Shown: in pieces, positions 1 to 64,000 of the stretch
Layout of the letters: every line of letters begins with the position of its first letter
Numbering within the stretch: position 1 is the stretch's first letter
Assembly (NCBI RefSeq): GCF_009905375.1
Contig: NW_027418159.1
Span: 1 to 64,000, forward strand
Length of the DNA: 64,000 nt
From: Apium graveolens
Lineage: Eukaryota; Streptophyta; Magnoliopsida; Apiales; Apiaceae
Direction of reading: 5' to 3'
Made by a program: the position numbers and the translations under genes
The notes under the pieces: model-generated
Database searches by the model: none
What the model was told of the DNA's origin: nothing
Seen by the model: the letters and a program-made list of their open reading frames with translations, nothing else

Positions 1-1427
1 GAGGGGTAATGGTCGTTCGCGAAACGCCGTTACTTAAAACGGTCGTTTCTCCTAAAACGTGTTACATCGGATTCAAGCGAACCACATTCAAAAGGAAGCT
101 CGTAACATGAACTATCTAATCATGGCAATGGTCAAAAACTAACAGTGAATTCACTGGTCCTGACGTTAAGAACAAAAGCAGTCTAAGGTAAATCGGGCAT
201 TACGACGGCTGTTTACGCGATTACAAATTTGTACAACCCAAATCAATACCAACCAACTCATAACATCAATACAACAAAACTTCACTAAAACCATACCACA
301 TCAGTCCATAAACTCCAAGTTTTTCAACTCAAACAACCACAATCAAGACCTATGAACTATAATCAAGCTCCAATTACCAAAACACTCCAAATCAAACCAA
401 ACTATAATAATCACAATCTATGCTTCTCATTTCACAAAACAACCATTAAACTACTAATAAATAAATTAAAGGCTAGGGTTTGAAGTTTATACCTTCTTGG
501 GAGGTGTTAAGTGTTAGGAAGCCTTAGGGAGCCTTTTATAAGCTTGATCTTTCCAAAGAAATCAAGAACACAAAGTTAGGCTTTGAAGTTTCTAAACGTC
601 CGATTGAAAGAACTGTAAAAATGAGGGTCTTACCATGCTTATTTGGACGAGAGACTTGTGAACAAGAGTTGTAGGCCATCTCAATACCTTTCCAACGAGC
701 TATAGAACACAACATTTGAGTGAGAAATGAAGGAGATACAGTAGTTTTAATGTGCTGGTTCTGTTTGGCCGAGAGCAATGGAAATGGGGGAGGAAATGCT
801 TTTGCTTTCTTGTGTTGGGGAATAATGTGGTGGAATGATGGGTTGTCTTGATATTTGCTAGGTTAATAATAAACAAAGGAGTTAGTGGAAGAGATCTCAT
901 CATTTGCCATGTGTTGGTGATTGTGGTGAGCTGAGATATCCTAGTTAACTAGAAAGTAACTACCATTCATTCCTAACTATCACTTGGTTTCTTGTTTGAT
1001 CAACCATCCACTTGCCTTGCCACTTGCAAAGGTATTTACAAGAGTCATTATTCATTTCTTGTCCGGTTATCACTCAATCCGTTGATCGTTTGGTTAAATA
1101 CCTTAATAGTTTTATTGATAAAATTTCTTGGTATTTTTAATACCTAAGTTAATTCTCCTTATAATCCTTGAATTTAAAATCCTTCATCTTAATATAATTC
1201 TTAAATCCCTTAATGTCTGTTGGAAATCTCGGGGAAAATAAAAGTGCATTTTCGAAATCCGACAGCTTTACATACACTTAGTTCTTTATGGAATACTAAT
1301 ACGATCTTAGAATTGCCATAACAGTACTCCTATTATATCGTGGTTGATAATTTTATTAATCAGCATTGTCAGCAAAAGTTACTATCATCCGGGTTTCAAA
1401 AATTTCCAAAAAATTGGGGTTATTACA
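1..1427 (-). repeat. Partial gypsy LTR, Tekay/Del-like (window edge)
   Basis: This stretch matches 45787-47242 closely, with scattered one-base indels. That region is the right-hand part of a complete 4 kb LTR. The right end reads ...GGGGTTATTACA, the reverse complement of an LTR start TGTAATAACCCC, so the LTR lies on the minus strand and only its first ~1.4 kb is inside the window. No PPT follows at 1428, unlike the copy at 47243. This is therefore either the outer edge of an element or a solo/truncated LTR. No coding potential is expected, and short ORFs here are chance. Confidence 0.85.
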
Positions 1428-1850
1428 GCCAAAGTCATTGAGGCCCACGAGCAGAGGTCGTCAAGGTCCACGAACATGCTGTTCATGGATAGGCCTAGTA
1501 TGGCTGAAAGAACAGAGATATGATCGTACCAAAAATTAACTCTTAATGATACATAAATAAAAATATTATATGAATTATAATATGGCACGTGCTTTGCCAG
1601 GTATTCATGCTAGTTTTATATAGTATTTGGTACATTGATGAATGTTACAAAATTTTAACACACTTCTAGTTTATTGTTCCTTCTTGTTGACAACGAAATA
1701 TAAAGTCAAATTTTAGTAATGAAACTTGTGAATTGATCAGGTCCGACCTAGAGGGATGATATTTAGGTCGATTGTGTAGGCCCCAAAATTTTGAGAAAAG
1801 TACAAAAGATCATGACAATAATTTAATGACAATAGAGGTCGACGGAATAT
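1428..1850 (+). repeat. Deleted copy of Tat LTR plus its 3' flank
   Basis: Bases 1428-1521 match 14022-14110 (inside the Tat-type 3' LTR). 1521-1790 match about 14970-15240, beyond that LTR. 1790-1850 match 15377-15440. Two blocks of about 860 and 137 bp present in the second locus are missing here, with short shared sequence (TGA; AAAATTTT) at the joins. Since LTR and flank are copied together, this is a duplicated and internally deleted segment and not an independent insertion. Confidence 0.7.
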
Positions 1851-1956
1851 GTATTTCACAGTAAGTTTGGCAATTCAACAGGTCTCGTGACGACAGCTTG
1901 TTGTTCGGTTCGACTCGCACTCTAAGTTTGAGTTGTTTTAAAAGTCTATATAATTA

Positions 1957-2059
1957 GAAGAAGAAGAAGAAGAAGAAGAAGAAGAAGAGAGAAGAAGAAG
2001 AAGAAGAAGAAGAAGAAGAAGAAGAAGAAGAAGAAGAAGAAGAAGAAGAAGAAGAGAAG
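1957..2059 (+). repeat. (GAA)n microsatellite
   Basis: About 100 bp of almost pure GAA/AGA triplets, interrupted by GAGAGA near 1986 and GAAGAGAAGA near the end. The strand is strictly purine, so it could form a triplex (H-DNA). It abuts the gypsy LTR fragment beginning at 2061. Confidence 0.95.
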
Positions 2060-2060
2060 A

Positions 2061-2230
2061 TCGGAGTTCGATAACGCCTTTGGTTCTACGTTTGATTCTC
2101 AAAACGTAACGTTTTTAAGGTTTTTCTTTGTATTTCTTATATGTTATCGGATTTCGATAACGCCTTCGTTCTTACGTTGATTCTCAAAATGTAATATTTT
2201 AGGGTTTTTCTCTGTATTTCTTATATGTTT
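2061..2230 (-). repeat. 86-bp tandem duplication in LTR remnant
   Basis: Two head-to-tail units of about 85 bp start TCGGAGTTCGATAACG and TCGGATTTCGATAACG. Both contain GATTCTCAAAA and TTTTTCT.TGTATTTCTTATATG. The related fragment near 16420-16490 has only one unit, so the duplication arose at this locus. Confidence 0.9.
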
Positions 2231-2929
2231 ACTGATTGATTATGATTTTTACAAATAAAATAAAATAATAAAAGGGCTATATATATTTATGGAATATTGG
2301 TTCATTTTGGATCGTTTTGGATCGATAAATTAGTTACTTAGCCGCTAAGTAACTATAAAAATGACTCAATTTAATACCCGTATTGGATAAGTATCCCAAC
2401 CGGGCTTTTTATAAAACACCTTATACGAATATAATGTAATATTATCCCGTCTTTCGAGAATAAGGTTTTGTTGATATATCGAAATAATTATTGTATCGAA
2501 AATTGTACGCCGGGACGCATACGGGTCAAACCGTAATCCGGATCGAAAAAGTCAAAACACGGAAAATGTCCGGAATTACCAGATTAGGCTATGAAGGAGT
2601 TTTCAAAAGAATTTCGGGTTGTAAAAACATAAAAATGGTTGAGGTTGGATGATTCCCGGCTTTATAAAATAATTTTTTAATTATTTAGAAAATAATTAAT
2701 AATTCGTAAATTAGTATAAAGTCATATAACGCTCCAAAAATTACCAGATTAATACCACAATTATCTATATTTTATTCTGGACATATTACAATTAACATAC
2801 TCACACTTAATCACATATATACATCTATTTATCAATATCAATCAACAGATAATTCACCAAAATCACATAATAACCATATAATAATCATTTATTGATAAAA
2901 TAATTACACGCGATATCCCGGATATTACA
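2061..2929 (-). repeat. Gypsy LTR fragment, family of solo LTR F
   Basis: The sequence from about 2380 to 2929 aligns by eye with the right end of the solo LTR at 28912-32322. Shared tracts include a TTGTATCGAAAAT block, a GCCGGGAC block, GGATCGAAAAAGTC and the terminal CCCGGATATTACA. The terminus ...TTACA is the reverse complement of a TGTAA start, so the LTR runs on the minus strand. The left part contains an 86 bp tandem duplication (units 2061-2146 and 2147-2230). The 3' half of the LTR is missing. Confidence 0.75.
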
Positions 2930-3636
2930 GTTATAGTCTAGACTACCTATCCTAATTCCTTACATAAACTAATATAGAGTATCATGAGCGAATCATTTCA
3001 ACTGGACAGGTTTAAATATGACTCTCAACCTCAACACTTCGGAAAAATCAATATACATTACCTATTTATTTTGTTTATATACGCACATACTAATTACATG
3101 CACTAAAATATTTATTATCTTAATTTATTATTTGAACTATTGTTGTCATTTGAATATTAATTTAGTCAGTTTCTTATTTAAGTTGATTAAAAAAATTTAA
3201 GTTTGCATAATTTAACTTTTGTTGAGTAACCAAATTTAATGCACATTTTTCATTCACTCATAGAAAGATGTGAAATGATCATAACTTTAGTATTCGTGTT
3301 TATGATTAATTTTATAAAGAAAAATATGTATATGTATTATAGTACATCAGGAGCAAGAAATTTTGAGTGAAAGTCATATATATGGTAAGTTAGAATCAAG
3401 AAATATTTGAATTAGAGGCGAAAATAGAAATAAATTATATTTTATGATTTTCTTTTTGAAAAGAAATCTATTACACCCCTTTAATATTTTAATTATAACT
3501 AGTAACATAAGAGCATTTTCAAGATATCTCTTGAACTCACGTGTAAGAACCGCTATTGACCGTTTTTTTTTTGGAAAAGTTTTAAACCATCTCTTACATT
3601 AAAAAATAGGGTGTATAATAAAATTAAAATTTAGAA

Positions 3637-3651
3637 ATGATGATGATAATG

Positions 3652-3696
<45 letters not shown>

Positions 3697-3697
3697 T
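3637..3697 (+). repeat. (TAA/TGA)n microsatellite
   Basis: Starts as ATGATGATGATAATGATAATAATA and continues as a pure ATA/TAA triplet run of about 45 bp. Confidence 0.95.
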
Positions 3698-4129
3698 ATA
3701 AAGATCCAACTAGTAGATTGTTGTCTGTTTTTAAAAAAAATTAAACAACCTCTAACATTAAAAATGGGGTGAGTAATAAAATAGTTTTAAAGACTATACT
3801 TATATAAAAAAGAAGACGAGTGCGTTTATATGGCGCATCTTATATCGTCTTATTCAATTTTTTGAATTTTCTCATTTTTTGAGTTATTAAATATTAAAAA
3901 CTACAATTAACTTATATTTTTCTAAATTTTCTCTTCAAAGCAAAAAAAAATGAGTTAATCATATTGTTATGCCCAGATTCTTTTGGATGGATGGACAGGT
4001 TTTGGCATCTGTGAAACTGCCTTCGGCTATGACCTGAAAAAGAAGAGAATGTGAGGGATTGTTTCCCCCCGATTCACCTCCGGTGTGAGGATAAGAATCC
4101 GGCTGTTTTTAAGCATTAACGTGCCAATC

Positions 4130-4275
4130 TCAAGCCGACTTTGAGTCGAACATATTAAAACTAGGCTCAAGCTCGTTTTGCATCATGAACACATTTTTAT
4201 GTTCGAGCTCGAGTTTTTAAACGAACCGAGTCAAACGAGCTCGAGTTTGTTCAGGAACAACTCAGTAGATGAACA
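4130..4275. mobile_element. hAT-like non-autonomous fragment (candidate)
   Basis: The segment is dense in CGAGCTCGAG and GAGTCGAAC motifs and ends with GATGAACAACCCTAC, which resembles a hAT-type terminal repeat (GTAGGGTTGTTCATC on the other strand). The composition matches the well-delimited MITE at 14353-14810. I could not find a matching left terminus or target-site duplication, so it is probably an eroded copy. Confidence 0.4.
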
Positions 4276-5984
4276 ACCCTACCTAGTCGACTAGTCTGTG
4301 GTAGCTCAATGAGACTTTATATTCCATTTTGGATTGGACTAAAGACTCTTTTTTATTCTAATCTACTTTATGCAACATCTTGGTCACAATAGTGTGCACT
4401 GGCATATGCCAAACAACCAAATCAGCATAGGCCCTTTCTCTTGAGCTCATTTTGAGGTTGTTTGTTTGCCTCTTACTAGGCCCATAAAACTTGTTGAACT
4501 TGTTGAGCATGCTTAATTCCATATTAGTATGATGTTTTAGTTGTCGAGTCTATTTATTTTTGGGCATATACCAAAACACCTCATGCTACTGGAGTACACC
4601 GACTACTTATTAATTAGAAAACTGTCCATCTCACAAAGGTTGTGTGAAAACTCTCATCAATCTTTCCCTTCACACATCGGCCTTGATACCGTCGAATCTG
4701 TCTCCTTTGGTGTGACCGGAACTATCAGACTCTCTACCTTTCATAAACCCATGCTATAAGGCCCACCTGCATTCACCTTAATCCCATCATTTGGTAGCCC
4801 ACCTTCGTCTTTCGAGGCTCATTTATGAGCCCATTTGAGATTGTTATGAACCGTTATCTAAAGTTCGGATACCCTTGTTAAGCTTGCTAAGAAGTTATTA
4901 ATTCGTATAATATTACCCGCTCTTGGCCAACAAATCTCAAAAGTCCATAGTTTGCAACAAATAGTCATCATGGAGGACAAATAGGCCTCTTATAGTTAAC
5001 AAAAAACAATTATTATGTACGACAAATATGTTGGTTTACACCAACCTCTTACATCAATTAACAGTAACCAAACTAACATGATAACATTGTCCGCTTACCA
5101 GCAAAACCAGCCTTGCATTAATTAGAACTAGTTGAACTAACATGATAAATTGTGTTTACAAAATATTTGAATAAAAATATAAAATAAAAATTATAATTAC
5201 AATATCTCATATAATGCTCTTATAATTATTATATATAAAAATATCAAATATAAAATAATTATCGATTTAATAAATAATGATTATAAAAAGTAAGAAAAAA
5301 TTCCTAATATATATTGATATATGTGTATTTAAATATATGTAGATATGTTGAAGTACTCCTCCTTTGAGAAATGACATATTTATTATATTAAAATCAAAAT
5401 ATTAGAATTTTTATGATTAGTTTGTTTGGCTGTTCTTGTCATAATATAGTTATTTAATAAAATTAATTGATTATTTTACTTAATAATACAAATAAACCTC
5501 TAAATAATTATTTTATAAAACACATATCAACTTTTAATCTATATCATCCCTTATAAAATTTATATATAAGTTGAACGGTATTGCTTAAATTTAATTGACA
5601 TTTACACATGTGTTTTCAAAAATTTAACTTGAGTCACCTTGTTTTTTTAACTCTTTAATTAGACAATCATTTTCACATATTCATCTCATTCTTATTTCTA
5701 GTTTATTTCTAGTGTTCTTTCTTTTTTATAATGATGATTTTCTTCCTAGTTTATTTGATTTATCAATAAAATTGAAATCTATTAAATTATTGAAAAATAA
5801 CTTAACTTCAATTCAAAGGCCATAAAAAATGGGAGATAGTTGAAAAAGTGGGGTAATTAAGGTTGCATCTTTTACCTCTGTTTATTGCACCAATAATATA
5901 TTATAAAGATATTTCTAGACAACTCTACGTTCTTCTCTTCTTTTAATTCCATTTCATCTTACTAATAACATGTAACACCCTCTC

Positions 5985-6180
5985 CCTCTGGAGAAGTTTC
6001 TAAAATTAACACCAAATAATAAATTTTAAAAAATAATATCTCTACATACTTCTAGAACTCATTTACATAATTGAAAGATATCTCTAGAAAATTCTAGATA
6101 TTAGTTTTATTAAATTCACTAATAACTTCTGGAGATTTCTAAAATTAACAACTAAAAACAAATTTTAAATATATCGCGAT
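5985..6180. repeat. Diverged direct repeat, 139-bp period
   Basis: The tract CTCTGGAGAAGTTTCTAAAATTAACA near 5985 recurs as TTCTGGAGATTTCTAAAATTAACA near 6128. Both are followed by AAATTTTAAA and then by a TTCTAGA-containing stretch. It is an old tandem duplication or two related short insertions. No coding content. Confidence 0.5.
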
Positions 6181-7173
6181 CATTGTAGATGGTTCTAGAT
6201 TCAGGCTTACACTATATATACAAAATTATTGTAGTCCCTTAGTCACCATCTATTACTAACTTGGTGTCATCCATCAAACTATTAGGCACCTGAAGATGGT
6301 AAACTTATCATGTGGCATTATAGATGAAGATGAAGAAGGAGATAGTGAATTAGATGATAAAGGAAAAAATTGATCTTAGGTATAATTTCAATTTGTAAAA
6401 TTGGTCCACATCTTCCTAGTTTTCAATTTATCTGCAATACTATGTTTGTAAGATTTTTTTAAAAAAGTAATTATTGACCAAAATATTTATACACCTTACA
6501 CATAAGAGTTGATTTTTATGTAAAATGGTGGAGGGTCACAATTGTTCTTTTATTTTATACGGATTGTTCTTGATACATCAGCAAAATTTTATTAGTGGAG
6601 AAGATCGGATGTTGCACTATATGCTGGTATGGTAACTTATCCTTACAGTATAGTTGGTAGAAATATGATGTGTCTTGGATAAGATCTAAATTTTAAATAA
6701 AAAATTGATAATAAAAGAAAATAACCCAGCTCTATACGTGGTTTGAAATTTTGGTCATGTGTGCAAATTATTTTTTACAATTTACTTTTATTCTAGAGTT
6801 TCCATTCAAGATTTTAAGTATATTATTTTAGTATCAGGGCGATTGATTGTAGGCCTTTAATATTAGTAACCATGTTATAATATATAGTTTTTGTTCGATT
6901 AAAATTGAAGGGAAAAATATAAGTGTTATTTGATAATTTGATTTGTGCAATTTGTACCTCATTTTCAAATTTCTGGAATGGCCACTAGTTAAGATGTGCT
7001 TATACTTTACTATTGTGCCTAGCAGTTTATATTAAGATTGGCCACAAGTTACAAAAATAAAGTTTTATATAATTACCCGGTTACCATTAAATTGATTTAT
7101 TAGAACTTATAGCCTTCAAGTATCATTTGGGTCTAAATATTTATCTAGGAATTTAAGTTTTCTTATTTATTGG

Positions 7174-7410
7174 TTAAATGGTAATTTTGAAGGCTTCGTC
7201 AGTTAGCTTGAATTGAGCAGAAGAAAAAGGCAGGAGTATCATCATTGGCCGAAGAATCCACACAAGACTTGATAAATGTTGCTTAGCCTTCATCTGAATA
7301 TCTCGAATCCCTTTAATCTTCCCAGACTCATCGGAACTAAAACAATAATCAAGAACTGCTTGTGGGTTGATCATGGCCTCAACAACATGCTTTTCGATAT
7401 TTTGTTCCAT
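7174..7410 (-). CDS. Small ORF, 78 aa, unknown (low confidence)
   Basis: A 78-codon minus-strand ORF with less biased composition than the AT-rich ORFs around it. It has a mixed charged N-terminal half (MEQNIEKHVVEAM...) and a hydrophobic segment around residues 50-62. Upstream on the same strand a CTATAAATT box (about 7439-7447) lies only ~30 bp before the ATG, and a second AT-rich box may lie further out. I do not recognise the family. It could be a relic exon of a host gene, since the composition differs from its surroundings, or a chance ORF. No partner exon was found nearby. Confidence 0.25.
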   Translation of the reverse strand: MEQNIEKHVVEAMINPQAVLDYCFSSDESGKIKGIRDIQMKAKQHLSSLVWILRPMMILLPFSSAQFKLTDEAFKITI

Positions 7411-8674
7411 AGCCTCCCTCTGTGTCCCCCTTAATAAAATTTATAGAGAAGAGATGACTACTCTCCCCAAAACCACCATATTCTTATATTTTATGGCCAC
7501 ACTTATCTAACAAAAGTATTGCTCTTAATTACAATGTCTCCAATATTTACAATCTTTGTAACACCCCTCTTTTTATTCTTATCCAACAAAAGTATGGTAA
7601 GCCTAAGAAGAATGATGAAGACATGTTTAGTTGTTTCTTCATCTCTGTAATTTGTATTATGGAGGGATTTTTGTATTATAAGACTATAAATTATGAATTT
7701 GTAGTTTGTACTTGTTAGATTTGATAATGTCGAGGAATATGTAGAAGTATGTGTACTTATTTAATATTTTATTTATTTATACTGACTTGCACTTCTGTAA
7801 AACGAGAGAATTGGATGGAATTGATTTTATGTATCATAAACTAATAGTCAGTGCCTATACTCATTCTATTGGCACGGCCATAAACTGTTCCTAATAGACA
7901 CATGTATATATCTTATGTTTATGTTGGACAAATATGCTAGTTGACACACAAAATCACTTGATACTGCAATAAATATAAGACACGATTGTATTTAGAAAAT
8001 AATAAAATTAAATTATAAAATAAAAAATATAATAACAATATTTTATTATAGTTTTTTTGGTAACATTAATCAACATTAAAATCAAATATTTTTTTTGAAA
8101 AAAACACACTAAAATTGTATTAGGGTGCTCAAGTTCCCGGATTGTATTTTCTAACAATTTAAATTTTAACAATTGTAATTGCTGAAATCATTTTATAAAA
8201 AAAATGGAAAAAAAACTCAAAAAATTTTATATGAACTTACGCCTAGAACATTAGTTTATTAACAATAACAATATTCCTTCATAAAATACTAACCACATCA
8301 ATCATAGTCACTAAATTTCTTACGGCAATACTAACTAATTTCATGGTCTTTCAATTTATATGATTTATTTTTGTTATATTAATTTTGTTTTGTCTAATTT
8401 TTGAAACACCTAAAAGGCCATCCATTTTACTATGAAAACACCAAAAATTATTGAGGCTTTTGGATCTATGTACGTTTATATATGTATGTTTTCCCATATT
8501 AATTTGGGGAAAATATTTGTAATCTTTATTCTTATGTATATGTTTTATTTTAGAACTATCAACATATATAAATTTATTTTCTTTGGTTCTTATCTCTGCA
8601 TGAACAAAGCACATGTCACATACATGTATTGCCATTTATTTCATTATATTAAATCAATCATCTTCCCACCCAAC

Positions 8675-8726
8675 AATTCAAAATTATTTGAATGTTATAC
8701 AATTCAAAATTATTTGAATGTTATAC
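8675..8726. repeat. Perfect 26-bp tandem duplication
   Basis: Two identical adjacent 26-bp units (8675-8700, 8701-8726). Each contains ATTCAAA and TTTGAAT as inverted arms around ATTA, so each unit can fold into a short hairpin. Confidence 0.95.
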
Positions 8727-9130
8727 ATAGCATTACAAGATATTGTTTGCACAATTATTTCAGCAACGGTGTCAGCAAGCCGTTAACTGCATCATTTACG
8801 GTTGGGGATTTGTTATTATATGCAATTTTTGAAAATGAAAAATGTCATGTTAATGTTGAATAACTAAAATAACAGCAAAGCTTAGTAATAGTCAGAGAGA
8901 TAGGGTCTGATCCTTAAGGGGAGTGCGGCTAATAGAGTAATCGGGCTAACAGATGGGTAGGTAAATGACTAATTGAACTTGAAGGCTTATAATAATGATC
9001 TAGGCTTGAAATCATAATAAAAGTAGTGTTAATCTATTAATATTATAATATTTAATAATTATAATTTTAACAAGATAAATTTATTTACTTATTCGTTTAT
9101 ATACTCTGAAATATATTATATCATATATAT

Positions 9131-9690
9131 ATAGGGTCGCGCTCAAATGAGAACCTTTATTATTGTGAGAAATAAGAACCAATCATATCCACTCATTTTT
9201 ATGTCTTATATTAATTTTTCACCATTCATTTAATATTTGACCGTCTTCATTCTAATTCAAGCACCAACCACCACCACCTCCGGCAACCCCCTTTTCTAAC
9301 CACCACCACCTCCGACGACAATCAGAAAATCACCACCTTAAAATATAAAATCACCATCGTCAAACCAAAAATCATCACCATCAAATAAATAAAATCACCA
9401 CTGAAAAATTAAAAATCAACACTTACAAATATAAAATCATCGCCGAAAAACATAAGATTACCAGATTCGATTACTATCATATCCCACCAATTTCGATCAC
9501 AGTCACCAATTTTACCTATTATACCAACATAATCACCACAACATCGTCATTAATCATCACTAATCACCACCATCAACCGTAAAATCACACTCCACAACTA
9601 CCACCTACAATTTTTACCACCACAATAACATCACCCATCACCACCACCATACGCCGCCTTCATCACAACAATACACCACCACCGGAATCA
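9131..9690 (+). mobile_element. Possible MITE end plus CACCACC-rich tract
   Basis: AGGGTCGCGCTCAAATGAGAACC at about 9133 looks like a terminus of a Mutator-like or similar MITE, a motif seen repeatedly in plant intergenic DNA. I found no inverted partner in the next kilobase. It is followed by ~440 bp of degenerate AAAATCACCACC repeats (about 9255-9690) with almost no G runs on the plus strand. The right limit is uncertain. It may extend to ~9995, where it meets the 3' end of the Tat antisense ORF. Confidence 0.35.
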
Positions 9691-9994
9691 CAAATATTTC
9701 AAATATCATCATTATTTGACTAACAAGCAATACTATATTATATAAAATTACAAAAATGATATAAAACTATGAAAAATCAAATCAAACTAGTAATTTTAAA
9801 TCTGAGTTTTGTCGGAGAAAAAATAAATCGGGTAAAATCAACGATTGAAATTGGAAAAGAAGAGGGGGAGAAGGAGAGTTTCGGCAAGAGGGAGTTATGG
9901 CAGCAAGGAGGCGACGATGCTTTGTCGCGGCTGCAGATGCAGAGGTGGTATTGTTGGTGGTGAGAGTCGGGGTTGGATGGTGGAGAGGGAGGGA

Positions 9995-11929
9995 GAGAGA
10001 GAGAGACCTCGTCATCGTCTTCTTCTTCTTCACCATCTTCATTTGAACCAGCCTCAGAGGAAGAGCTGTTATTCTCTGGAACTGGCTCCCGGATCTTTTC
10101 GTAGAGAGCCGCCTTGGAGCCAAGGCTTCCTGAAGAAGCTTTTCCCTTAGAACCAGAACCCCTGCGGCTCGAACTAGATAGATATTGCTGGAGGGAGGTC
10201 TCTAGTACGGACCCGGAGGCCTTTCCGGGTGGATCCAACACGGTAACTTTCTAAGGGCAAGTGAAAAGGCTCGGATCAACCACATTTGTATACATGTCAT
10301 AAACATCCTTGATGCCCCTTTTCCATCCCATAGACAGGTTCACATGACGTATCTGATCATCATGATCATCCATCATCCAAAGAAACTCATTGGATCCATG
10401 ATACAATTCACAAGCTTTGTCCACTCCATCTTCATGCTTTTCATCTCCTTGGCATGCTTCTTCTCGAGTAGAGCGGCTTTGTCCTCTGCTTGATGTGCCT
10501 TAGACTCCCACTTATCTGAAGAGATCTTCTTCTTTTTCATGGAGGTTTGCAGTGCAGTGTAGTCACTCCTTATCTTGATGCTTTATGTAGAAGATGCAAC
10601 AAAGTAGGGATTGGCCTTGCACAGAAAACAAAAAAGAGAAGTCGTAAGAAGATTAACTCCAAAGGGAATAGAGGTAAAATACTAAGATTAATCAAGACTC
10701 AAGAGGGCTAAGTCCCCAACACAGAAAGTCCCGGCCGGCCTCGAGTAGTTTTTCACCCGATGAGACGTGAAGAAGTTCTATGGAGTGATGCAATTCTTGG
10801 ACCATTCAAGAACAAGGGACGAACTTCTGAACACCAAGTCATTGATGGATATGCCCCACAAAGGTTTGAAGGGGATCTTCACATTTTCATCTGAATCCTT
10901 GACCCTTTTCTTTCCAGAGTCGGAGGACTCAAGGAATGTTGGGACTTTGGGAATGCGATTAACCTGCTTGGCAGCTTCCCTGGCCATCATTCCCGTAATC
11001 ATGTCACTCTTATCAGTCAGTGCATCCAGGGCCTTATCAGCTTAAACAAAACAAAGAAAAGATGGATATAGGAACAAACTTGACCAAGTTTGAGATAGAA
11101 TAAAAATAAATATCCTCTCTAGAAAGGTTGTTAATGCCAGCCTCGATGAGCTTCGTCTCCATAACAAAATCCCAATAAGGGGTCCTTCCATTATCATCAA
11201 TAAGGAGATCAAGATCGTAGAGCTCAGCATCTGTGAGGTGAAGGATGTAGTGAGCACTATCTACTGGACAGCTGAAATCACGTATGAATTAAACTCCCCA
11301 GTCACCCTACTTCCACTCCAAGACCACAAACTCTTTTATCCACTGGTTAATAGAGTCATTGAGAGAATACGTGTTCACAATGTGAGGAACACGGGGCTTG
11401 TGTTGTAGAAGAACCCAGTCGGGCCTGGAGGAAGGAGATGCCTTCAACATGAAAATACTTCAGAACATTGAAACACTCAGTGGAATACCAAGGTCGTTGC
11501 ACCTCATGATAAAAATAATAATGAAATCCCATCTGTTGGGTAAAGCTGACACAGGTGAACCTTCAACATAGCGAGGAGTCTCCAAATAAAGGGGTGCAGG
11601 GGAAACCTTAGCCCAGATTTCAAAGCTGCCTTATACACATACAATTTATACTTGGTTTTGCAAACTTCTACACAATCAGGTCCGAGGTAACTTGACTGAA
11701 TCTCGTTGACGTCCTCTTCATCGAGCATGCTCTTATGCTTGAATGCATCAAATTGAATGATGCTCAGATACTCATCATCCCGCGCATCAAGCATGCTTCT
11801 TAAATTATTGGAACAACGGTTATGGGAATAGGGAGAAACAAAAACTATACCTTTTAGAGATCGGATTGTAGTTCTCTTTTGCATGGCTTTCTTGGCCGAG
11901 ATGGAGGGCTTGCTAGGGCCTTGAGACAT
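9995..11929 (-). pseudogene. Tat-lineage antisense additional ORF, copy 1 (broken)
   Basis: This minus-strand gene starts at the ATG at 11929 (MSQGPSKPS...) and runs toward ~9995. The 11504-11929 segment keeps the stretch FPLHPFI.RLLAMLKV..CQL, and the next frame has a CNDLGIPLS...RPDWVLLQH-like stretch. Both resemble the Pfam 'putative gypsy-type transposon' domain (PF04195) found in additional ORFs of plant Tat gypsy elements. Further on come LYDLDLLIDDNGRTPYW (~11200), a Lys/Glu-rich coiled-coil-like segment (~10450-10550) and a Ser/Gly- then Glu/Asp-rich tail (10020-10200). T-rich acceptors ending TTTAAG (~11040) and TGTGCAAG (~10618) suggest introns. In-frame stops near 11470, 11310 and 11300 break it. 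It is antisense to the Tat element whose 3' LTR lies at 13902. Its role in the element is not established. Confidence 0.7.
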
Positions 11930-12026
11930 CTTAAAAAACTTAAGAAGTTGAGAGCTTCTAAAACTTGAGAGAATTTGAGAGGAGTTGAAATGAAAGTGTG
12001 AATGAAAATAAGCAATTCTCATCTTC

Positions 12027-12033
12027 TTTTATA
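12027..12033 (-). promoter_or_regulatory. TATA box of antisense ORF, copy 1
   Basis: TATAAAA on the minus strand, about 100 bp upstream of the ATG at 11929. The intervening leader is C/T-rich (CTCCTCTCAAATTCTCTC), as in plant pol II leaders. The same box and leader are kept in copies 2 and 3. Confidence 0.6.
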
Positions 12034-12378
12034 GAAGAATAGGTACCTGTTACAACAGGTCATAACTCTGCTTGGTTTGTGCTAGCAAGTATCTCTCGGA
12101 AAAAGACCTAAAAATGGTAGGAAAATGATCAAGAGATTAGAAGAAAGGACATAATAAACAAACAAAGTGACTCAGAATCTCGCTTATCGTATCAGTCCTA
12201 TAAGAAATGCCCGAAAGGTTAAACACAAGTTATTAGTCTTAATTCGGTGATTAATCATACTAATCACCAAGATTAGTAAAAATCATGAAGATTAGAGCAA
12301 GATCAAGCTCTTAATCCAACACCAATGGCCATCTATAGCCACGACCCGATTACGAGAATGTTCTGATAAGCAAGGTTT

Positions 12379-12905
12379 GTGAAGAGCAGGACGTTCATGA
12401 GAACAAGGCCGAACGTTCACCACCAAAAAGAGTAGAACGTTCACCATAACAAGCCTAGAACCTTCACAAGAACAAATACAAAATAGTTCGGAGAACATTC
12501 ACCTCTCGGCCGACCAGAATCATCATGGAGGTGATTCCATGACAGACCAAGTACAAGGATTGAGTCCTCCACATGGAGGGCTTAGAGCCGCCCAGAACCT
12601 CCTTTAATGTTAGTCCAGGGCCTCCTGACGGATTCCCGGTGACCCTCCTAGAAAATCTCTTGAAATTTTGTGGAAAGTTAGACGTCCAACGAGAACCAGT
12701 TTCGTGAAGGTTAGAACATCCACGAGAACAAGTTTCGCAAGGGTTGAAGCATCCACGAGAACAAGTTTCGTGAACACTAGAACGTCCACGAAACAAGTTT
12801 CGTGAAGAGTAGAATGTTCACTAGAACAAGAGCAAAACGTTCACTAGAACAAGAGCAAAACATTCATTAGAACAAGTACAAAGCATTCACGAGAACCAGA
12901 ACAGA
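12379..12905 (+). repeat. AACGTTCAC-GAGAACAAG minisatellite, two sub-arrays
   Basis: About a dozen degenerate units 23-34 bp long have the core (A)GAACGTTCACGAGAACAAG. Sub-array 1 is about 12379-12505. Sub-array 2 is about 12675-12905, where several units are extended by TTTCGTGAA. Units in the second sub-array are more alike, as in TTCACTAGAACAAGAGCAAAA at 12814 and 12838. At 12787-12804 CACGAAAC-AA-GTTTCGTG is a perfect inverted repeat. Confidence 0.85.
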
Positions 12906-13165
12906 AAAGTTTCTAGATGCTCCACGATCCAGCCGACCAGGACTACCATGGAGGTGGCTCCATGACCGACCAAGAGCAGGAGGAGCCGAGTCCTCCACAC
13001 TGGGGGGCTTTAGGACGAGTAGAACCTATTGCAAAAAAAATTACAGGACATCCACCTCCCGGTCAACAGGAGGCTCACCCCCAGCCGACCAAGAAGGGCC
13101 GATTCCTCCACATGGGAGGCTCTAGCCGATCAGGACCTCCTTGAGGTTTTCCGGTAAACCTCCTG
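12500..13165 (+). repeat. Three copies of a CCTCC/GGAGG hairpin-rich block
   Basis: A ~100-130 bp block with GGCCGACCAG, CATGGAGG..CTCCATG, GACCAAG, GAGTCCTCCACA and GGGCTNTAG followed by CCTCCTT occurs at about 12505-12610, 12928-13020 and, less complete, 13050-13150. The first two are separated by the second minisatellite sub-array. CATGGAGGTGGCTCCATG (12948-12965) is a hairpin with 7-bp arms. The 75-codon plus-strand ORF here is a by-product of the repeat. Confidence 0.75.
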
Positions 13166-13239
13166 TGAAAATTTTTGAAAATTTTTAGAAAAATTGGGAA
13201 AAATTCGAAAAAAAAATTGGAAATTTTCTGGATTTTAAA

Positions 13240-13720
13240 CTTAGCCTTGATTAGGGCCTATTAGTGAGATTTAAACCCAATTAGGTTCGATTAATGTATA
13301 TTACAAGTAATTAACCTGAATCAAGGGTAATTAATGGATCGTATGATATAATTAGCCCTATTTAAGGCCGGTTAACTTATTCGCACACTTGATTAGCGTG
13401 GGTTAGGGATAATTAGTTGTTTATGCATATTAAATAGTCCTGGTTAATACCCATTAGCCCCAATTAGGGCAGATTAGCCTCGATTAAGGCCAATTAGTGT
13501 ATTTTAGCTTATAATTAGGCTATTTTAAGCCTAATTAGCAACTTATACATGGAGATTAGCCCCGCTTAGGTCCGATTTGCCTCGCTTAGGGCCTGTTAGC
13601 AGCTTTCACTCCATAATTGACCTTGACGAAGGTTAAGGGGTGATAAACGCTCGCTTTTTAGTCCTTATTAGGACCGTTTAGTGTTGAACACTGTTCAATT
13701 AGCCTGTGCAAAGGCCCTAA
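13240..13720 (+). repeat. GATTAG-GCC quasi-periodic repeat
   Basis: Motifs of the form (G/A)ATTAG(C/G)CC, AATTAGG and CGATTAAGG recur roughly every 20-35 bp, in alternating forms that are partly inverse complements of each other. The alignment is too eroded to fix a unit. It is probably an old tandem array. Confidence 0.5.
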
Positions 13721-13885
13721 GTGTATATACTCACACTATACAAGTCCCTATAAGCGTGTAGGTTGCTCCACACTTTACGATAAAATGACGATACCCATAA
13801 AGGGCCGATACCTGTGAAGGGACGAAAGTACCCTGAGTCGCGAATAGACCATTATAACTTCTATGAAAACTCAAGTAGTATTCCC

Positions 13886-13901
13886 GAAAGTTGGGGGCAA
13901 A
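13886..13901 (+). other. Polypurine tract of Tat element
   Basis: GAAAGTTGGGGGCAAA lies directly before the TGATATGG LTR start, the position and composition of a plus-strand primer. It fixes the Tat element's orientation as plus and marks 13902 as the LTR boundary. Confidence 0.7.
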
Positions 13902-14889
13902 TGATATGGATAGAAAATATATCCTAAAGACATAATAAATGTCACATTAATTATGATTGCAATTCCTGTCCAAAGTTCAATACAGACCAGGTTGGTCAAG
14001 GCAATAAAGACTGCAAAAGTCATTGAGGCCCACGAGCAGAGGTCGTCAAGGTCCACGAACATGAGTTGTTCATGGACTAGGCCTAGTATGGCTGAAAAAA
14101 CAGAGACATGACGTCCAACATGAACACTAACTCCTACAAGGAAAGATCTAAAATTCCTCGCCTTACGGGAGTCCTAATTACCATCTAAGTTGGAGACTTG
14201 TCCACCAAGTCTCCTAACACCAGTCTAACCATAGACTCACCTTTATATGTAAGGCTCCATCCCTCAACCTAGAACTACGTTTTGGCTTGATTCTCTAAAA
14301 TACAGAATTACGTAGGCATCTTGCGAGGACAGCCAGTCCCCACCGCAAGAACTAAGGGTGTAATCGAGCCGAGCCGAATACTGCCAAGCTCAGCTCGGCT
14401 CGAGCTCAATTAAAATAGTTTGGGATCGAGCTCGACCGAGCCTTCAATTTCAAGTTCGAAGCTCGGCTCATAAAAGGTTCGGTAGGTTCGAGTTCGGCTC
14501 GAAAGCTCAAATTAATTCATTAAATATTAAAAAAATTGAAATATGGTCGGTTTGACTCAAGTGCGGCTCGAGTTCGACTCGATACAAATAAGTCATATAT
14601 AAAATTTTTTACATATAATAAAAACTTAAAAAATAATAAAGGCTCGATAAGACTCGTGAACCTTACGAGCCGAATAATTTAAAGCTCGAGCTCGGCTCGG
14701 TTAAAAATTAGAAAAGCTCGAGCTCGGATCGATTATTTTCGAGCCGAATTCGAGTTTTTACGAGCCGAGCTCGAGTAGCTCACGAACAGTTTGGCTCGTT
14801 TGCACCCCTAGCAAGAACAACCATTAAACCTCGAAACTCACAAATTCTAGCATTAAATACTAACGAACCCTAGTTTTTATTCCATGACA
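13902..14889 (+). repeat. 3' LTR of Tat-like gypsy element
   Basis: Runs from TGATATGG after the PPT to ...CCATGACA. Inside is a CTTTATATGTAAGG TATA-like box (~14251), then CCTAGAACTACGTTTTGGCTTGATTC and TACGTAGGCATCTTGCGAGGAC, a signature I associate with the R/U5 region of plant Tat LTRs. A 458 bp MITE plus its 8 bp target duplication splits it. Without these the LTR is about 522 bp. No 5' LTR is visible, and the left part of the element is gone. Confidence 0.7.
14353..14810. mobile_element. hAT-type MITE with 8-bp target-site duplication
   Basis: A 458 bp element starting TAAGGGTGTAATCGAGCC and ending with the inverted GGCTCGTTTGCACCCCTA. The 18-bp termini match at about 14 positions. It is flanked on both sides by GCAAGAAC (14345-14352 and 14811-14818), a perfect 8-bp duplication as hAT transposases produce. 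The interior is GAGCTCGGCTCG-rich and noncoding, so it needs a transposase supplied elsewhere. It sits in the R/U5 part of the Tat LTR, so it is younger than that LTR. Confidence 0.9.
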
Positions 14890-15440
14890 GTAAACAAAGT
14901 TAATAAATGAGAGTTTCGTTTGATTATTGATTTTCATATAATAATATAAAAAATATTATATAAACTTGTGATCGTACCAAAAATTAACTCTTAATGATAC
15001 ATAAATAAAATAATTATATGAATTATAATATGGCACGTGCTTTACACAGGTATTCATGCTAGTTTTATTATAGTCTTTGGAACATTGATGAATGTTACAA
15101 AATTTTAACACACTTCTAGTTTATTGTTCTTCTTGTTGACAACGAAATATAAAGTCGAATTTTAGTAAATAAAACTTGTGAATTGATCAGGTCTGACACA
15201 GAGGGATGATATTTAGGTCGATTGTGTAGGCCCCAAAATTTTATAGTTAGTACTATTACTACACTTCAGTCCCAACAGTAAAAAAAACTTAGCACATTTT
15301 GGGGAGCCATAATCAATATAATAATATGTTGTTTGCTTTTAACAAGTGCGGGATTTTGACTTCTAATATAGTTAAAATTTTGAGAAAAGTACAAAAGATC
15401 ATGAACAATAATTTAATGACAATAGAGTCGACGAAATATT
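14890..15440. other. Flank of Tat LTR, noncoding
   Basis: No genes. Parts (14970-15240, 15377-15440) are shared with 1521-1850. The intervening 15240-15377 block is absent from the other copy and is bordered by AAAATTTT on both sides, so it could be a ~137 bp insertion with an 8-bp duplication or a deletion by microhomology in the other copy. Confidence 0.55.
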
Positions 15441-16500
15441 AATGTACAATATTAATTTAATAATTAATTTAATTATTAATTATTAAAATTAATTAATAAA
15501 TTAATTAATTAATTAATCAATTAATATTAAATTAATTAATATTAAATTAATCAATTAATTAAAATAATTAAAAACTAATTAAAATTAATTGATAAAATAA
15601 ATCAGATTTATTTTTATGTAAACAAATAATTAAAAAGAATTTTCTGAATTTAAAATAATTAAATAAAAAAATTATTTTTAAAATAACAGAATATCATTTT
15701 TGAAATGTTTTTAAAAAGAAAGGACTAAAATGCAAAATAGGTGAAAGGTGGGTGATGAAAATGTAATTTCACCACCACCTCCACCCTCACCACCGGCAGC
15801 CATGGCCGCCGCCATCGAGCTCGCCGGCTGCGACTGATCCTGCCCAGAATCATGCAAAAATAACTGGGATTGATCGTTACATCGCCAGGAACTTGTTGCC
15901 GTTCTTGAACTGTCCAGAAACGTAATCGATTGGCCGGAAATTGAGGTTGAAGATTCGCCGCCGGCGAGCTTCCCCAGATTCCGACGATCGATTTCGGCCT
16001 TCAACATACTATTTGTCACATGATATGATTGCCCATAACACGATCTATTTATTGATGCAAGTTGTATGTACCCAGGTTTAATGGATCAAAAATCCGGCCA
16101 GAATATAATTTTTTCCGGTGAATTACTCAAGTAGACCAAGGACATTCAAACTCAAAAATCAAACAAACTTTTCTACATGTTATTGAACTCGGTTTTTGAC
16201 ATATAATATACCAAATTGACCAGAAAAATATTATCTACACGATGGAATCATCAAATCATATCAACAATATCAAGAATAAATTTTCATAATTTAATCTTTA
16301 ATAAATTTGAAATAAAATAATTAAATAAGAAAAAATACCTTGATTCTGGCTCAAAAAAGATGGTGGATTCGGAAAGGATTTTTCAAGAGATTCGTTTTGA
16401 TATGTAGCACGCCCGAATCAGAGTTCGATAAAGCCTTCGTTCGTACGTTTGATTCTCAAAAACGTAACATTTTTAGGGTTTTTCTTCATATTAACTTTTG
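15441..16500 (-). repeat. Eroded gypsy LTR fragment, F-related
   Basis: The AATTAATT-rich tract (15450-15600) resembles 30530-30660 in solo LTR F. A GC-richer part follows with GCCGGCG/CCGGAAA motifs (15780-15990), then TGTTATTGAACTC and ACATATAAT (16180-16210), which resemble F at 31260-31300. The end has GAGTTCGATAAAGCCTTCGTTCGTACG...TTTTTAGGGTTTTTC (16420-16490), shared with 2061-2230. Order and orientation agree with an old minus-strand LTR of the same superfamily. The 102-codon minus ORF at 15711-16019 is noncoding LTR sequence. Confidence 0.55.
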
Positions 16501-17998
16501 CTGACCATTTAAATTATAAAGTGAATGTTACATTTGTAATTATAGATATTTCCGGTGTAAATATTCATTGAGAATAATAATAAAATATTTTTGGAATTTT
16601 CTCTCGGTCAAGACTTTTATATAAATATTTGTGTCGCATACTAAATTATATTTTTATAGGGAAACAAAAGGTGGATTTTAGACGCTTACAATATTTATTT
16701 TCATTTTATTGATATCATTTATTTTTATTTTATTTTCATCTTTTCCAAAATTGGTTAAGGTTGTTATTAAATTATTTTTATTAAGTAAACAGATATTACT
16801 CTCCAAATTATTTGATGCTGCAAATATTATTTTTGAAAAAGAGTGACTAGTGGGTTCTCTTATTATATTTTTAATTTTATGAATATTTAGAAAACAAATC
16901 CTAACAATAATAAGTCTAGATAATTCTAGAATATGGTGGAGAATTCTAGAATATGGTGGAGTATACTCTAGTTACAATTTAGGTTAGTATGCTAACCTTA
17001 GTTAATTGAGTCTATAAAATAAATCTTACTTTACTAAAATGATCACCTCTTCCTAAATCCCTAAATTTTCCCCCAAATATTTTTAGTCACAAAAATTGGC
17101 TAGGTCGGAGATCATAATTTGTGGTTTGAGGAAGATCAAGATGAGTTTGGGTGATTCAAGGAGAATTTTAGTTTAAGAAGATTAAAATTCTACTCAACTC
17201 TAACTAAAAGATTATAATTAAGGTAATCATTCCTTACCCATGATTTTTTTTAATTAGTAGAAGCATATGATTTGCCTTGAAATTTTAATTAAGCAACTAG
17301 CATTTTGTGTGGCTTCATAAATGAATGAATAAAGAATGAGTGAGTATGTGATTTTAGTAATATTATTATGTAGTAATTAGAGTGTGATATTTTTGGAAGC
17401 TAATTAATATCTTAATTAGTGAATAAAAAATATTTTGGGCTATTAGGGTCCAAATTGAAGAAATTGGGCCTTACCGATAATCAATTAAATTAGAATTCGG
17501 GTTAAGGGTGAAATTGGTTATTGTTTTGATTTTAGTAAATTAATTGAAGAAGTGGTGGTTTTGTGTTGTTGGAATTAAAGTGGGTGGATGTGGAGTGATG
17601 ATAAGTGTTCGAGAGGCCGGAAAATCGGGAACCACCGCGATGGCGGTGGAGGCAGCGGCGATTGACGCCGAGAAGTGGAAGAGGAGAAGGAGGTGGGTGG
17701 TTATGTGATTGAGGAGGTGTTTGTGTATGTGCTATGTTGTGTGTGTGTGTGTGTGTGAGTGTTTGAGTGTGCGTGCATGTCTTATGTTTTTGTGTGTGTT
17801 TGAGCATGTGTGGCGGGAAAACGGAGAAACCACCCTCGTCAATGGTGGTGGCATTGATCGATTAGGCAGAGAGAGAGAAATGGAGTGGTCGGAGTTTTAC
17901 CGGATATGGAGTTCGAGATCGAGTTTCGAATAACTAATTGGGTAGAACTATAGATTGGAAAAAGGGGAGAAAATAAGGGTAAAAAATATCTGCGTTTG
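16501..17998 (+). other. Noncoding LTR-like stretch, no gene
   Basis: No recognisable protein. It contains a perfect 20-bp tandem duplication (16922-16941, 16942-16961), a CTATAAAATAA box near 17011 followed by CT-rich sequence, a (GT)n run (17737-17757) and a G-rich GGCGGTGGAGGCAGCGGCG segment (17640-17660). The TATA box and leader-like sequence suggest a plus-strand LTR remnant, but I could not delimit termini. It ends abruptly at the truncated copia LTR at 17999. Confidence 0.4.
16922..16961. repeat. Perfect 20-bp tandem duplication
   Basis: AATTCTAGAATATGGTGGAG occurs twice in a row. The first half, TTCTAGAA, is palindromic. Confidence 0.95.
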
Positions 17999-18597
17999 GA
18001 TCATACACTATCTTCGTGTACAAATTCCTATACCCAGAAGAGCCCTAATAATTGTCCCTGGAGACTAAGAACTAAACTAAAGCATAGTTCAGTGTACACA
18101 AGATGACTATGATGACCTCAAGTCTAAGGATACTTGTACAACTATCACTAAGTGAATAACTGTTGACACGTGAGTGAACTCCATCAGTTGTTCAGCTGTG
18201 CGAGTCATGTTCAGTGAACTTATTCTATAATAAGCACCTACATACTAGCTATAGTGTCACCACACAAATGTCTATGAGAACAGACATCCTTCATAATGAA
18301 GCAAGCATAGTATGTACCGATCTCTGCGGATTATTAATTACCAGTTAGTAATCCTACGACCAGGAACTATTTAAGTTTAGAGTTATCATCTTTTTAGGTC
18401 TCACTATTATGATCTCATCATAATCCATAAAAAGCTTTACTCTAAACTATGGTATATCTTATTTAAACACTTAAATAGATAAAGCCCGTAATAAAAACAA
18501 AACAAGTCTTTATTAATATCAATGAAATCAAAACAGATTACATAAAAGTTATTCCTAAATCCTAATACACGATTGGACTTAGGACATATTCCTTTCA
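17999..18597 (-). repeat. 3' LTR of copia B (first 599 bp only)
   Basis: Matches 24292-24890 over its whole length with no net indel. The boundary with the PPT is TTTCA|ATCTCCCAC. The inner ~1,065 bp of a full LTR, at the left, are absent, and the join at 17998/17999 falls in GGATCATACAC. Confidence 0.92.
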
Positions 18598-18610
18598 ATC
18601 TCCCACTTGT
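18598..18610 (-). other. Polypurine tract of copia B
   Basis: ACAAGTGGGAGAT on the minus strand lies directly upstream of the 3' LTR start TGAAAGGAATATG. This is a usual copia PPT form. Confidence 0.8.
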
Positions 18611-20540
18611 ACTAAAGCCAATCACTCTGGTATCTAATACCCATCTTGACGATCAAAGTGACTTTCATAAAGTAGCTTTGTGAGTGGGTCTGCTATGTTG
18701 TTATGTGTGTCAACTCTAATTCAATACAATACAAGAAATGTTACCGCGCTCCCACTAACCCTTTTGTAGACGCATGGTTCATCTACGTTTTTTGATAAAA
18801 TCAAACTCTTTGATTGTCTCATCAAAACGAATGTTCCATCTTTCGAGAAGGTTGCTTTAAACCATATATGGTTTGCAACAGCTTACACACTAGGTTTTCA
18901 TTTCCCTTGGAAAGAAAACCATCTGGCTATTTTCCAGATCACATAGTCGTAGTAAGCAGCATTCACAAGCAAAATCCGAACTGATTTTAACAGGGCTACA
19001 GGTAAAAGGTTTCATCAAAGTCAATCCATTGCCTTTGTTTGAATCCTTTTCCCAAAAGCCTGGCCTTAAAGGTCTCCACCTGGCCATCTGCTATAATCTA
19101 TCTTTTGTATACCGTATACATAGATTTTATTCTGGATTTCATGGCACTATGCCATTTCTCTGAGTCAACACTACTCATAGCCTCATTATAGGTCACAGGG
19201 TCGTCATCATTAATGATCGACAACTCATTGTCATTCTCAATGACAAGGCCATATTACCTCTCAGGTTGGCGAGACACTCTCCCTGATCTATGAATGGGCT
19301 ATTCCACAAAAGGTTGTTCAGTCAGAACAGGTGTTTCCACTTGATCCGTAGCAGTTTGTGCTTCTTGAACTTCATCAAGTTCAATTTTTCTCCCACTATT
19401 TCCTTCAAGGATAAACTCCTTTTCCAAGAAGGTAGCATGTCTGGAGACAAATACCCGATGATCGGTGTAAAAGTAATACCCTAAAGTCTCTTTAGGATAT
19501 CCCACAAAACTACATTTTACGGATCGATATTCCAGCTTATCTGGGTCAACTTACTTGACATAAGCTGGACATCCCCAAATCTTAACGTGTTTAAGACTCG
19601 GTTTCCTTTCTTTCCATATCTCATACGGAGTTTGAGGAACAGATTTGGAAGGCACCTTATTCAGTAAATATGCCGAGGTTTCCAATGCATAACCTCATAG
19701 GAATACTGGAAGATTTGCATAGCTCATCATGGACCGAACTATGTCTAACAAAGTTCGATTTCTCCTTTCAGATACCAATCTGGAGGCGTCCACTGGGAGA
19801 CTATACCATTTACTTTGAGATAATCCAGAAACACTCCATTAAAGTATTCACCGCCTCGATCTGATCGAAGAATTATAATACTATGTTTGGTTTGTTTCTC
19901 CACTTCATACTTATATTCTTTGAACTTTTCAAAGGCCTCAGACTTGTGTTTCATCAAACACATATCCGAATCCAGATCTATCATCTATATAAGTAATGAA
20001 GTATGAAAATCCACCCATGGCTTGCGTAGACATTGGTCCACATACATCTGTGTGTACCATTCCTAGCAAATCTGCAGCCATCTCTCCATGTCCACTAAAT
20101 GGAGACTGCAGTGCCATAACGAAGTGAGATTTTCATCATCCCTTTTCTTTTATTAGTTTGTTCAATCTGAAGTAAATTATGTCACATATATACAGACCAT
20201 TATTTAAAGCACCACGTCCATAAAGAATATTATCTCTAAGAATAGAACATTCATTATTCTCAATAATAAATGAAAATCCATCCAAGTCTAACATGGGAAT
20301 AGAAATAATATTCCTCACAATCGAGGGAACAAAATAACAATTATTTCAAACAATAGTCTTGCCCGTAGGCCTATGTAAATGAAATGATTCTACATCTTCA
20401 GCAGCAACTCTTGCTTCATTTCCATTAGTAGAATTACCTCCTCTTCCTCAAGAGTCCTACTTCTCCTTGGTCCCTGCAACAATTGCAGATATGAGAACCA
20501 CAGGCGGTATCTAATACCCAAGTAGAAATGACATATTCAC
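18611..20540 (-). pseudogene. pol: Copia B pol remnant (PR-IN-partial RT)
   Basis: In minus-strand order: a protease start with a DTACGSH-type active site (~20500); a GAG-pre-integrase segment with NNGLYICD (~20330-20140); an integrase core with LMKHKSEAFEKFKEYK and SDRGGEYF (19984-19745); an integrase C-terminus with GYPKETLGYYFYT (19505-19299); and a short RT start in shifted frames (~19090-18880, GNGLTLMK from an original IDFDET-type stretch). A jump follows to a VDEPCVYK-like motif (~18770) and a pol C-terminus (~18650). Most RT catalytic blocks, including the YVDD box, and RNase H are absent. Many frameshifts and stops remain, so no active enzyme can be made. Confidence 0.85.
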
Positions 20541-21390
20541 TTCTATCATGAACATACCTGAATCAGAAGCGGTAATCTCACTACCCTTCTTCTTCAATTC
20601 TGCAAGGTAAACCTTGCAGTTCCTCTTCCAGTGCCCCCACCTTGTTACAGTGAAAGCAAACAACTTTGCTCTTGGGGTCTTCAGCTTTTGGTGGAACCGG
20701 CGTTTTCTCACCTACTTTCTTCTTCTTGGAAGAGTTCCTCTTCCTTTTCTTAGGATTGGAACCTTCACCAATTAGAAGAACAGAACTCTTCTTAGGGGGG
20801 AAATTCGATTCCGCAGTCTTCAACATGTTGTGGAGTTCAGGCAGGCTGACATCCAACTTATTCATGTGAAAGTTCACAACAAACTGCGAGAACGAACTCG
20901 GAAGCGATTGCAAGACCAAGTCTTGGCTCAGCTCCCCATCCATGGCAAAACCAAGTTGTCCAAGACGTTCAATCAAATTGATCATCTTAAGTACATGGTC
21001 ATTCACAGATGATCCCTCAGACATCCTACAACCGAACAGCTCCTTCGATATCTCATATCGAGCTGTCCTCCCTGCCATATCATACAACTCTTGTAGATGC
21101 ATGAGGATAGTGTGAGCATCCATATGCTCATGTTGCTTCTGTAGCTCAATGTTCATGGAAGCTAGCATGATGCATTGAGCAACATTTGCATCATCTATCC
21201 ACTTACGATACATAACATGTTCATCATTATGTGCATCACTAGCAGGTTCAGTAGGCTTAGGTGAGTCAATCACGTATTCCAGCTTCTCAATCCTGAGAAC
21301 AATTCTCAAGTTTCGAAGCCAGTCAGCATAATTAGGACCAGTCAATTTGTGAGCATCCAGTATGCTCCTGAGTGATAGTGCAGAAGACAT
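20541..21390 (-). pseudogene. gag: Copia B gag (one frameshift in zinc knuckle)
   Basis: The nucleocapsid/capsid protein packages element RNA in cytoplasmic particles. The start is the ATG at 21390 (MSSALSLRSILDAHKLTG), which aligns with the D copy at 41253. The body is a UBN2/copia-type gag with WLRNLRIVLR near residue 27, a basic stretch NPKKRKRNSSKKKKV, and a CCHC knuckle CFHCNKVG. A one-base insertion in a C run (20633-20637, five C where D has four) shifts the frame inside the knuckle. The correct continuation (GHWKRNC...) is in the next frame. A homopolymer indel could be a sequencing error, so this gag may really be intact. Confidence 0.88.
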
Positions 21391-23213
21391 AACGTACAAA
21401 GTAAATCTGTAAATGATAAACACATAACAACACTTAGCAAATATTCGATTTCATTTCAAAACACTATATGAATCGGGTCTTTATTCATAAGTGCCTCCCA
21501 CTAGTTTTCTTAATTTATTCAACCCCCTACGTGAAAAATTAAGCATTCATAATGCTAGTGAGAATAGGGATCCTACATTCCATTACACAACCTCGGCTGT
21601 AGCACGAACCGCCATGCAATGTTCAATAGGCAGACAACTCTTGTCAATTACATCTCATGTTATTCCCTAATCAAACTTTAGCCTCTTGAATAATTGAGTC
21701 TCGGCTGTAGCACGACAAACTCAATATTCTAAGTCAAGTCTAACCCAACATTCCGTACAGTTGAATTAGTCCTCAAAGGCCCACGGCTGTAGCACGTACC
21801 GACCTTTAGATTCTTATTCAATGTACACATCTCTATGTAATAGATAAGTATTTCTTATTTCAAAATCAAAGCCCTCGGCTGTAGCACGAACCGACAATGA
21901 TTCAAAAATAAGAACTACTTTTCTATCATGTTGGAAGGCTATGACCGACACAAGCCCGTTGTATCATTGGCCAATTACTACTTGATATTATTTAATTTTA
22001 GAGGGATTATATTACGTTACAATCATAATCATATTATAAAGAGATTCTTCCTTTTAAATTAAATATTTCAAATCAATAATCAATAGTCAGATGATTCCCA
22101 GATCGGGTGGAGCATTGTCAAGAGGCGTCACTTAATAACCCTTTCTTACAGATAGAAATCTGTTGTTGACAGAATCATCCTTTCTCTCATATTGAAAATT
22201 CATATTCAATTACGTATTTCACAAACACAAGAATCTCATGATTGTATTCATAATATTATTCTTAAGGTTATGAAACAGTTTCACTATACTAGGTTGTCTA
22301 ACAAACGCCTTATGTTCATTTAAGTTCACCTAAATCTATCATCGCATGATAAACTAAGCATATATCACATATATCAACATGAATAAACATCAAGGTAGGC
22401 ATGTTACATCATCTAGCACATTAGTCTAAGCATTATACATCTCTATGTATCACATGAAGCATTTAAAAGCAATTAAAAACAGTCAAAAACAGCTTTAAAA
22501 CACTTCATGGAAATATAAACAGTTCAAAACTTTTATATAAACTACAATTGATCACACCATTAGATCCGTCTCGAAAAAACGAATCTAACGGTATATTGCA
22601 CGCCCAAAACGGAGTTACGAAACTCCCAGAAAATCAATTTTAAAATCAACAGACGGGCTGTAACGCATTACAGGAATGCGTTACACGCCCTGCAACGCAT
22701 TCCGGTGATGCGTTACACACCTTTTAAGCCATTTAAGGGTGTAACGCATTCGGTGAATGCGTCACAGGTCTGTAACGCATTCCCAAAATGCGTTACACCC
22801 CTATTTTTTTTTTCTTGCAGCCGCCGTTGCTTTGGTTGCCGTGCCTGACAACTCTGACCTGTCATCTCCTGTGCTTCCGTGCAGAACAGAGAGCATACGG
22901 CACAGACATATGCAGATGCAATATATATATACTTACAAATTATATATATATATGATTATTTAATTACGAATTTTAATTACAAGAACTTCAAAAATTCATA
23001 ATAAAAAATCTATACATCCTAAAATTATAAAAAAAATACCCAGACGATCTACAACACTTGTAGAACCCAGATCAACATTCAAAATTATTCTGAGAAACGA
23101 TTTCTCATCAGACAAAATTAATCTATGATATAACTTGTAAAAATCATAATTAATTCATACAAACACATAAAATTCTGAAATTTTTACCACAGATCTATAT
23201 GCATACAACCTAT
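21391..23213 (-). other. Copia B untranslated leader
   Basis: Noncoding, between PBS and gag. It contains reiterated GGCTGTAGCACG(A/T)ACCG tracts (21597-21890, four to five times), each followed by an AT-rich spacer, and GTAACGCATT(C/A)...ATGCGTTACA inverted motifs (22660-22800). Both types recur in D's leader (39890-40000 and 40740-41060). They are probably structured packaging or translation-control RNA; that function is inference. Confidence 0.6.
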
Positions 23214-23225
23214 GCTCTGATACCA
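23214..23225 (-). other. Primer-binding site of copia B (tRNA-Met)
   Basis: TGGTATCAGAGC on the minus strand, one base after the 5' LTR end. It is complementary to the 3' end of plant initiator tRNA-Met. Confidence 0.92.
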
Positions 23226-23226
23226 T

Positions 23227-24890
23227 TGTTGGATTTTTAAACGCAGCGGGGTGTGGCAAAACACTTTTACACATACAAAATCCAAATAAAAGAATATAAA
23301 TCGTGAATAAAAATTTGAGGGATCGAATCTAACCTTTTAAAATAATTCGGAGACAACGATCAGAGATCCTTAGCAGTTGCTCCTCAAGTGTGAAGCACTC
23401 CACCGGTATCCACCAAGAAAACGATGTTAAGGAGGAGGAAGAAGGTTGAGAGAATTGGGTTTTTCAAACTTTTTGGGTTTTTGGGTTAGAATAAAATTAG
23501 GGTCTATAATAGTGTATTTATAGGCAAAATTTTCAGCTGAAATTTTCCCATAAATATTATTATTATTATCCCATTTATTATTCTCATTAATAATTAAAAC
23601 ACCTTTTAATCATTAATCCTTTTTCTAAACACTTTAGAAATAATTCTCTCTCTTGATTTAATTTCCAAAAATTAAATCCTTTAATTAATAATATTAAGAA
23701 CTTTTCTTAATTAATTTATAATCAATTAAATCTCATTTAATCAATTATTAAATTTGTCAATTAATTATTTATTTCACAAATAAATAATTATTTAGCCATT
23801 ATTAATTAATTCCTCCACCATTAAATCATTCTCTTTTTATGGTGTGACCCTGTAGGTTCAATATTAAGCCGGTAGTAGAAATAAATAATAATAAAACTAT
23901 TTTATCATTATTTATTAGAATTCTCTAATTTATTAAATATGATTAATTAATTAATCATATTTATTCTACATCGTGAGTGATGCTTCTCAACATATCGCGA
24001 CTATCCGGATAATATGAATTCACTGCTTAGAATATCAAGAACCTGTCAGTGAATAGTTACCGTACAATAAACTCCTTCTACCCTACAATGTCCTGATTAA
24101 ATGCAAGGCATGGATCTCGTGTCAAGCCTATCTAATTCAATCACTTTGCTTACCATTTACTATGCGTAGTTTTATGCAAATTAGAAACTCCTTTCTAATT
24201 TCATTTACTCTGGCCAGAGATTCCTGAACTAGCATAAGTGGATCAGCCTTGAACATTCGCTTCCTTCACTGGAAGGGGTAGATCCTTTATTGATCATACA
24301 CTATCTTCGTGTACAAATTCCTATACCCAGAAGAGCCCTAATAATTATCCCTGGAGACTAAGAATTAAACCAAAGCATAGTTTAGTGTACACAAGATGAC
24401 TATGATGACCTCAAGTCTAAGGATACTTGTACAACTATCACTAAGTGAACAACTGCTGACACGTGAGTGAACTCCATCGGTTGTTCAGTTGTGCGAGTCA
24501 TGTTCAGTGAACTTATTCTATAATAAGCACCTACATACTAGCTATAGTGTCACCACACAAATGTCTATGAGAACAGACATCCTTCATAATGAAGCAAGCA
24601 TAGTATGTACCGATCTCTGCGGATTATTAATTACCGGTTAGTAATCCTACGACCAGGAACTATTTAAGTTTAGAGTTATCATCTTTTTAGGTCTCACTAT
24701 TATGATCTCATCATAATCCATAAAAAGCTTTACTCTAAACTATGGTATATCTTATTTAAACACTTAAATAGATAAAGCCCGTAATAAAAACAAAACAAGT
24801 CTTTATTAATATCAATGAAATCAAAACAGATTACATAAAAGTTATTCCTAAATCCTAATACACGATTGGACTTAGGACATATTCCTTTCA
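23227..24890 (-). repeat. 5' LTR of copia B (1,664 bp)
   Basis: Bounded by TG...CA (TGAAAGGAATATG start at 24890; AAAAATCCAACA end at 23227) and followed by the PBS. It contains a CACGTG box (24460-24465) between the inverted arms TGAACAAC (24446-24453) and GTTGTTCA (24480-24487), and CTATAAATACAC near 23520, a likely TATA box for the element transcript. Confidence 0.93.
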
Positions 24891-25590
24891 GCCAGCACGT
24901 CACAACACCTGCTATGTCAGCAGACACGTCAGTATTGTTGGTCCCACGTGTGGGCCCACCTATCACGTGGGTTGCCATGTCAGCAGTGTATTGCATTGCA
25001 TCTGGCCCCACTTCTTCGATGTAAGATGCCACATAAGCAGCGTAGGTACCACAGGTGTAACCTATATTCCCACGACAGCTGCCATGTCAGCAGTGTGGGT
25101 CCCACGCGTGGGACCCTCTTCCACATGGCAACATATTACTTTGGCATATGGCTAATGCAACACCACAAATTCTGCAACACCATTATTTATAGGCAATGTC
25201 AGCTGAAATGTAATGCAACTATATTTTCTCATGGTTGTAGATAAGCCAAAATCTTATATTTATTGCAACGCTTTTCTTGCAAAACTCAAAAAAAAACATC
25301 GCATACGAGCATTTATGGCATAGTGCCGAAAACATAAACAGGTGATAGATTGCATTCAGAAAACTACCTCACAAACTATGAGGAGGCCCCTCCATTAGCT
25401 CCTTTTGTGAGCTATCTTTGGTAACGATATCATGCCAGTACAATAATTCCATTCTGGTAGCCCTAGGTACATGTTGGACCCTAGATCATATTGTCAACCC
25501 CGATTTACTCCTTCATGAGCTACCATGAAAATCCTGCAAGTTATAAAACACCTTCAAATACTATATTTCATTATCGACTGGATCCTAGCT
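24891..25590. other. G-box/palindrome-rich segment, noncoding
   Basis: Five variants of GCCATGTCAGCAG lie between 24910 and 25210, with two CACGTG boxes (24945-24950, 24964-24969) and a perfect 20-bp palindrome GGGTCCCACGCGTGGGACCC at 25097-25116. From about 25250 on the sequence is plain AT-rich noncoding DNA. The first 300 bp may be a MITE or a promoter-like fragment. I could not find matching terminal repeats. Confidence 0.6.
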
Positions 25591-25805
25591 AGTCATAGGG
25601 CTATACATACCCGACCTGAGTCGAGCTGATTTTTGACATAAACGAGTCGAGTTTATATTTTTTCTGATGAATCGAACTGTGTCGAGCTTCTTTCTTGAAT
25701 AAAAAAGCGTGTTCGAACTCGAATTCATTTACTAACGGGCCGAACTTGAGGTTGTTCGCAACAAATACGAGTCGAGCCGAGTTCGAGCCCAACCGAGCAA
25801 CTCTT
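25590..25805. mobile_element. hAT-like MITE fragment (candidate)
   Basis: Starts around TAGGGCTATACATACCCGACC, a hAT-like terminus, and continues with GAGTCGAGC, CGAACTCGAATTC and CGAGCCGAGTTCGAGCCC motifs like the MITE at 14353. No inverted right end or 8-bp duplication was found. Repeated at about 51524-51740. Confidence 0.4.
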
Positions 25806-26259
25806 TGACAAATAAAATATCAAAATAAAAATCAACCTTGTCGGTCCAACCTAACCAATTCGAGCCCAACCAAATTATCTAAACATTTAATTTAAGCCCA
25901 ACCCTATTATCTAAAAGACTAAACTTATATTATCAATCCCTCTATCATCTGTTCTTTGTTCTGAGTTCTTGATCCTATATTACCATTTTTACTTATCTTG
26001 AAAACATCAACAAATCTCGTCAAAAATATAACAACCCCCATGACCTCACCACTTGCTTTTCCCACCATTCTTAATCTTAGTATCAAGCTCTTGTTTGTTG
26101 AGACGGGTGTTGACTACGATCAATACTGGAAAATTACCTCCTCCTTATTTTAATTAAGTGCGGCTTCTGATTCAGGATTTTATCAATAAAGTGCAGCTTT
26201 AGATTTAGGGTTTTATTGAGAAGTGAAGAATTTGTAAACAGTTGTTTAAAGATATTTGT
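25806..26259. other. Noncoding spacer before Tat antisense ORF copy 2
   Basis: AT-rich, with no recognisable gene or element end. The C-terminal end of the antisense ORF is replaced here by unrelated sequence (similarity to copy 1 stops at ~26260). Confidence 0.5.
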
Positions 26260-27923
26260 TCCCTTAGAACCAGAACCCCTTCGGCTCGAACTAGATAGAT
26301 ATTGCTGGAGGGAGGTCTCTAGTACGGACCCGGAGGCCTGTCCGAGTGGATCCAACACGGGAACTTTCCAAGGGCAAGTGAAAAGGCTTGGATCAACCAC
26401 ATCTGTATACATGTCATAAACATCCTTGATGCCACTTTGCCATTCCATATCCAGGTTCACATGACGCATCTGATCATCATGATCATCCATCATCTAAAGA
26501 AACTCATTGGATCCATGATACAATTCACAAGCTTTCTCCACTCTATCTTCCTCCTTTTCATCTCCTTGGCATGCTTCTTCTCAAGGAGAGCGACTTTGTC
26601 CTCTGCTTGATGTGCCTTAGACTCCCACTTATCTGAAGAGATCTTCATCTTTTTCATGGAGGTTTGCAGTGCAGCGTAGTCACTCCCCATCTTGATGCTT
26701 TATGTAGAAGATGCAATAAAGTAGGGATTGGCCTTGCAAAGAAAAAAAAAAGAGAAGTCGTAAGAAGGTTAACTCCAAATGGAATAGAGGTAAAATACTA
26801 AGATCAATCAAGACTCAAGAGGGCCGAGTCCCCAACACAGAAAGTCCCGGCCGGCCTCGAGTAGATTCTCACCCGATGAGACGTGAAGAAGGTCTAGGGG
26901 AGTGATGCAATTCTTGGATCATTCAAGAACAAGGGATGAACTTTTGAACACCAAGTCATTGGTGGATATGCCCCATAAAGGTTTGAAGGGGATCTTCACA
27001 TTTTCATCTGAATCTTTGACCCTTTTCTTTCCAGAGCCGGAGGCCTCAAGGAGTGTCGGGACTTTGGGAATGCAATTAACCTGCTTGGCAGCTTCCCTGG
27101 CCATCATTCCCGTAATCATGTCACTCTTATCAGTACGTGCATCCAGGGCCTCATCAACTTAAACAAAACAAAGAAAAAATGGATATAAGAACAAACTTGA
27201 CCAAGTTTGAGATAGAATAAAAATAAATATCCTCTCTAAAAAGGTTGTTAATGCCAGCCTCGACGAGCTTCGTCTCCGTAACAAACTCCCAATAAGGGGT
27301 CCTTCCATTATCATCAATAAGGAGATCAAGATCGTAGAGCTCAGCATTTGTGAGGTGAAGGATGTAGTGAGCAATGTCTACTGGACAGCTGAAATCACGT
27401 ATGAATTAAACTCCCCAGTCACCCTACTTCCCCTCCAAGACCATAAACTTTTTGTTCCACTAGTTATTAAAGTCATTGAGAGAATACGTGTTCACAATGT
27501 GAGGAACACGGGGCATGTGTTGTAGAAGAACCCAGTCAGGCCTGGAGGAAGGAGATGCCTTCAACATGAAAATACTTTAGAACATTGAAACACTCAGTGG
27601 AATACTAAGGTCGTTGGCACTCAGATTGCAAGTCCTCTCATTGGACTTGGCTTTGCAAACTTCTACACAATCAGGCCCGAGGTAACTTGACTGAATCTCA
27701 TCGACATCCTCTTCATCGAGCATGCTCTTATGCTTGAATGCATCAAATTGAACGATGCTCGGATACTCATCATCCTACGCATCAAGCATGCTTCTTAAAC
27801 TATTGGAACAACGGTTATGGGAATAGGGAAAATGAAAACTATACCTTTCAGAGATCGGATTGTAGTTCTCTTTTGCATGGCTTTCTTGGCCGAGATGGAG
27901 GGCTTGCTAGGGCCTTGAGACAT
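26260..27923 (-). pseudogene. Tat antisense additional ORF, copy 2 (broken)
   Basis: Same gene as at 9995-11929, starting at the ATG at 27923 (MSQGPSKPS). In minus-strand order it keeps the N-terminus, a LYDLDLLIDDNGRTPYW stretch (~27310), MITGMMAREAAKQVN (27119), a coiled-coil-like Lys/Glu segment (26690-26490) and MMDDHDDQMRHVN (26493). It lacks the ~150 bp that encode the FPLHPFI..LLAML part of the PF04195-like domain; a ~30 bp unrelated filler stands there (~27617-27645). Copy 3 has the same filler, so the loss is older than the block duplication. The acidic C-terminal tail is also gone. Confidence 0.75.
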
Positions 27924-28020
27924 CTTAAAAAACTTAAGAAGTTGAGAGCTTCTAAAACTTGAGAAAATTTGAGAGGAGTTGAAATGAAAGTGTGAATGAG
28001 AATGAGCACTTCTCATCTTC

Positions 28021-28027
28021 TTTTATA
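28021..28027 (-). promoter_or_regulatory. TATA box of antisense ORF, copy 2
   Basis: TATAAAA on the minus strand, ~100 bp before the ATG at 27923, in the same context as copy 1. SIRE-like element E inserted about 165 bp upstream of it. Confidence 0.6.
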
Positions 28028-28191
28028 GAAGAATAGGTAAATGCTACAACAGGTCATAACTCTGCTTGGTTCGTGCCAGCAGGTATCTCTCGAAAAAACA
28101 CCTAAAAATGGTAGGAAAAATGATCAAGAGATTAGAAGAAAGGACATAATAAACAAACAAAGTGACGCAGAACGTCGCTTATTGTATCAGT

Positions 28192-31100
28192 TGTTATTTC
28201 CCAAGGAACTAATAATGAGATTTACAGAAGGGGGGTCGAATGTAAATCTCAAAACTTTTTCAAGTTTTGAGCAGCTTGAAAAGCTAAGTGTATGATGAAC
28301 AAATGTGTGTGAATTGCTTTGTGCAGTTGCAGACAGGTGTATATTCAAAAACACATATGTAAAGAACACAAAGGCTTTAAAAACTTTTCTGATGGATTGT
28401 TGTTCCACCAGAGATGTATATTTCATAAAATATGTGATACAAAGAATTTTACACAGCTGCTTCCTAGTACAAACTAGATGATTTTCTCTCTTAGTTTTTC
28501 TAAACAGCTCTGGAAAATTCACACCTAATTACTAGCTGCAACCTAGTTTATATTCCACCAAGTTTACAAGTGAAGACAAAAATAAATACAATTATAAAAT
28601 TGGTCTTCACATGTTTTTTCTTCTTTTCTCTATCCAATGCAACCAAAGATAAATTGTGAATCTTTGAATACTTCATTGTTTGCACCAGAATGGAAATGCT
28701 GGTTTTCTTTCATTCCTCCAAAAGGCTACCACATTCCAATTGTCTCTATCAACCCATGTGCCTCTTTCAGCTTATGAATTATCACTATCAACTGCTATAG
28801 AACTGAGCATCCATTGAAGCTTTCATCCGTTGATGGCTTTATCCGTTAATGCCCTTATCCATTGATGCACCTATCCGTTGATGTTTTGGTGACATCAGTT
28901 GATGCTTTAGCTGTGGCGCCCTCCAAACCCGGGTCAGAAGTTTGGGGTCCACACACACATACCTTATTTATAACATGCTTATAATAATAATAAAGATAAT
29001 AATAATATGCAGTGACCCTACTTACCAACTACTATAGACCGCAACAGGTTAAAGTATGCACACAAGCCAAATACATCTACTTATATTACAAACCGTTCAA
29101 AACCCAACTATCCAAACTCAGAACTGAGTATTAAACGTTATTACAAACTTTTACAAACTTAAAATTATCCCTGAACCCCTAGCTCAGCTTGATCAACCTG
29201 AACCCCTAGCTCTCGCGCTGGACTGGGGATCCTCGTTACTAACTGGTTCCTTTTTAACTGGAACGAACATAAACAACATCGCACAAATGAGCTAACTAGC
29301 TCAGCAAGTCACAATGACAAAACTGAGAATAATGATCATCAGGTAAATATGGTTATGATATCAAGTGAACAATGGATTATGATTTAGAACTGGATATTAT
29401 ATTTTCATTTTAAAAACCAAGGTTAGGCTGCTGATCAGTCATGTACTAACCCCGAGCAAAGCACACAACACTGCTCTAACTACTGGGTCCAAGGCACATA
29501 TTGGCCTAACTTGACCATTATATGGTCTGACCACGAATCTGGTCCACAATTTTATAAAAACAATCCAATTCTACCATAATAACAGAATAAGCAGTAATAA
29601 ACAATAAACAGGATCATTAACAACATTGGACGTTCAATAATAAAAATGGTTTCAATCTGTATAAAGATCAATATGGCATTTCCAAAGCTTGGCTGTTAGG
29701 TAATGAAAGAATTGGATAACAAAGGAATCAACATTTCAGGGTTCCAAGGATTTGGTCTTTCAAAGCATAAGATACAATGGTTTGAATGTGTAAGCAATCT
29801 GGTTCAGTGTTTAATATTTAGTTTGTATGTATTTGTGGAGTAGTATCGTATATTTAAGGTTCGTATATGGGTATACAACAATCAATGGTCTAGAAAGAAT
29901 CAGGTTACGGCTCAAGATCAATAACTGGAATCAAGGTTTAGGGTTCAGTGCTTCAAAGCACTTGCAATATAGAACAGGAATATCAATCACTGCAATATCT
30001 CGAGAAGGTTCTGAACACTTTCCTGGTACTAGCTTACTACACCGCACTTGCTCTCAATCACCACTGTCTTACTCCTTGACTATCTGTTTCCCTTTCCTAC
30101 GCCTTGCCTCTTCTGCTCACATATCATAAGCATCTATCAATATTTAACTCATACGATTCTATTGACACATACTTCTATCTACCCTTCGATTCACCCAAAT
30201 CCGGTTAACAGATTGAAAGTTATGCAATAAACAAGTAAACATCGAATATACAGACCGACAGATAACCAACAAGTCACATATAACACATAACACGTCACAT
30301 AATCAATGATATATCATTTATAAAGAAGTCTCAGGTCATAAATAGGCTTTCGGATATTTAAAACAGATCGTTGAATCAATTTCGAAGTAGTAAATAGGGT
30401 TCGGTTGGCCAATTCTGGCTTCAAAACAATTTCATAATAATTATCGAGCCTTGATAAAAATTTAAAATAATATTTTAAAGCTCGAAACTATTTTTCGGAA
30501 TTTTTAAATCATTTTTATATAATTAAATCTAATTAAATAATTAATTAAAATTTATTAATAATTAATTAAATAAATTAATCAATTAATTTTCGAATTAATT
30601 GACCAATTAATCAATTAATTATTAACTAAAACTAATTAACTAATTAATTTAGATTTATTTTTGAATTAAAAATAAATTTTGGAATTAAATTAATAATTTT
30701 TTTTGGAATTTTCAGAAATTAAAATCGAATTTTTATAATTAAAATAAATAGGAAATATGATTTTTAAATATTTTCAAAACAGGAATCCAAAATTTGCAAG
30801 TTCTGGAAACCTCAGGGACCTAACTGTTTCTTCCCCAAAAGATAAGGTACCAAACTGCAATTTTACAACCCCCGTCGCCGGAAAATACAGGGTTGGCCGG
30901 AGAACACGATTCTGGAACCCTCACCTCACCACAAGCTCCAGATCACATCTACAGACAACCAGGAACTTATTCATGCAATCAAATCATTCAAATAATCCCA
31001 GACTTGGCCGGCAATTGGCCAAGAACATCGTCGGTTTCCGGCGAACTTCGGAAATTTTCAAAACACAACTCCCTTCGATTCAGACATCCTCTGGTAACGA

Positions 31101-32734
31101 GATATATACCAATCGATTGCAAATTTCATAAGGGACATAATCCACTATAAATCAACAGCTAATAACCCCTAAATCAAAAAGCCCCAAATTTCAATTGAAA
31201 ACATTCATACGGGTTATAAACCCTAATTTTAAAATTCGAGAATTAAACCCACTTTTGAGCATGTTATTGAACTCCAAATCAGACGTATGACATATGAAAA
31301 TCATCAGGAAACAAGCTCTACAACATGCAAGCATCAAATCATACAAACAATCATCCGAACAAAAATTCATATTTTTAATAAAATTAATTCGAAAATAAAT
31401 AATTTTTCAGAAAATAAACCTTGATTTCTGCAGTGATTTGGAACATATAATCTGATAGAACACCTCAAGACCTTTGGATTGAGTACTCGAGCTTTTCAAA
31501 CGGACTCCGGTAACACCTCCGATTGTTGGTTTGATTCTTAGAAAGGTTTATGAATATATGAATTTTCTCTGGAAATTTATATAATTACTGACTACAAATG
31601 ATTTTTGATACGAAATAAAATACGGTAAAGGCTATTTATAATTACGGAAAATTAGTACAATTTTCCGTAATTATCGGTATCGGTACAATTATCGGTACAA
31701 TTACGGTAAACTGATCCAAACGGTATCGGTTTTCGGGACAATTATCCAGATCAGTACAATTTGTACTGCGGTCTTGGTCTCAGCGCCTGGTTACACGTAT
31801 AACGAGGTGATAATTGGGATAGTTTAATAAAAAGCTCCCGTTTATCGAAAATACGAGTTTTATTGATTTACCGAAACGAATATTGTATCGAAAATGTTGC
31901 GCCGGGACCCGCGCAAGACAAACCGTACGCCGGATCGAAAAGTCGAAACATGGAATATGCTCGGAATATTACAATTGGGTTAGGAAGGAGTTCTCGGAAG
32001 AGTTTCAGGTTCCAAAAACGTAACACGGATGACGTCGGTTGGTTCCCGTTTTTATAAAATAGATTCTAAATACTCGGAAAAAGATTTTATAAATTTCATA
32101 TGATCCTTATAAATCCATAAATCATCATAAAAATAATTAGGAAGATATGACAATTATCTATATTTTATTTTGGACATATAAAAATTAAAATACTCAATTA
32201 ATAATATTTTTAAACATCCAAACACATTTAATACTTAACAATTAATTCACAGAACAGATACTGAACACATATATTAATTATTTATTAGCAAAAATAATTA
32301 CACGATATATCCCGGATATTAATTAGCAGTTGAAGCTTTATCTGTTGAAGCACTCATCCGCTGATGGATGTTATCGGTTGAAGCTTTAGAGACATCCGTT
32401 GAAGCTTTGTTTCTCATCCGTTAAAGGCCTTTAATTTATCAGTTGATACTACTTCACTTATACAAAATTAAAAGGCATGAAATATTTACAATTAGCCCTC
32501 CTATTTGCATATCCACTAGTAATCAACATGACTTATAATTTCCTACAACATTTAAGAATTGTAGCTTAAATACAAAGACTGGAATGTGCTACAATACTAA
32601 ACTTATTTTTAAGTAAAGCTACTCCATCAACAGATAGCCAAAGTGGTCTTATCCGTTGAGGCTACAAACACTAGTTTTCTACTTAAGTGTTTTGTTTAAC
32701 TTATCATCAAACTAATACACATGTATTCCTAACA
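28192..32734 (-). repeat. 3' LTR of element E, copy 1 (split by F)
   Basis: Terminal TG...CA: starts TGTTAGGAATACATG at 32734 and ends CTTGGGAAATAACA at 28192. Without the F insertion and one target duplication it is about 1,127 bp. It holds more than ten ATCCGTTGA(T/A)G-like motifs (28826-28905, 32335-32435, 32650). Confidence 0.9.
28912..32322 (-). repeat. Gypsy solo LTR F, copy 1 (3.4 kb, TSD TTAGC)
   Basis: A 3,411 bp noncoding block starting TGTGGCGCC and ending CCCGGATATTAA, inserted in the LTR of E. TTAGC flanks it on both sides (28907-28911, 32323-32327). Read on the minus strand it begins like the LTR at 2929 (TGTAATATCCGGG, here with one base lost) and ends GGCGCCACA. No PBS, PPT or gag/pol is inside, so it is a solo LTR left by LTR-LTR recombination. 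ORFs of 85-124 codons at 30757-31150 are LTR sequence. Confidence 0.9.
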
Positions 32735-32750
32735 ATCTCCCCCTATTTAT
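32735..32750 (-). other. Polypurine tract of element E, copy 1
   Basis: ATAAATAGGGGGAGAT on the minus strand, directly before the LTR start TGTTAGGAATAC. Confidence 0.85.
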
Positions 32751-33081
32751 GTCTACTAGAATTGTAGGCATAAATTCAGGGTTAACTTGATAATAACAAA
32801 ACACTTAACAAAAGTATAAATTGAAACTAAGTAGAAATATAAAAGTGCTGCAAAAGTGTATGTACTGAGATAGAGTTGAAGATTTACAGTGTTTCCAAGG
32901 GTGCTCTTCTAGCCTGAGCAAATCATTTTCTTTTCCTTTGTTCCCTTGTTTTTCTTCCCTATCCTCTTGTCATTTTCCTCTACTTGGAGTTAGAGTTGTC
33001 TGTAAAATCCAGCCTCATCTTCATCACTGATATCCAACTTAGATTGCATTCCTTGAGAGTTTCATTACTGGCAATCTTAAG

Positions 33082-35331
33082 CTAGTCTTTAAGTCTGAAA
33101 AATCTTCGGACTCCTTTATTGTCTCTGAACTCCATCAACCAATGAGGTGATTTATGAATTGTAATTCCATGCTCTGGGATGAGTAATGTTCTAGGCAAAG
33201 AATTTGACTCCCTCCAAGTCTTCCTTATGTTGGCAATCTTGTTGAGAACCTCAGTCTTGGCACCTCTGGTAAAACCAGTGTCCCTTTTTATGGCTGAGTA
33301 AACTCTAATCAAGGTAGAGTAGCCCTCATTTAGAATTCTTTGAAGAGGCCAAGTCCTTTCCACACTTCCTTTATATTTGAACACTAGCCTTTCTGGTAGC
33401 TGTCTGTAGGCACCTATTCCCCTTACTTCCTCCAGCTCATCCAGGTAGAGTTCAATATCTGTAAATTCTTTTAAGTCACAAATGTGAACATAATCATCCT
33501 TTGAGATTTGTGGCTTAGGCTTAGGCTTTTGTTTCTGAGTGAATTTCCTTGAGGTTGGGGGAGGTATGGATTTTTTTATTTGTCTTTTCTGTTCCTTTGG
33601 TGGTGGAGGAGTGGTTAAGAAGGTAGGCAATTGATTTTTTGATTTGTCTTTTCTGTTCCTTGTGGTGAGGGATATCCGTTGAAGAAGGAAAAGAAGTAGA
33701 AATTGAAAGTGACATAATTGTTGAATCTGTGTGGATTGATTTTAAATTAAGTGACACAGATTCTTCAAGTAAGTCTGAAAGAATGGGCTGGTGATCCAAC
33801 AAATCATCTAAAAGATGATGATCACCAGTACTTAAGTGGGGCTCATCCCTGAGTTGTAAAGAGGGAGAATCAGGAAATGATGTGAAAATCATGTCCACAT
33901 CCAAAGAAGGTGATGGAGAACTTGGTGTTTGATGTATATCAATTATGAGAGAATGGGGATGTGACTCCACATTTGTTGGAGCCACATCAAACTGAATTTG
34001 GGAAGGCATAGATACAAGTGATTGTATCTGTGCAGTGTGTGCACCTAGTGATTATTCTAGGGTTTTGACCTTCTTTCTCCTTGTGAAGGTTTTTATAGGT
34101 GAGTGTGTGGCTTCAGTGTCCCTCCCCCTTTTGTTCTGTGTCCCTGGTTGGGGACTATTTTCAATCGTTACACCCTTTTGGGAGGGTGCAACTAGGGATG
34201 AGTTTGAATCCTTCTCAACCACAACAGTCTTTTGAGAAACTGGGGTTTGGCTTGTTTGGGTAACACTCACCTCTCCTACCTTATTCTGGGGTTTTTCTTT
34301 ATGTTCACCCCTCCCCTCACCACTAACACTCTTTTCACGCCCCTCAGGGTTTATAGTAGTTGTTACAACTATTTTCTTTTAAGAGACAACAGAGGTGGCT
34401 TTCTTTGACTTGGATTTGGAAATTTTGGGTTTGGTGGCCTTGTAGGAATCTTTTGGGGCATTGATACAGATCCCATGGCCACACCTGAAGACAAAGAAAT
34501 GGTAGGGTTGGAAGTAGTAGGAGTGGAAGAAGTATTTACCTCACTTACCTGAGGTGCATCCATTATTGGTAAATATACCAATGGCACCTTATTGTTGAGG
34601 TCAATCCATAAAAGGTCTACAAGGACCCTCTTCTTTTGGACCCAGCATTGAGCTTATTACTCTCATTATTGATGACCAAACCTTCAGCAACATAGTTAGC
34701 CAATAATATAAAGAATCTAGCATAATAGATGTTTTGAGCTCTATTAGCCTTGTTACCTAATTCGGTACCTAATTCTAGCATAACATAGTTGCTAAAATTA
34801 TAGTACCTATCAGAAACTAGCATATAGAGCATATTAACAAGAGCTGAGGTTATAGCATCAAAGTTGCTAATTTCCCAGAGAAAACCTTGATAAAGGCATC
34901 ACTGAGAAAACTCCACTCCTTCCTAAGGCATTTTCTCTTAATACTGCCTAAACTGGTGGAATTAAGGGAATAGCCTATGGAATCTAACATGCTAGATACA
35001 TCATTATCAGTGTGTGGTGTCATGGCATTATTTTCAAGTAATTTAAAGCAAGACTGTAATATCATCAGAGTTAATACAGTAATCTTTACCTTTGAGAGAG
35101 AAGAAAATGGTCATATCAGTGGAGTTGAACTCAGCAGTTGTCCATATCTCCTCAACTACCTCATAGTATATTGTTGGGCCTCCAGCTTTGTATAGCTTAG
35201 TTTACAGTTCTTGATGAAATCCATCATCTTGTGGTAGTCTGAGTGAGCTTCATTCTTTTCCACCAAAGCTAGGAAATTGTTCTTCTCATTGACAAACCCG
35301 ATTGGGACATCATCTTTACTACTGGTGCCAT
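33082..35331 (-). pseudogene. Element E additional (env-like) ORF, copy 1, broken
   Basis: Minus-strand coding relic between pol and 3' LTR, starting near the ATG at 35331. It corresponds to 59041-61292 and carries more frame breaks in the N-terminal half (fragments at 35065-34850, 34832-34617). The central part is Ser/Thr/Pro-rich. The C-terminal 182-codon frame (33630-33082) is open and has DDYVHICDLKEFTDIELYLDE and GFTRGAKTEVLNKI. Historically such ORFs in SIRE elements were called env-like; the function is unknown. Confidence 0.7.
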
Positions 35332-35805
35332 TGTTGTGGGTATGAAGTTGCAGAGAAAAGTTGGAGAAGAAGAGTAAAAGCTTTTGAAAATTCAAGAAAG
35401 CGTAAAGTGAAAATAAGAAATCAAAAGGGCTTTTATACTTTCTCAAATTAAAACATATAGCAAATGATTAAACAATATTTTGGGTAAATTACAACCGTTT
35501 AAGAATTAAGGAAAAACTATAGGTATTCTAAAAAACTACCCGTTAATACATATACATACAGCTGTATACATGTATCAACGGATAAGAAAATAGAATCAAC
35601 GGTTGTGATTCACTTGAATCCACTGATGTGACACTTCAAACGGATAAGGTAAACTGTCATCCGTTGAAGAGTAACACAGTTTTATCTATCGAAGGATAAA
35701 ATTTCCAGAAATGTAATTGTCTTTCAACGGATAATGGAGATCCGTTGATAGAACAACTTTGGCTTTCAACGGATAGGGAATATCCATTGATATAATAAAG
35801 TTAAC
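35332..35805 (-). other. Spacer with reiterated TCAACGGAT motif
   Basis: Noncoding stretch between pol and the additional ORF. Between 35575 and 35795 it carries about ten TCAACGGAT/ATCCGTTGA motifs, exact or with one mismatch, in both orientations, the same motif as in the LTR. Confidence 0.75.
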
Positions 35806-37716
35806 TTAAAGCCAACTTTGCTCTTGCAATAAATTCATTTCAGGCTGCATATCAAAATACAATTTGGACATCAAATTAATAATAATAAAGCATACACAGC
35901 TCACTAACCAACCTTGTGAATGTTGATTCATCAAGAGGCTAGCTAAAAATGACTGCAAATTGTTTTTCAATTGGAACAAAATGAAGTTCCACTGTACCAT
36001 TTATCACATGTTCCCTTATGAAGTGGTATTTGATGTCAATGTACTTGGTTCTTGAATGCTGCACTGGGTTTTCAGTAATGGCATGGCACTTGTCTTGTCA
36101 CAGAATATTGGAATTTTGTCAACATTTAGCCCATAGTCAAATACTTGATTCCTCATCCATAATATTTGTGCACAGCAACTACCTGCAGCAATGTACTCAG
36201 CCTCTGCTGTTGATGTAGAAATAGAATTTATGCTTCTTACTGAACCATGATACAAGCTTATTCACTAAAATTGATAGGTGCCAGTTGTACTTTTCCTGTC
36301 TATTTTGCAACCTACTAATCTGCATCTGAGTAGCCAATTAGATCAAAACCAGACTCTCTAGGGTACAAATTCCTAGATTGGAGTCCCTTTGAGATATCTG
36401 AAAATTCTTTTAATAGCAACTAAGTGAGATTCTCTAGGATCAGCTTGAAATCTAGCACAAAGACATGTAGCAAACATTATATTAGGTCTACTAGAAGTTA
36501 AATATAGAAGTGAACCAACCATGCCTCTATAGCTTATAATGTCCACAGACTTTTCAGCCTTGTTTAATTCAAGCTTAGTGGCAGTGGCCATAGTAGTTTT
36601 TTGCAGATGAACATTCCATTAAGTCAACTTCTTTAAAGATCATAAATATATTTAGTTTGACTAATGAAAATTCCACACCACTAACTTGTTTACTTGTAAA
36701 CCAAGAAAATAAGTTAGCTCTCCCATCATGCTCATTTCATATTTACTTTGCATTAAATTAGCAAACTTTTTACAAAGTTTATCATCTGTAGAACCAAATA
36801 TAATATCATCTACATAAATTTGAACAAGTATTGTAGAGCCATTAGAATTTCTAAAGAAAAGAGTTTGGTCAACAGTACCTCTAGTGAAGTGATTAGCTAG
36901 AAGAAATTTTGACAAAGTCTCATACCAGGCTCTAGGTGCTTGCTTTAGTCCATAGAGTGCTTTCAACAGATAATACACATGGTCTGGAAAATTTGGATCT
37001 TCAAACCCTGGAGGTTGACCCACATAGACTTCTTCCTCCAATTCTCCATTCAGAATGCACTCTTGATATCCATTTGATAGGCTTTGAAATTGGCATGGCC
37101 TGCATAGGCTAGAAAAATTCTGATGGCTTCAAGTCTTGCAACAGGAGCAAATGTCTCATCAAATCTATTCCCTCTTGTTGCGAGTAGCCCTTAACAACCA
37201 ATCTAGCTTTATTCCTTATAACAATGCCATTTTCATTTATCTTGTTTCTGAACACACATTTTGTGTCAATAGAACTCTTGTTATTTGGCTTGGGGTACCA
37301 GCTTCCATACTTGTTCCTCTCAAATTGGATTACTTCTCTTGCATTGCTAAAATCCAATCTGGATCCAATAGAGCTTCTTCCACTCTCTTAGGTTCCTCCT
37401 GTGATAGAAACTATTGTATAGACATTCATCTTGAGTAGCCCTTCTTGTTTGCACTTTAGATGTTGCATCACCAATGATAAGTTCAAAGGGATGACTCTTG
37501 GTCCATTTCCTTTGAGGTGGTAGATTAGCTCTAGATGAGGTGGCCTCAGTATTGTCATGATGTGAGATAGAGTGTTGATTAGTTGAGATTCCCCTGAGTT
37601 GGTCCTTTGCAGGGAACTAGGAGTTCTATCAACTGATGATCTAATTTGATTATCCGTTGATGAACTATGAATCAACGGATGCTCTATTATGTACTTCAAC
37701 GGATGATGCACTTTTG
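35806..37716 (-). pseudogene. pol: Element E pol remnant, copy 1 (linker-RT-RH)
   Basis: Same region as 61835-63682 but with several extra indels. The RT core survives in pieces: [32 protein letters not shown] and YVDDIIFG in 37041-36661, [13 protein letters not shown] in 36591-36373, and RNase [12 protein letters not shown] in 36255-36016. The integrase-RT linker (37388-37716) is cut by copia D at 37717. Many differences from copy 2 are one-base indels, which may be decay or unpolished sequence. Confidence 0.85.
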
Positions 37717-39287
37717 TGAAAGAGATATGTCCTAAGTCCAATCACGTATGAGGATTTAGGAATAACTTTTATGTAATCTGTTTTGATTTCATTTATATTA
37801 ATAAAAGACTTGTTTTGTTTTTTATTACGGGCTCTATCTATTTAAGTGTTTAAATAAGATATACCATAGTTTAGAGTAAAGCTTTTATGGATTATGATGA
37901 GATCATAATAGTGAGACCTAAAGATGATACTCTAAACTTAATAGTTCCTGGTCATAGGATTACTAACTGGTAATTAATAATCCGCAAAGATTGGTACATA
38001 CTATGCTTGCTCCCTTCAGGAGGATGTCTGTTCTCATAGGCATTTATGTGGTGACACTATAGCTAGTATGTAGGTGCTTATTATAGAATAAGTTCACTGA
38101 ACATGACTCGCACAGCTGAACAACTGATGGAGTTCACTCACGTGTCAGCAGTTGTTCACATAGTGATAGTTGTACAAGTATCCTTAGACTTGAGGTCATC
38201 ATAGTCATCTTGTGTACACTGAACTATGCTTTGGTTTAGTTCTTAGTCTCCAGGGACAATTATTAGGGCTCTACTGGGTATAGGAATTTGTACATGAAGA
38301 TAGTGTATGATCAATAAAGCATCTACCCCTTCCAGTGAAGGAAGAGAATGTTCTAAGCTGATCCACTTATGCTAGTTCAGGAATCTCTGGCCAGAGTGAA
38401 TGAAATTAGAAAGGAGTTTCTAATTTACATAGAACTGAGCATAGTGAATGGAAAAAGCAAATGATTAAATTAGATAGGCTTGACACAAGATCCATGCCTT
38501 GTATTTAATCAGGACATTGGTGGGTAGAAGGAGTTAATTGTACGGTAACTATTCACTGACAGGTTCTTGGTATTCTAAGCAGTGAATTCATATTATCCGG
38601 ATAGTCGCGATATGGTGAGAAGCATCACTCACGATGTAGAATAAATATAATTAATCAGATAATTATATTTAGTGAATTTTAATATTCATATAAATAATTA
38701 ATAAAAGTTTATTATTATTTATTTCTACTACTGGCATAATATTGAACCTACAGGGTCACACCATAAAAGAATATTTCCTTTGATGAATAATGAGAGAGAG
38801 AATTATTTTTTCTAAATAGTTAAGAAAAAGGAATAATGATTAAATAGTTTTAATTATTATTAAAGCATTTTATGAAGATAAAATGTGGGTGTTAAAATAT
38901 ATAAAGATATATTATAAAACCCTAGGAGAGTCCTATAAATAGAATGAGATGGATGGCTCATTTGACAAGACACACAATTTTGGTTTTGTGAAAACCCTAG
39001 CCTCCATCTTCTTCTTCTCTCTCTCTCCCAAAACTCCATTTTTATAAAAGCTTAGTTTTATAAAAAGGTTCATCGAAGAGGATCGTTCTTGGTGGATACC
39101 GGGTAGAGTGCTTCACACACTGAGGAGCAACTGCTAGCACTCCAATTTTATAAAGCTTCGATTCACGAGGTATGGTTTCGATTCCTCAGTTTTTCCCTTT
39201 TATATGTTTTTTATATGTGCGGTATAATGGTTTTTTTACGGAATAATTGTTATTTCAACGCTTCGCTCAATCCGTAAATGTCCTTCA
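37717..39287 (+). repeat. 5' LTR of copia D (1,571 bp)
   Basis: TGAAAGAGATATGTCC start and ...GTCCTTCA end, followed by T and the PBS. It is clearly more diverged than the B and 49178 LTRs, which resemble each other. A CCTATAAATAGAATG box at ~38930 is the likely TATA element, and the transcript would start about 30 bp later. Confidence 0.92.
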
Positions 39288-39288
39288 T

Positions 39289-39300
39289 TGGCATCAGAGC
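39289..39300 (+). other. Primer-binding site of copia D
   Basis: TGGCATCAGAGC, one mismatch from the usual TGGTATCAGAGC site for initiator tRNA-Met. Confidence 0.85.
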
Positions 39301-41252
39301 ATAGGTTTCTGCATATAGAGATTCATATAAAAAATTTCAGATTTTTTAATGGCATGTATGGATTTATTATGATTTTGCAAGTTTATTTGGATTAATTATG
39401 AATTAATTCGAAACAATTTTTGCATGAGATTTTGACTACTGATCTGGGTTCTACAAGTGTTGTAGATCATCTAGATATTTTTTTCATAATTTTGTGATGT
39501 GTAGATTATTTGTTATGAATTTTTTAAAATTGTTTTAATTAAAATTCATAAAATAATTATGCATGTGAATAATTATGATTAAAATTTGCACAAGGACCCA
39601 TGGCTGATTTGGTATTTTTCTGCTACTCCCTGATTTAAGAAATCATATTATTTTGATTTTTATTAATTTATTAATTAACTGTTAATTAATTTATTAATAA
39701 TAAAATTAAAATAATAAAAAATATTAATAAGAGTTATTAATATGGGAGTAAAGGGAAAGGGGGGTTACATCTCCTAAATTGAAACAGCAGCAGAAAGGCA
39801 ACAGGCATTAGCAGGAAGAAGAAACAGAAATAAAAAAAACCTGCTGCGGCTGTGCAGGCGCGTGCGCTGCACGCGGGGAAGGGGTGAGTTGCGCATTCCG
39901 TGAATGTGTTACACACTGTTGTGGATTTACGGAATGCGTTACACGCGTAAATGGCTCAACAGTGTTGTAACGCATTACGTACATGCGTTACAGCCCGTAT
40001 GTCCACATTAAATTTGATTTTTTGGGAGTTTCGTAACTCCATTTTGGGCGTGCAATATATCGTTGGATTCGTTTTTCCGAGACGGATCTAATGGAGTGGT
40101 CAAATATTTTTTATATAAAAGTTTTGAACTTTTTATATTCCCGAAAGTGTTTTAAAGCTTGTTTTAATTGTTTTAATTGCTTTTAAATGCTATAATAAAT
40201 CCATACATCAATATATCAATGTGTGACATGATATTATTTGCATGCTTACTTGTTTATTTATTTTTATATATGAGATATGAGATATATGCCTGTGTTTACC
40301 ATGCGATGATAGATTTAGGTGAACTTAAATCAATATAAGGCGTGCTCTAGAAAATCTAGAATAGAAATCGTTTCTTGCCTTGACAATAATATATGAATAC
40401 AATCATGAGATTCTTGTGTTTATGAAACACGTAATTAAATATGAATTTTCAATTTTGAGAGAAAGGATGATTCTGTCAACAACAGATTTCTATCTGTAAG
40501 AAAGGGTTATTAAGTGACGCCTCTTGACAATGCTCCACCCGATCTGGGAATCATCTGATTATCGATTATTGATTTGAAATATTTAATTTAAAAGGAAGAA
40601 TCTCTTTATAATATGATTATGATTGTAACGTAATATAATCCCTCTAAAATTAAATAATATCAAGTAGTAATTGGCCAATGATACAACGGGCTTGTGTCGG
40701 TCATAGCCTTCCAACATGATAGAAAGTGGTTCTTATTTTAAATCATTGTCGTTTCGTGCTACAGCCGAGGGCTTTGATTTTGAAATAAGAAATACTTGTC
40801 TATTACATAGAGATGTGTACATTGAATTAGAATCTAAAGGTCGTTACGTGCCACAGCCGTGGGCCGTTGGAGACTGATTCAATTGTACAGAATGTTGGGT
40901 TAGACTTGACTTAGAATATTGAGTTTGTCGTGCCAAAGCCGTGACTCAAGTATTCAAGAGGCTAAAGTTTGATTAGGGAATAACATAAGATGTAATTGAC
41001 AAGAGTTGTCTGCCTATTGAACATTACATGGCGGTTCGTGCCACAGCCGAGGTTGTGTGATGGAATGTAGGATCCCTATTCCCACTAGCATTATGAATGC
41101 TTAATTTTTCACGTAGGGGGTTTAATAAATTAGATAAACTAGTGGGAGCCACTTATGAATAAAGACCCGATTCATATAGTGTTTTGAAATGAAATTGAAT
41201 ATTTGCTAAGTGTTGTTATGTGTTTATCATTTACAGATTTATTATATACGTT
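39301..41252 (+). other. Copia D untranslated leader
   Basis: Noncoding. It holds the same GTAACGCATT/AATGCGTTACA inverted motifs (39890-40000) and CGTGC(T/C)ACAGCCG(A/T)GG repeats (40755, 40848, 40930, 41038) as B's leader, in matching order. Confidence 0.6.
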
Positions 41253-42101
41253 ATGTCTTCTGCACTATCACTCCGGAGTATACTAGATGCTCACAAGTTG
41301 ACTGGTCCTAATTTTGCTGACTGGCTTCGAAACTTAAGAATTGTTCTCAGGGTGGAGAGCTGAAATATGTGCTTGACTCATCTAAGCCTACTGAACCTGC
41401 TAACGATGCACATAATGATGAACATGTTGTGTATCGTAAGTGGATAGATGATGCAAATGTTGCTCAATGCATCATGCTAGCTTCCATGAACATTGAGCTA
41501 CAGAAGCAACATGAGCATATGGATGCTCACACTATCCTAATGCATCTACAAGAGTTGTATGATGTGGCGGGGAGGACAGATCGATATGAGATATCGAAGG
41601 AGCTGTTCGGTTGTAGGATGTCTGAGGGATCATTTGAATGACCATGTACTTAAGATGATCAATTTGATTGAACGTTTTGGACATCTTGGTTTTGCCATGG
41701 ATGGGGAGCTGAGCCAAGACTTGGTCTTGCAATCACTTCCGGGTTCGTTTTCGCAGTTTGTTGTGAACTTTCACATGAATAAGCTGGATGTCAGCCTGGC
41801 TGAACTCCACAACATGTTGAAGACTGCGGAATCGAATTTTCCCCCTAAGAAGAGTTTTGTTCTTCTAATTGGTGAAGGTTCCAATCCTAAGAAAAGGAAG
41901 AGGAACCCTTCCAAGAAGAAGAAAGTAGGTGAAGAAAAGCCGGTTCCACCAAAAGCTGAAGACCCCAAGAGCAAAGTTGTTTGCTTTCACTGTAACAAGG
42001 TGGGGCACTGGAAGAGGAACTGCAAGGTTTACCTTGCAGAGTTGAAGAAGAAGAAGGGGAGTGAGACTACCACTTCTGATTCAGGTATGTTCATGATATA
42101 A
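41253..42101 (+). pseudogene. gag: Copia D gag (two frameshifts, stop)
   Basis: Starts at the ATG at 41253 (MSSALSLRSILDAHKLTG). Frame breaks fall at ~41350 (after VLRVE) and ~41630 (after CRMSEGS). The C-terminal frame 41640-42101 keeps the basic NPKKRKRNPSKKKKV stretch and an intact CCHC knuckle CFHCNKVGHWKRNC. Where copia B has a GAA codon the gag frame here ends in TAA, which separates it from the protease. Confidence 0.88.
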
Positions 42102-42275
42102 ATGAATATGTCATTAAGTCAAATTTCTACTTGGGTATTAGATACCGCCTGTGGTTCTTACATCTGCAATTCGTTGCAGGGACTAAGGAGAAGTAGGACT
42201 CTTGAGGAAGAGGAGGTGATTCTACTGATGGGAAATGGAGCAAGAGTTGTTGTTGAAGATGTAGGATCTTTTATA
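42102..42275 (+). pseudogene. Copia D protease fragment
   Basis: WVLDTACGSYICNS contains the copia aspartic protease DT(A/G)-type active-site triad region. It continues to VVVEDVGSF, then the element is cut at ~42275 by the junction with Tekay-like sequence. Confidence 0.75.
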
Positions 42276-42811
42276 CTAAGGGCATTAGCCACCATTTTGG
42301 CTTTCCCTGGATGATAAAGAATCTCATAATCGTAATCCTTGATTAGCTCTAACCACATTCTCTGGCGCATGTTGAGCTCTTTCTACGTGAAAATGTACTA
42401 GAGCACTTATGGCTTATGTAAATCTCGCACTTCTCTCCATACAAGTAGTGCCTCAAATCTTTAGGGCAAAACTATTGCCATGAGCCCAAGCTCATGGGTG
42501 GGGATATCGAATTTTATATTTCCTTAATTGTCTTGACGCGTACGCGATTACCTTGTTGTGCTGTATAAGAAGCACCCTAATTCCTTAAGCGAAGCGTCAC
42601 TATAATTCACAAAATCTCCTTTTTCATCCGGCAACGCCAACATAGGGGCCGCCACCAACCTTTGCTTTAGTTCTTAAAAGCTTTTCTCGCATTTCTCTGT
42701 CCATTCAAACTTCTCAGTCATACGAGTAAGCCGCGTTAAAGGGGTTACTATCTTTACGAACTTGAACGAACCTCCGGTAGTAATCGGCCAATCCTACCTC
42801 TGGTAGTCGCC
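42276..42811 (-). pseudogene. pol: Gypsy RT/RNase H fragment
   Basis: Minus-strand frames contain a GLADYYRRFV-like RT end (~42800), a WT-like EKFE block region (~42690), and the RNase H end KELNMRQRMWLELIKDYD...YHPGKA (42370-42275). Several frameshifts. It joins directly to gag/leader sequence at ~42811, so protease and most of RT were deleted. Confidence 0.8.
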
Positions 42812-43221
42812 CTAACCATATTCATCAATTCCTCAGTGGTCCTTTATTTATTCTTGTCAGGATCCTCCACGGGATTCTTCTCAGCAACAATCCCTTCTAG
42901 GACAACATCCTCAACCGCTACATCCTCAATATGAACATCATCCGGTCCCGCGTTAGGACGCTCTATCGGATCCATAATCTGATCTCCAATAAGTAATAAA
43001 ACATCATCGCGTTGTTGCTCCTCAACCTCAGGGTTCGGAGTCCCGCTACCATATACGATAACGAACTACGCTTCCATCACGATATTTATAAGGGTTCCCA
43101 TAAGGGTTCTAACTGTCAATACTACGTTAGGTAGTCCGACTATGAACTTGGCAAAAGTTCTTATTATCTTAGTGAACTTATTATTTTAACGTCATACCAT
43201 CTCTGAGGTTTATAACGCTTA
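42812..43221 (-). pseudogene. gag: Gypsy leader and gag-start fragment
   Basis: Lies just downstream of the PBS on the minus strand. It contains short Glu/Pro-rich open segments typical of a gag start but no recognisable capsid motif. The deletion to RT begins at ~42811. Confidence 0.45.
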
Positions 43222-43233
43222 GCTCTGATACCA
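43222..43233 (-). other. Primer-binding site of Tekay-like element
   Basis: TGGTATCAGAGC on the minus strand, four bases after the LTR end TGTTACA. Confidence 0.9.
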
Positions 43234-44418
43234 TTTCTGTAACACCCCCAAATCCGGGGTCGGGGATTCAGGTTGTCACGAGTTCCATTTCACTTATCAA
43301 TACTTAATCTTAACAGTCAACCAACTAATGCGTATTGTGACCCCAAATATACACACACACACCACAAGTTATAGTCTCAGAGATGAATACCAAAAATAAC
43401 ACAAGTCATTTTATTCCACATTTATAAACCATTTCACCATAAAAAAGGTTTGTGAATAATTTACATATTCTTTGCCATTATTACAATTCATAAATATACA
43501 TAAGTCTGGCACAACAAAAGTTGAAAGCCAAGCCTACTGGTAGCTCCTACCTCAGCTACAACGGCATCAACGCCTACAGGAAACTGCGGAACGTTTCCTA
43601 ACCGCTCACGAATTGGGAGCTTGATCCTGTTCATCTTGTCTATCTGTTGTTGTGTGATGAAAGAAGAAAGCAAGGGTGAGCAACAAGCCCACCGAAATAA
43701 TATGTATAATAATTAACAATATATGAGCATCTTCATAGTACTCATGAAAGTCTTGGTCAAAAAGAAATGAACCAAGTTTGTTATCTTAACGCGACCAAGT
43801 CGCAAAATATTCAGTATATATACATATACTTTTCACAATCTTTGAAATCCTCTGACATGTATAATATACACAGAGTTCCAGTTTATAATTGTATAAAAAT
43901 ATCGTTGCAAGGTGATCTCATATATCTAACCTTGTCTCAACGTTTTTCTGAAAATCTTTGACATGCATAAGATAATCATTTACTAGATATAAGTTTAAAA
44001 GATGAAGTTACAAGATACTCCAATATACTTATATCTTTTCCAAATACTACTTGAACTACCACCGTTCAAGTTATAATCAGTTTCAAAAGTTCATCACACT
44101 GATGAGACTACAAGATAAGACTTGAATAGATTCAATCTTTGAAATATCATTTGAAAGAAATGAAGTTACGAGATACTTCATTAAGTCCCGATATATATAT
44201 ATACACCTATATATATATACATTTCATACACTCCTCGAAAACCTCTGTTATAAAATTATAAACAGAGTTGCAATATCCAATGAATTTGGAAAGGAGAAAA
44301 CCTTGGCATAAACCTGATATCTTGCTGATCAGGAAAAGATACCAATAAGTAACCTTTTCTACTAGTAGATGGACGAATTCCCCACTGGTCATCACCCTGG
44401 CCACATTAGGACCTATGC

Positions 44419-44508
44419 TGGACTGCCACTCAGCCACTTACGCATTGATGGACTCCTACTGAGCCACTTACACTTTCATGGACGCCCACTGAGCCCATGT
44501 TGCTTATG
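44419..44508. repeat. 30-bp minisatellite in Tekay LTR
   Basis: Three head-to-tail units, each beginning TGGAC(T/G) and containing CTGAGCC(A) or CTCAGCCA. Confidence 0.85.
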
Positions 44509-45002
44509 CCGACTCAAATAGATGAACTTACTTCCCGAACGATGGGCAAGTAATCAAGATGTTTTCTCAAAATAGCAACCTCGTTGTGAATGTAAAATAC
44601 ACCACTGAGCCGGATCCCTCAGGTTTTGAGCGAGTATTTAAATCCCCTTCGAAAGGAAGATCTTAAATATAAAAATGAGTTTTGGGTTCCGCTCTAACTT
44701 TTAAAAATCATTTTGAAGACTCGAAAACATTTTTAAGAATGTTTGGAGTAATGCTGATTTAATGAAATAAATCAGTCCCGATATATTAGAAAATATCTGA
44801 ATATTATTATTTAAATAATATTCCCATAAAGGATAATCTCTATAAAAATAATTGAAGTAGAAGTTTTAAAACTCATACTTGAAATGAATAATAAATAACC
44901 AAAGATATACATATACGAAAGTACGATCTTTATTTGAATAATCAAAATAAGTTTGATTATCGAAACATTATTCTTTAATAAAATAAAGAATATTATTTAA
45001 CA

Positions 45003-45114
45003 AAATAAGCGGAGTCATAAGTCCTCGAATGAATATTCAAATTAATATTCATTAAATAAAATAAACGGAGTCATAAGTCCTCGAATGAATATTCAAAATA
45101 ATATTCATTAATTA
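45003..45114. repeat. 56-bp tandem duplication in Tekay LTR
   Basis: Two adjacent units with AAATAA(G/A)CGGAGTCATAAG and TCCTCGAATGAATATTCAAA. About three differences between them. Confidence 0.9.
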
Positions 45115-47242
45115 AAATAAAGTTTTCGAATAAACCTTATTCGATTAATAGTTTTGAAAAATATCTATATATACATATATATATAATATACTTGGGAACA
45201 TCGACTCCCGGTTTTAGAAAATGTTCGCCTTTGGGTCCCCTATACTAAGGGTATACGCAATTACTGCTTATCTCTAGCATAGGTATTATGCAACTTATAA
45301 GTATTTGAATCAACAGTTAGATATCAAGATTACGAAATAGACATGCATATATACCATATCACATGCTCCAATATATCGCAAGATTTGCTAATAACAATCA
45401 TGCACTTATCACAAGATAATGCATATACATATATTTACATCACAACAACAGTATAACGGGTAGAAAACTTGCCTGAGCGACTGGGGGTGGTAAAAGGCCT
45501 GGGACGAGCCTGGTAACCTATAAACAATATATAAGTTAGAATTAAACCAAAGTCGCTTAAGAATCTATACTTTAACCAACTAGACTCTAACGCTCGCTTC
45601 TGCGCTTAACGATTCACTTAAGTCGCTCGAGTACCCTCGGCTCCACCATTTTTAATAAATTAACCATTACGAATTTTAAGGCGATTCTTTCACGAGTACT
45701 TTACCAACTTCCTAATCCACATTAAATAATTGTTTTGTAATCCAATTAGTCTTTTAGGGGCCTTAACCAAGGTTTCAAAGTAAGACGAGGGGTAATGGTC
45801 CGTTCGCGAAACGCCGTTACTTAAAACGGCCGTTTCTCCTAAACCGTACATCGGATTCAAGCGAATCACATATCAAAACGAAGCTTGTAACATGAACTAT
45901 CTAATCATGGTAATGGTCAAAAACTAACAGTGAATTCACTGGTCCTGATGTTAAGAACAAAAGCAGTCTAAGGTAAATCGGGCATTACGACGACTATGTT
46001 TACGCGATTACCAAATTTGTACAACTCCAAATCAATCACCAACCAACTCATAACCATCAATACAACAAAACTTCACATAAACCATACCACATCAGTCCAT
46101 AAACTCCAAGTTTTTCAACTCAAAAACCACAATCAAGACCTATGAACTATAATCAAGCTTCAATTACCAAAACACTTCCAAATCAACCAAACTACTAATA
46201 ATCACAATCTATGCTTCTCATTTCACAAAACCAACCATTAAACTTACTAATAAATAAATTAAAGGCTAGGGTTTGAAGTTTATACCTTCCTTGGGAGGTG
46301 TTAAGTTGCTAGGAAGCCTTAGGGAGCCTCCTATAAGCTTGATCTTTCCAAAGAAATCAAGAACACAAAGTTAGGCTTTGAAGTTTCTAAAAGTCCGATT
46401 GAAAGAACTGTAAAAATGAGGGTCTTACCATGCTTATTTGGACGAGACTTGTGAACAAGAGTTGTAGGCCATCTCAATACCTTTCCAACGAGCTATAGAA
46501 CACAACATTTGAGTGAGAAATGAAGGAGATACAGTAGTTTTAATGTGCTGGTTCTGTTTTGGCCGAGAGCAATGGAAATGGGGGAGGAAATGCTTTTGCT
46601 TTCTTGTGTTGGTGGAATAATGTGGTGGATAATGATGGGTTGTCTTGATATTTGCTAGGTTAATAATAAACAAAGGAGTTAGTGGAAGATGATCTCATCA
46701 TTTGCCATGTGTTGGTGATTTGTGGTGAGATGAGATCATCCCTAGTTAACTAGATAAGTAACTAGCCATTCCTTCCTAACTATCACTTGGTTTCTTGTTT
46801 GATCAACCATCCACTTGCCTTGCCACTTGCAAAGGTATTTACAAGAGTCATTATTATTTCTTTGTCCGGTTATCACTCAATCTCGTTGATCGTTTGGTTA
46901 AATACCTTAATAGTTTTTTGATAAAATCTTCTTGGTATTTTTAATACCTAAGTTAATTCTCCTTTATAATCCTTGAATTTAAAATCCTTCATCTTAATAT
47001 TAATTCCTAAAATCCCTTAATGTCTGTTGGAAATCTCGGGGAAAAATAAAAGTGCTCGTTTTCGAAATCCGACGGCTTTTGCATACACTTATTTTCTTTA
47101 TGGAATACTAATACGATCTTAGAATTTCCATAACAGTACTCCTATATATCGTGGTCTGATAATTTTTATTAATCAGCATTGTCAGCAAAAGTTACTATTC
47201 ATCCGGGTTTCAAAAATTTCCAAAAAAATTGGGGTTATTACA

Positions 47243-47261
47243 GTCTCCCCTCCTTAAAAGG
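47243..47261 (-). other. Polypurine tract of Tekay-like element
   Basis: CCTTTTAAGGAGGGGAGAC on the minus strand, directly upstream of TGTAATAACCCC. It proves that sequence to the right is a 3' interior end. Confidence 0.9.
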
Positions 47262-48005
47262 ATTTCGTCCCGGAATCAGATAGAAAACAGTTGGGGATGC
47301 TTTTCTAGCATTGCACTTTCTAAGTCTCAAGTAAATTTTCCCACATTGTGGTTCTACCACCAAACTCTGCCTAGTTTGATAACCCTTCTCCTAAGCACTT
47401 GTTCCTTTTCGATCTATAACCCCTTTCTGGTTGCTCCATATAGGTTACGTCTGGTTGCATGCCTATGCGCTCATATGGCCCTATTTGTCTGGCATCCGAA
47501 TTATACTTCCTTACATTGATACATGGAACACGTTATGAACTTGTTACATGTTCCGGGGTAGGGATAGCTCATATGCTAACTTCCCAATACGTCTTAATAC
47601 CTCAAAGGGTCCAACAATTCGTGGGCTTAGCTTTCCTTTCTTTCCAAACCACATCCATCCTTTCCGAGGGAATACCTATAACAGCACTAGGTCCCCTACT
47701 TCATATTCTTTGTCCTTTCGTGTCAAATCAACATACTTCTTATGTCCATCTTGGGCTACTACTAGTCATCCTCTGATTAGATCTATTATATCATTGGTCC
47801 TTTGGACTGCTGCGGGTCTGAGCATCTTGCGCTCTACAACTTCATCCTAACATAAGGGAGATCGACATTGTCTTCCCTCAAGGATCTCATAAGGCGATAC
47901 CTCGATACTGACATACGATCGATTATCGTAAGAAAACTCAATCCGCGTTAAGTTATCATTCCAAATTTCTTTCAAGTCTAGTGTACAGACTCTCATTATC
48001 TCATC
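47262..48005 (-). pseudogene. pol: Gypsy integrase C-terminal fragment
   Basis: Minus-strand frames show DEIMRVCTLDLKEIW and IEFSYDNRSY from the core's end (~47995-47920), the segment GHKKYVDLTRKDKEYEVGD, and WMWFGKKGKLSPRIVGPFEVLRRIG (47750-47610), the GPY/F-type module of plant gypsy integrases. QVHNVFHVSM follows (~47540). Interrupted by stops. It is followed by the PPT and lacks a clear chromodomain. Confidence 0.85.
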
Positions 48006-48812
48006 TAGATCTACAGCTTTTGCTTCTCAATACCCAATCTTTTCCAGTTCGTAATCGTTACTATCTTCCATACCAAATTTTATACTGATTACACTTTTGC
48101 TCGTTAGCGTTACTATCTTCCACCATACTTGGTACCACTTCATCTCTAGCTGCCTCCATCTTCAAAAGCTTGGTCTTTCATATAGAAGTAAAAGAATTTA
48201 TTGAGAGATCACTATGATCATGAATACTTGTTACATTGCATAGTTAGTACAGAAGGTGGCCAGCCTTTAGTACTTGACAAGCAATTAAACAATAGATGGT
48301 ATCCTACTAGGCTTCTATCACACAGATAGATAGTCATTCGGCAATACCTCCCCTTCTGGAAGGGTTGTTCTTCTCAGCTTATATGAAATGAAAAAGAGAA
48401 AAGAACGAATTGAAGAGAATTGTATATATGTAAAAATATACTGCCACAAAATATCTGGCTTGGAATCTACCTCTGAACTATAGAGGCTTGTCATAGGAGA
48501 ACAAAACATATATGTATATATCAACATCAAGTATTATAACAGCGTAATTCATGTGCCTAAATATTTACTATTCCGTCCATCGTCCTATGGACCCATGCTC
48601 TCGCTCGAGCTTATAAACAATCACCGTTGAAACTCCCTCGACAGCGAAAATCGAATCTGGGATTTCATTCTAGACATCATCGTTACTAAAATTCTATGCT
48701 TGCACTGCAACCTTCCTCGTATAGTAATATGGCTCTCTATTCATAAGAAGGAATAAATATTCAATAGGTAGATAATCGACTTAATTAGTCTATCAACGAT
48801 AACTTATACATC
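48006..48812 (-). other. Unassigned interior, noncoding
   Basis: Sequence between the integrase remnant and the start of the duplicated block. No protein motif could be read on either strand. It may be leader sequence of the same gypsy family brought in by deletion. It ends at 48812 with an abrupt change to copia leader. Confidence 0.4.
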
Positions 48813-49177
48813 ACCTGTCATCTCCTGTGCTTCCGTGCATAACAGAGAGCATACGGCACAGACATATGCAGATGCAATATATATACTTACAAATATATAT
48901 ATATGATTATTTAATTACGAATTTTAATTACAAGAACTTCAAAAATTCATAATAAAAAATCTATACATCCTAAAATTATGAAAAAAATACCCAGACGATC
49001 TACAACACTTGTAGAACCCAGATCAACATTCAAAATTATTCTGAGAAATGATTTCTCATCAGACAAAATTAATCTATGATATAACTTGTAAAAATCATAA
49101 TTAATTCATACAAACACATAAAATTCTGAAATTTTTACCACAGATCTATATGCATACAACCTATGCTCTGATACCAT
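48813..49177 (-). other. Copia leader stub and PBS, unit 2
   Basis: 365 bp of the B-type leader, ending with PBS TGGTATCAGAGC (minus, ~49165-49176) next to the LTR. The gag end is lost at the duplication junction. Confidence 0.85.
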
Positions 49178-50823
49178 TGTCGGATTTTTAAACGCAGCGG
49201 GGTGTGGCAAAACACTTTTACACATACAAAATCCAAATAAAAGAATATAAATCGTGAATAAAAATTTGAGGGATCGAATCTAACCTTTTAAAATAATTCG
49301 GAGACAACGATCAGAGATCCTTAGCAGTTGCTCCTCAAGTGTGAAGCACTCCACCGGTATCCACCAAGAAAACGATGTTAAGGAGGAGGAAGAAGGTTGA
49401 GAGAATTGGGTTTTTCAAACTTTTTGGGTTTTTGGGTTAGAATAAAATTAGGGTCTATAATAGTGTATTTATAGGCAAAATTTTCAGCTGAAATTTTCCC
49501 ATAAATATTATTATTATTATCCCATTTATTATTCTCATTAATAATTAAAACACCTTTTAATCATTAATCCTTTTTCTAAACACTTAGAAATAATTCTCTC
49601 TCTTGATTTAATTTCCAAAAATTAAATCCTTTAATTAATAATATTAAGAACTTTTCTTAATTAATTTATAATCAATTAAATCTCATTTAATCAATTATTA
49701 AATTTGTCAATTAATTATTTATTTCACAAATAATAATTAGCCATTATTAATTAATTCCTCCACAAATAAATAATAATAAATATTATATCATTATTAGAAT
49801 TCATTAATAGTAGAAAATAAATAATAATAAACTATTTTATCATTATTTATTAGAATCTCTAATTTATTAAATATGATTATTAATTAATCATATTTATTCT
49901 ACATCGTGAGTGATGCTTCTCAACATATCGCGACTATCCGGATAATATGAATTCACTGCTTAGAATATCAAGAACCTGTCAGTGAATAGTTACCGTACAA
50001 TAAACTCCTTCTACCCTACAATGTCCCGATTAAATGCAAGGCATGGATCTCGTGTCAAGCCTATCTAATTCAATCACTTTGCTTACCATTTACTATGCGT
50101 AGTTCTATGCAAATTAGAAACTCCTTTCTAATTTCATTTACTCTGGCCAGAGATTCCTGAACTAGCATAAGTGGATCAGCCTTGAACATTCGCTTCCTTC
50201 ACTGGAAGGGGTAGATCCTTTATTGATCATACACTATCTTCGTGTACAAATTCCTATACCCAGAAGAGCCCTAATAATTATCCCTGGAGACTAAGAATTA
50301 AACCAAAGCATAGTTCAGTGTACACAAGATGACTATGATGACCTCAAGTCTAAGGATACTTGTACAACTATCACTAAGTGAACAACTGCTGACACGTGAG
50401 TGAACTCCATCAGTTGTTCAGCTGTGCGAGTCATGTTCAGTGAACTTATTCTATAATAAGCACCTACATACTAGCTATAGTGTCACCACACAAATGTCTA
50501 TGAGAACAGACATCCTTCATAATGAAGCAAGCATAGTATGTACCGATCTCTGCGGATTATTAATTACCAGTTAGTAATCCTACGACCAGGAACTATTTAA
50601 GTTTAGAGTTATCATCTTTTTAGGTCTCACTATTATGATCTCATCATAATCCATAAAAAGCTTTACTCTAAACTATGGTATATCTTATTTAAACACTTAA
50701 ATAGATAAAGCCCGTAATAAAAACAAAACAAGTCTTTATTAATATCAATGAAATCAAAACAGATTACATAAAAGTTATTCCTAAATCCTAATACACGATT
50801 GGACTTAGGACATATTCCTTTCA
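49178..50823 (-). repeat. Copia LTR, unit 2 (1,646 bp)
   Basis: Counterpart of 23227-24890. One stretch (~49764-49810) is replaced by AT-rich sequence resembling its own downstream neighbour. The LTR of D (38735-38765) shows that the 23820-23875 version is ancestral. Confidence 0.93.
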
Positions 50824-51523
50824 GCCAGCACGTCACAACACCTGCTATGTCAGCAGACACGTCAGTATTGTTGGTCCCACGTGTGGGCCCACCTATCACG
50901 TGGGTTGCCATGTCAGCAGTGTGTTGCATTGCATCTGGCCCCACTTCTTCGATGTAAGATGCCACATAAGCAGCGTAGGTACCACAGGTGTAACCTATAT
51001 TCCCACGACAGCTGCCATGTCAGCAGTGTGGGTCCCACGCGTGGGACCCTCTTCCACATGGCAACATATTACTTTGGCAGATGGCTAATGCAACACCACA
51101 AATTCTGCAACACCATTATTTATAGGCAATGTCAGCTGAAATGTAATGCAACTATATTTTCTCATGGTTGTAGATAAGCCAAAATCTTATATTTATTGCA
51201 ACGCTTTTCTTGCAAAACTCAAAAAAAAACACATCGCATACGAGCATTTATGGCATAGTGCCGAAAACATAAACAGGTGATAGATTGCATTCGGAAAACT
51301 ACCTCACAAACTATGAGGAGGCCCCTCCATTAGCTCCTTTTGTGAGCTATCTTTGGTAACGATATCATGCCAGTACAATAATTCCATTCTGGTAGCCCTA
51401 GGTACATGTTGGACCCTAGATCATATTGTCAACCCCGATTTACTCCTTCATGAGCTACCATGAAAATCCTGCAAGTTATAAAACACCTTCAAATACTATA
51501 TTTCATTATCGACTGGATCCTAG
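50824..51523. other. G-box/palindrome-rich segment, unit 2
   Basis: As at 24891-25590. The perfect 20-bp palindrome is at 51030-51049. Noncoding. Confidence 0.6.
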
Positions 51524-51740
51524 CTAGTCATAGGGCTATACATACCCGACCTGAGTCGAGCTGATTTTTGACATAAACGAGTCGAGTTTATATTTTTTCT
51601 GATGAATCGAACTGTGTCGAGCTTCTTTCTTGAATAAAAAAGCGTGTTCGAACTCGAATTCATTTACTAACGGGCCGAACTTGAGGTTGTTCGCAACAAA
51701 TACGAGTCGAGCCGAGTTCGAGCCCAACCGAGCAACTCTT
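51524..51740. mobile_element. hAT-like MITE fragment, unit 2 (candidate)
   Basis: Same as 25590-25805, without sign of both termini. The spacer 51741-52194 after it is noncoding. Confidence 0.4.
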
Positions 51741-52194
51741 TGACAAATAAAATATCAAAATAAAAATCAACCTTGTCGGTCCAACCTAACCAATTCGAGC
51801 CCAACCAAATTATCTAAACATTTAATTTAAGCCCAACCCTATTATCTAAAAGACTAAACTTATATTATCAATCCCTCTATCATCTGTTCTTTGTTCTGAG
51901 TTCTTGATCCTATATTACCATTTTTACTTATCTTGAAAACATCAACAAATCTCGTCAAAAATATAACAACCCCCATGACCTCACCACTTGCTTTTCCCAC
52001 CATTCTTAATCCTAGTATCAAGCTCTTGTTTGTTGAGACGGGTGTTGACTACGATCAATACTGGAAAATTACCTCCTCCTTATTTTAATTAAGTGCGGCT
52101 TCTGATTCAGGATTTTATCAATAAAGTGCAGCTTTAGATTTAGGGTTTTATTGAGAAGTGAAGAATTTGTAAACAGTTGTTTAAAGATATTTGT

Positions 52195-53854
52195 TCCCTT
52201 AGAACCAGAACCCCTTCGGCTCGAACTAGATAGATATTGCTGGAGGGAGGTCTCTAGTACGGACCCGGAGGCCTGTCCGGGTGGATCCAACACGGGAACT
52301 TTCCAAGGGCAAGTGAAAAGGCTTGGATCAACCACATCTGTATACATGTCATAAACATCCTTGATGCCACTTTGCCATTCCATATCCAGGTTCACATGAC
52401 GCATCTGATCATCATGATCATCCATCATCTAAAGAAACTCATTGGATCCATGATACAATTCACAAGCTTTCTCCACTCTATCTTCCTCCTTTTCATCTCC
52501 TTGGCATGCTTCTTCTCAAGGAGAGCGGCTTTGTCCTCTGCTTGATGTGCCTTAGACTCCCACTTATCTGAAGAGATCTTCATCTTTTTCATGGAGGTTT
52601 GCAGTGCAGCGTAGTCACTCCCCATCTTGATGCTTTATGTAGAAGATGCAATAAAGTAGGGATTGGCCTTGCAAAGAAAAAAAAAGAGAAGTCGTAAGAA
52701 GGTTAACTCCAAAGGGAATAGAGGTAAAATACTAAGATCAAGCAAGACTCAAGAGGGCCGAGTCCCCAACACAGAAAGTCCCGGCCGGCCTCGAGTAGAT
52801 TCTCACCCGATGAGACGTGAAGAAGGTCTAGGGGAGTGATGCAATTCTTGGATCATTCAAGAACAAGGGATGAACTTTTGAACACCAAGTCATTGGTGGA
52901 TATGCCCCATAAAGGTTTGAAGGGGATCTTCACATTTTCATCTGAATCTTTGACCCTTTTCTTTCCAGAGCCGGAGGCCTCAAGGAGTGTCGGGACTTTG
53001 GGAATGCAATTAACCTGCTTGGCAGCTTCCCTGGCCATCATTCCCGTAATCATGTCACTCTTATCAGTACGTGCATCCAGGGCCTCATCAACTTAAACAA
53101 AACAAAGAAAAAATGGATATAAGAACAACTTGACCAAGTTTGAGATAGAATAAAAAAAATATCCTCTCTAAAAAGGTTGTTAATGCCAGCCTCGACGAGC
53201 TTCGTCTCCGTAACAAACTCCCAATAAGGGGTCCTTCCATTATCATCAATAAGGAGATCAAGATCGTAGAGCTCAGCATTTGTGAGGTGAAGGATGTAGT
53301 GAGCAATGTCTACTGGACAGCTGAAATCACGTATGAATTAAACTCCCCAGTCACCCTACTTCCCCTTCAAGACCATAAACTTTTTGTTCCACTAGTTATT
53401 AAAGTCATTGAGAGAATACGTGTTCACAATGTGAGGAACACGGGGCATGTGTTGTAGAAGAACCCAGTCAGGCCTGGAGGAAGGAGATGCCTTCAACATG
53501 AAAATACTTCAGAACATTAAAACACTCAGTGGAATACTAAGGTCATTGGCACTCAGATTGCAAGTCCTCTCATTGGACTTGGCTTTGCAAACTTCTACAC
53601 AATCAGGCCCGAGGTAACTTGACTGAATCTCATCGACATCCTCTTCATCGAGCATGTCTTATGCTTGAATGCATCAAATTGAACGATGCTCGGATACTCA
53701 TCATCCTACGCATCAAGCATGCTTCTTAAACTATTGGAACAACGGTTATGGGAATAGGGAAAATGAAAACTATACCTTTCAGAGATCGGATTGTAGTTCT
53801 CTTTTGCATGGCTTTCTTGGCCGAGATGGAGGGCTTGCTAGGGCCTTGAGACAT
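52195..53854 (-). pseudogene. Tat antisense additional ORF, copy 3 (broken)
   Basis: Begins at the ATG at 53854. It has the same layout, filler and C-terminal truncation as copy 2 and differs from it by scattered substitutions (for example DKAALLEKK for DKVALLEKK in the coiled-coil-like segment, 52625-52425). Confidence 0.75.
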
Positions 53855-53951
53855 CTTAAAAAACTTAAGAAGTTGAGAGCTTCTAAAACTTGAGAAAATT
53901 TGAGAGGAGTTGAAATGAAAGTGTGAATGAAAATGAGCACTTTTCATCTTC

Positions 53952-53958
53952 TTTTATA
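53952..53958 (-). promoter_or_regulatory. TATA box of antisense ORF, copy 3
   Basis: TATAAAA on the minus strand ~100 bp upstream of the ATG at 53854, with a CT-rich leader as in the other copies. Confidence 0.6.
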
Positions 53959-54122
53959 GAAGAATAGGTAAATGCTACAACAGGTCATAACTCTGCTTGG
54001 TTCGTGCCAGCAGGTATCTCTCGAAAAAAGACCTAAAAATGGTAGGAAAAATGATCAAGAGATTAGAAGAAAGGACATAATAAACAAACAAAGTGACGCA
54101 GAACGTCGCTTATTCTATCAGT

Positions 54123-57100
54123 TGTTATTTCCCAAGGAACTAACAATGAGATTTACAGAAGGGGGGTCGAATGTAAATCTCAAAACTTTTTCAAGTTTTG
54201 AGCAGTTTGAAAAGCTAAGTGTATGATGAACAAATGTGTGTGAATTGCTTTGTGCAGTTGCAGACAGGTGTATATTCAAAAACACATATGTAAAGAACAC
54301 AAAGGCTTTAAAAACTTTTCTGATGGATTGTTGTTCCACCAGAGATGTATATTTCATAAAATATGTGATACAAAGAATTTTACACAGCTGCTTCCTAGTA
54401 CAAACTAGATGATTTTCTTTCTTAGTTTTCTAAACAGCTCTGGAAAATTCACAGCTAATTACTAGCTGCAACCTAGTTTATATTCCACCAAGTTTACAAG
54501 TGAAGACAAAAATAAATACAATTATAAAATTGGTCTTCACATGTTTTTTCTTCTTTTCTCTATCCAATGCAACCAAAGATAAATTGTGAATCTTTGAATA
54601 CTTCATTGTTTGCACCAGAATGGAAATGCTGGTTTTCTTTCATTCCTCCAAAAGGCTACCACATTCCAATTGTCTCTATCAACCCATGTGCCTCTTTCAG
54701 CTTATGAATTGTCACTATCAACTGCTATAAAACTGAGCATCCATTGAAGCTTTCATCCGTTGATGGCTTTATCCGTTAATGCCCTTATCCGTTGATGCAC
54801 CTATCCGTTAATGTTTTGGTGACATCAGTTGATGCTTTAGCTGTGGCGCCCTCCAAACCCGGGTCAGAAGTTTGGGGTCCACACACACATACCTTATTTA
54901 TAACATACTTATAATAATAATAAAGATAATAATAATATGCAGTGACCCTACTTACCAACTACTATAGACCGCAACAGGTTAAAGTATGCACACAAGCCAA
55001 ATACATCTACTTATATTACAAACCGTTCAAAACCCAACTATCCAAACTCAGAACTGAGTATTAAATGTTATTACAAACTTTTACAAACTTAAATTATCCC
55101 AAAAGAAGCCTACTAGCTCAGCTTGATCAACCTGAACCCCTAGCTCTCGCGCTGGACTGGGGATCCTCGTTACTAACTGGTTCCTTTTTAACTGGAACGA
55201 ACATAAACAACATCGCACAAATGAGCTAACTAGCTCAGCAAGTCACAATGACAAAACTGAGAATAATGATCATCAGGTAAATATGGTTATGATATCAAGT
55301 GAACAATGGATTATGATTTAGAACTGGATATTATATTTTCATTTTAAAAACCAAGGTTAGGCTGCTGATCAGTCATGTACTAACCCCGAGCAAAGCACAC
55401 AACACTGCTCTAACTACTGGGTCCAAGGCACATATTGGCCTAACTTGACCATTATATGGTCTGACCACGAATCTGGTCCACAATTTTATAAAAACAATCC
55501 AATTCTACCATAATAACAGAATAAGCAGTAATAAACAATAAACAGGATCATTAACAACATTGGACGTTCAATAATGAAAATGGTTTCAATCTGTATAAAG
55601 ATCAATATGGCATTTCCAAAGCTTGGCTGTTAGGTAATGAAAGAATTGGATAACAAAGGAATCAACATTTCAGGGTTCCAAGGATTTGGTCTTTCAAAGC
55701 ATAAGATACAATGGTTTGAATGTGTAAGCAATCTGGTTCAGTGTTTAATATTTAGTTTGTATGTATTTGTGGAGTAGTATCGTATATTTAAGGTTCGTAT
55801 ATGGGTATACAACAATCAATGGTCTAGAAAGAATCAGGTTACGGCTCAAGATCAATAACTGGAATCAAGGTTTAGGGTTCAGTGCTTCAAAGCACTTGCA
55901 ATATAGAACAGGAATATCAATCACTGCAATATCTCGAGAAGGTTCTGAACACTTTCCTGGTACTAGCTTACTACACCGCACTTGCTCTCAATCACCATTG
56001 TCTTACTCCTTGACTATCTGTTTCCCTTTCCTATGCCTTGCCTCTTCTGCTCACATATCATAAGCATCTATCAATATTTAACTCATACGATTCTATTTGA
56101 CACATACTTCTATCTACCCTTCGATTCACCAAAATCCGGTTAACAGATTGAAAGTTATGCAATAAACAAGTAAACATCGAATATACAGACCGACAGATAA
56201 CCAACAAGTCACATATAACACATAACACGTCACATAATCAATGATATATCATTTATAAAGAAGTCTCAGGTCATAAATAGGCTTTCGGATATTTAAAATG
56301 ATTTTTAAAACATTTTTCGGAGTTAAAACAGATCGTTGAATCAATTTCGAAGTAGTAAATAGGGTTCGGTTGGCCAATTCTGGCTTCAAAACAATTTCAT
56401 AATAATTATCGAGCCTTGATAAAAATTTAAAATAATATTTTAAAGCTCGAAACTATTTTTCGGAATTTTTAAATCATTTTTATATAATTAAATCTAATTA
56501 AATAATTAATTAAAATTTATTAATATTTAATTAAATAAATAAATCAATTAATTTTCGAATTAATTGACCAATTAATCAATTAATTATTAACTAAAACTAA
56601 TTAACTAATTAATTTAGATTTATTTTTGAATTAAAAATAAATTTTGGAATTAAATTAATAATTTTTTTGGAATTTTCAGAAATTAAATACGAATTTTTAT
56701 AATTAAAATAAATAGGAAATATGATTTTTAAATATTTTCAAAACAGGAATCCAAAATTTGCAAGTTCTGGAAACCTCAGGGACCTAACTGTTTCTTCCCC
56801 AAAAGATAAGGTACCAAACTGCAATTTTACAACCCCCGTCGCCGGAAAATACAGGGTTGGCCGGAGAACACGATTCTGGAACCCTCACCTCACCACAAGC
56901 TCCAGATCACATCTACAGACAACCAGGAACTTATTCATGCAATCAAATCATTCAAATAATCCCAGACTTGGCCGGCAATTGGCCAAGAACATCGTCGGTT
57001 TCCGGCGAACTTCGGAAATTTTCAAAACACAACTCCCTTCGATTCAGACATCCTTTGGTAACGAGATATATACCAATCGATTGCAAATTTCATAAGGGAC

Positions 57101-58694
57101 ATAATCCACTATAAATCAACAGCTAATAACCCCTAAATCAAAAAGCCCCAAATTTCAATTGAAAACATTCATACGGGTTATAAACCCTAATTTTAAAATT
57201 CGAGAATTAAACCCACTTTTGAGCATGTTATTGAACTCCAAATCAGACGTATGACATATGAAAATCATCAGGAAACAAGCTCTACAACATGCAAGCATCA
57301 AATCATACAAACAATCATCCGAACAAAAATTCATATTTTTAATAAAATTAATTCGAAAATAAATAATTTTTCAGAAAATAAACCTTGATTTCTGCAGTGA
57401 TTTGGAACATATAATCTGATAGAACACCTCAAGACCTTTGGATTGAGTACTCGAGCTTTTCAAACGGACTCCGGTAACACCTCCGATTGTTGGTTTGATT
57501 CTTAGAAAGGTTTATGAATATATGAATTTTCTCTGGAAATTTATATAATTACTGACTACAAATGATTTTTGATACGAAATAAAATACGGTAAAGGCTATT
57601 TATAATTACGGAAAATTAGTATCCCGTCGGATCATTCCGGATATAAAACGGTACGTTTATTTGTAAAAACTGATCCAAACGGTATCGGTTTTCGGGACAA
57701 TTATCCAGATCAGTACAATTTGTACTGCGGTCTTGGTCTCAGCGCCTGGTTACACGTATAACGAGGTGATAATTGGGATAGTTTAATAAAAAGCTCCCGT
57801 TTATCGAAAATACGAGTTTTATTGATTTACCGAAACGAATATTGTATCGAAAATGTTTCGCCGGGACCCGCGCAAGACAAACCGTACGCCGGATCGAAAA
57901 AGTCGAAACATGGAATATGCTCGGAATATTACAATTGGGTTAGGAAGGAGTTCTCGGAAGAGTTTCAGGTTCCAAAAACGTAACAACGGATGACGTCGGT
58001 TGGTTCCCGTTTTTATAAAATAGATTCTAAATACTCGGAAAAAGATTTATAAATTTCATATGATCCTTATAAATCCATAAATCATCATAAAAATAATTAG
58101 GAAGATATGACAATTATCTATATTTTATTTTGGACATATAAAAATTAAAATACTCAATTAATAATATTTTTAAACATCCAAACACATTTAATACTTAACA
58201 ATTAATTCACAGAACAGATACTGAACACATATATTAATTATTTATTAGCAAAAATAATTACACGATATATCCCGGATATTAATTAGCAGTTGAAGCTTTA
58301 TCTGTTGAAGCACTCATCCGCTGATGGATGTTATCGGTTGAAGCTTTAGAGACATCCGTTGAAGCTTTGTTTCTCATCCGTTGAAGGCCTTTAATTTATC
58401 AGTTGATACTACTTCACTTATACAAAATTAAAAGGCATGAAATATTTACAATTAGCCCTCCTATTTGCATATCCACTAGTAATCAACATGACTTATAATT
58501 TCCTACAACATTTAAGAATTGTAGCTTAAATACAAAGACTGGAATGTGCTACAATACTAAACTTATTTTTAAGTAAAGCTACTCCATCAACAGATAGCCA
58601 AAGTGGTCTTATCCGTTGAGGCTACAAACACTAGTTTTCTACTTAAGTGTTTTCTTTAACTTATCATCAAACTAATACACATGTATTCCTAACA
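54123..58694 (-). repeat. 3' LTR of element E, copy 2 (split by F)
   Basis: Same termini as copy 1. ATCCGTTGATG-type motifs lie at 54755-54835 and 58288-58405. Confidence 0.9.
54842..58282 (-). repeat. Gypsy solo LTR F, copy 2 (3.4 kb, TSD TTAGC)
   Basis: 3,441 bp, same target duplication TTAGC (54837-54841, 58283-58287). It has a ~30 bp segment (~56299-56328) absent from copy 1 and differs in two patches (~55092-55112 and ~57621-57668). Confidence 0.9.
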
Positions 58695-58710
58695 ATCTCC
58701 CCCTATTTAT
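58695..58710 (-). other. Polypurine tract of element E, copy 2
   Basis: ATAAATAGGGGGAGAT on the minus strand next to the LTR start, as in copy 1. Confidence 0.85.
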
Positions 58711-59040
58711 GTCTACTAGAATTGTAGGCATAAATTCAGGGTTAACTTGATGATAACAAAACACTTAACAAAAGTATAAATTGAAACTAAGTAGAAATAT
58801 AAAAGTGCTGCAAAAGTGTATGTACTGAGATAGAGTTGAAGATTTACAGTGTTTCCAAGGGTGCTCTTCTAGCCTGAGCAAATCATTTTCTTTTCCTTTG
58901 TTCCCTTGTTTTCTTCCCTATCCTCTTGTCATTTTCCTCTACTTGGAGTTAGAGTTGTCTGTAAAATCCAGCCTCATCTTCATCACTGATATCCAACTTA
59001 GATTGCATTCCTTGAGAGTTTCATTACTGGCAATCTTAAG
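58711..59040 (-). other. 3' untranslated spacer of element E
   Basis: Noncoding between the additional ORF and the PPT. No motif seen beyond AT-rich sequence and a Ser/Lys-rich readthrough frame. Confidence 0.5.
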
Positions 59041-60546
59041 CTAGTCTTTAAGTCTGAAAAATCTTCGGACTCCTTTATTGTCTCTGAACTCCATCAACCA
59101 ATGAGGTGATTTATGAATTGTAATTCCATGCTCTGGGATGAGTAATGTTCTAGGCAAGGAATTTGACTCCCTCCAAGTCTTCCTTATGTTGGCAATCTTG
59201 TTGAGAACCTCAGTCTTGGCACCTCTGGTAAAACCAGTGTCCATTTTTATGGCTGAGTAAACTCTAATCAAGGTAGAGTAGCCCTCATTTAGAATTCTTT
59301 GAAGAGGCCAAGTCCTTTCCACACTTCCTTTATATTTGAACACTAGCCTTTCTGGTAGCTGTCTGTAGGCACCTATTCCCCTTACTTCCTCCAGCTCATC
59401 CAGGTAGAGTTCAATATCTGTAAATTCTTTTAAGTCACAAATGTGAACATAATCATCCTTTGAGATTTGTAGCTTAGGCTTAGGCTTTTGTTTCTGAGTG
59501 AATTTCCTTGAGGTTGGGGGAGGTATGGATTTTTTTATTTGTCTTTTCTGTTCCTTTGGTGGTGGAGGAGTGGTTAAGAAGGTAGGCAATTGATTTTTTG
59601 ATTTGTCTTTTCTGTTCCTTGTGGTGAGGGATATCCGTTGAAGAAGGAAAAGAAGTAGAAATTGAAAGTGACATAATTGTTGAATCTGTGTGGATTGATT
59701 TTAAATTAAGTGACACAGATTCTTCAAGTAAGTCTGAAAGAATTGGCTGGTGATCCAACAAATCATCTAAAAGATGATGATCACCAGTACTTAAGTGGGG
59801 CTCATCCCTGAGTTGTAAAGAGGTAGAATCAGGAAGTGATGTGAAAATCATGTCCACATCCAAAGAAGGTGATGGAGAACTTGGTGTTTGATGTATATCA
59901 ATTATGAGAGAATGGGGATGTGACTCCACATTTGTTGGAGCCACATCAAACTGAATTTGGGAAGGCATAGATACAAGTGATTGTATCTGTGCAGTGTGTG
60001 TACCTAGTGATTATTCTAGGGTTTTGACCTTCTTTCTCCTTGTGAAGGTTTTTATAGGTGAGTGTGTGGCTTCAGTGTCCCTCCCCCTTTTGTTCTATGT
60101 CCCTGGTTGGGGACTATTTTCAATCGTTACACCCTTTTGGGAGGGTGCAACTAGGGATGAGTTTGAATCCTTCTCAACCACAACAGTCTTTTGAGAAATT
60201 GGGGCTTGGCTTGTTTGGGTAACACTCACCTCTCCTACCTTATTCTGGGGTTTTTCTTTATGTTCACCCCTCCCCTCACCACTAACACTCTTTTCACGCC
60301 CCTCAGGGTTTATAGTAGTTGTTACAACTATTTTCTTTTAAGAGACAACAGAGGTGGCTTTCTTTGACTTGGATTTGGAAATTTTGGGTTTGGTGGCCTT
60401 GTAGGAATCTTTTGGGGCATTGATACAGATCCCATGGCCACACCTGAAGACAAAGAAATGGTAGGGTTGGAAGTAGTAGGAGTTGAAGAAGTATTTACCT
60501 CACTTACCTGAGGTGCATCCATTATTGGTAAATATACCAATGGCAC
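59041..60546 (-). pseudogene. Element E additional ORF, C-terminal two thirds
   Basis: Three overlapping minus-strand frames continue the protein that begins at 61292: 60546-60328 (Ser/Thr/Pro-rich, APQVSEVNTSSTPTTS), 59968-59480 (Ser/Pro/His-rich) and 59589-59041 (182 codons, folded-looking: DDYVHICDLKEF, GAYRQLPERLVFKYKG, HWLMEFRDNKGVRRFF). A low-complexity linker with a C-terminal globular module is the likely design. Frame changes near 60320 and 59600 break it. The family is known only as SIRE-type additional ORFs, and no enzymatic motif is visible. Confidence 0.7.
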
Positions 60547-60575
60547 CTTATTGTTGAGGTTAATCCATAAAAGGT

Positions 60576-61292
60576 CTACAAGGACCCTCTTCTTTTGGAC
60601 CCAGCATTTGAGCTTATTACTCTATTATTGATGACCAAACCTTCAGCAACATAGTTAGCCAATAATATAAAGAATCTAGCATAATAGATGTTTTGAGCTC
60701 TATTAGCCTTGTTACCTAATTCGGTACCTAATTCTAGCATAACATAGTTGCTAAAATTATAGTACCTATCAGAAACTAGCATATAGAGCATATTAATAAG
60801 AGCTGAGGTTATAGCATCAAAGTTGTTAATTTTCCCAGAGAAAACCTTGATAAAGGCATCACTGAGAAAACTCCACTCCTTCCTAAGGCATTTTCTCTTA
60901 ATACTGCCTAAACTGGTGGAATTAAGGGAATAGCCTATGGAATCTAACATGCTAGATACATCATTATCAGTGTGTGGTGTCATGGCATTATTTTCAAGTA
61001 ATTTAAAGCAAGACTGTATATCATCAGAGTTAATACAGTAATCTTTACCTTTGAGAGAGAAGAAAATGGTCATATCAGTGGAGTTGAACTCAGCAGTTGT
61101 CCATATCTCCTCAACTACCTCATAGTATATTGTTGGGGCCTCCAGCTTTGCATAGCTTAGTTTACAGTTCTTGATGAAATCCATCATCTTGTGGTAGTCT
61201 GAGTGAGCTTCATTCTTTTCCACCAAAGCTAGGAAATTGTTCTTCTCATTGACAAACCCGGATTGGGACATCATCTTTACTACTGGTGCCAT
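60576..61292 (-). CDS. Element E additional ORF, N-terminal part (238 aa)
   Basis: Open frame from the ATG at 61292 (MAPVVKMMSQSG). Predicted mostly helical with LLENNAMTPHTDNDVSSMLD and the segment KRKCLRKEWSFLSDAFIKVFSG near residues 130-155, then LMLELGTELG-like helices. There is no signal peptide and no strong membrane segment at the N-terminus, so the old label 'env-like' is not supported by the sequence. The KRKCL..EW..L pattern resembles a helical domain common in additional ORFs of plant retrotransposons; that is a recollection, not a search result. The frame breaks at 60576 just before the Ser/Pro-rich part. Confidence 0.7.
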   Translation of the reverse strand: MAPVVKMMSQSGFVNEKNNFLALVEKNEAHSDYHKMMDFIKNCKLSYAKLEAPTIYYEVVEEIWTTAEFNSTDMTIFFSLKGKDYCINSDDIQSCFKLLENNAMTPHTDNDVSSMLDSIGYSLNSTSLGSIKRKCLRKEWSFLSDAFIKVFSGKINNFDAITSALINMLYMLVSDRYYNFSNYVMLELGTELGNKANRAQNIYYARFFILLANYVAEGLVINNRVISSNAGSKRRGSL

Positions 61293-61834
61293 TGTTGTGG
61301 GTATGAAGTTGCAGAGAAAAGTTGGAGAAGAAGAGTAAAAGCTTTTGAAAATTCAAGAAAGCGTAAAGTGAAAATAAGAAATCAAAAGGGCTTTTATACT
61401 TTCTCAAATTAAAACATATAGAAAATGATTAAACAATATTTTGGGTAAATTACAACCGTTTAAGAATTAAGGAAAAACTATAGGTATTCTAAAAACTACC
61501 CGTTAATACATATACATACAGCTGTATACATATATCAACGGATAAGAAAATAGAATCAACGGTTGTGATTCACTTGAATCCACTGATGTGACACTTCAAC
61601 GGATAAGGTAAATTGTCATCCGTTGAAGAGTAACACAGTTTTATCTATCGAAGGATAAAATTTCCAGAAATGTAATTGTCTTTCAACGGATAATGGACAT
61701 CCGTTGATAGAACAACTTTGGCTTTCAACGGATAGGGAATATCCATTGATATAATAAAGTTAACTTAAAGCCAACTTTGCTCTTGCAATAAATTCATTTC
61801 AGGCTGCATATCAAATTACAATTTGGACATGAAT
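61293..61834 (-). other. Spacer with reiterated TCAACGGAT motif, copy 2
   Basis: Between pol and the additional ORF. Motif copies in both orientations lie at about 61534, 61596, 61619, 61683, 61698 and 61724, with weaker ones between. Noncoding. Confidence 0.75.
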
Positions 61835-62215
61835 TTAAGAATAATTAAGCATACACAGCTCACTAACCAACCTTGTGAATGTTGATTCATCAAGTGGCTT
61901 GGTAAAAATGTCTGCAATTTGTTTTTCACTTGGAACAAAATGAAGTTCCACTGTACCATTTATCACATGTTCCCTTATGAAGTGGTATTTGATGTCAATG
62001 TACTTGGTTCTTGAATGCTGCACTGGGTTTTCAGTAATGGCAATGGCACTTGTGTTGTCACAGAATATTGGAATTTTGTCAACATTTAGCCCATAGTCAA
62101 ATACTTGATTCCTCATCCATAATATTTGTGCACAGCAACTACCTGCAGCAATGTACTCAGCCTCTGCTGTTGATGTAGAAACAGAATTTATGCTTCTTAC
62201 TGAACCATGATACAA
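61835..62215 (-). CDS. pol: Element E RNase H (end of pol), copy 2
   Basis: Degrades RNA in the RNA-DNA hybrid during reverse transcription. The frame holds [22 protein letters not shown] and HFIREHV, with conserved acidic residues in AEAE and CDN, and ends ...CMLNYS at the pol stop. It overlaps the RT frame and is offset by a one-base insertion near 62190 (GCATAAATTC where related elements have GCAAAATTC), so it is not made as one protein with RT unless that base is an error. Confidence 0.85.
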
Positions 62216-63350
62216 GCTTATTCACTAGAAATTGACAGGTGCTAGTTGTACTTTTCCTGTCTATTTTGCAACCTACATAATCTGCATCTGAGTAGCCAAT
62301 TAGATCAAAACCAGACTCTCTAGGGTACCAAATTCCTAGATTTGGAGTCCCTTTGAGATATCTGAAAATTCTTTTAATAGCAACTAAGTGAGATTCTCTA
62401 GGATCAGCTTGAAATCTAGCACAAAGACATGTAGCAAACATTATATTAGGTCTACTAGCAGTTAAATATAGAAGTGAACCAACCATGCCTCTATAGCTTA
62501 TAATGTCCACAGACTTTTCAGCCTTGTTTAATTCAAGCTTAGTGGCAGTGGCCATAGTAGTTTTTGCAGATGAACATTCCATTAAGTCAAACTTCTTTAA
62601 AAGATCATAAATATATTTAGTTTGACTAATGAAAATTCCACCACTAACTTGTTTAACTTGTAAACCAAGAAAATAAGTTAGCTCTCCCATCATGCTCATT
62701 TCATATTTACTTTGCATTAAATTAGCAAACTTTTTACAAAGTTTATCATCTGTAGAACCAAATATAATATCATCTACATAAATTTGAACAAGTATTGTAG
62801 AGCCATTAGAATTTCTAAAGAAAAGAGTTTTGTCAACAGTACCTCTAGTGAAGTGATTAGCTAGAAAAAATTTTGACAAAGTCTCATACCAGGCTCTAGG
62901 TGCTTGCTTTAGTCCATAGAGTGCTTTCAACAGATAATACACATGGTCTGGAAAATTTGGATCTTCAAACCCTGGAGGTTGACCCACATAGACTTCTTCC
63001 TCCAATTCTCCATTCAGAAATGCACTCTTGATATCCATTTGATAGGCTTTGAAATTGGCATGGCCTGCATAGGCTAGAAAAATTCTGATGGCTTCAAGTC
63101 TTGCAACAGGAGCAAATGTCTCATCAAAATCTATTCCCTCTTGTTGCGAGTAGCCCTTAACAACCAATCTAGCTTTATTCCTTATAACAATGCCATTTTC
63201 ATTTATCTTGTTTCTGAACACACATTTTGTGTCAATAGAACTCTTGTTATTTGGCTTGGGTACCAGCTTCCATACTTTGTTCCTCTCAAATTGGATTAAC
63301 TTCTCTTGCATTGCTAAAATCCAATCTGGATCCAATAGAGCTTCTTCCAC
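62157..63350 (-). CDS. pol: Element E reverse transcriptase, copy 2 (397-codon frame)
   Basis: Best preserved enzyme frame in the window. It converts element RNA to cDNA in cytoplasmic particles. In order: the linker [12 protein letters not shown] (~28), [28 protein letters not shown] (~60-86), [19 protein letters not shown] (~103-121), [12 protein letters not shown] (~142-153), the catalytic YVDDIIFG (~191-198), [22 protein letters not shown] and [20 protein letters not shown]. All typical copia RT blocks are present. The 63350 ATG is internal. The real polyprotein starts far upstream, and a one-base loss in a T run near 63375, shared with copy 1, separates it from the linker. Confidence 0.92.
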
Positions 63351-63354
63351 TCTC

Positions 63355-63682
63355 TTAGGTTCCTCCTGTGATAGAAACTATTGTATAGACATTCATCTTG
63401 AGTAGCCCTTCTTGTTTGCACTTTAGATGTTGCATCACCAATGATAAGTTCAAAGGGATGACTCTTGGTCCATTTCCTTTGAGGTGGTAGATTAGCTCTA
63501 GATGAGGTGGCCTCAGTATTGTCATGATGTGAGATAGAGTGTTGATTAGTTGAGATTCCCCCTGAGTTGGTCCTTTGCAGGGAACTAGGAGTTCTATCAA
63601 CTGATGATCTAATTTGATTATCCGTTGATGAACTATGATCAACGGATGCTCTATTATGTACTTCAACGGATGATGCACTTTG
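63355..63682 (-). pseudogene. pol: Integrase-RT linker fragment, copy 2
   Basis: Pro/Ser/His-rich linker with HPFEL-like content, read partly in shifted frames. It contains three TCAACGGAT/ATCCGTTGA motifs (63619-63670) inside the coding region. It ends at the start of copia D's LTR (63683). Confidence 0.75.
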
Positions 63683-64000
63683 TGAAAGAGATATGTCCTA
63701 AGTCCAATCATGTATGAGGACTTAGGAATAACTTTTATGTAATCTGTTTTGATTTCATTTATATTAATAAAAGACTTGTTTTGTTTTTTATTACGGGCTC
63801 TATCTATTTAAGTGTTTAAATAAGATATACCATAGTTTAGAGTAAAGCTTTTATGGATTATGATGAGATCATAATAGTGAGACCTAAAAGATGATAACTC
63901 TAAACTTAAATAGTTCCTGGTCATAGGATTACTAACTGGTAATTAATAATCCGCAAAGATTGGTACATACTATGCTTGCTCCCTTCAGGAGGATGTCTGT
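63683..64000 (+). repeat. 5' LTR of copia D, unit 2 (start only)
   Basis: TGAAAGAGATATGTCC start, matching 37717-38031. The insertion site in E is the same as in unit 1, with a 2-bp difference in the T run before it. The LTR continues beyond the window. Confidence 0.93.

Follow-up and report, generated by a model that had tools for sequence, protein, structure and literature searches.

The nearest known case to the locus described here is an adjacent segmental duplication of 22.7 kb in centromere 10 of maize; its breakpoints share 5 nt of microhomology, it is about 121,000 years old, and its authors, in the accessible part of that report, propose alternative end joining (PMC4806543). In the celery (Apium graveolens) locus, as in maize, nested and partial retrotransposons are doubled side by side, breakpoints fall within elements, microhomology amounts to a few nucleotides, and the event is recent; chimeric elements with mismatched target-site duplications occur in the maize segment too (same excerpt; PMC4806543). 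Unlike the maize case, which that part of the report presents as one duplication, celery has many assembled units, two unit lengths, and longer periods: it works alike, but here an array has resulted. D4Z4, DXZ4, and other macrosatellites likewise consist of long head-to-tail units in several near-identical copies, but their units reach a few kb at most in the portion of the source available, whereas those of celery are 15 and 26 kb long and made of retrotransposon pieces (PMC8122249). The Ogre-derived satellites of Lathyrus are also tandem arrays originating in LTR-retrotransposon sequence; as excerpted, however, that account has short tandem repeats inside one element expanding, whereas in celery a whole multi-element block is the unit (PMC7004042). 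A title-level literature search found no description of the celery array.

The window analyzed is a stretch of 64,000 nucleotides, positions 1-64000 of contig C1113 (94,903 bp); the remainder of this contig was also examined, and the assembly (3,332,948,439 bases, or 3.33 Gb, in 4,849 contigs) was searched. The window holds two copies of a retrotransposon block, which are probably neighboring units of a multi-copy, hierarchical, macrosatellite-like tandem array of nested, broken LTR retrotransposons. Recurring joins, head-to-tail contigs, clustered spacing, native parent sequences, and conflicting unit variants are all observed; the repair route and the exchange between units are inferred. The repeat unit is unusually long for a tandem array, and a selected function is not needed to explain the array.

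Repeat units and their constituent elements

In self-BLAST, 22857-38031 matches 48813-64000 in a single colinear match that is stopped by the window end, and a global alignment of the two stretches (15.2 kb) has 14,979 of 15,256 columns identical, with 128 mismatches and 54 gaps. Unit A, the first 26-kb repeat unit of the window, spans 22857-48812 on the forward strand (25,956 bp). The portion of unit B inside the window, 48813-64000 on the same strand, extends to 73941 in contig C1113, where uninterrupted gypsy G sequence follows (ACCACAACC...); unit B totals only 25,129 bp because about 0.9 kb is absent within the copia element D'. The edge of the D 5' LTR lies at the same bases in both units (24890/24891 and 50823/50824), as does that of the D' LTR (37717 and 63683). 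The sequence-only reading of this DNA had described the second stretch as repeating the first with the same nested insertions, which self-BLAST, global alignment, and LTR edges confirm to the base; the direct tandem arrangement that it proposed is borne out by the continuation of unit B to 73941 and then into unbroken G, and its forecast of a second unit reaching about 74.7 kb is answered by an end at 73941. The run of G after 73941 ends in an LTR at 77888-81894, which differs by 1.75% from the LTR at 68299-72320 of the same contig. The left flank (1-14410, forward strand) recurs at 80436-94887 of contig C1113, with 128 mismatches in 14,290 sites; this recurrence gives a period of about 80.4 kb, represented by one, partial instance. 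There is no N in the window, nor in contigs C1113 and C4293.

Copia element D (17998-24890, reverse strand) has a gag ORF at 20581-21450 (PF14223), whose product shares 96-98% identity with several Apium graveolens proteins, and LTRs at 17998-18597 and 24291-24890 that are 98.3-98.5% identical. The bases flanking D do not match as a target-site duplication, and the D leader contains the left end of unit A. Hairpin-forming repeats with two perfect 11-bp stems (22659-22797) lie 60-200 bp left of the breakpoint at 22857; to regard these hairpins as a break hotspot would be a post hoc reading. A fragment at 26259-28191 is repeated, at about 94% identity, at 10142-12196 and at 90617-92675 of the contig, and the copy at 10142-12196 matches PF04195 weakly, falling short of the curated cut-off. 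Copia element C (33082-37616, reverse strand) has a reverse transcriptase (PF07727) and an additional ORF downstream of its RNase H region; numerous 1-bp indels interrupt it in unit A, and it is largely open in unit B. Copia element D' (37717-42272, forward strand) belongs to the D family (95% in the LTR, 91% in the interior) and is cut off at 42272.

Gypsy G lies on the reverse strand and comprises a 5' interior piece (42273-43237), an LTR (43238-47242), and a 3' interior piece (47243-48812). The 5' interior piece has a weak RNase H match (PF17919, below cut-off) and primer-binding-site-like bases beside the LTR; the 3' interior piece has a match to an integrase C-terminal SH3-like domain (PF24626) at 47547-47675 and is cut by the 26-kb join. 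The LTR has primer-binding-site-like sequence on one side and a polypurine tract on the other, a position that may be a sign of exchange between elements. In the window, a tandem-repeat scan returned short-period arrays only, Rfam gave 0 matches, and ARAGORN gave 0 genes.

Joins and parent sequences

The 26-kb join (48812/48813) connects the interior of gypsy G to the leader of D. Rightward of the join and of 22857, all of the first 20 bases agree; leftward, agreement falls to 3 of 20 and 47 of 200, and a BLAST comparison between the 3-kb left flanks gave 32 bp as its best hit (E = 0.026). Native G runs across the 48812 point in 6,010 places in the assembly (with at most 2 mismatches), and the native D leader runs across 22857 in 40 (20 exact, 4 with one mismatch, 16 with two). 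Native forms of both G and the D leader are thus present elsewhere, and the join is therefore the derived state. The flank comparison and the native parent sequences agree with the earlier claim of a join lacking a transposon end or long homology. That the left side is gypsy interior, as was also claimed, stands because the unbroken form is found those 6,010 times; of the ORFs within 780 bases to the left of the join, two were compared, and neither matched gypsy. A viral-contig scan with a 20-mer left of the join gave 0 matches. Transposon insertion at the join was considered and rejected: there is no element end or target-site duplication, and both sequences are unbroken in native copies.

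At the 26-kb join (ATC-ACC-TGTC), three nucleotides are common to G (ATC-ACC-ACAA) and D (CTG-ACC-TGTC); because both parent sequences are needed, this microhomology is visible only with sequence past the window. A match of 3 nt arises by chance in about 1.6% of cases on one side, and in 4.7% counting positions, and ACC is weak evidence. Unequal homologous recombination between LTRs is a very improbable source of the copied block. The position of the G LTR between primer-binding-site-like sequence and polypurine tract would suit such an exchange, and homology of this kind may well serve later changes in unit number, but the 26-kb join falls within G interior and D leader, with 3 nt in common and no further homology; an LTR-mediated origin of this join was rejected, the join being outside homologous LTR sequence.

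The exact 26-kb join has 10 occurrences on seven contigs (C308, C1113, C2601, C2708, C4031, C4293, and C4731), three of them on C4293 and two on C2708. The D'|G join (42272/42273), which is specific to the block, has 36 exact occurrences on 19 contigs, including five on C308, four each on C2708 and C4031, and three on C4293. Reversed controls of the 26-kb join and of the D'|G join each gave 0 occurrences in the assembly. Neither join was found on contigs C1-C11, taken as pseudochromosomes, and both are confined to unplaced contigs. A 3.2-kb comparison of eight of the 10 loci with the 26-kb join separates them into four sequence classes.

A further join was found on other contigs, where 35111-48812 (forward strand) together with 1.13 kb of further G interior forms a 15-kb unit; here, G is joined to position 35111 via 2 nt (TGA-TC-ATATC), a microhomology near chance. 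Partial matches to the 26-kb join were sampled: 40 of 2,717 candidates were listed (10 full and 30 half matches), and 14 of the 30 half matches were fetched. At the 48812 point, all 14 match native G with 0-1 mismatch. The 15-kb join is present in three of them, and at one additional place on C4293; the other 11 run on as G (8 exact, 3 with three mismatches), including all five of the chromosomal sites in the sample (C3, C9, C11, and two on C4).

Array structure and relations among units

The 17 distances between successive D'|G joins comprise five of 14.9 kb, five of 25.1-26.1 kb, and seven of 33.4-82.2 kb. Units stand head to tail within single contigs (C1113, C4293, and C2708), and along C4293 the order is a full unit, a 15-kb unit, a full unit, and the beginning of another. 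It is decidedly improbable that the block exists as many dispersed, non-tandem segmental copies, only partly brought together. The array has no chromosomal position, and C3 carries a colinear 7.0-kb piece (98.5%) at 293.64 Mb (the stretch fetched there contains 100 N), both of which would accord with dispersal; the head-to-tail units on these three contigs, and the regular distances on further contigs, argue against it.

Some of the contigs carrying the joins look redundant, judged by the same join coordinate on C4031/C4656 (1881), C3204/C4533 (11613), and C2277/C3114 (4473/4471); the counts of 36 and 10 are therefore inflated, and number places in the assembly rather than copies in the genome. 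What can safely be said of multiplicity is that one contig, C308, contains five D'|G joins. Such redundant-looking pairs are what would be expected if 22857-48812 had been duplicated in tandem just once, at one locus, and the other matches were redundant contigs of that locus. This explanation, the one favored in the sequence-only reading, is improbable. Three 26-kb joins lie on C4293 and two on C2708, in addition to the five D'|G joins on C308, and the eight join loci form four classes; the 10 occurrences of the 26-kb join, the 36 of the D'|G join, and a third join with its 15-kb unit contradict one duplication giving two copies. Kinship contradicts it as well: across six 26-kb units (one of them short by about 110 bp, from the fetch), pairwise divergence is 0.13-0.89%, and unit A is closest to a unit on another contig (C2708, 0.27%) and most distant from its neighbor, unit B (0.89%). 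Among the C308 unit and the two from C4293, divergence is 0.13-0.20%.

An assembler could also, as the sequence-only reading allowed, have set two haplotypes in series, producing a false duplication. Divergence between units A and B after cleaning (0.52%, see below) is possible between alleles, and older assemblies often carry false duplications, among them heterotype duplications with adjacent near-identical copies, according to the available part of the relevant study (PMC9516828). In the same part, a gap mostly separates such false duplications, whereas there is none between the celery copies, of which there are more than two distinct ones (PMC9516828). A diploid has two haplotypes, against four join classes and six distinct units here; published heterozygosity, in the portions of the reports available, is 0.20% for celery 'Ventura' (PMC8051603) and 0.26% for cv. 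Challenger (PMC12148408); and a clean non-homologous join in 10 places is unlike a random misjoin. Haplotypes in series are thus highly unlikely, and appear to be ruled out by the number of distinct copies, whether joins, classes, or units are counted.

For a multi-copy tandem array, the following route may be proposed. A broken or stalled end inside gypsy G would have been rejoined to upstream sequence at 2-3 matching bases, and this repair, whether by template switching or by alternative end joining, would have left a copy in tandem; the units of 26 kb (ATC-ACC-TGTC) and 15 kb (TGA-TC-ATATC) would represent two such events, with the D'|G join already in the block before both. The earlier history of the block may include other events of this kind, as suggested by the D'|G join, by D without a matching target-site duplication, and by the arrangement of the G LTR. 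Long, near-identical tandem copies would then allow unequal exchange, by which unit number is altered and units are mixed. Among 86 informative sites in the six units, 483 of 3,655 pairs fail the four-gamete test, a pattern that assembly chimeras could also give; the failing pairs fit exchange between units, or assembly of units longer than the reads. The 'Ventura' assembly was built from PacBio reads of mean 9.1 kb, as stated in the part of the report available (PMC8051603); this is below unit size, and so unit order is unsafe and conflicting variants could partly be assembly chimeras.

Tentatively, the unplaced contigs might all be parts of a single large macrosatellite on a chromosome, its units 15 and 26 kb long with longer periods above them; it would have grown out of one founder block of nested retrotransposons within the past few hundred thousand years, with exchange ongoing. 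If so, this would be a satellite near its birth, with founding joins and intact parent sequences still legible. The origin of new satellite arrays has mostly been inferred from old, worn arrays; in celery, the joins, the unbroken parents (G in 6,010 places, the D leader in 40), and several unit generations coexist, such that breakpoints, event order, and later exchange are readable from sequence. Retrotransposon debris can turn into a tandem unit exceeding the reads of a published assembly, and such arrays can consequently land in unplaced contigs and be overlooked.

Divergence and sequence quality

The raw divergence between units A and B exaggerates their age. With five clustered blocks removed (51 of the 128 mismatches), 77 substitutions remain in 14,824 sites (0.52%); 54 of these are transitions, and the spread is even (variance/mean 1.1 in 500-bp bins). 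Of the five blocks, one is an inherited change found in another unit as well, and one resembles consensus error. With rates of 1.3e-8 and 7e-9 substitutions per site per year, 0.52% corresponds to about 0.2 and 0.37 million years, respectively. The earlier description of the event as recent, with slightly different copies, holds after this cleaning. When changes are polarized with paralogues as the outgroup, 6 of 12 in 26259-28191 fall on unit A and 6 of 12 on unit B, and 4 of 4 in the D LTR fall on unit A.

One-base indels are in excess at 34.6-38.0 kb, with 26 beside 17 substitutions vs. 15 beside 60 elsewhere (five blocks excluded; Fisher p = 1.7e-5), and 11 transversions between A and B lie at 35857-35970. 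The copia reverse transcriptase keeps mainly to one frame in unit B and is scattered over three in unit A. These transversions and 1-bp indels probably reflect consensus error in unit A. The first 1.4 kb of the window has 25 one-base gaps vs. 2 in its relative at 45787-47243, and the whole LTR at 43238-47242 has 7 vs. 0 and 3 in two other LTRs; these gap counts are not decisive for a low-quality zone centered on the 26-kb join. The indel excess, frame breaks, and missing bases fit long-read consensus error remaining in repeats.

Clustered differences at 31658-31707 were considered as a possible error, which was dropped: the unit at C2708:104247 has the same bases, and the differences are therefore inherited. 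At 31638-31674 there is a 16-bp perfect inverted copy, common to the C2708 unit, which is the kind of trace left by a template switch.

Local differences between the tandem units

At 23780-23880, unit A (22857-48812) of the neighbouring ~26-kb tandem units of nested retrotransposons matches D' (37717-42272), a copia element of the same family as D, unlike unit B (48813 onward); AT-rich sequence replaces the corresponding block of unit B (~49730-49830), and resembles the filler left where a break has been repaired. At 31638-31707 of unit A, ~50 bases are replaced by a perfect 16-bp inverted copy, which is a template-switch mutation; by unit comparison, this copy is common to unit A and the related 26-kb unit of contig C2708, and is absent in unit B.

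Element structures and an additional ORF

The copia element D (17998-24890) has an LTR pair, the flanking bases of which do not match each other, as if the element were chimeric. The gypsy LTR at 43238-47242, which two partial elements have in common, has a primer-binding-site-like sequence next to one of its ends and a polypurine tract next to the opposite end. Downstream of the RNase H region of copia element C lies an ORF of 258 aa (60576-61352), for which a Pfam search returned no match; 42 relatives of it were found, and those that are named are mostly from Heracleum and Apium.

Related contigs and consensus quality

In each of the unplaced contig pairs C4031/C4656, C3204/C4533, and C2277/C3114, the two members carry the join between the cut D' and the interior of gypsy element G (42272/42273) at identical or almost identical coordinates; these contigs are probably redundant. 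On C3, taken for a pseudochromosome, the stretch L043 (C3:293636000-293645900) includes a piece colinear with 21083-28073 of the window (98.5%), as well as 100 N.

Units A and B differ at 11 positions within 35857-35970, in the conserved RNase H end; all 11 are transversions, probably representing consensus error in unit A. The consensus at 1-1428 is error-rich, and the gypsy LTR there has 25 one-base deletions relative to its relative at 45787-47243.
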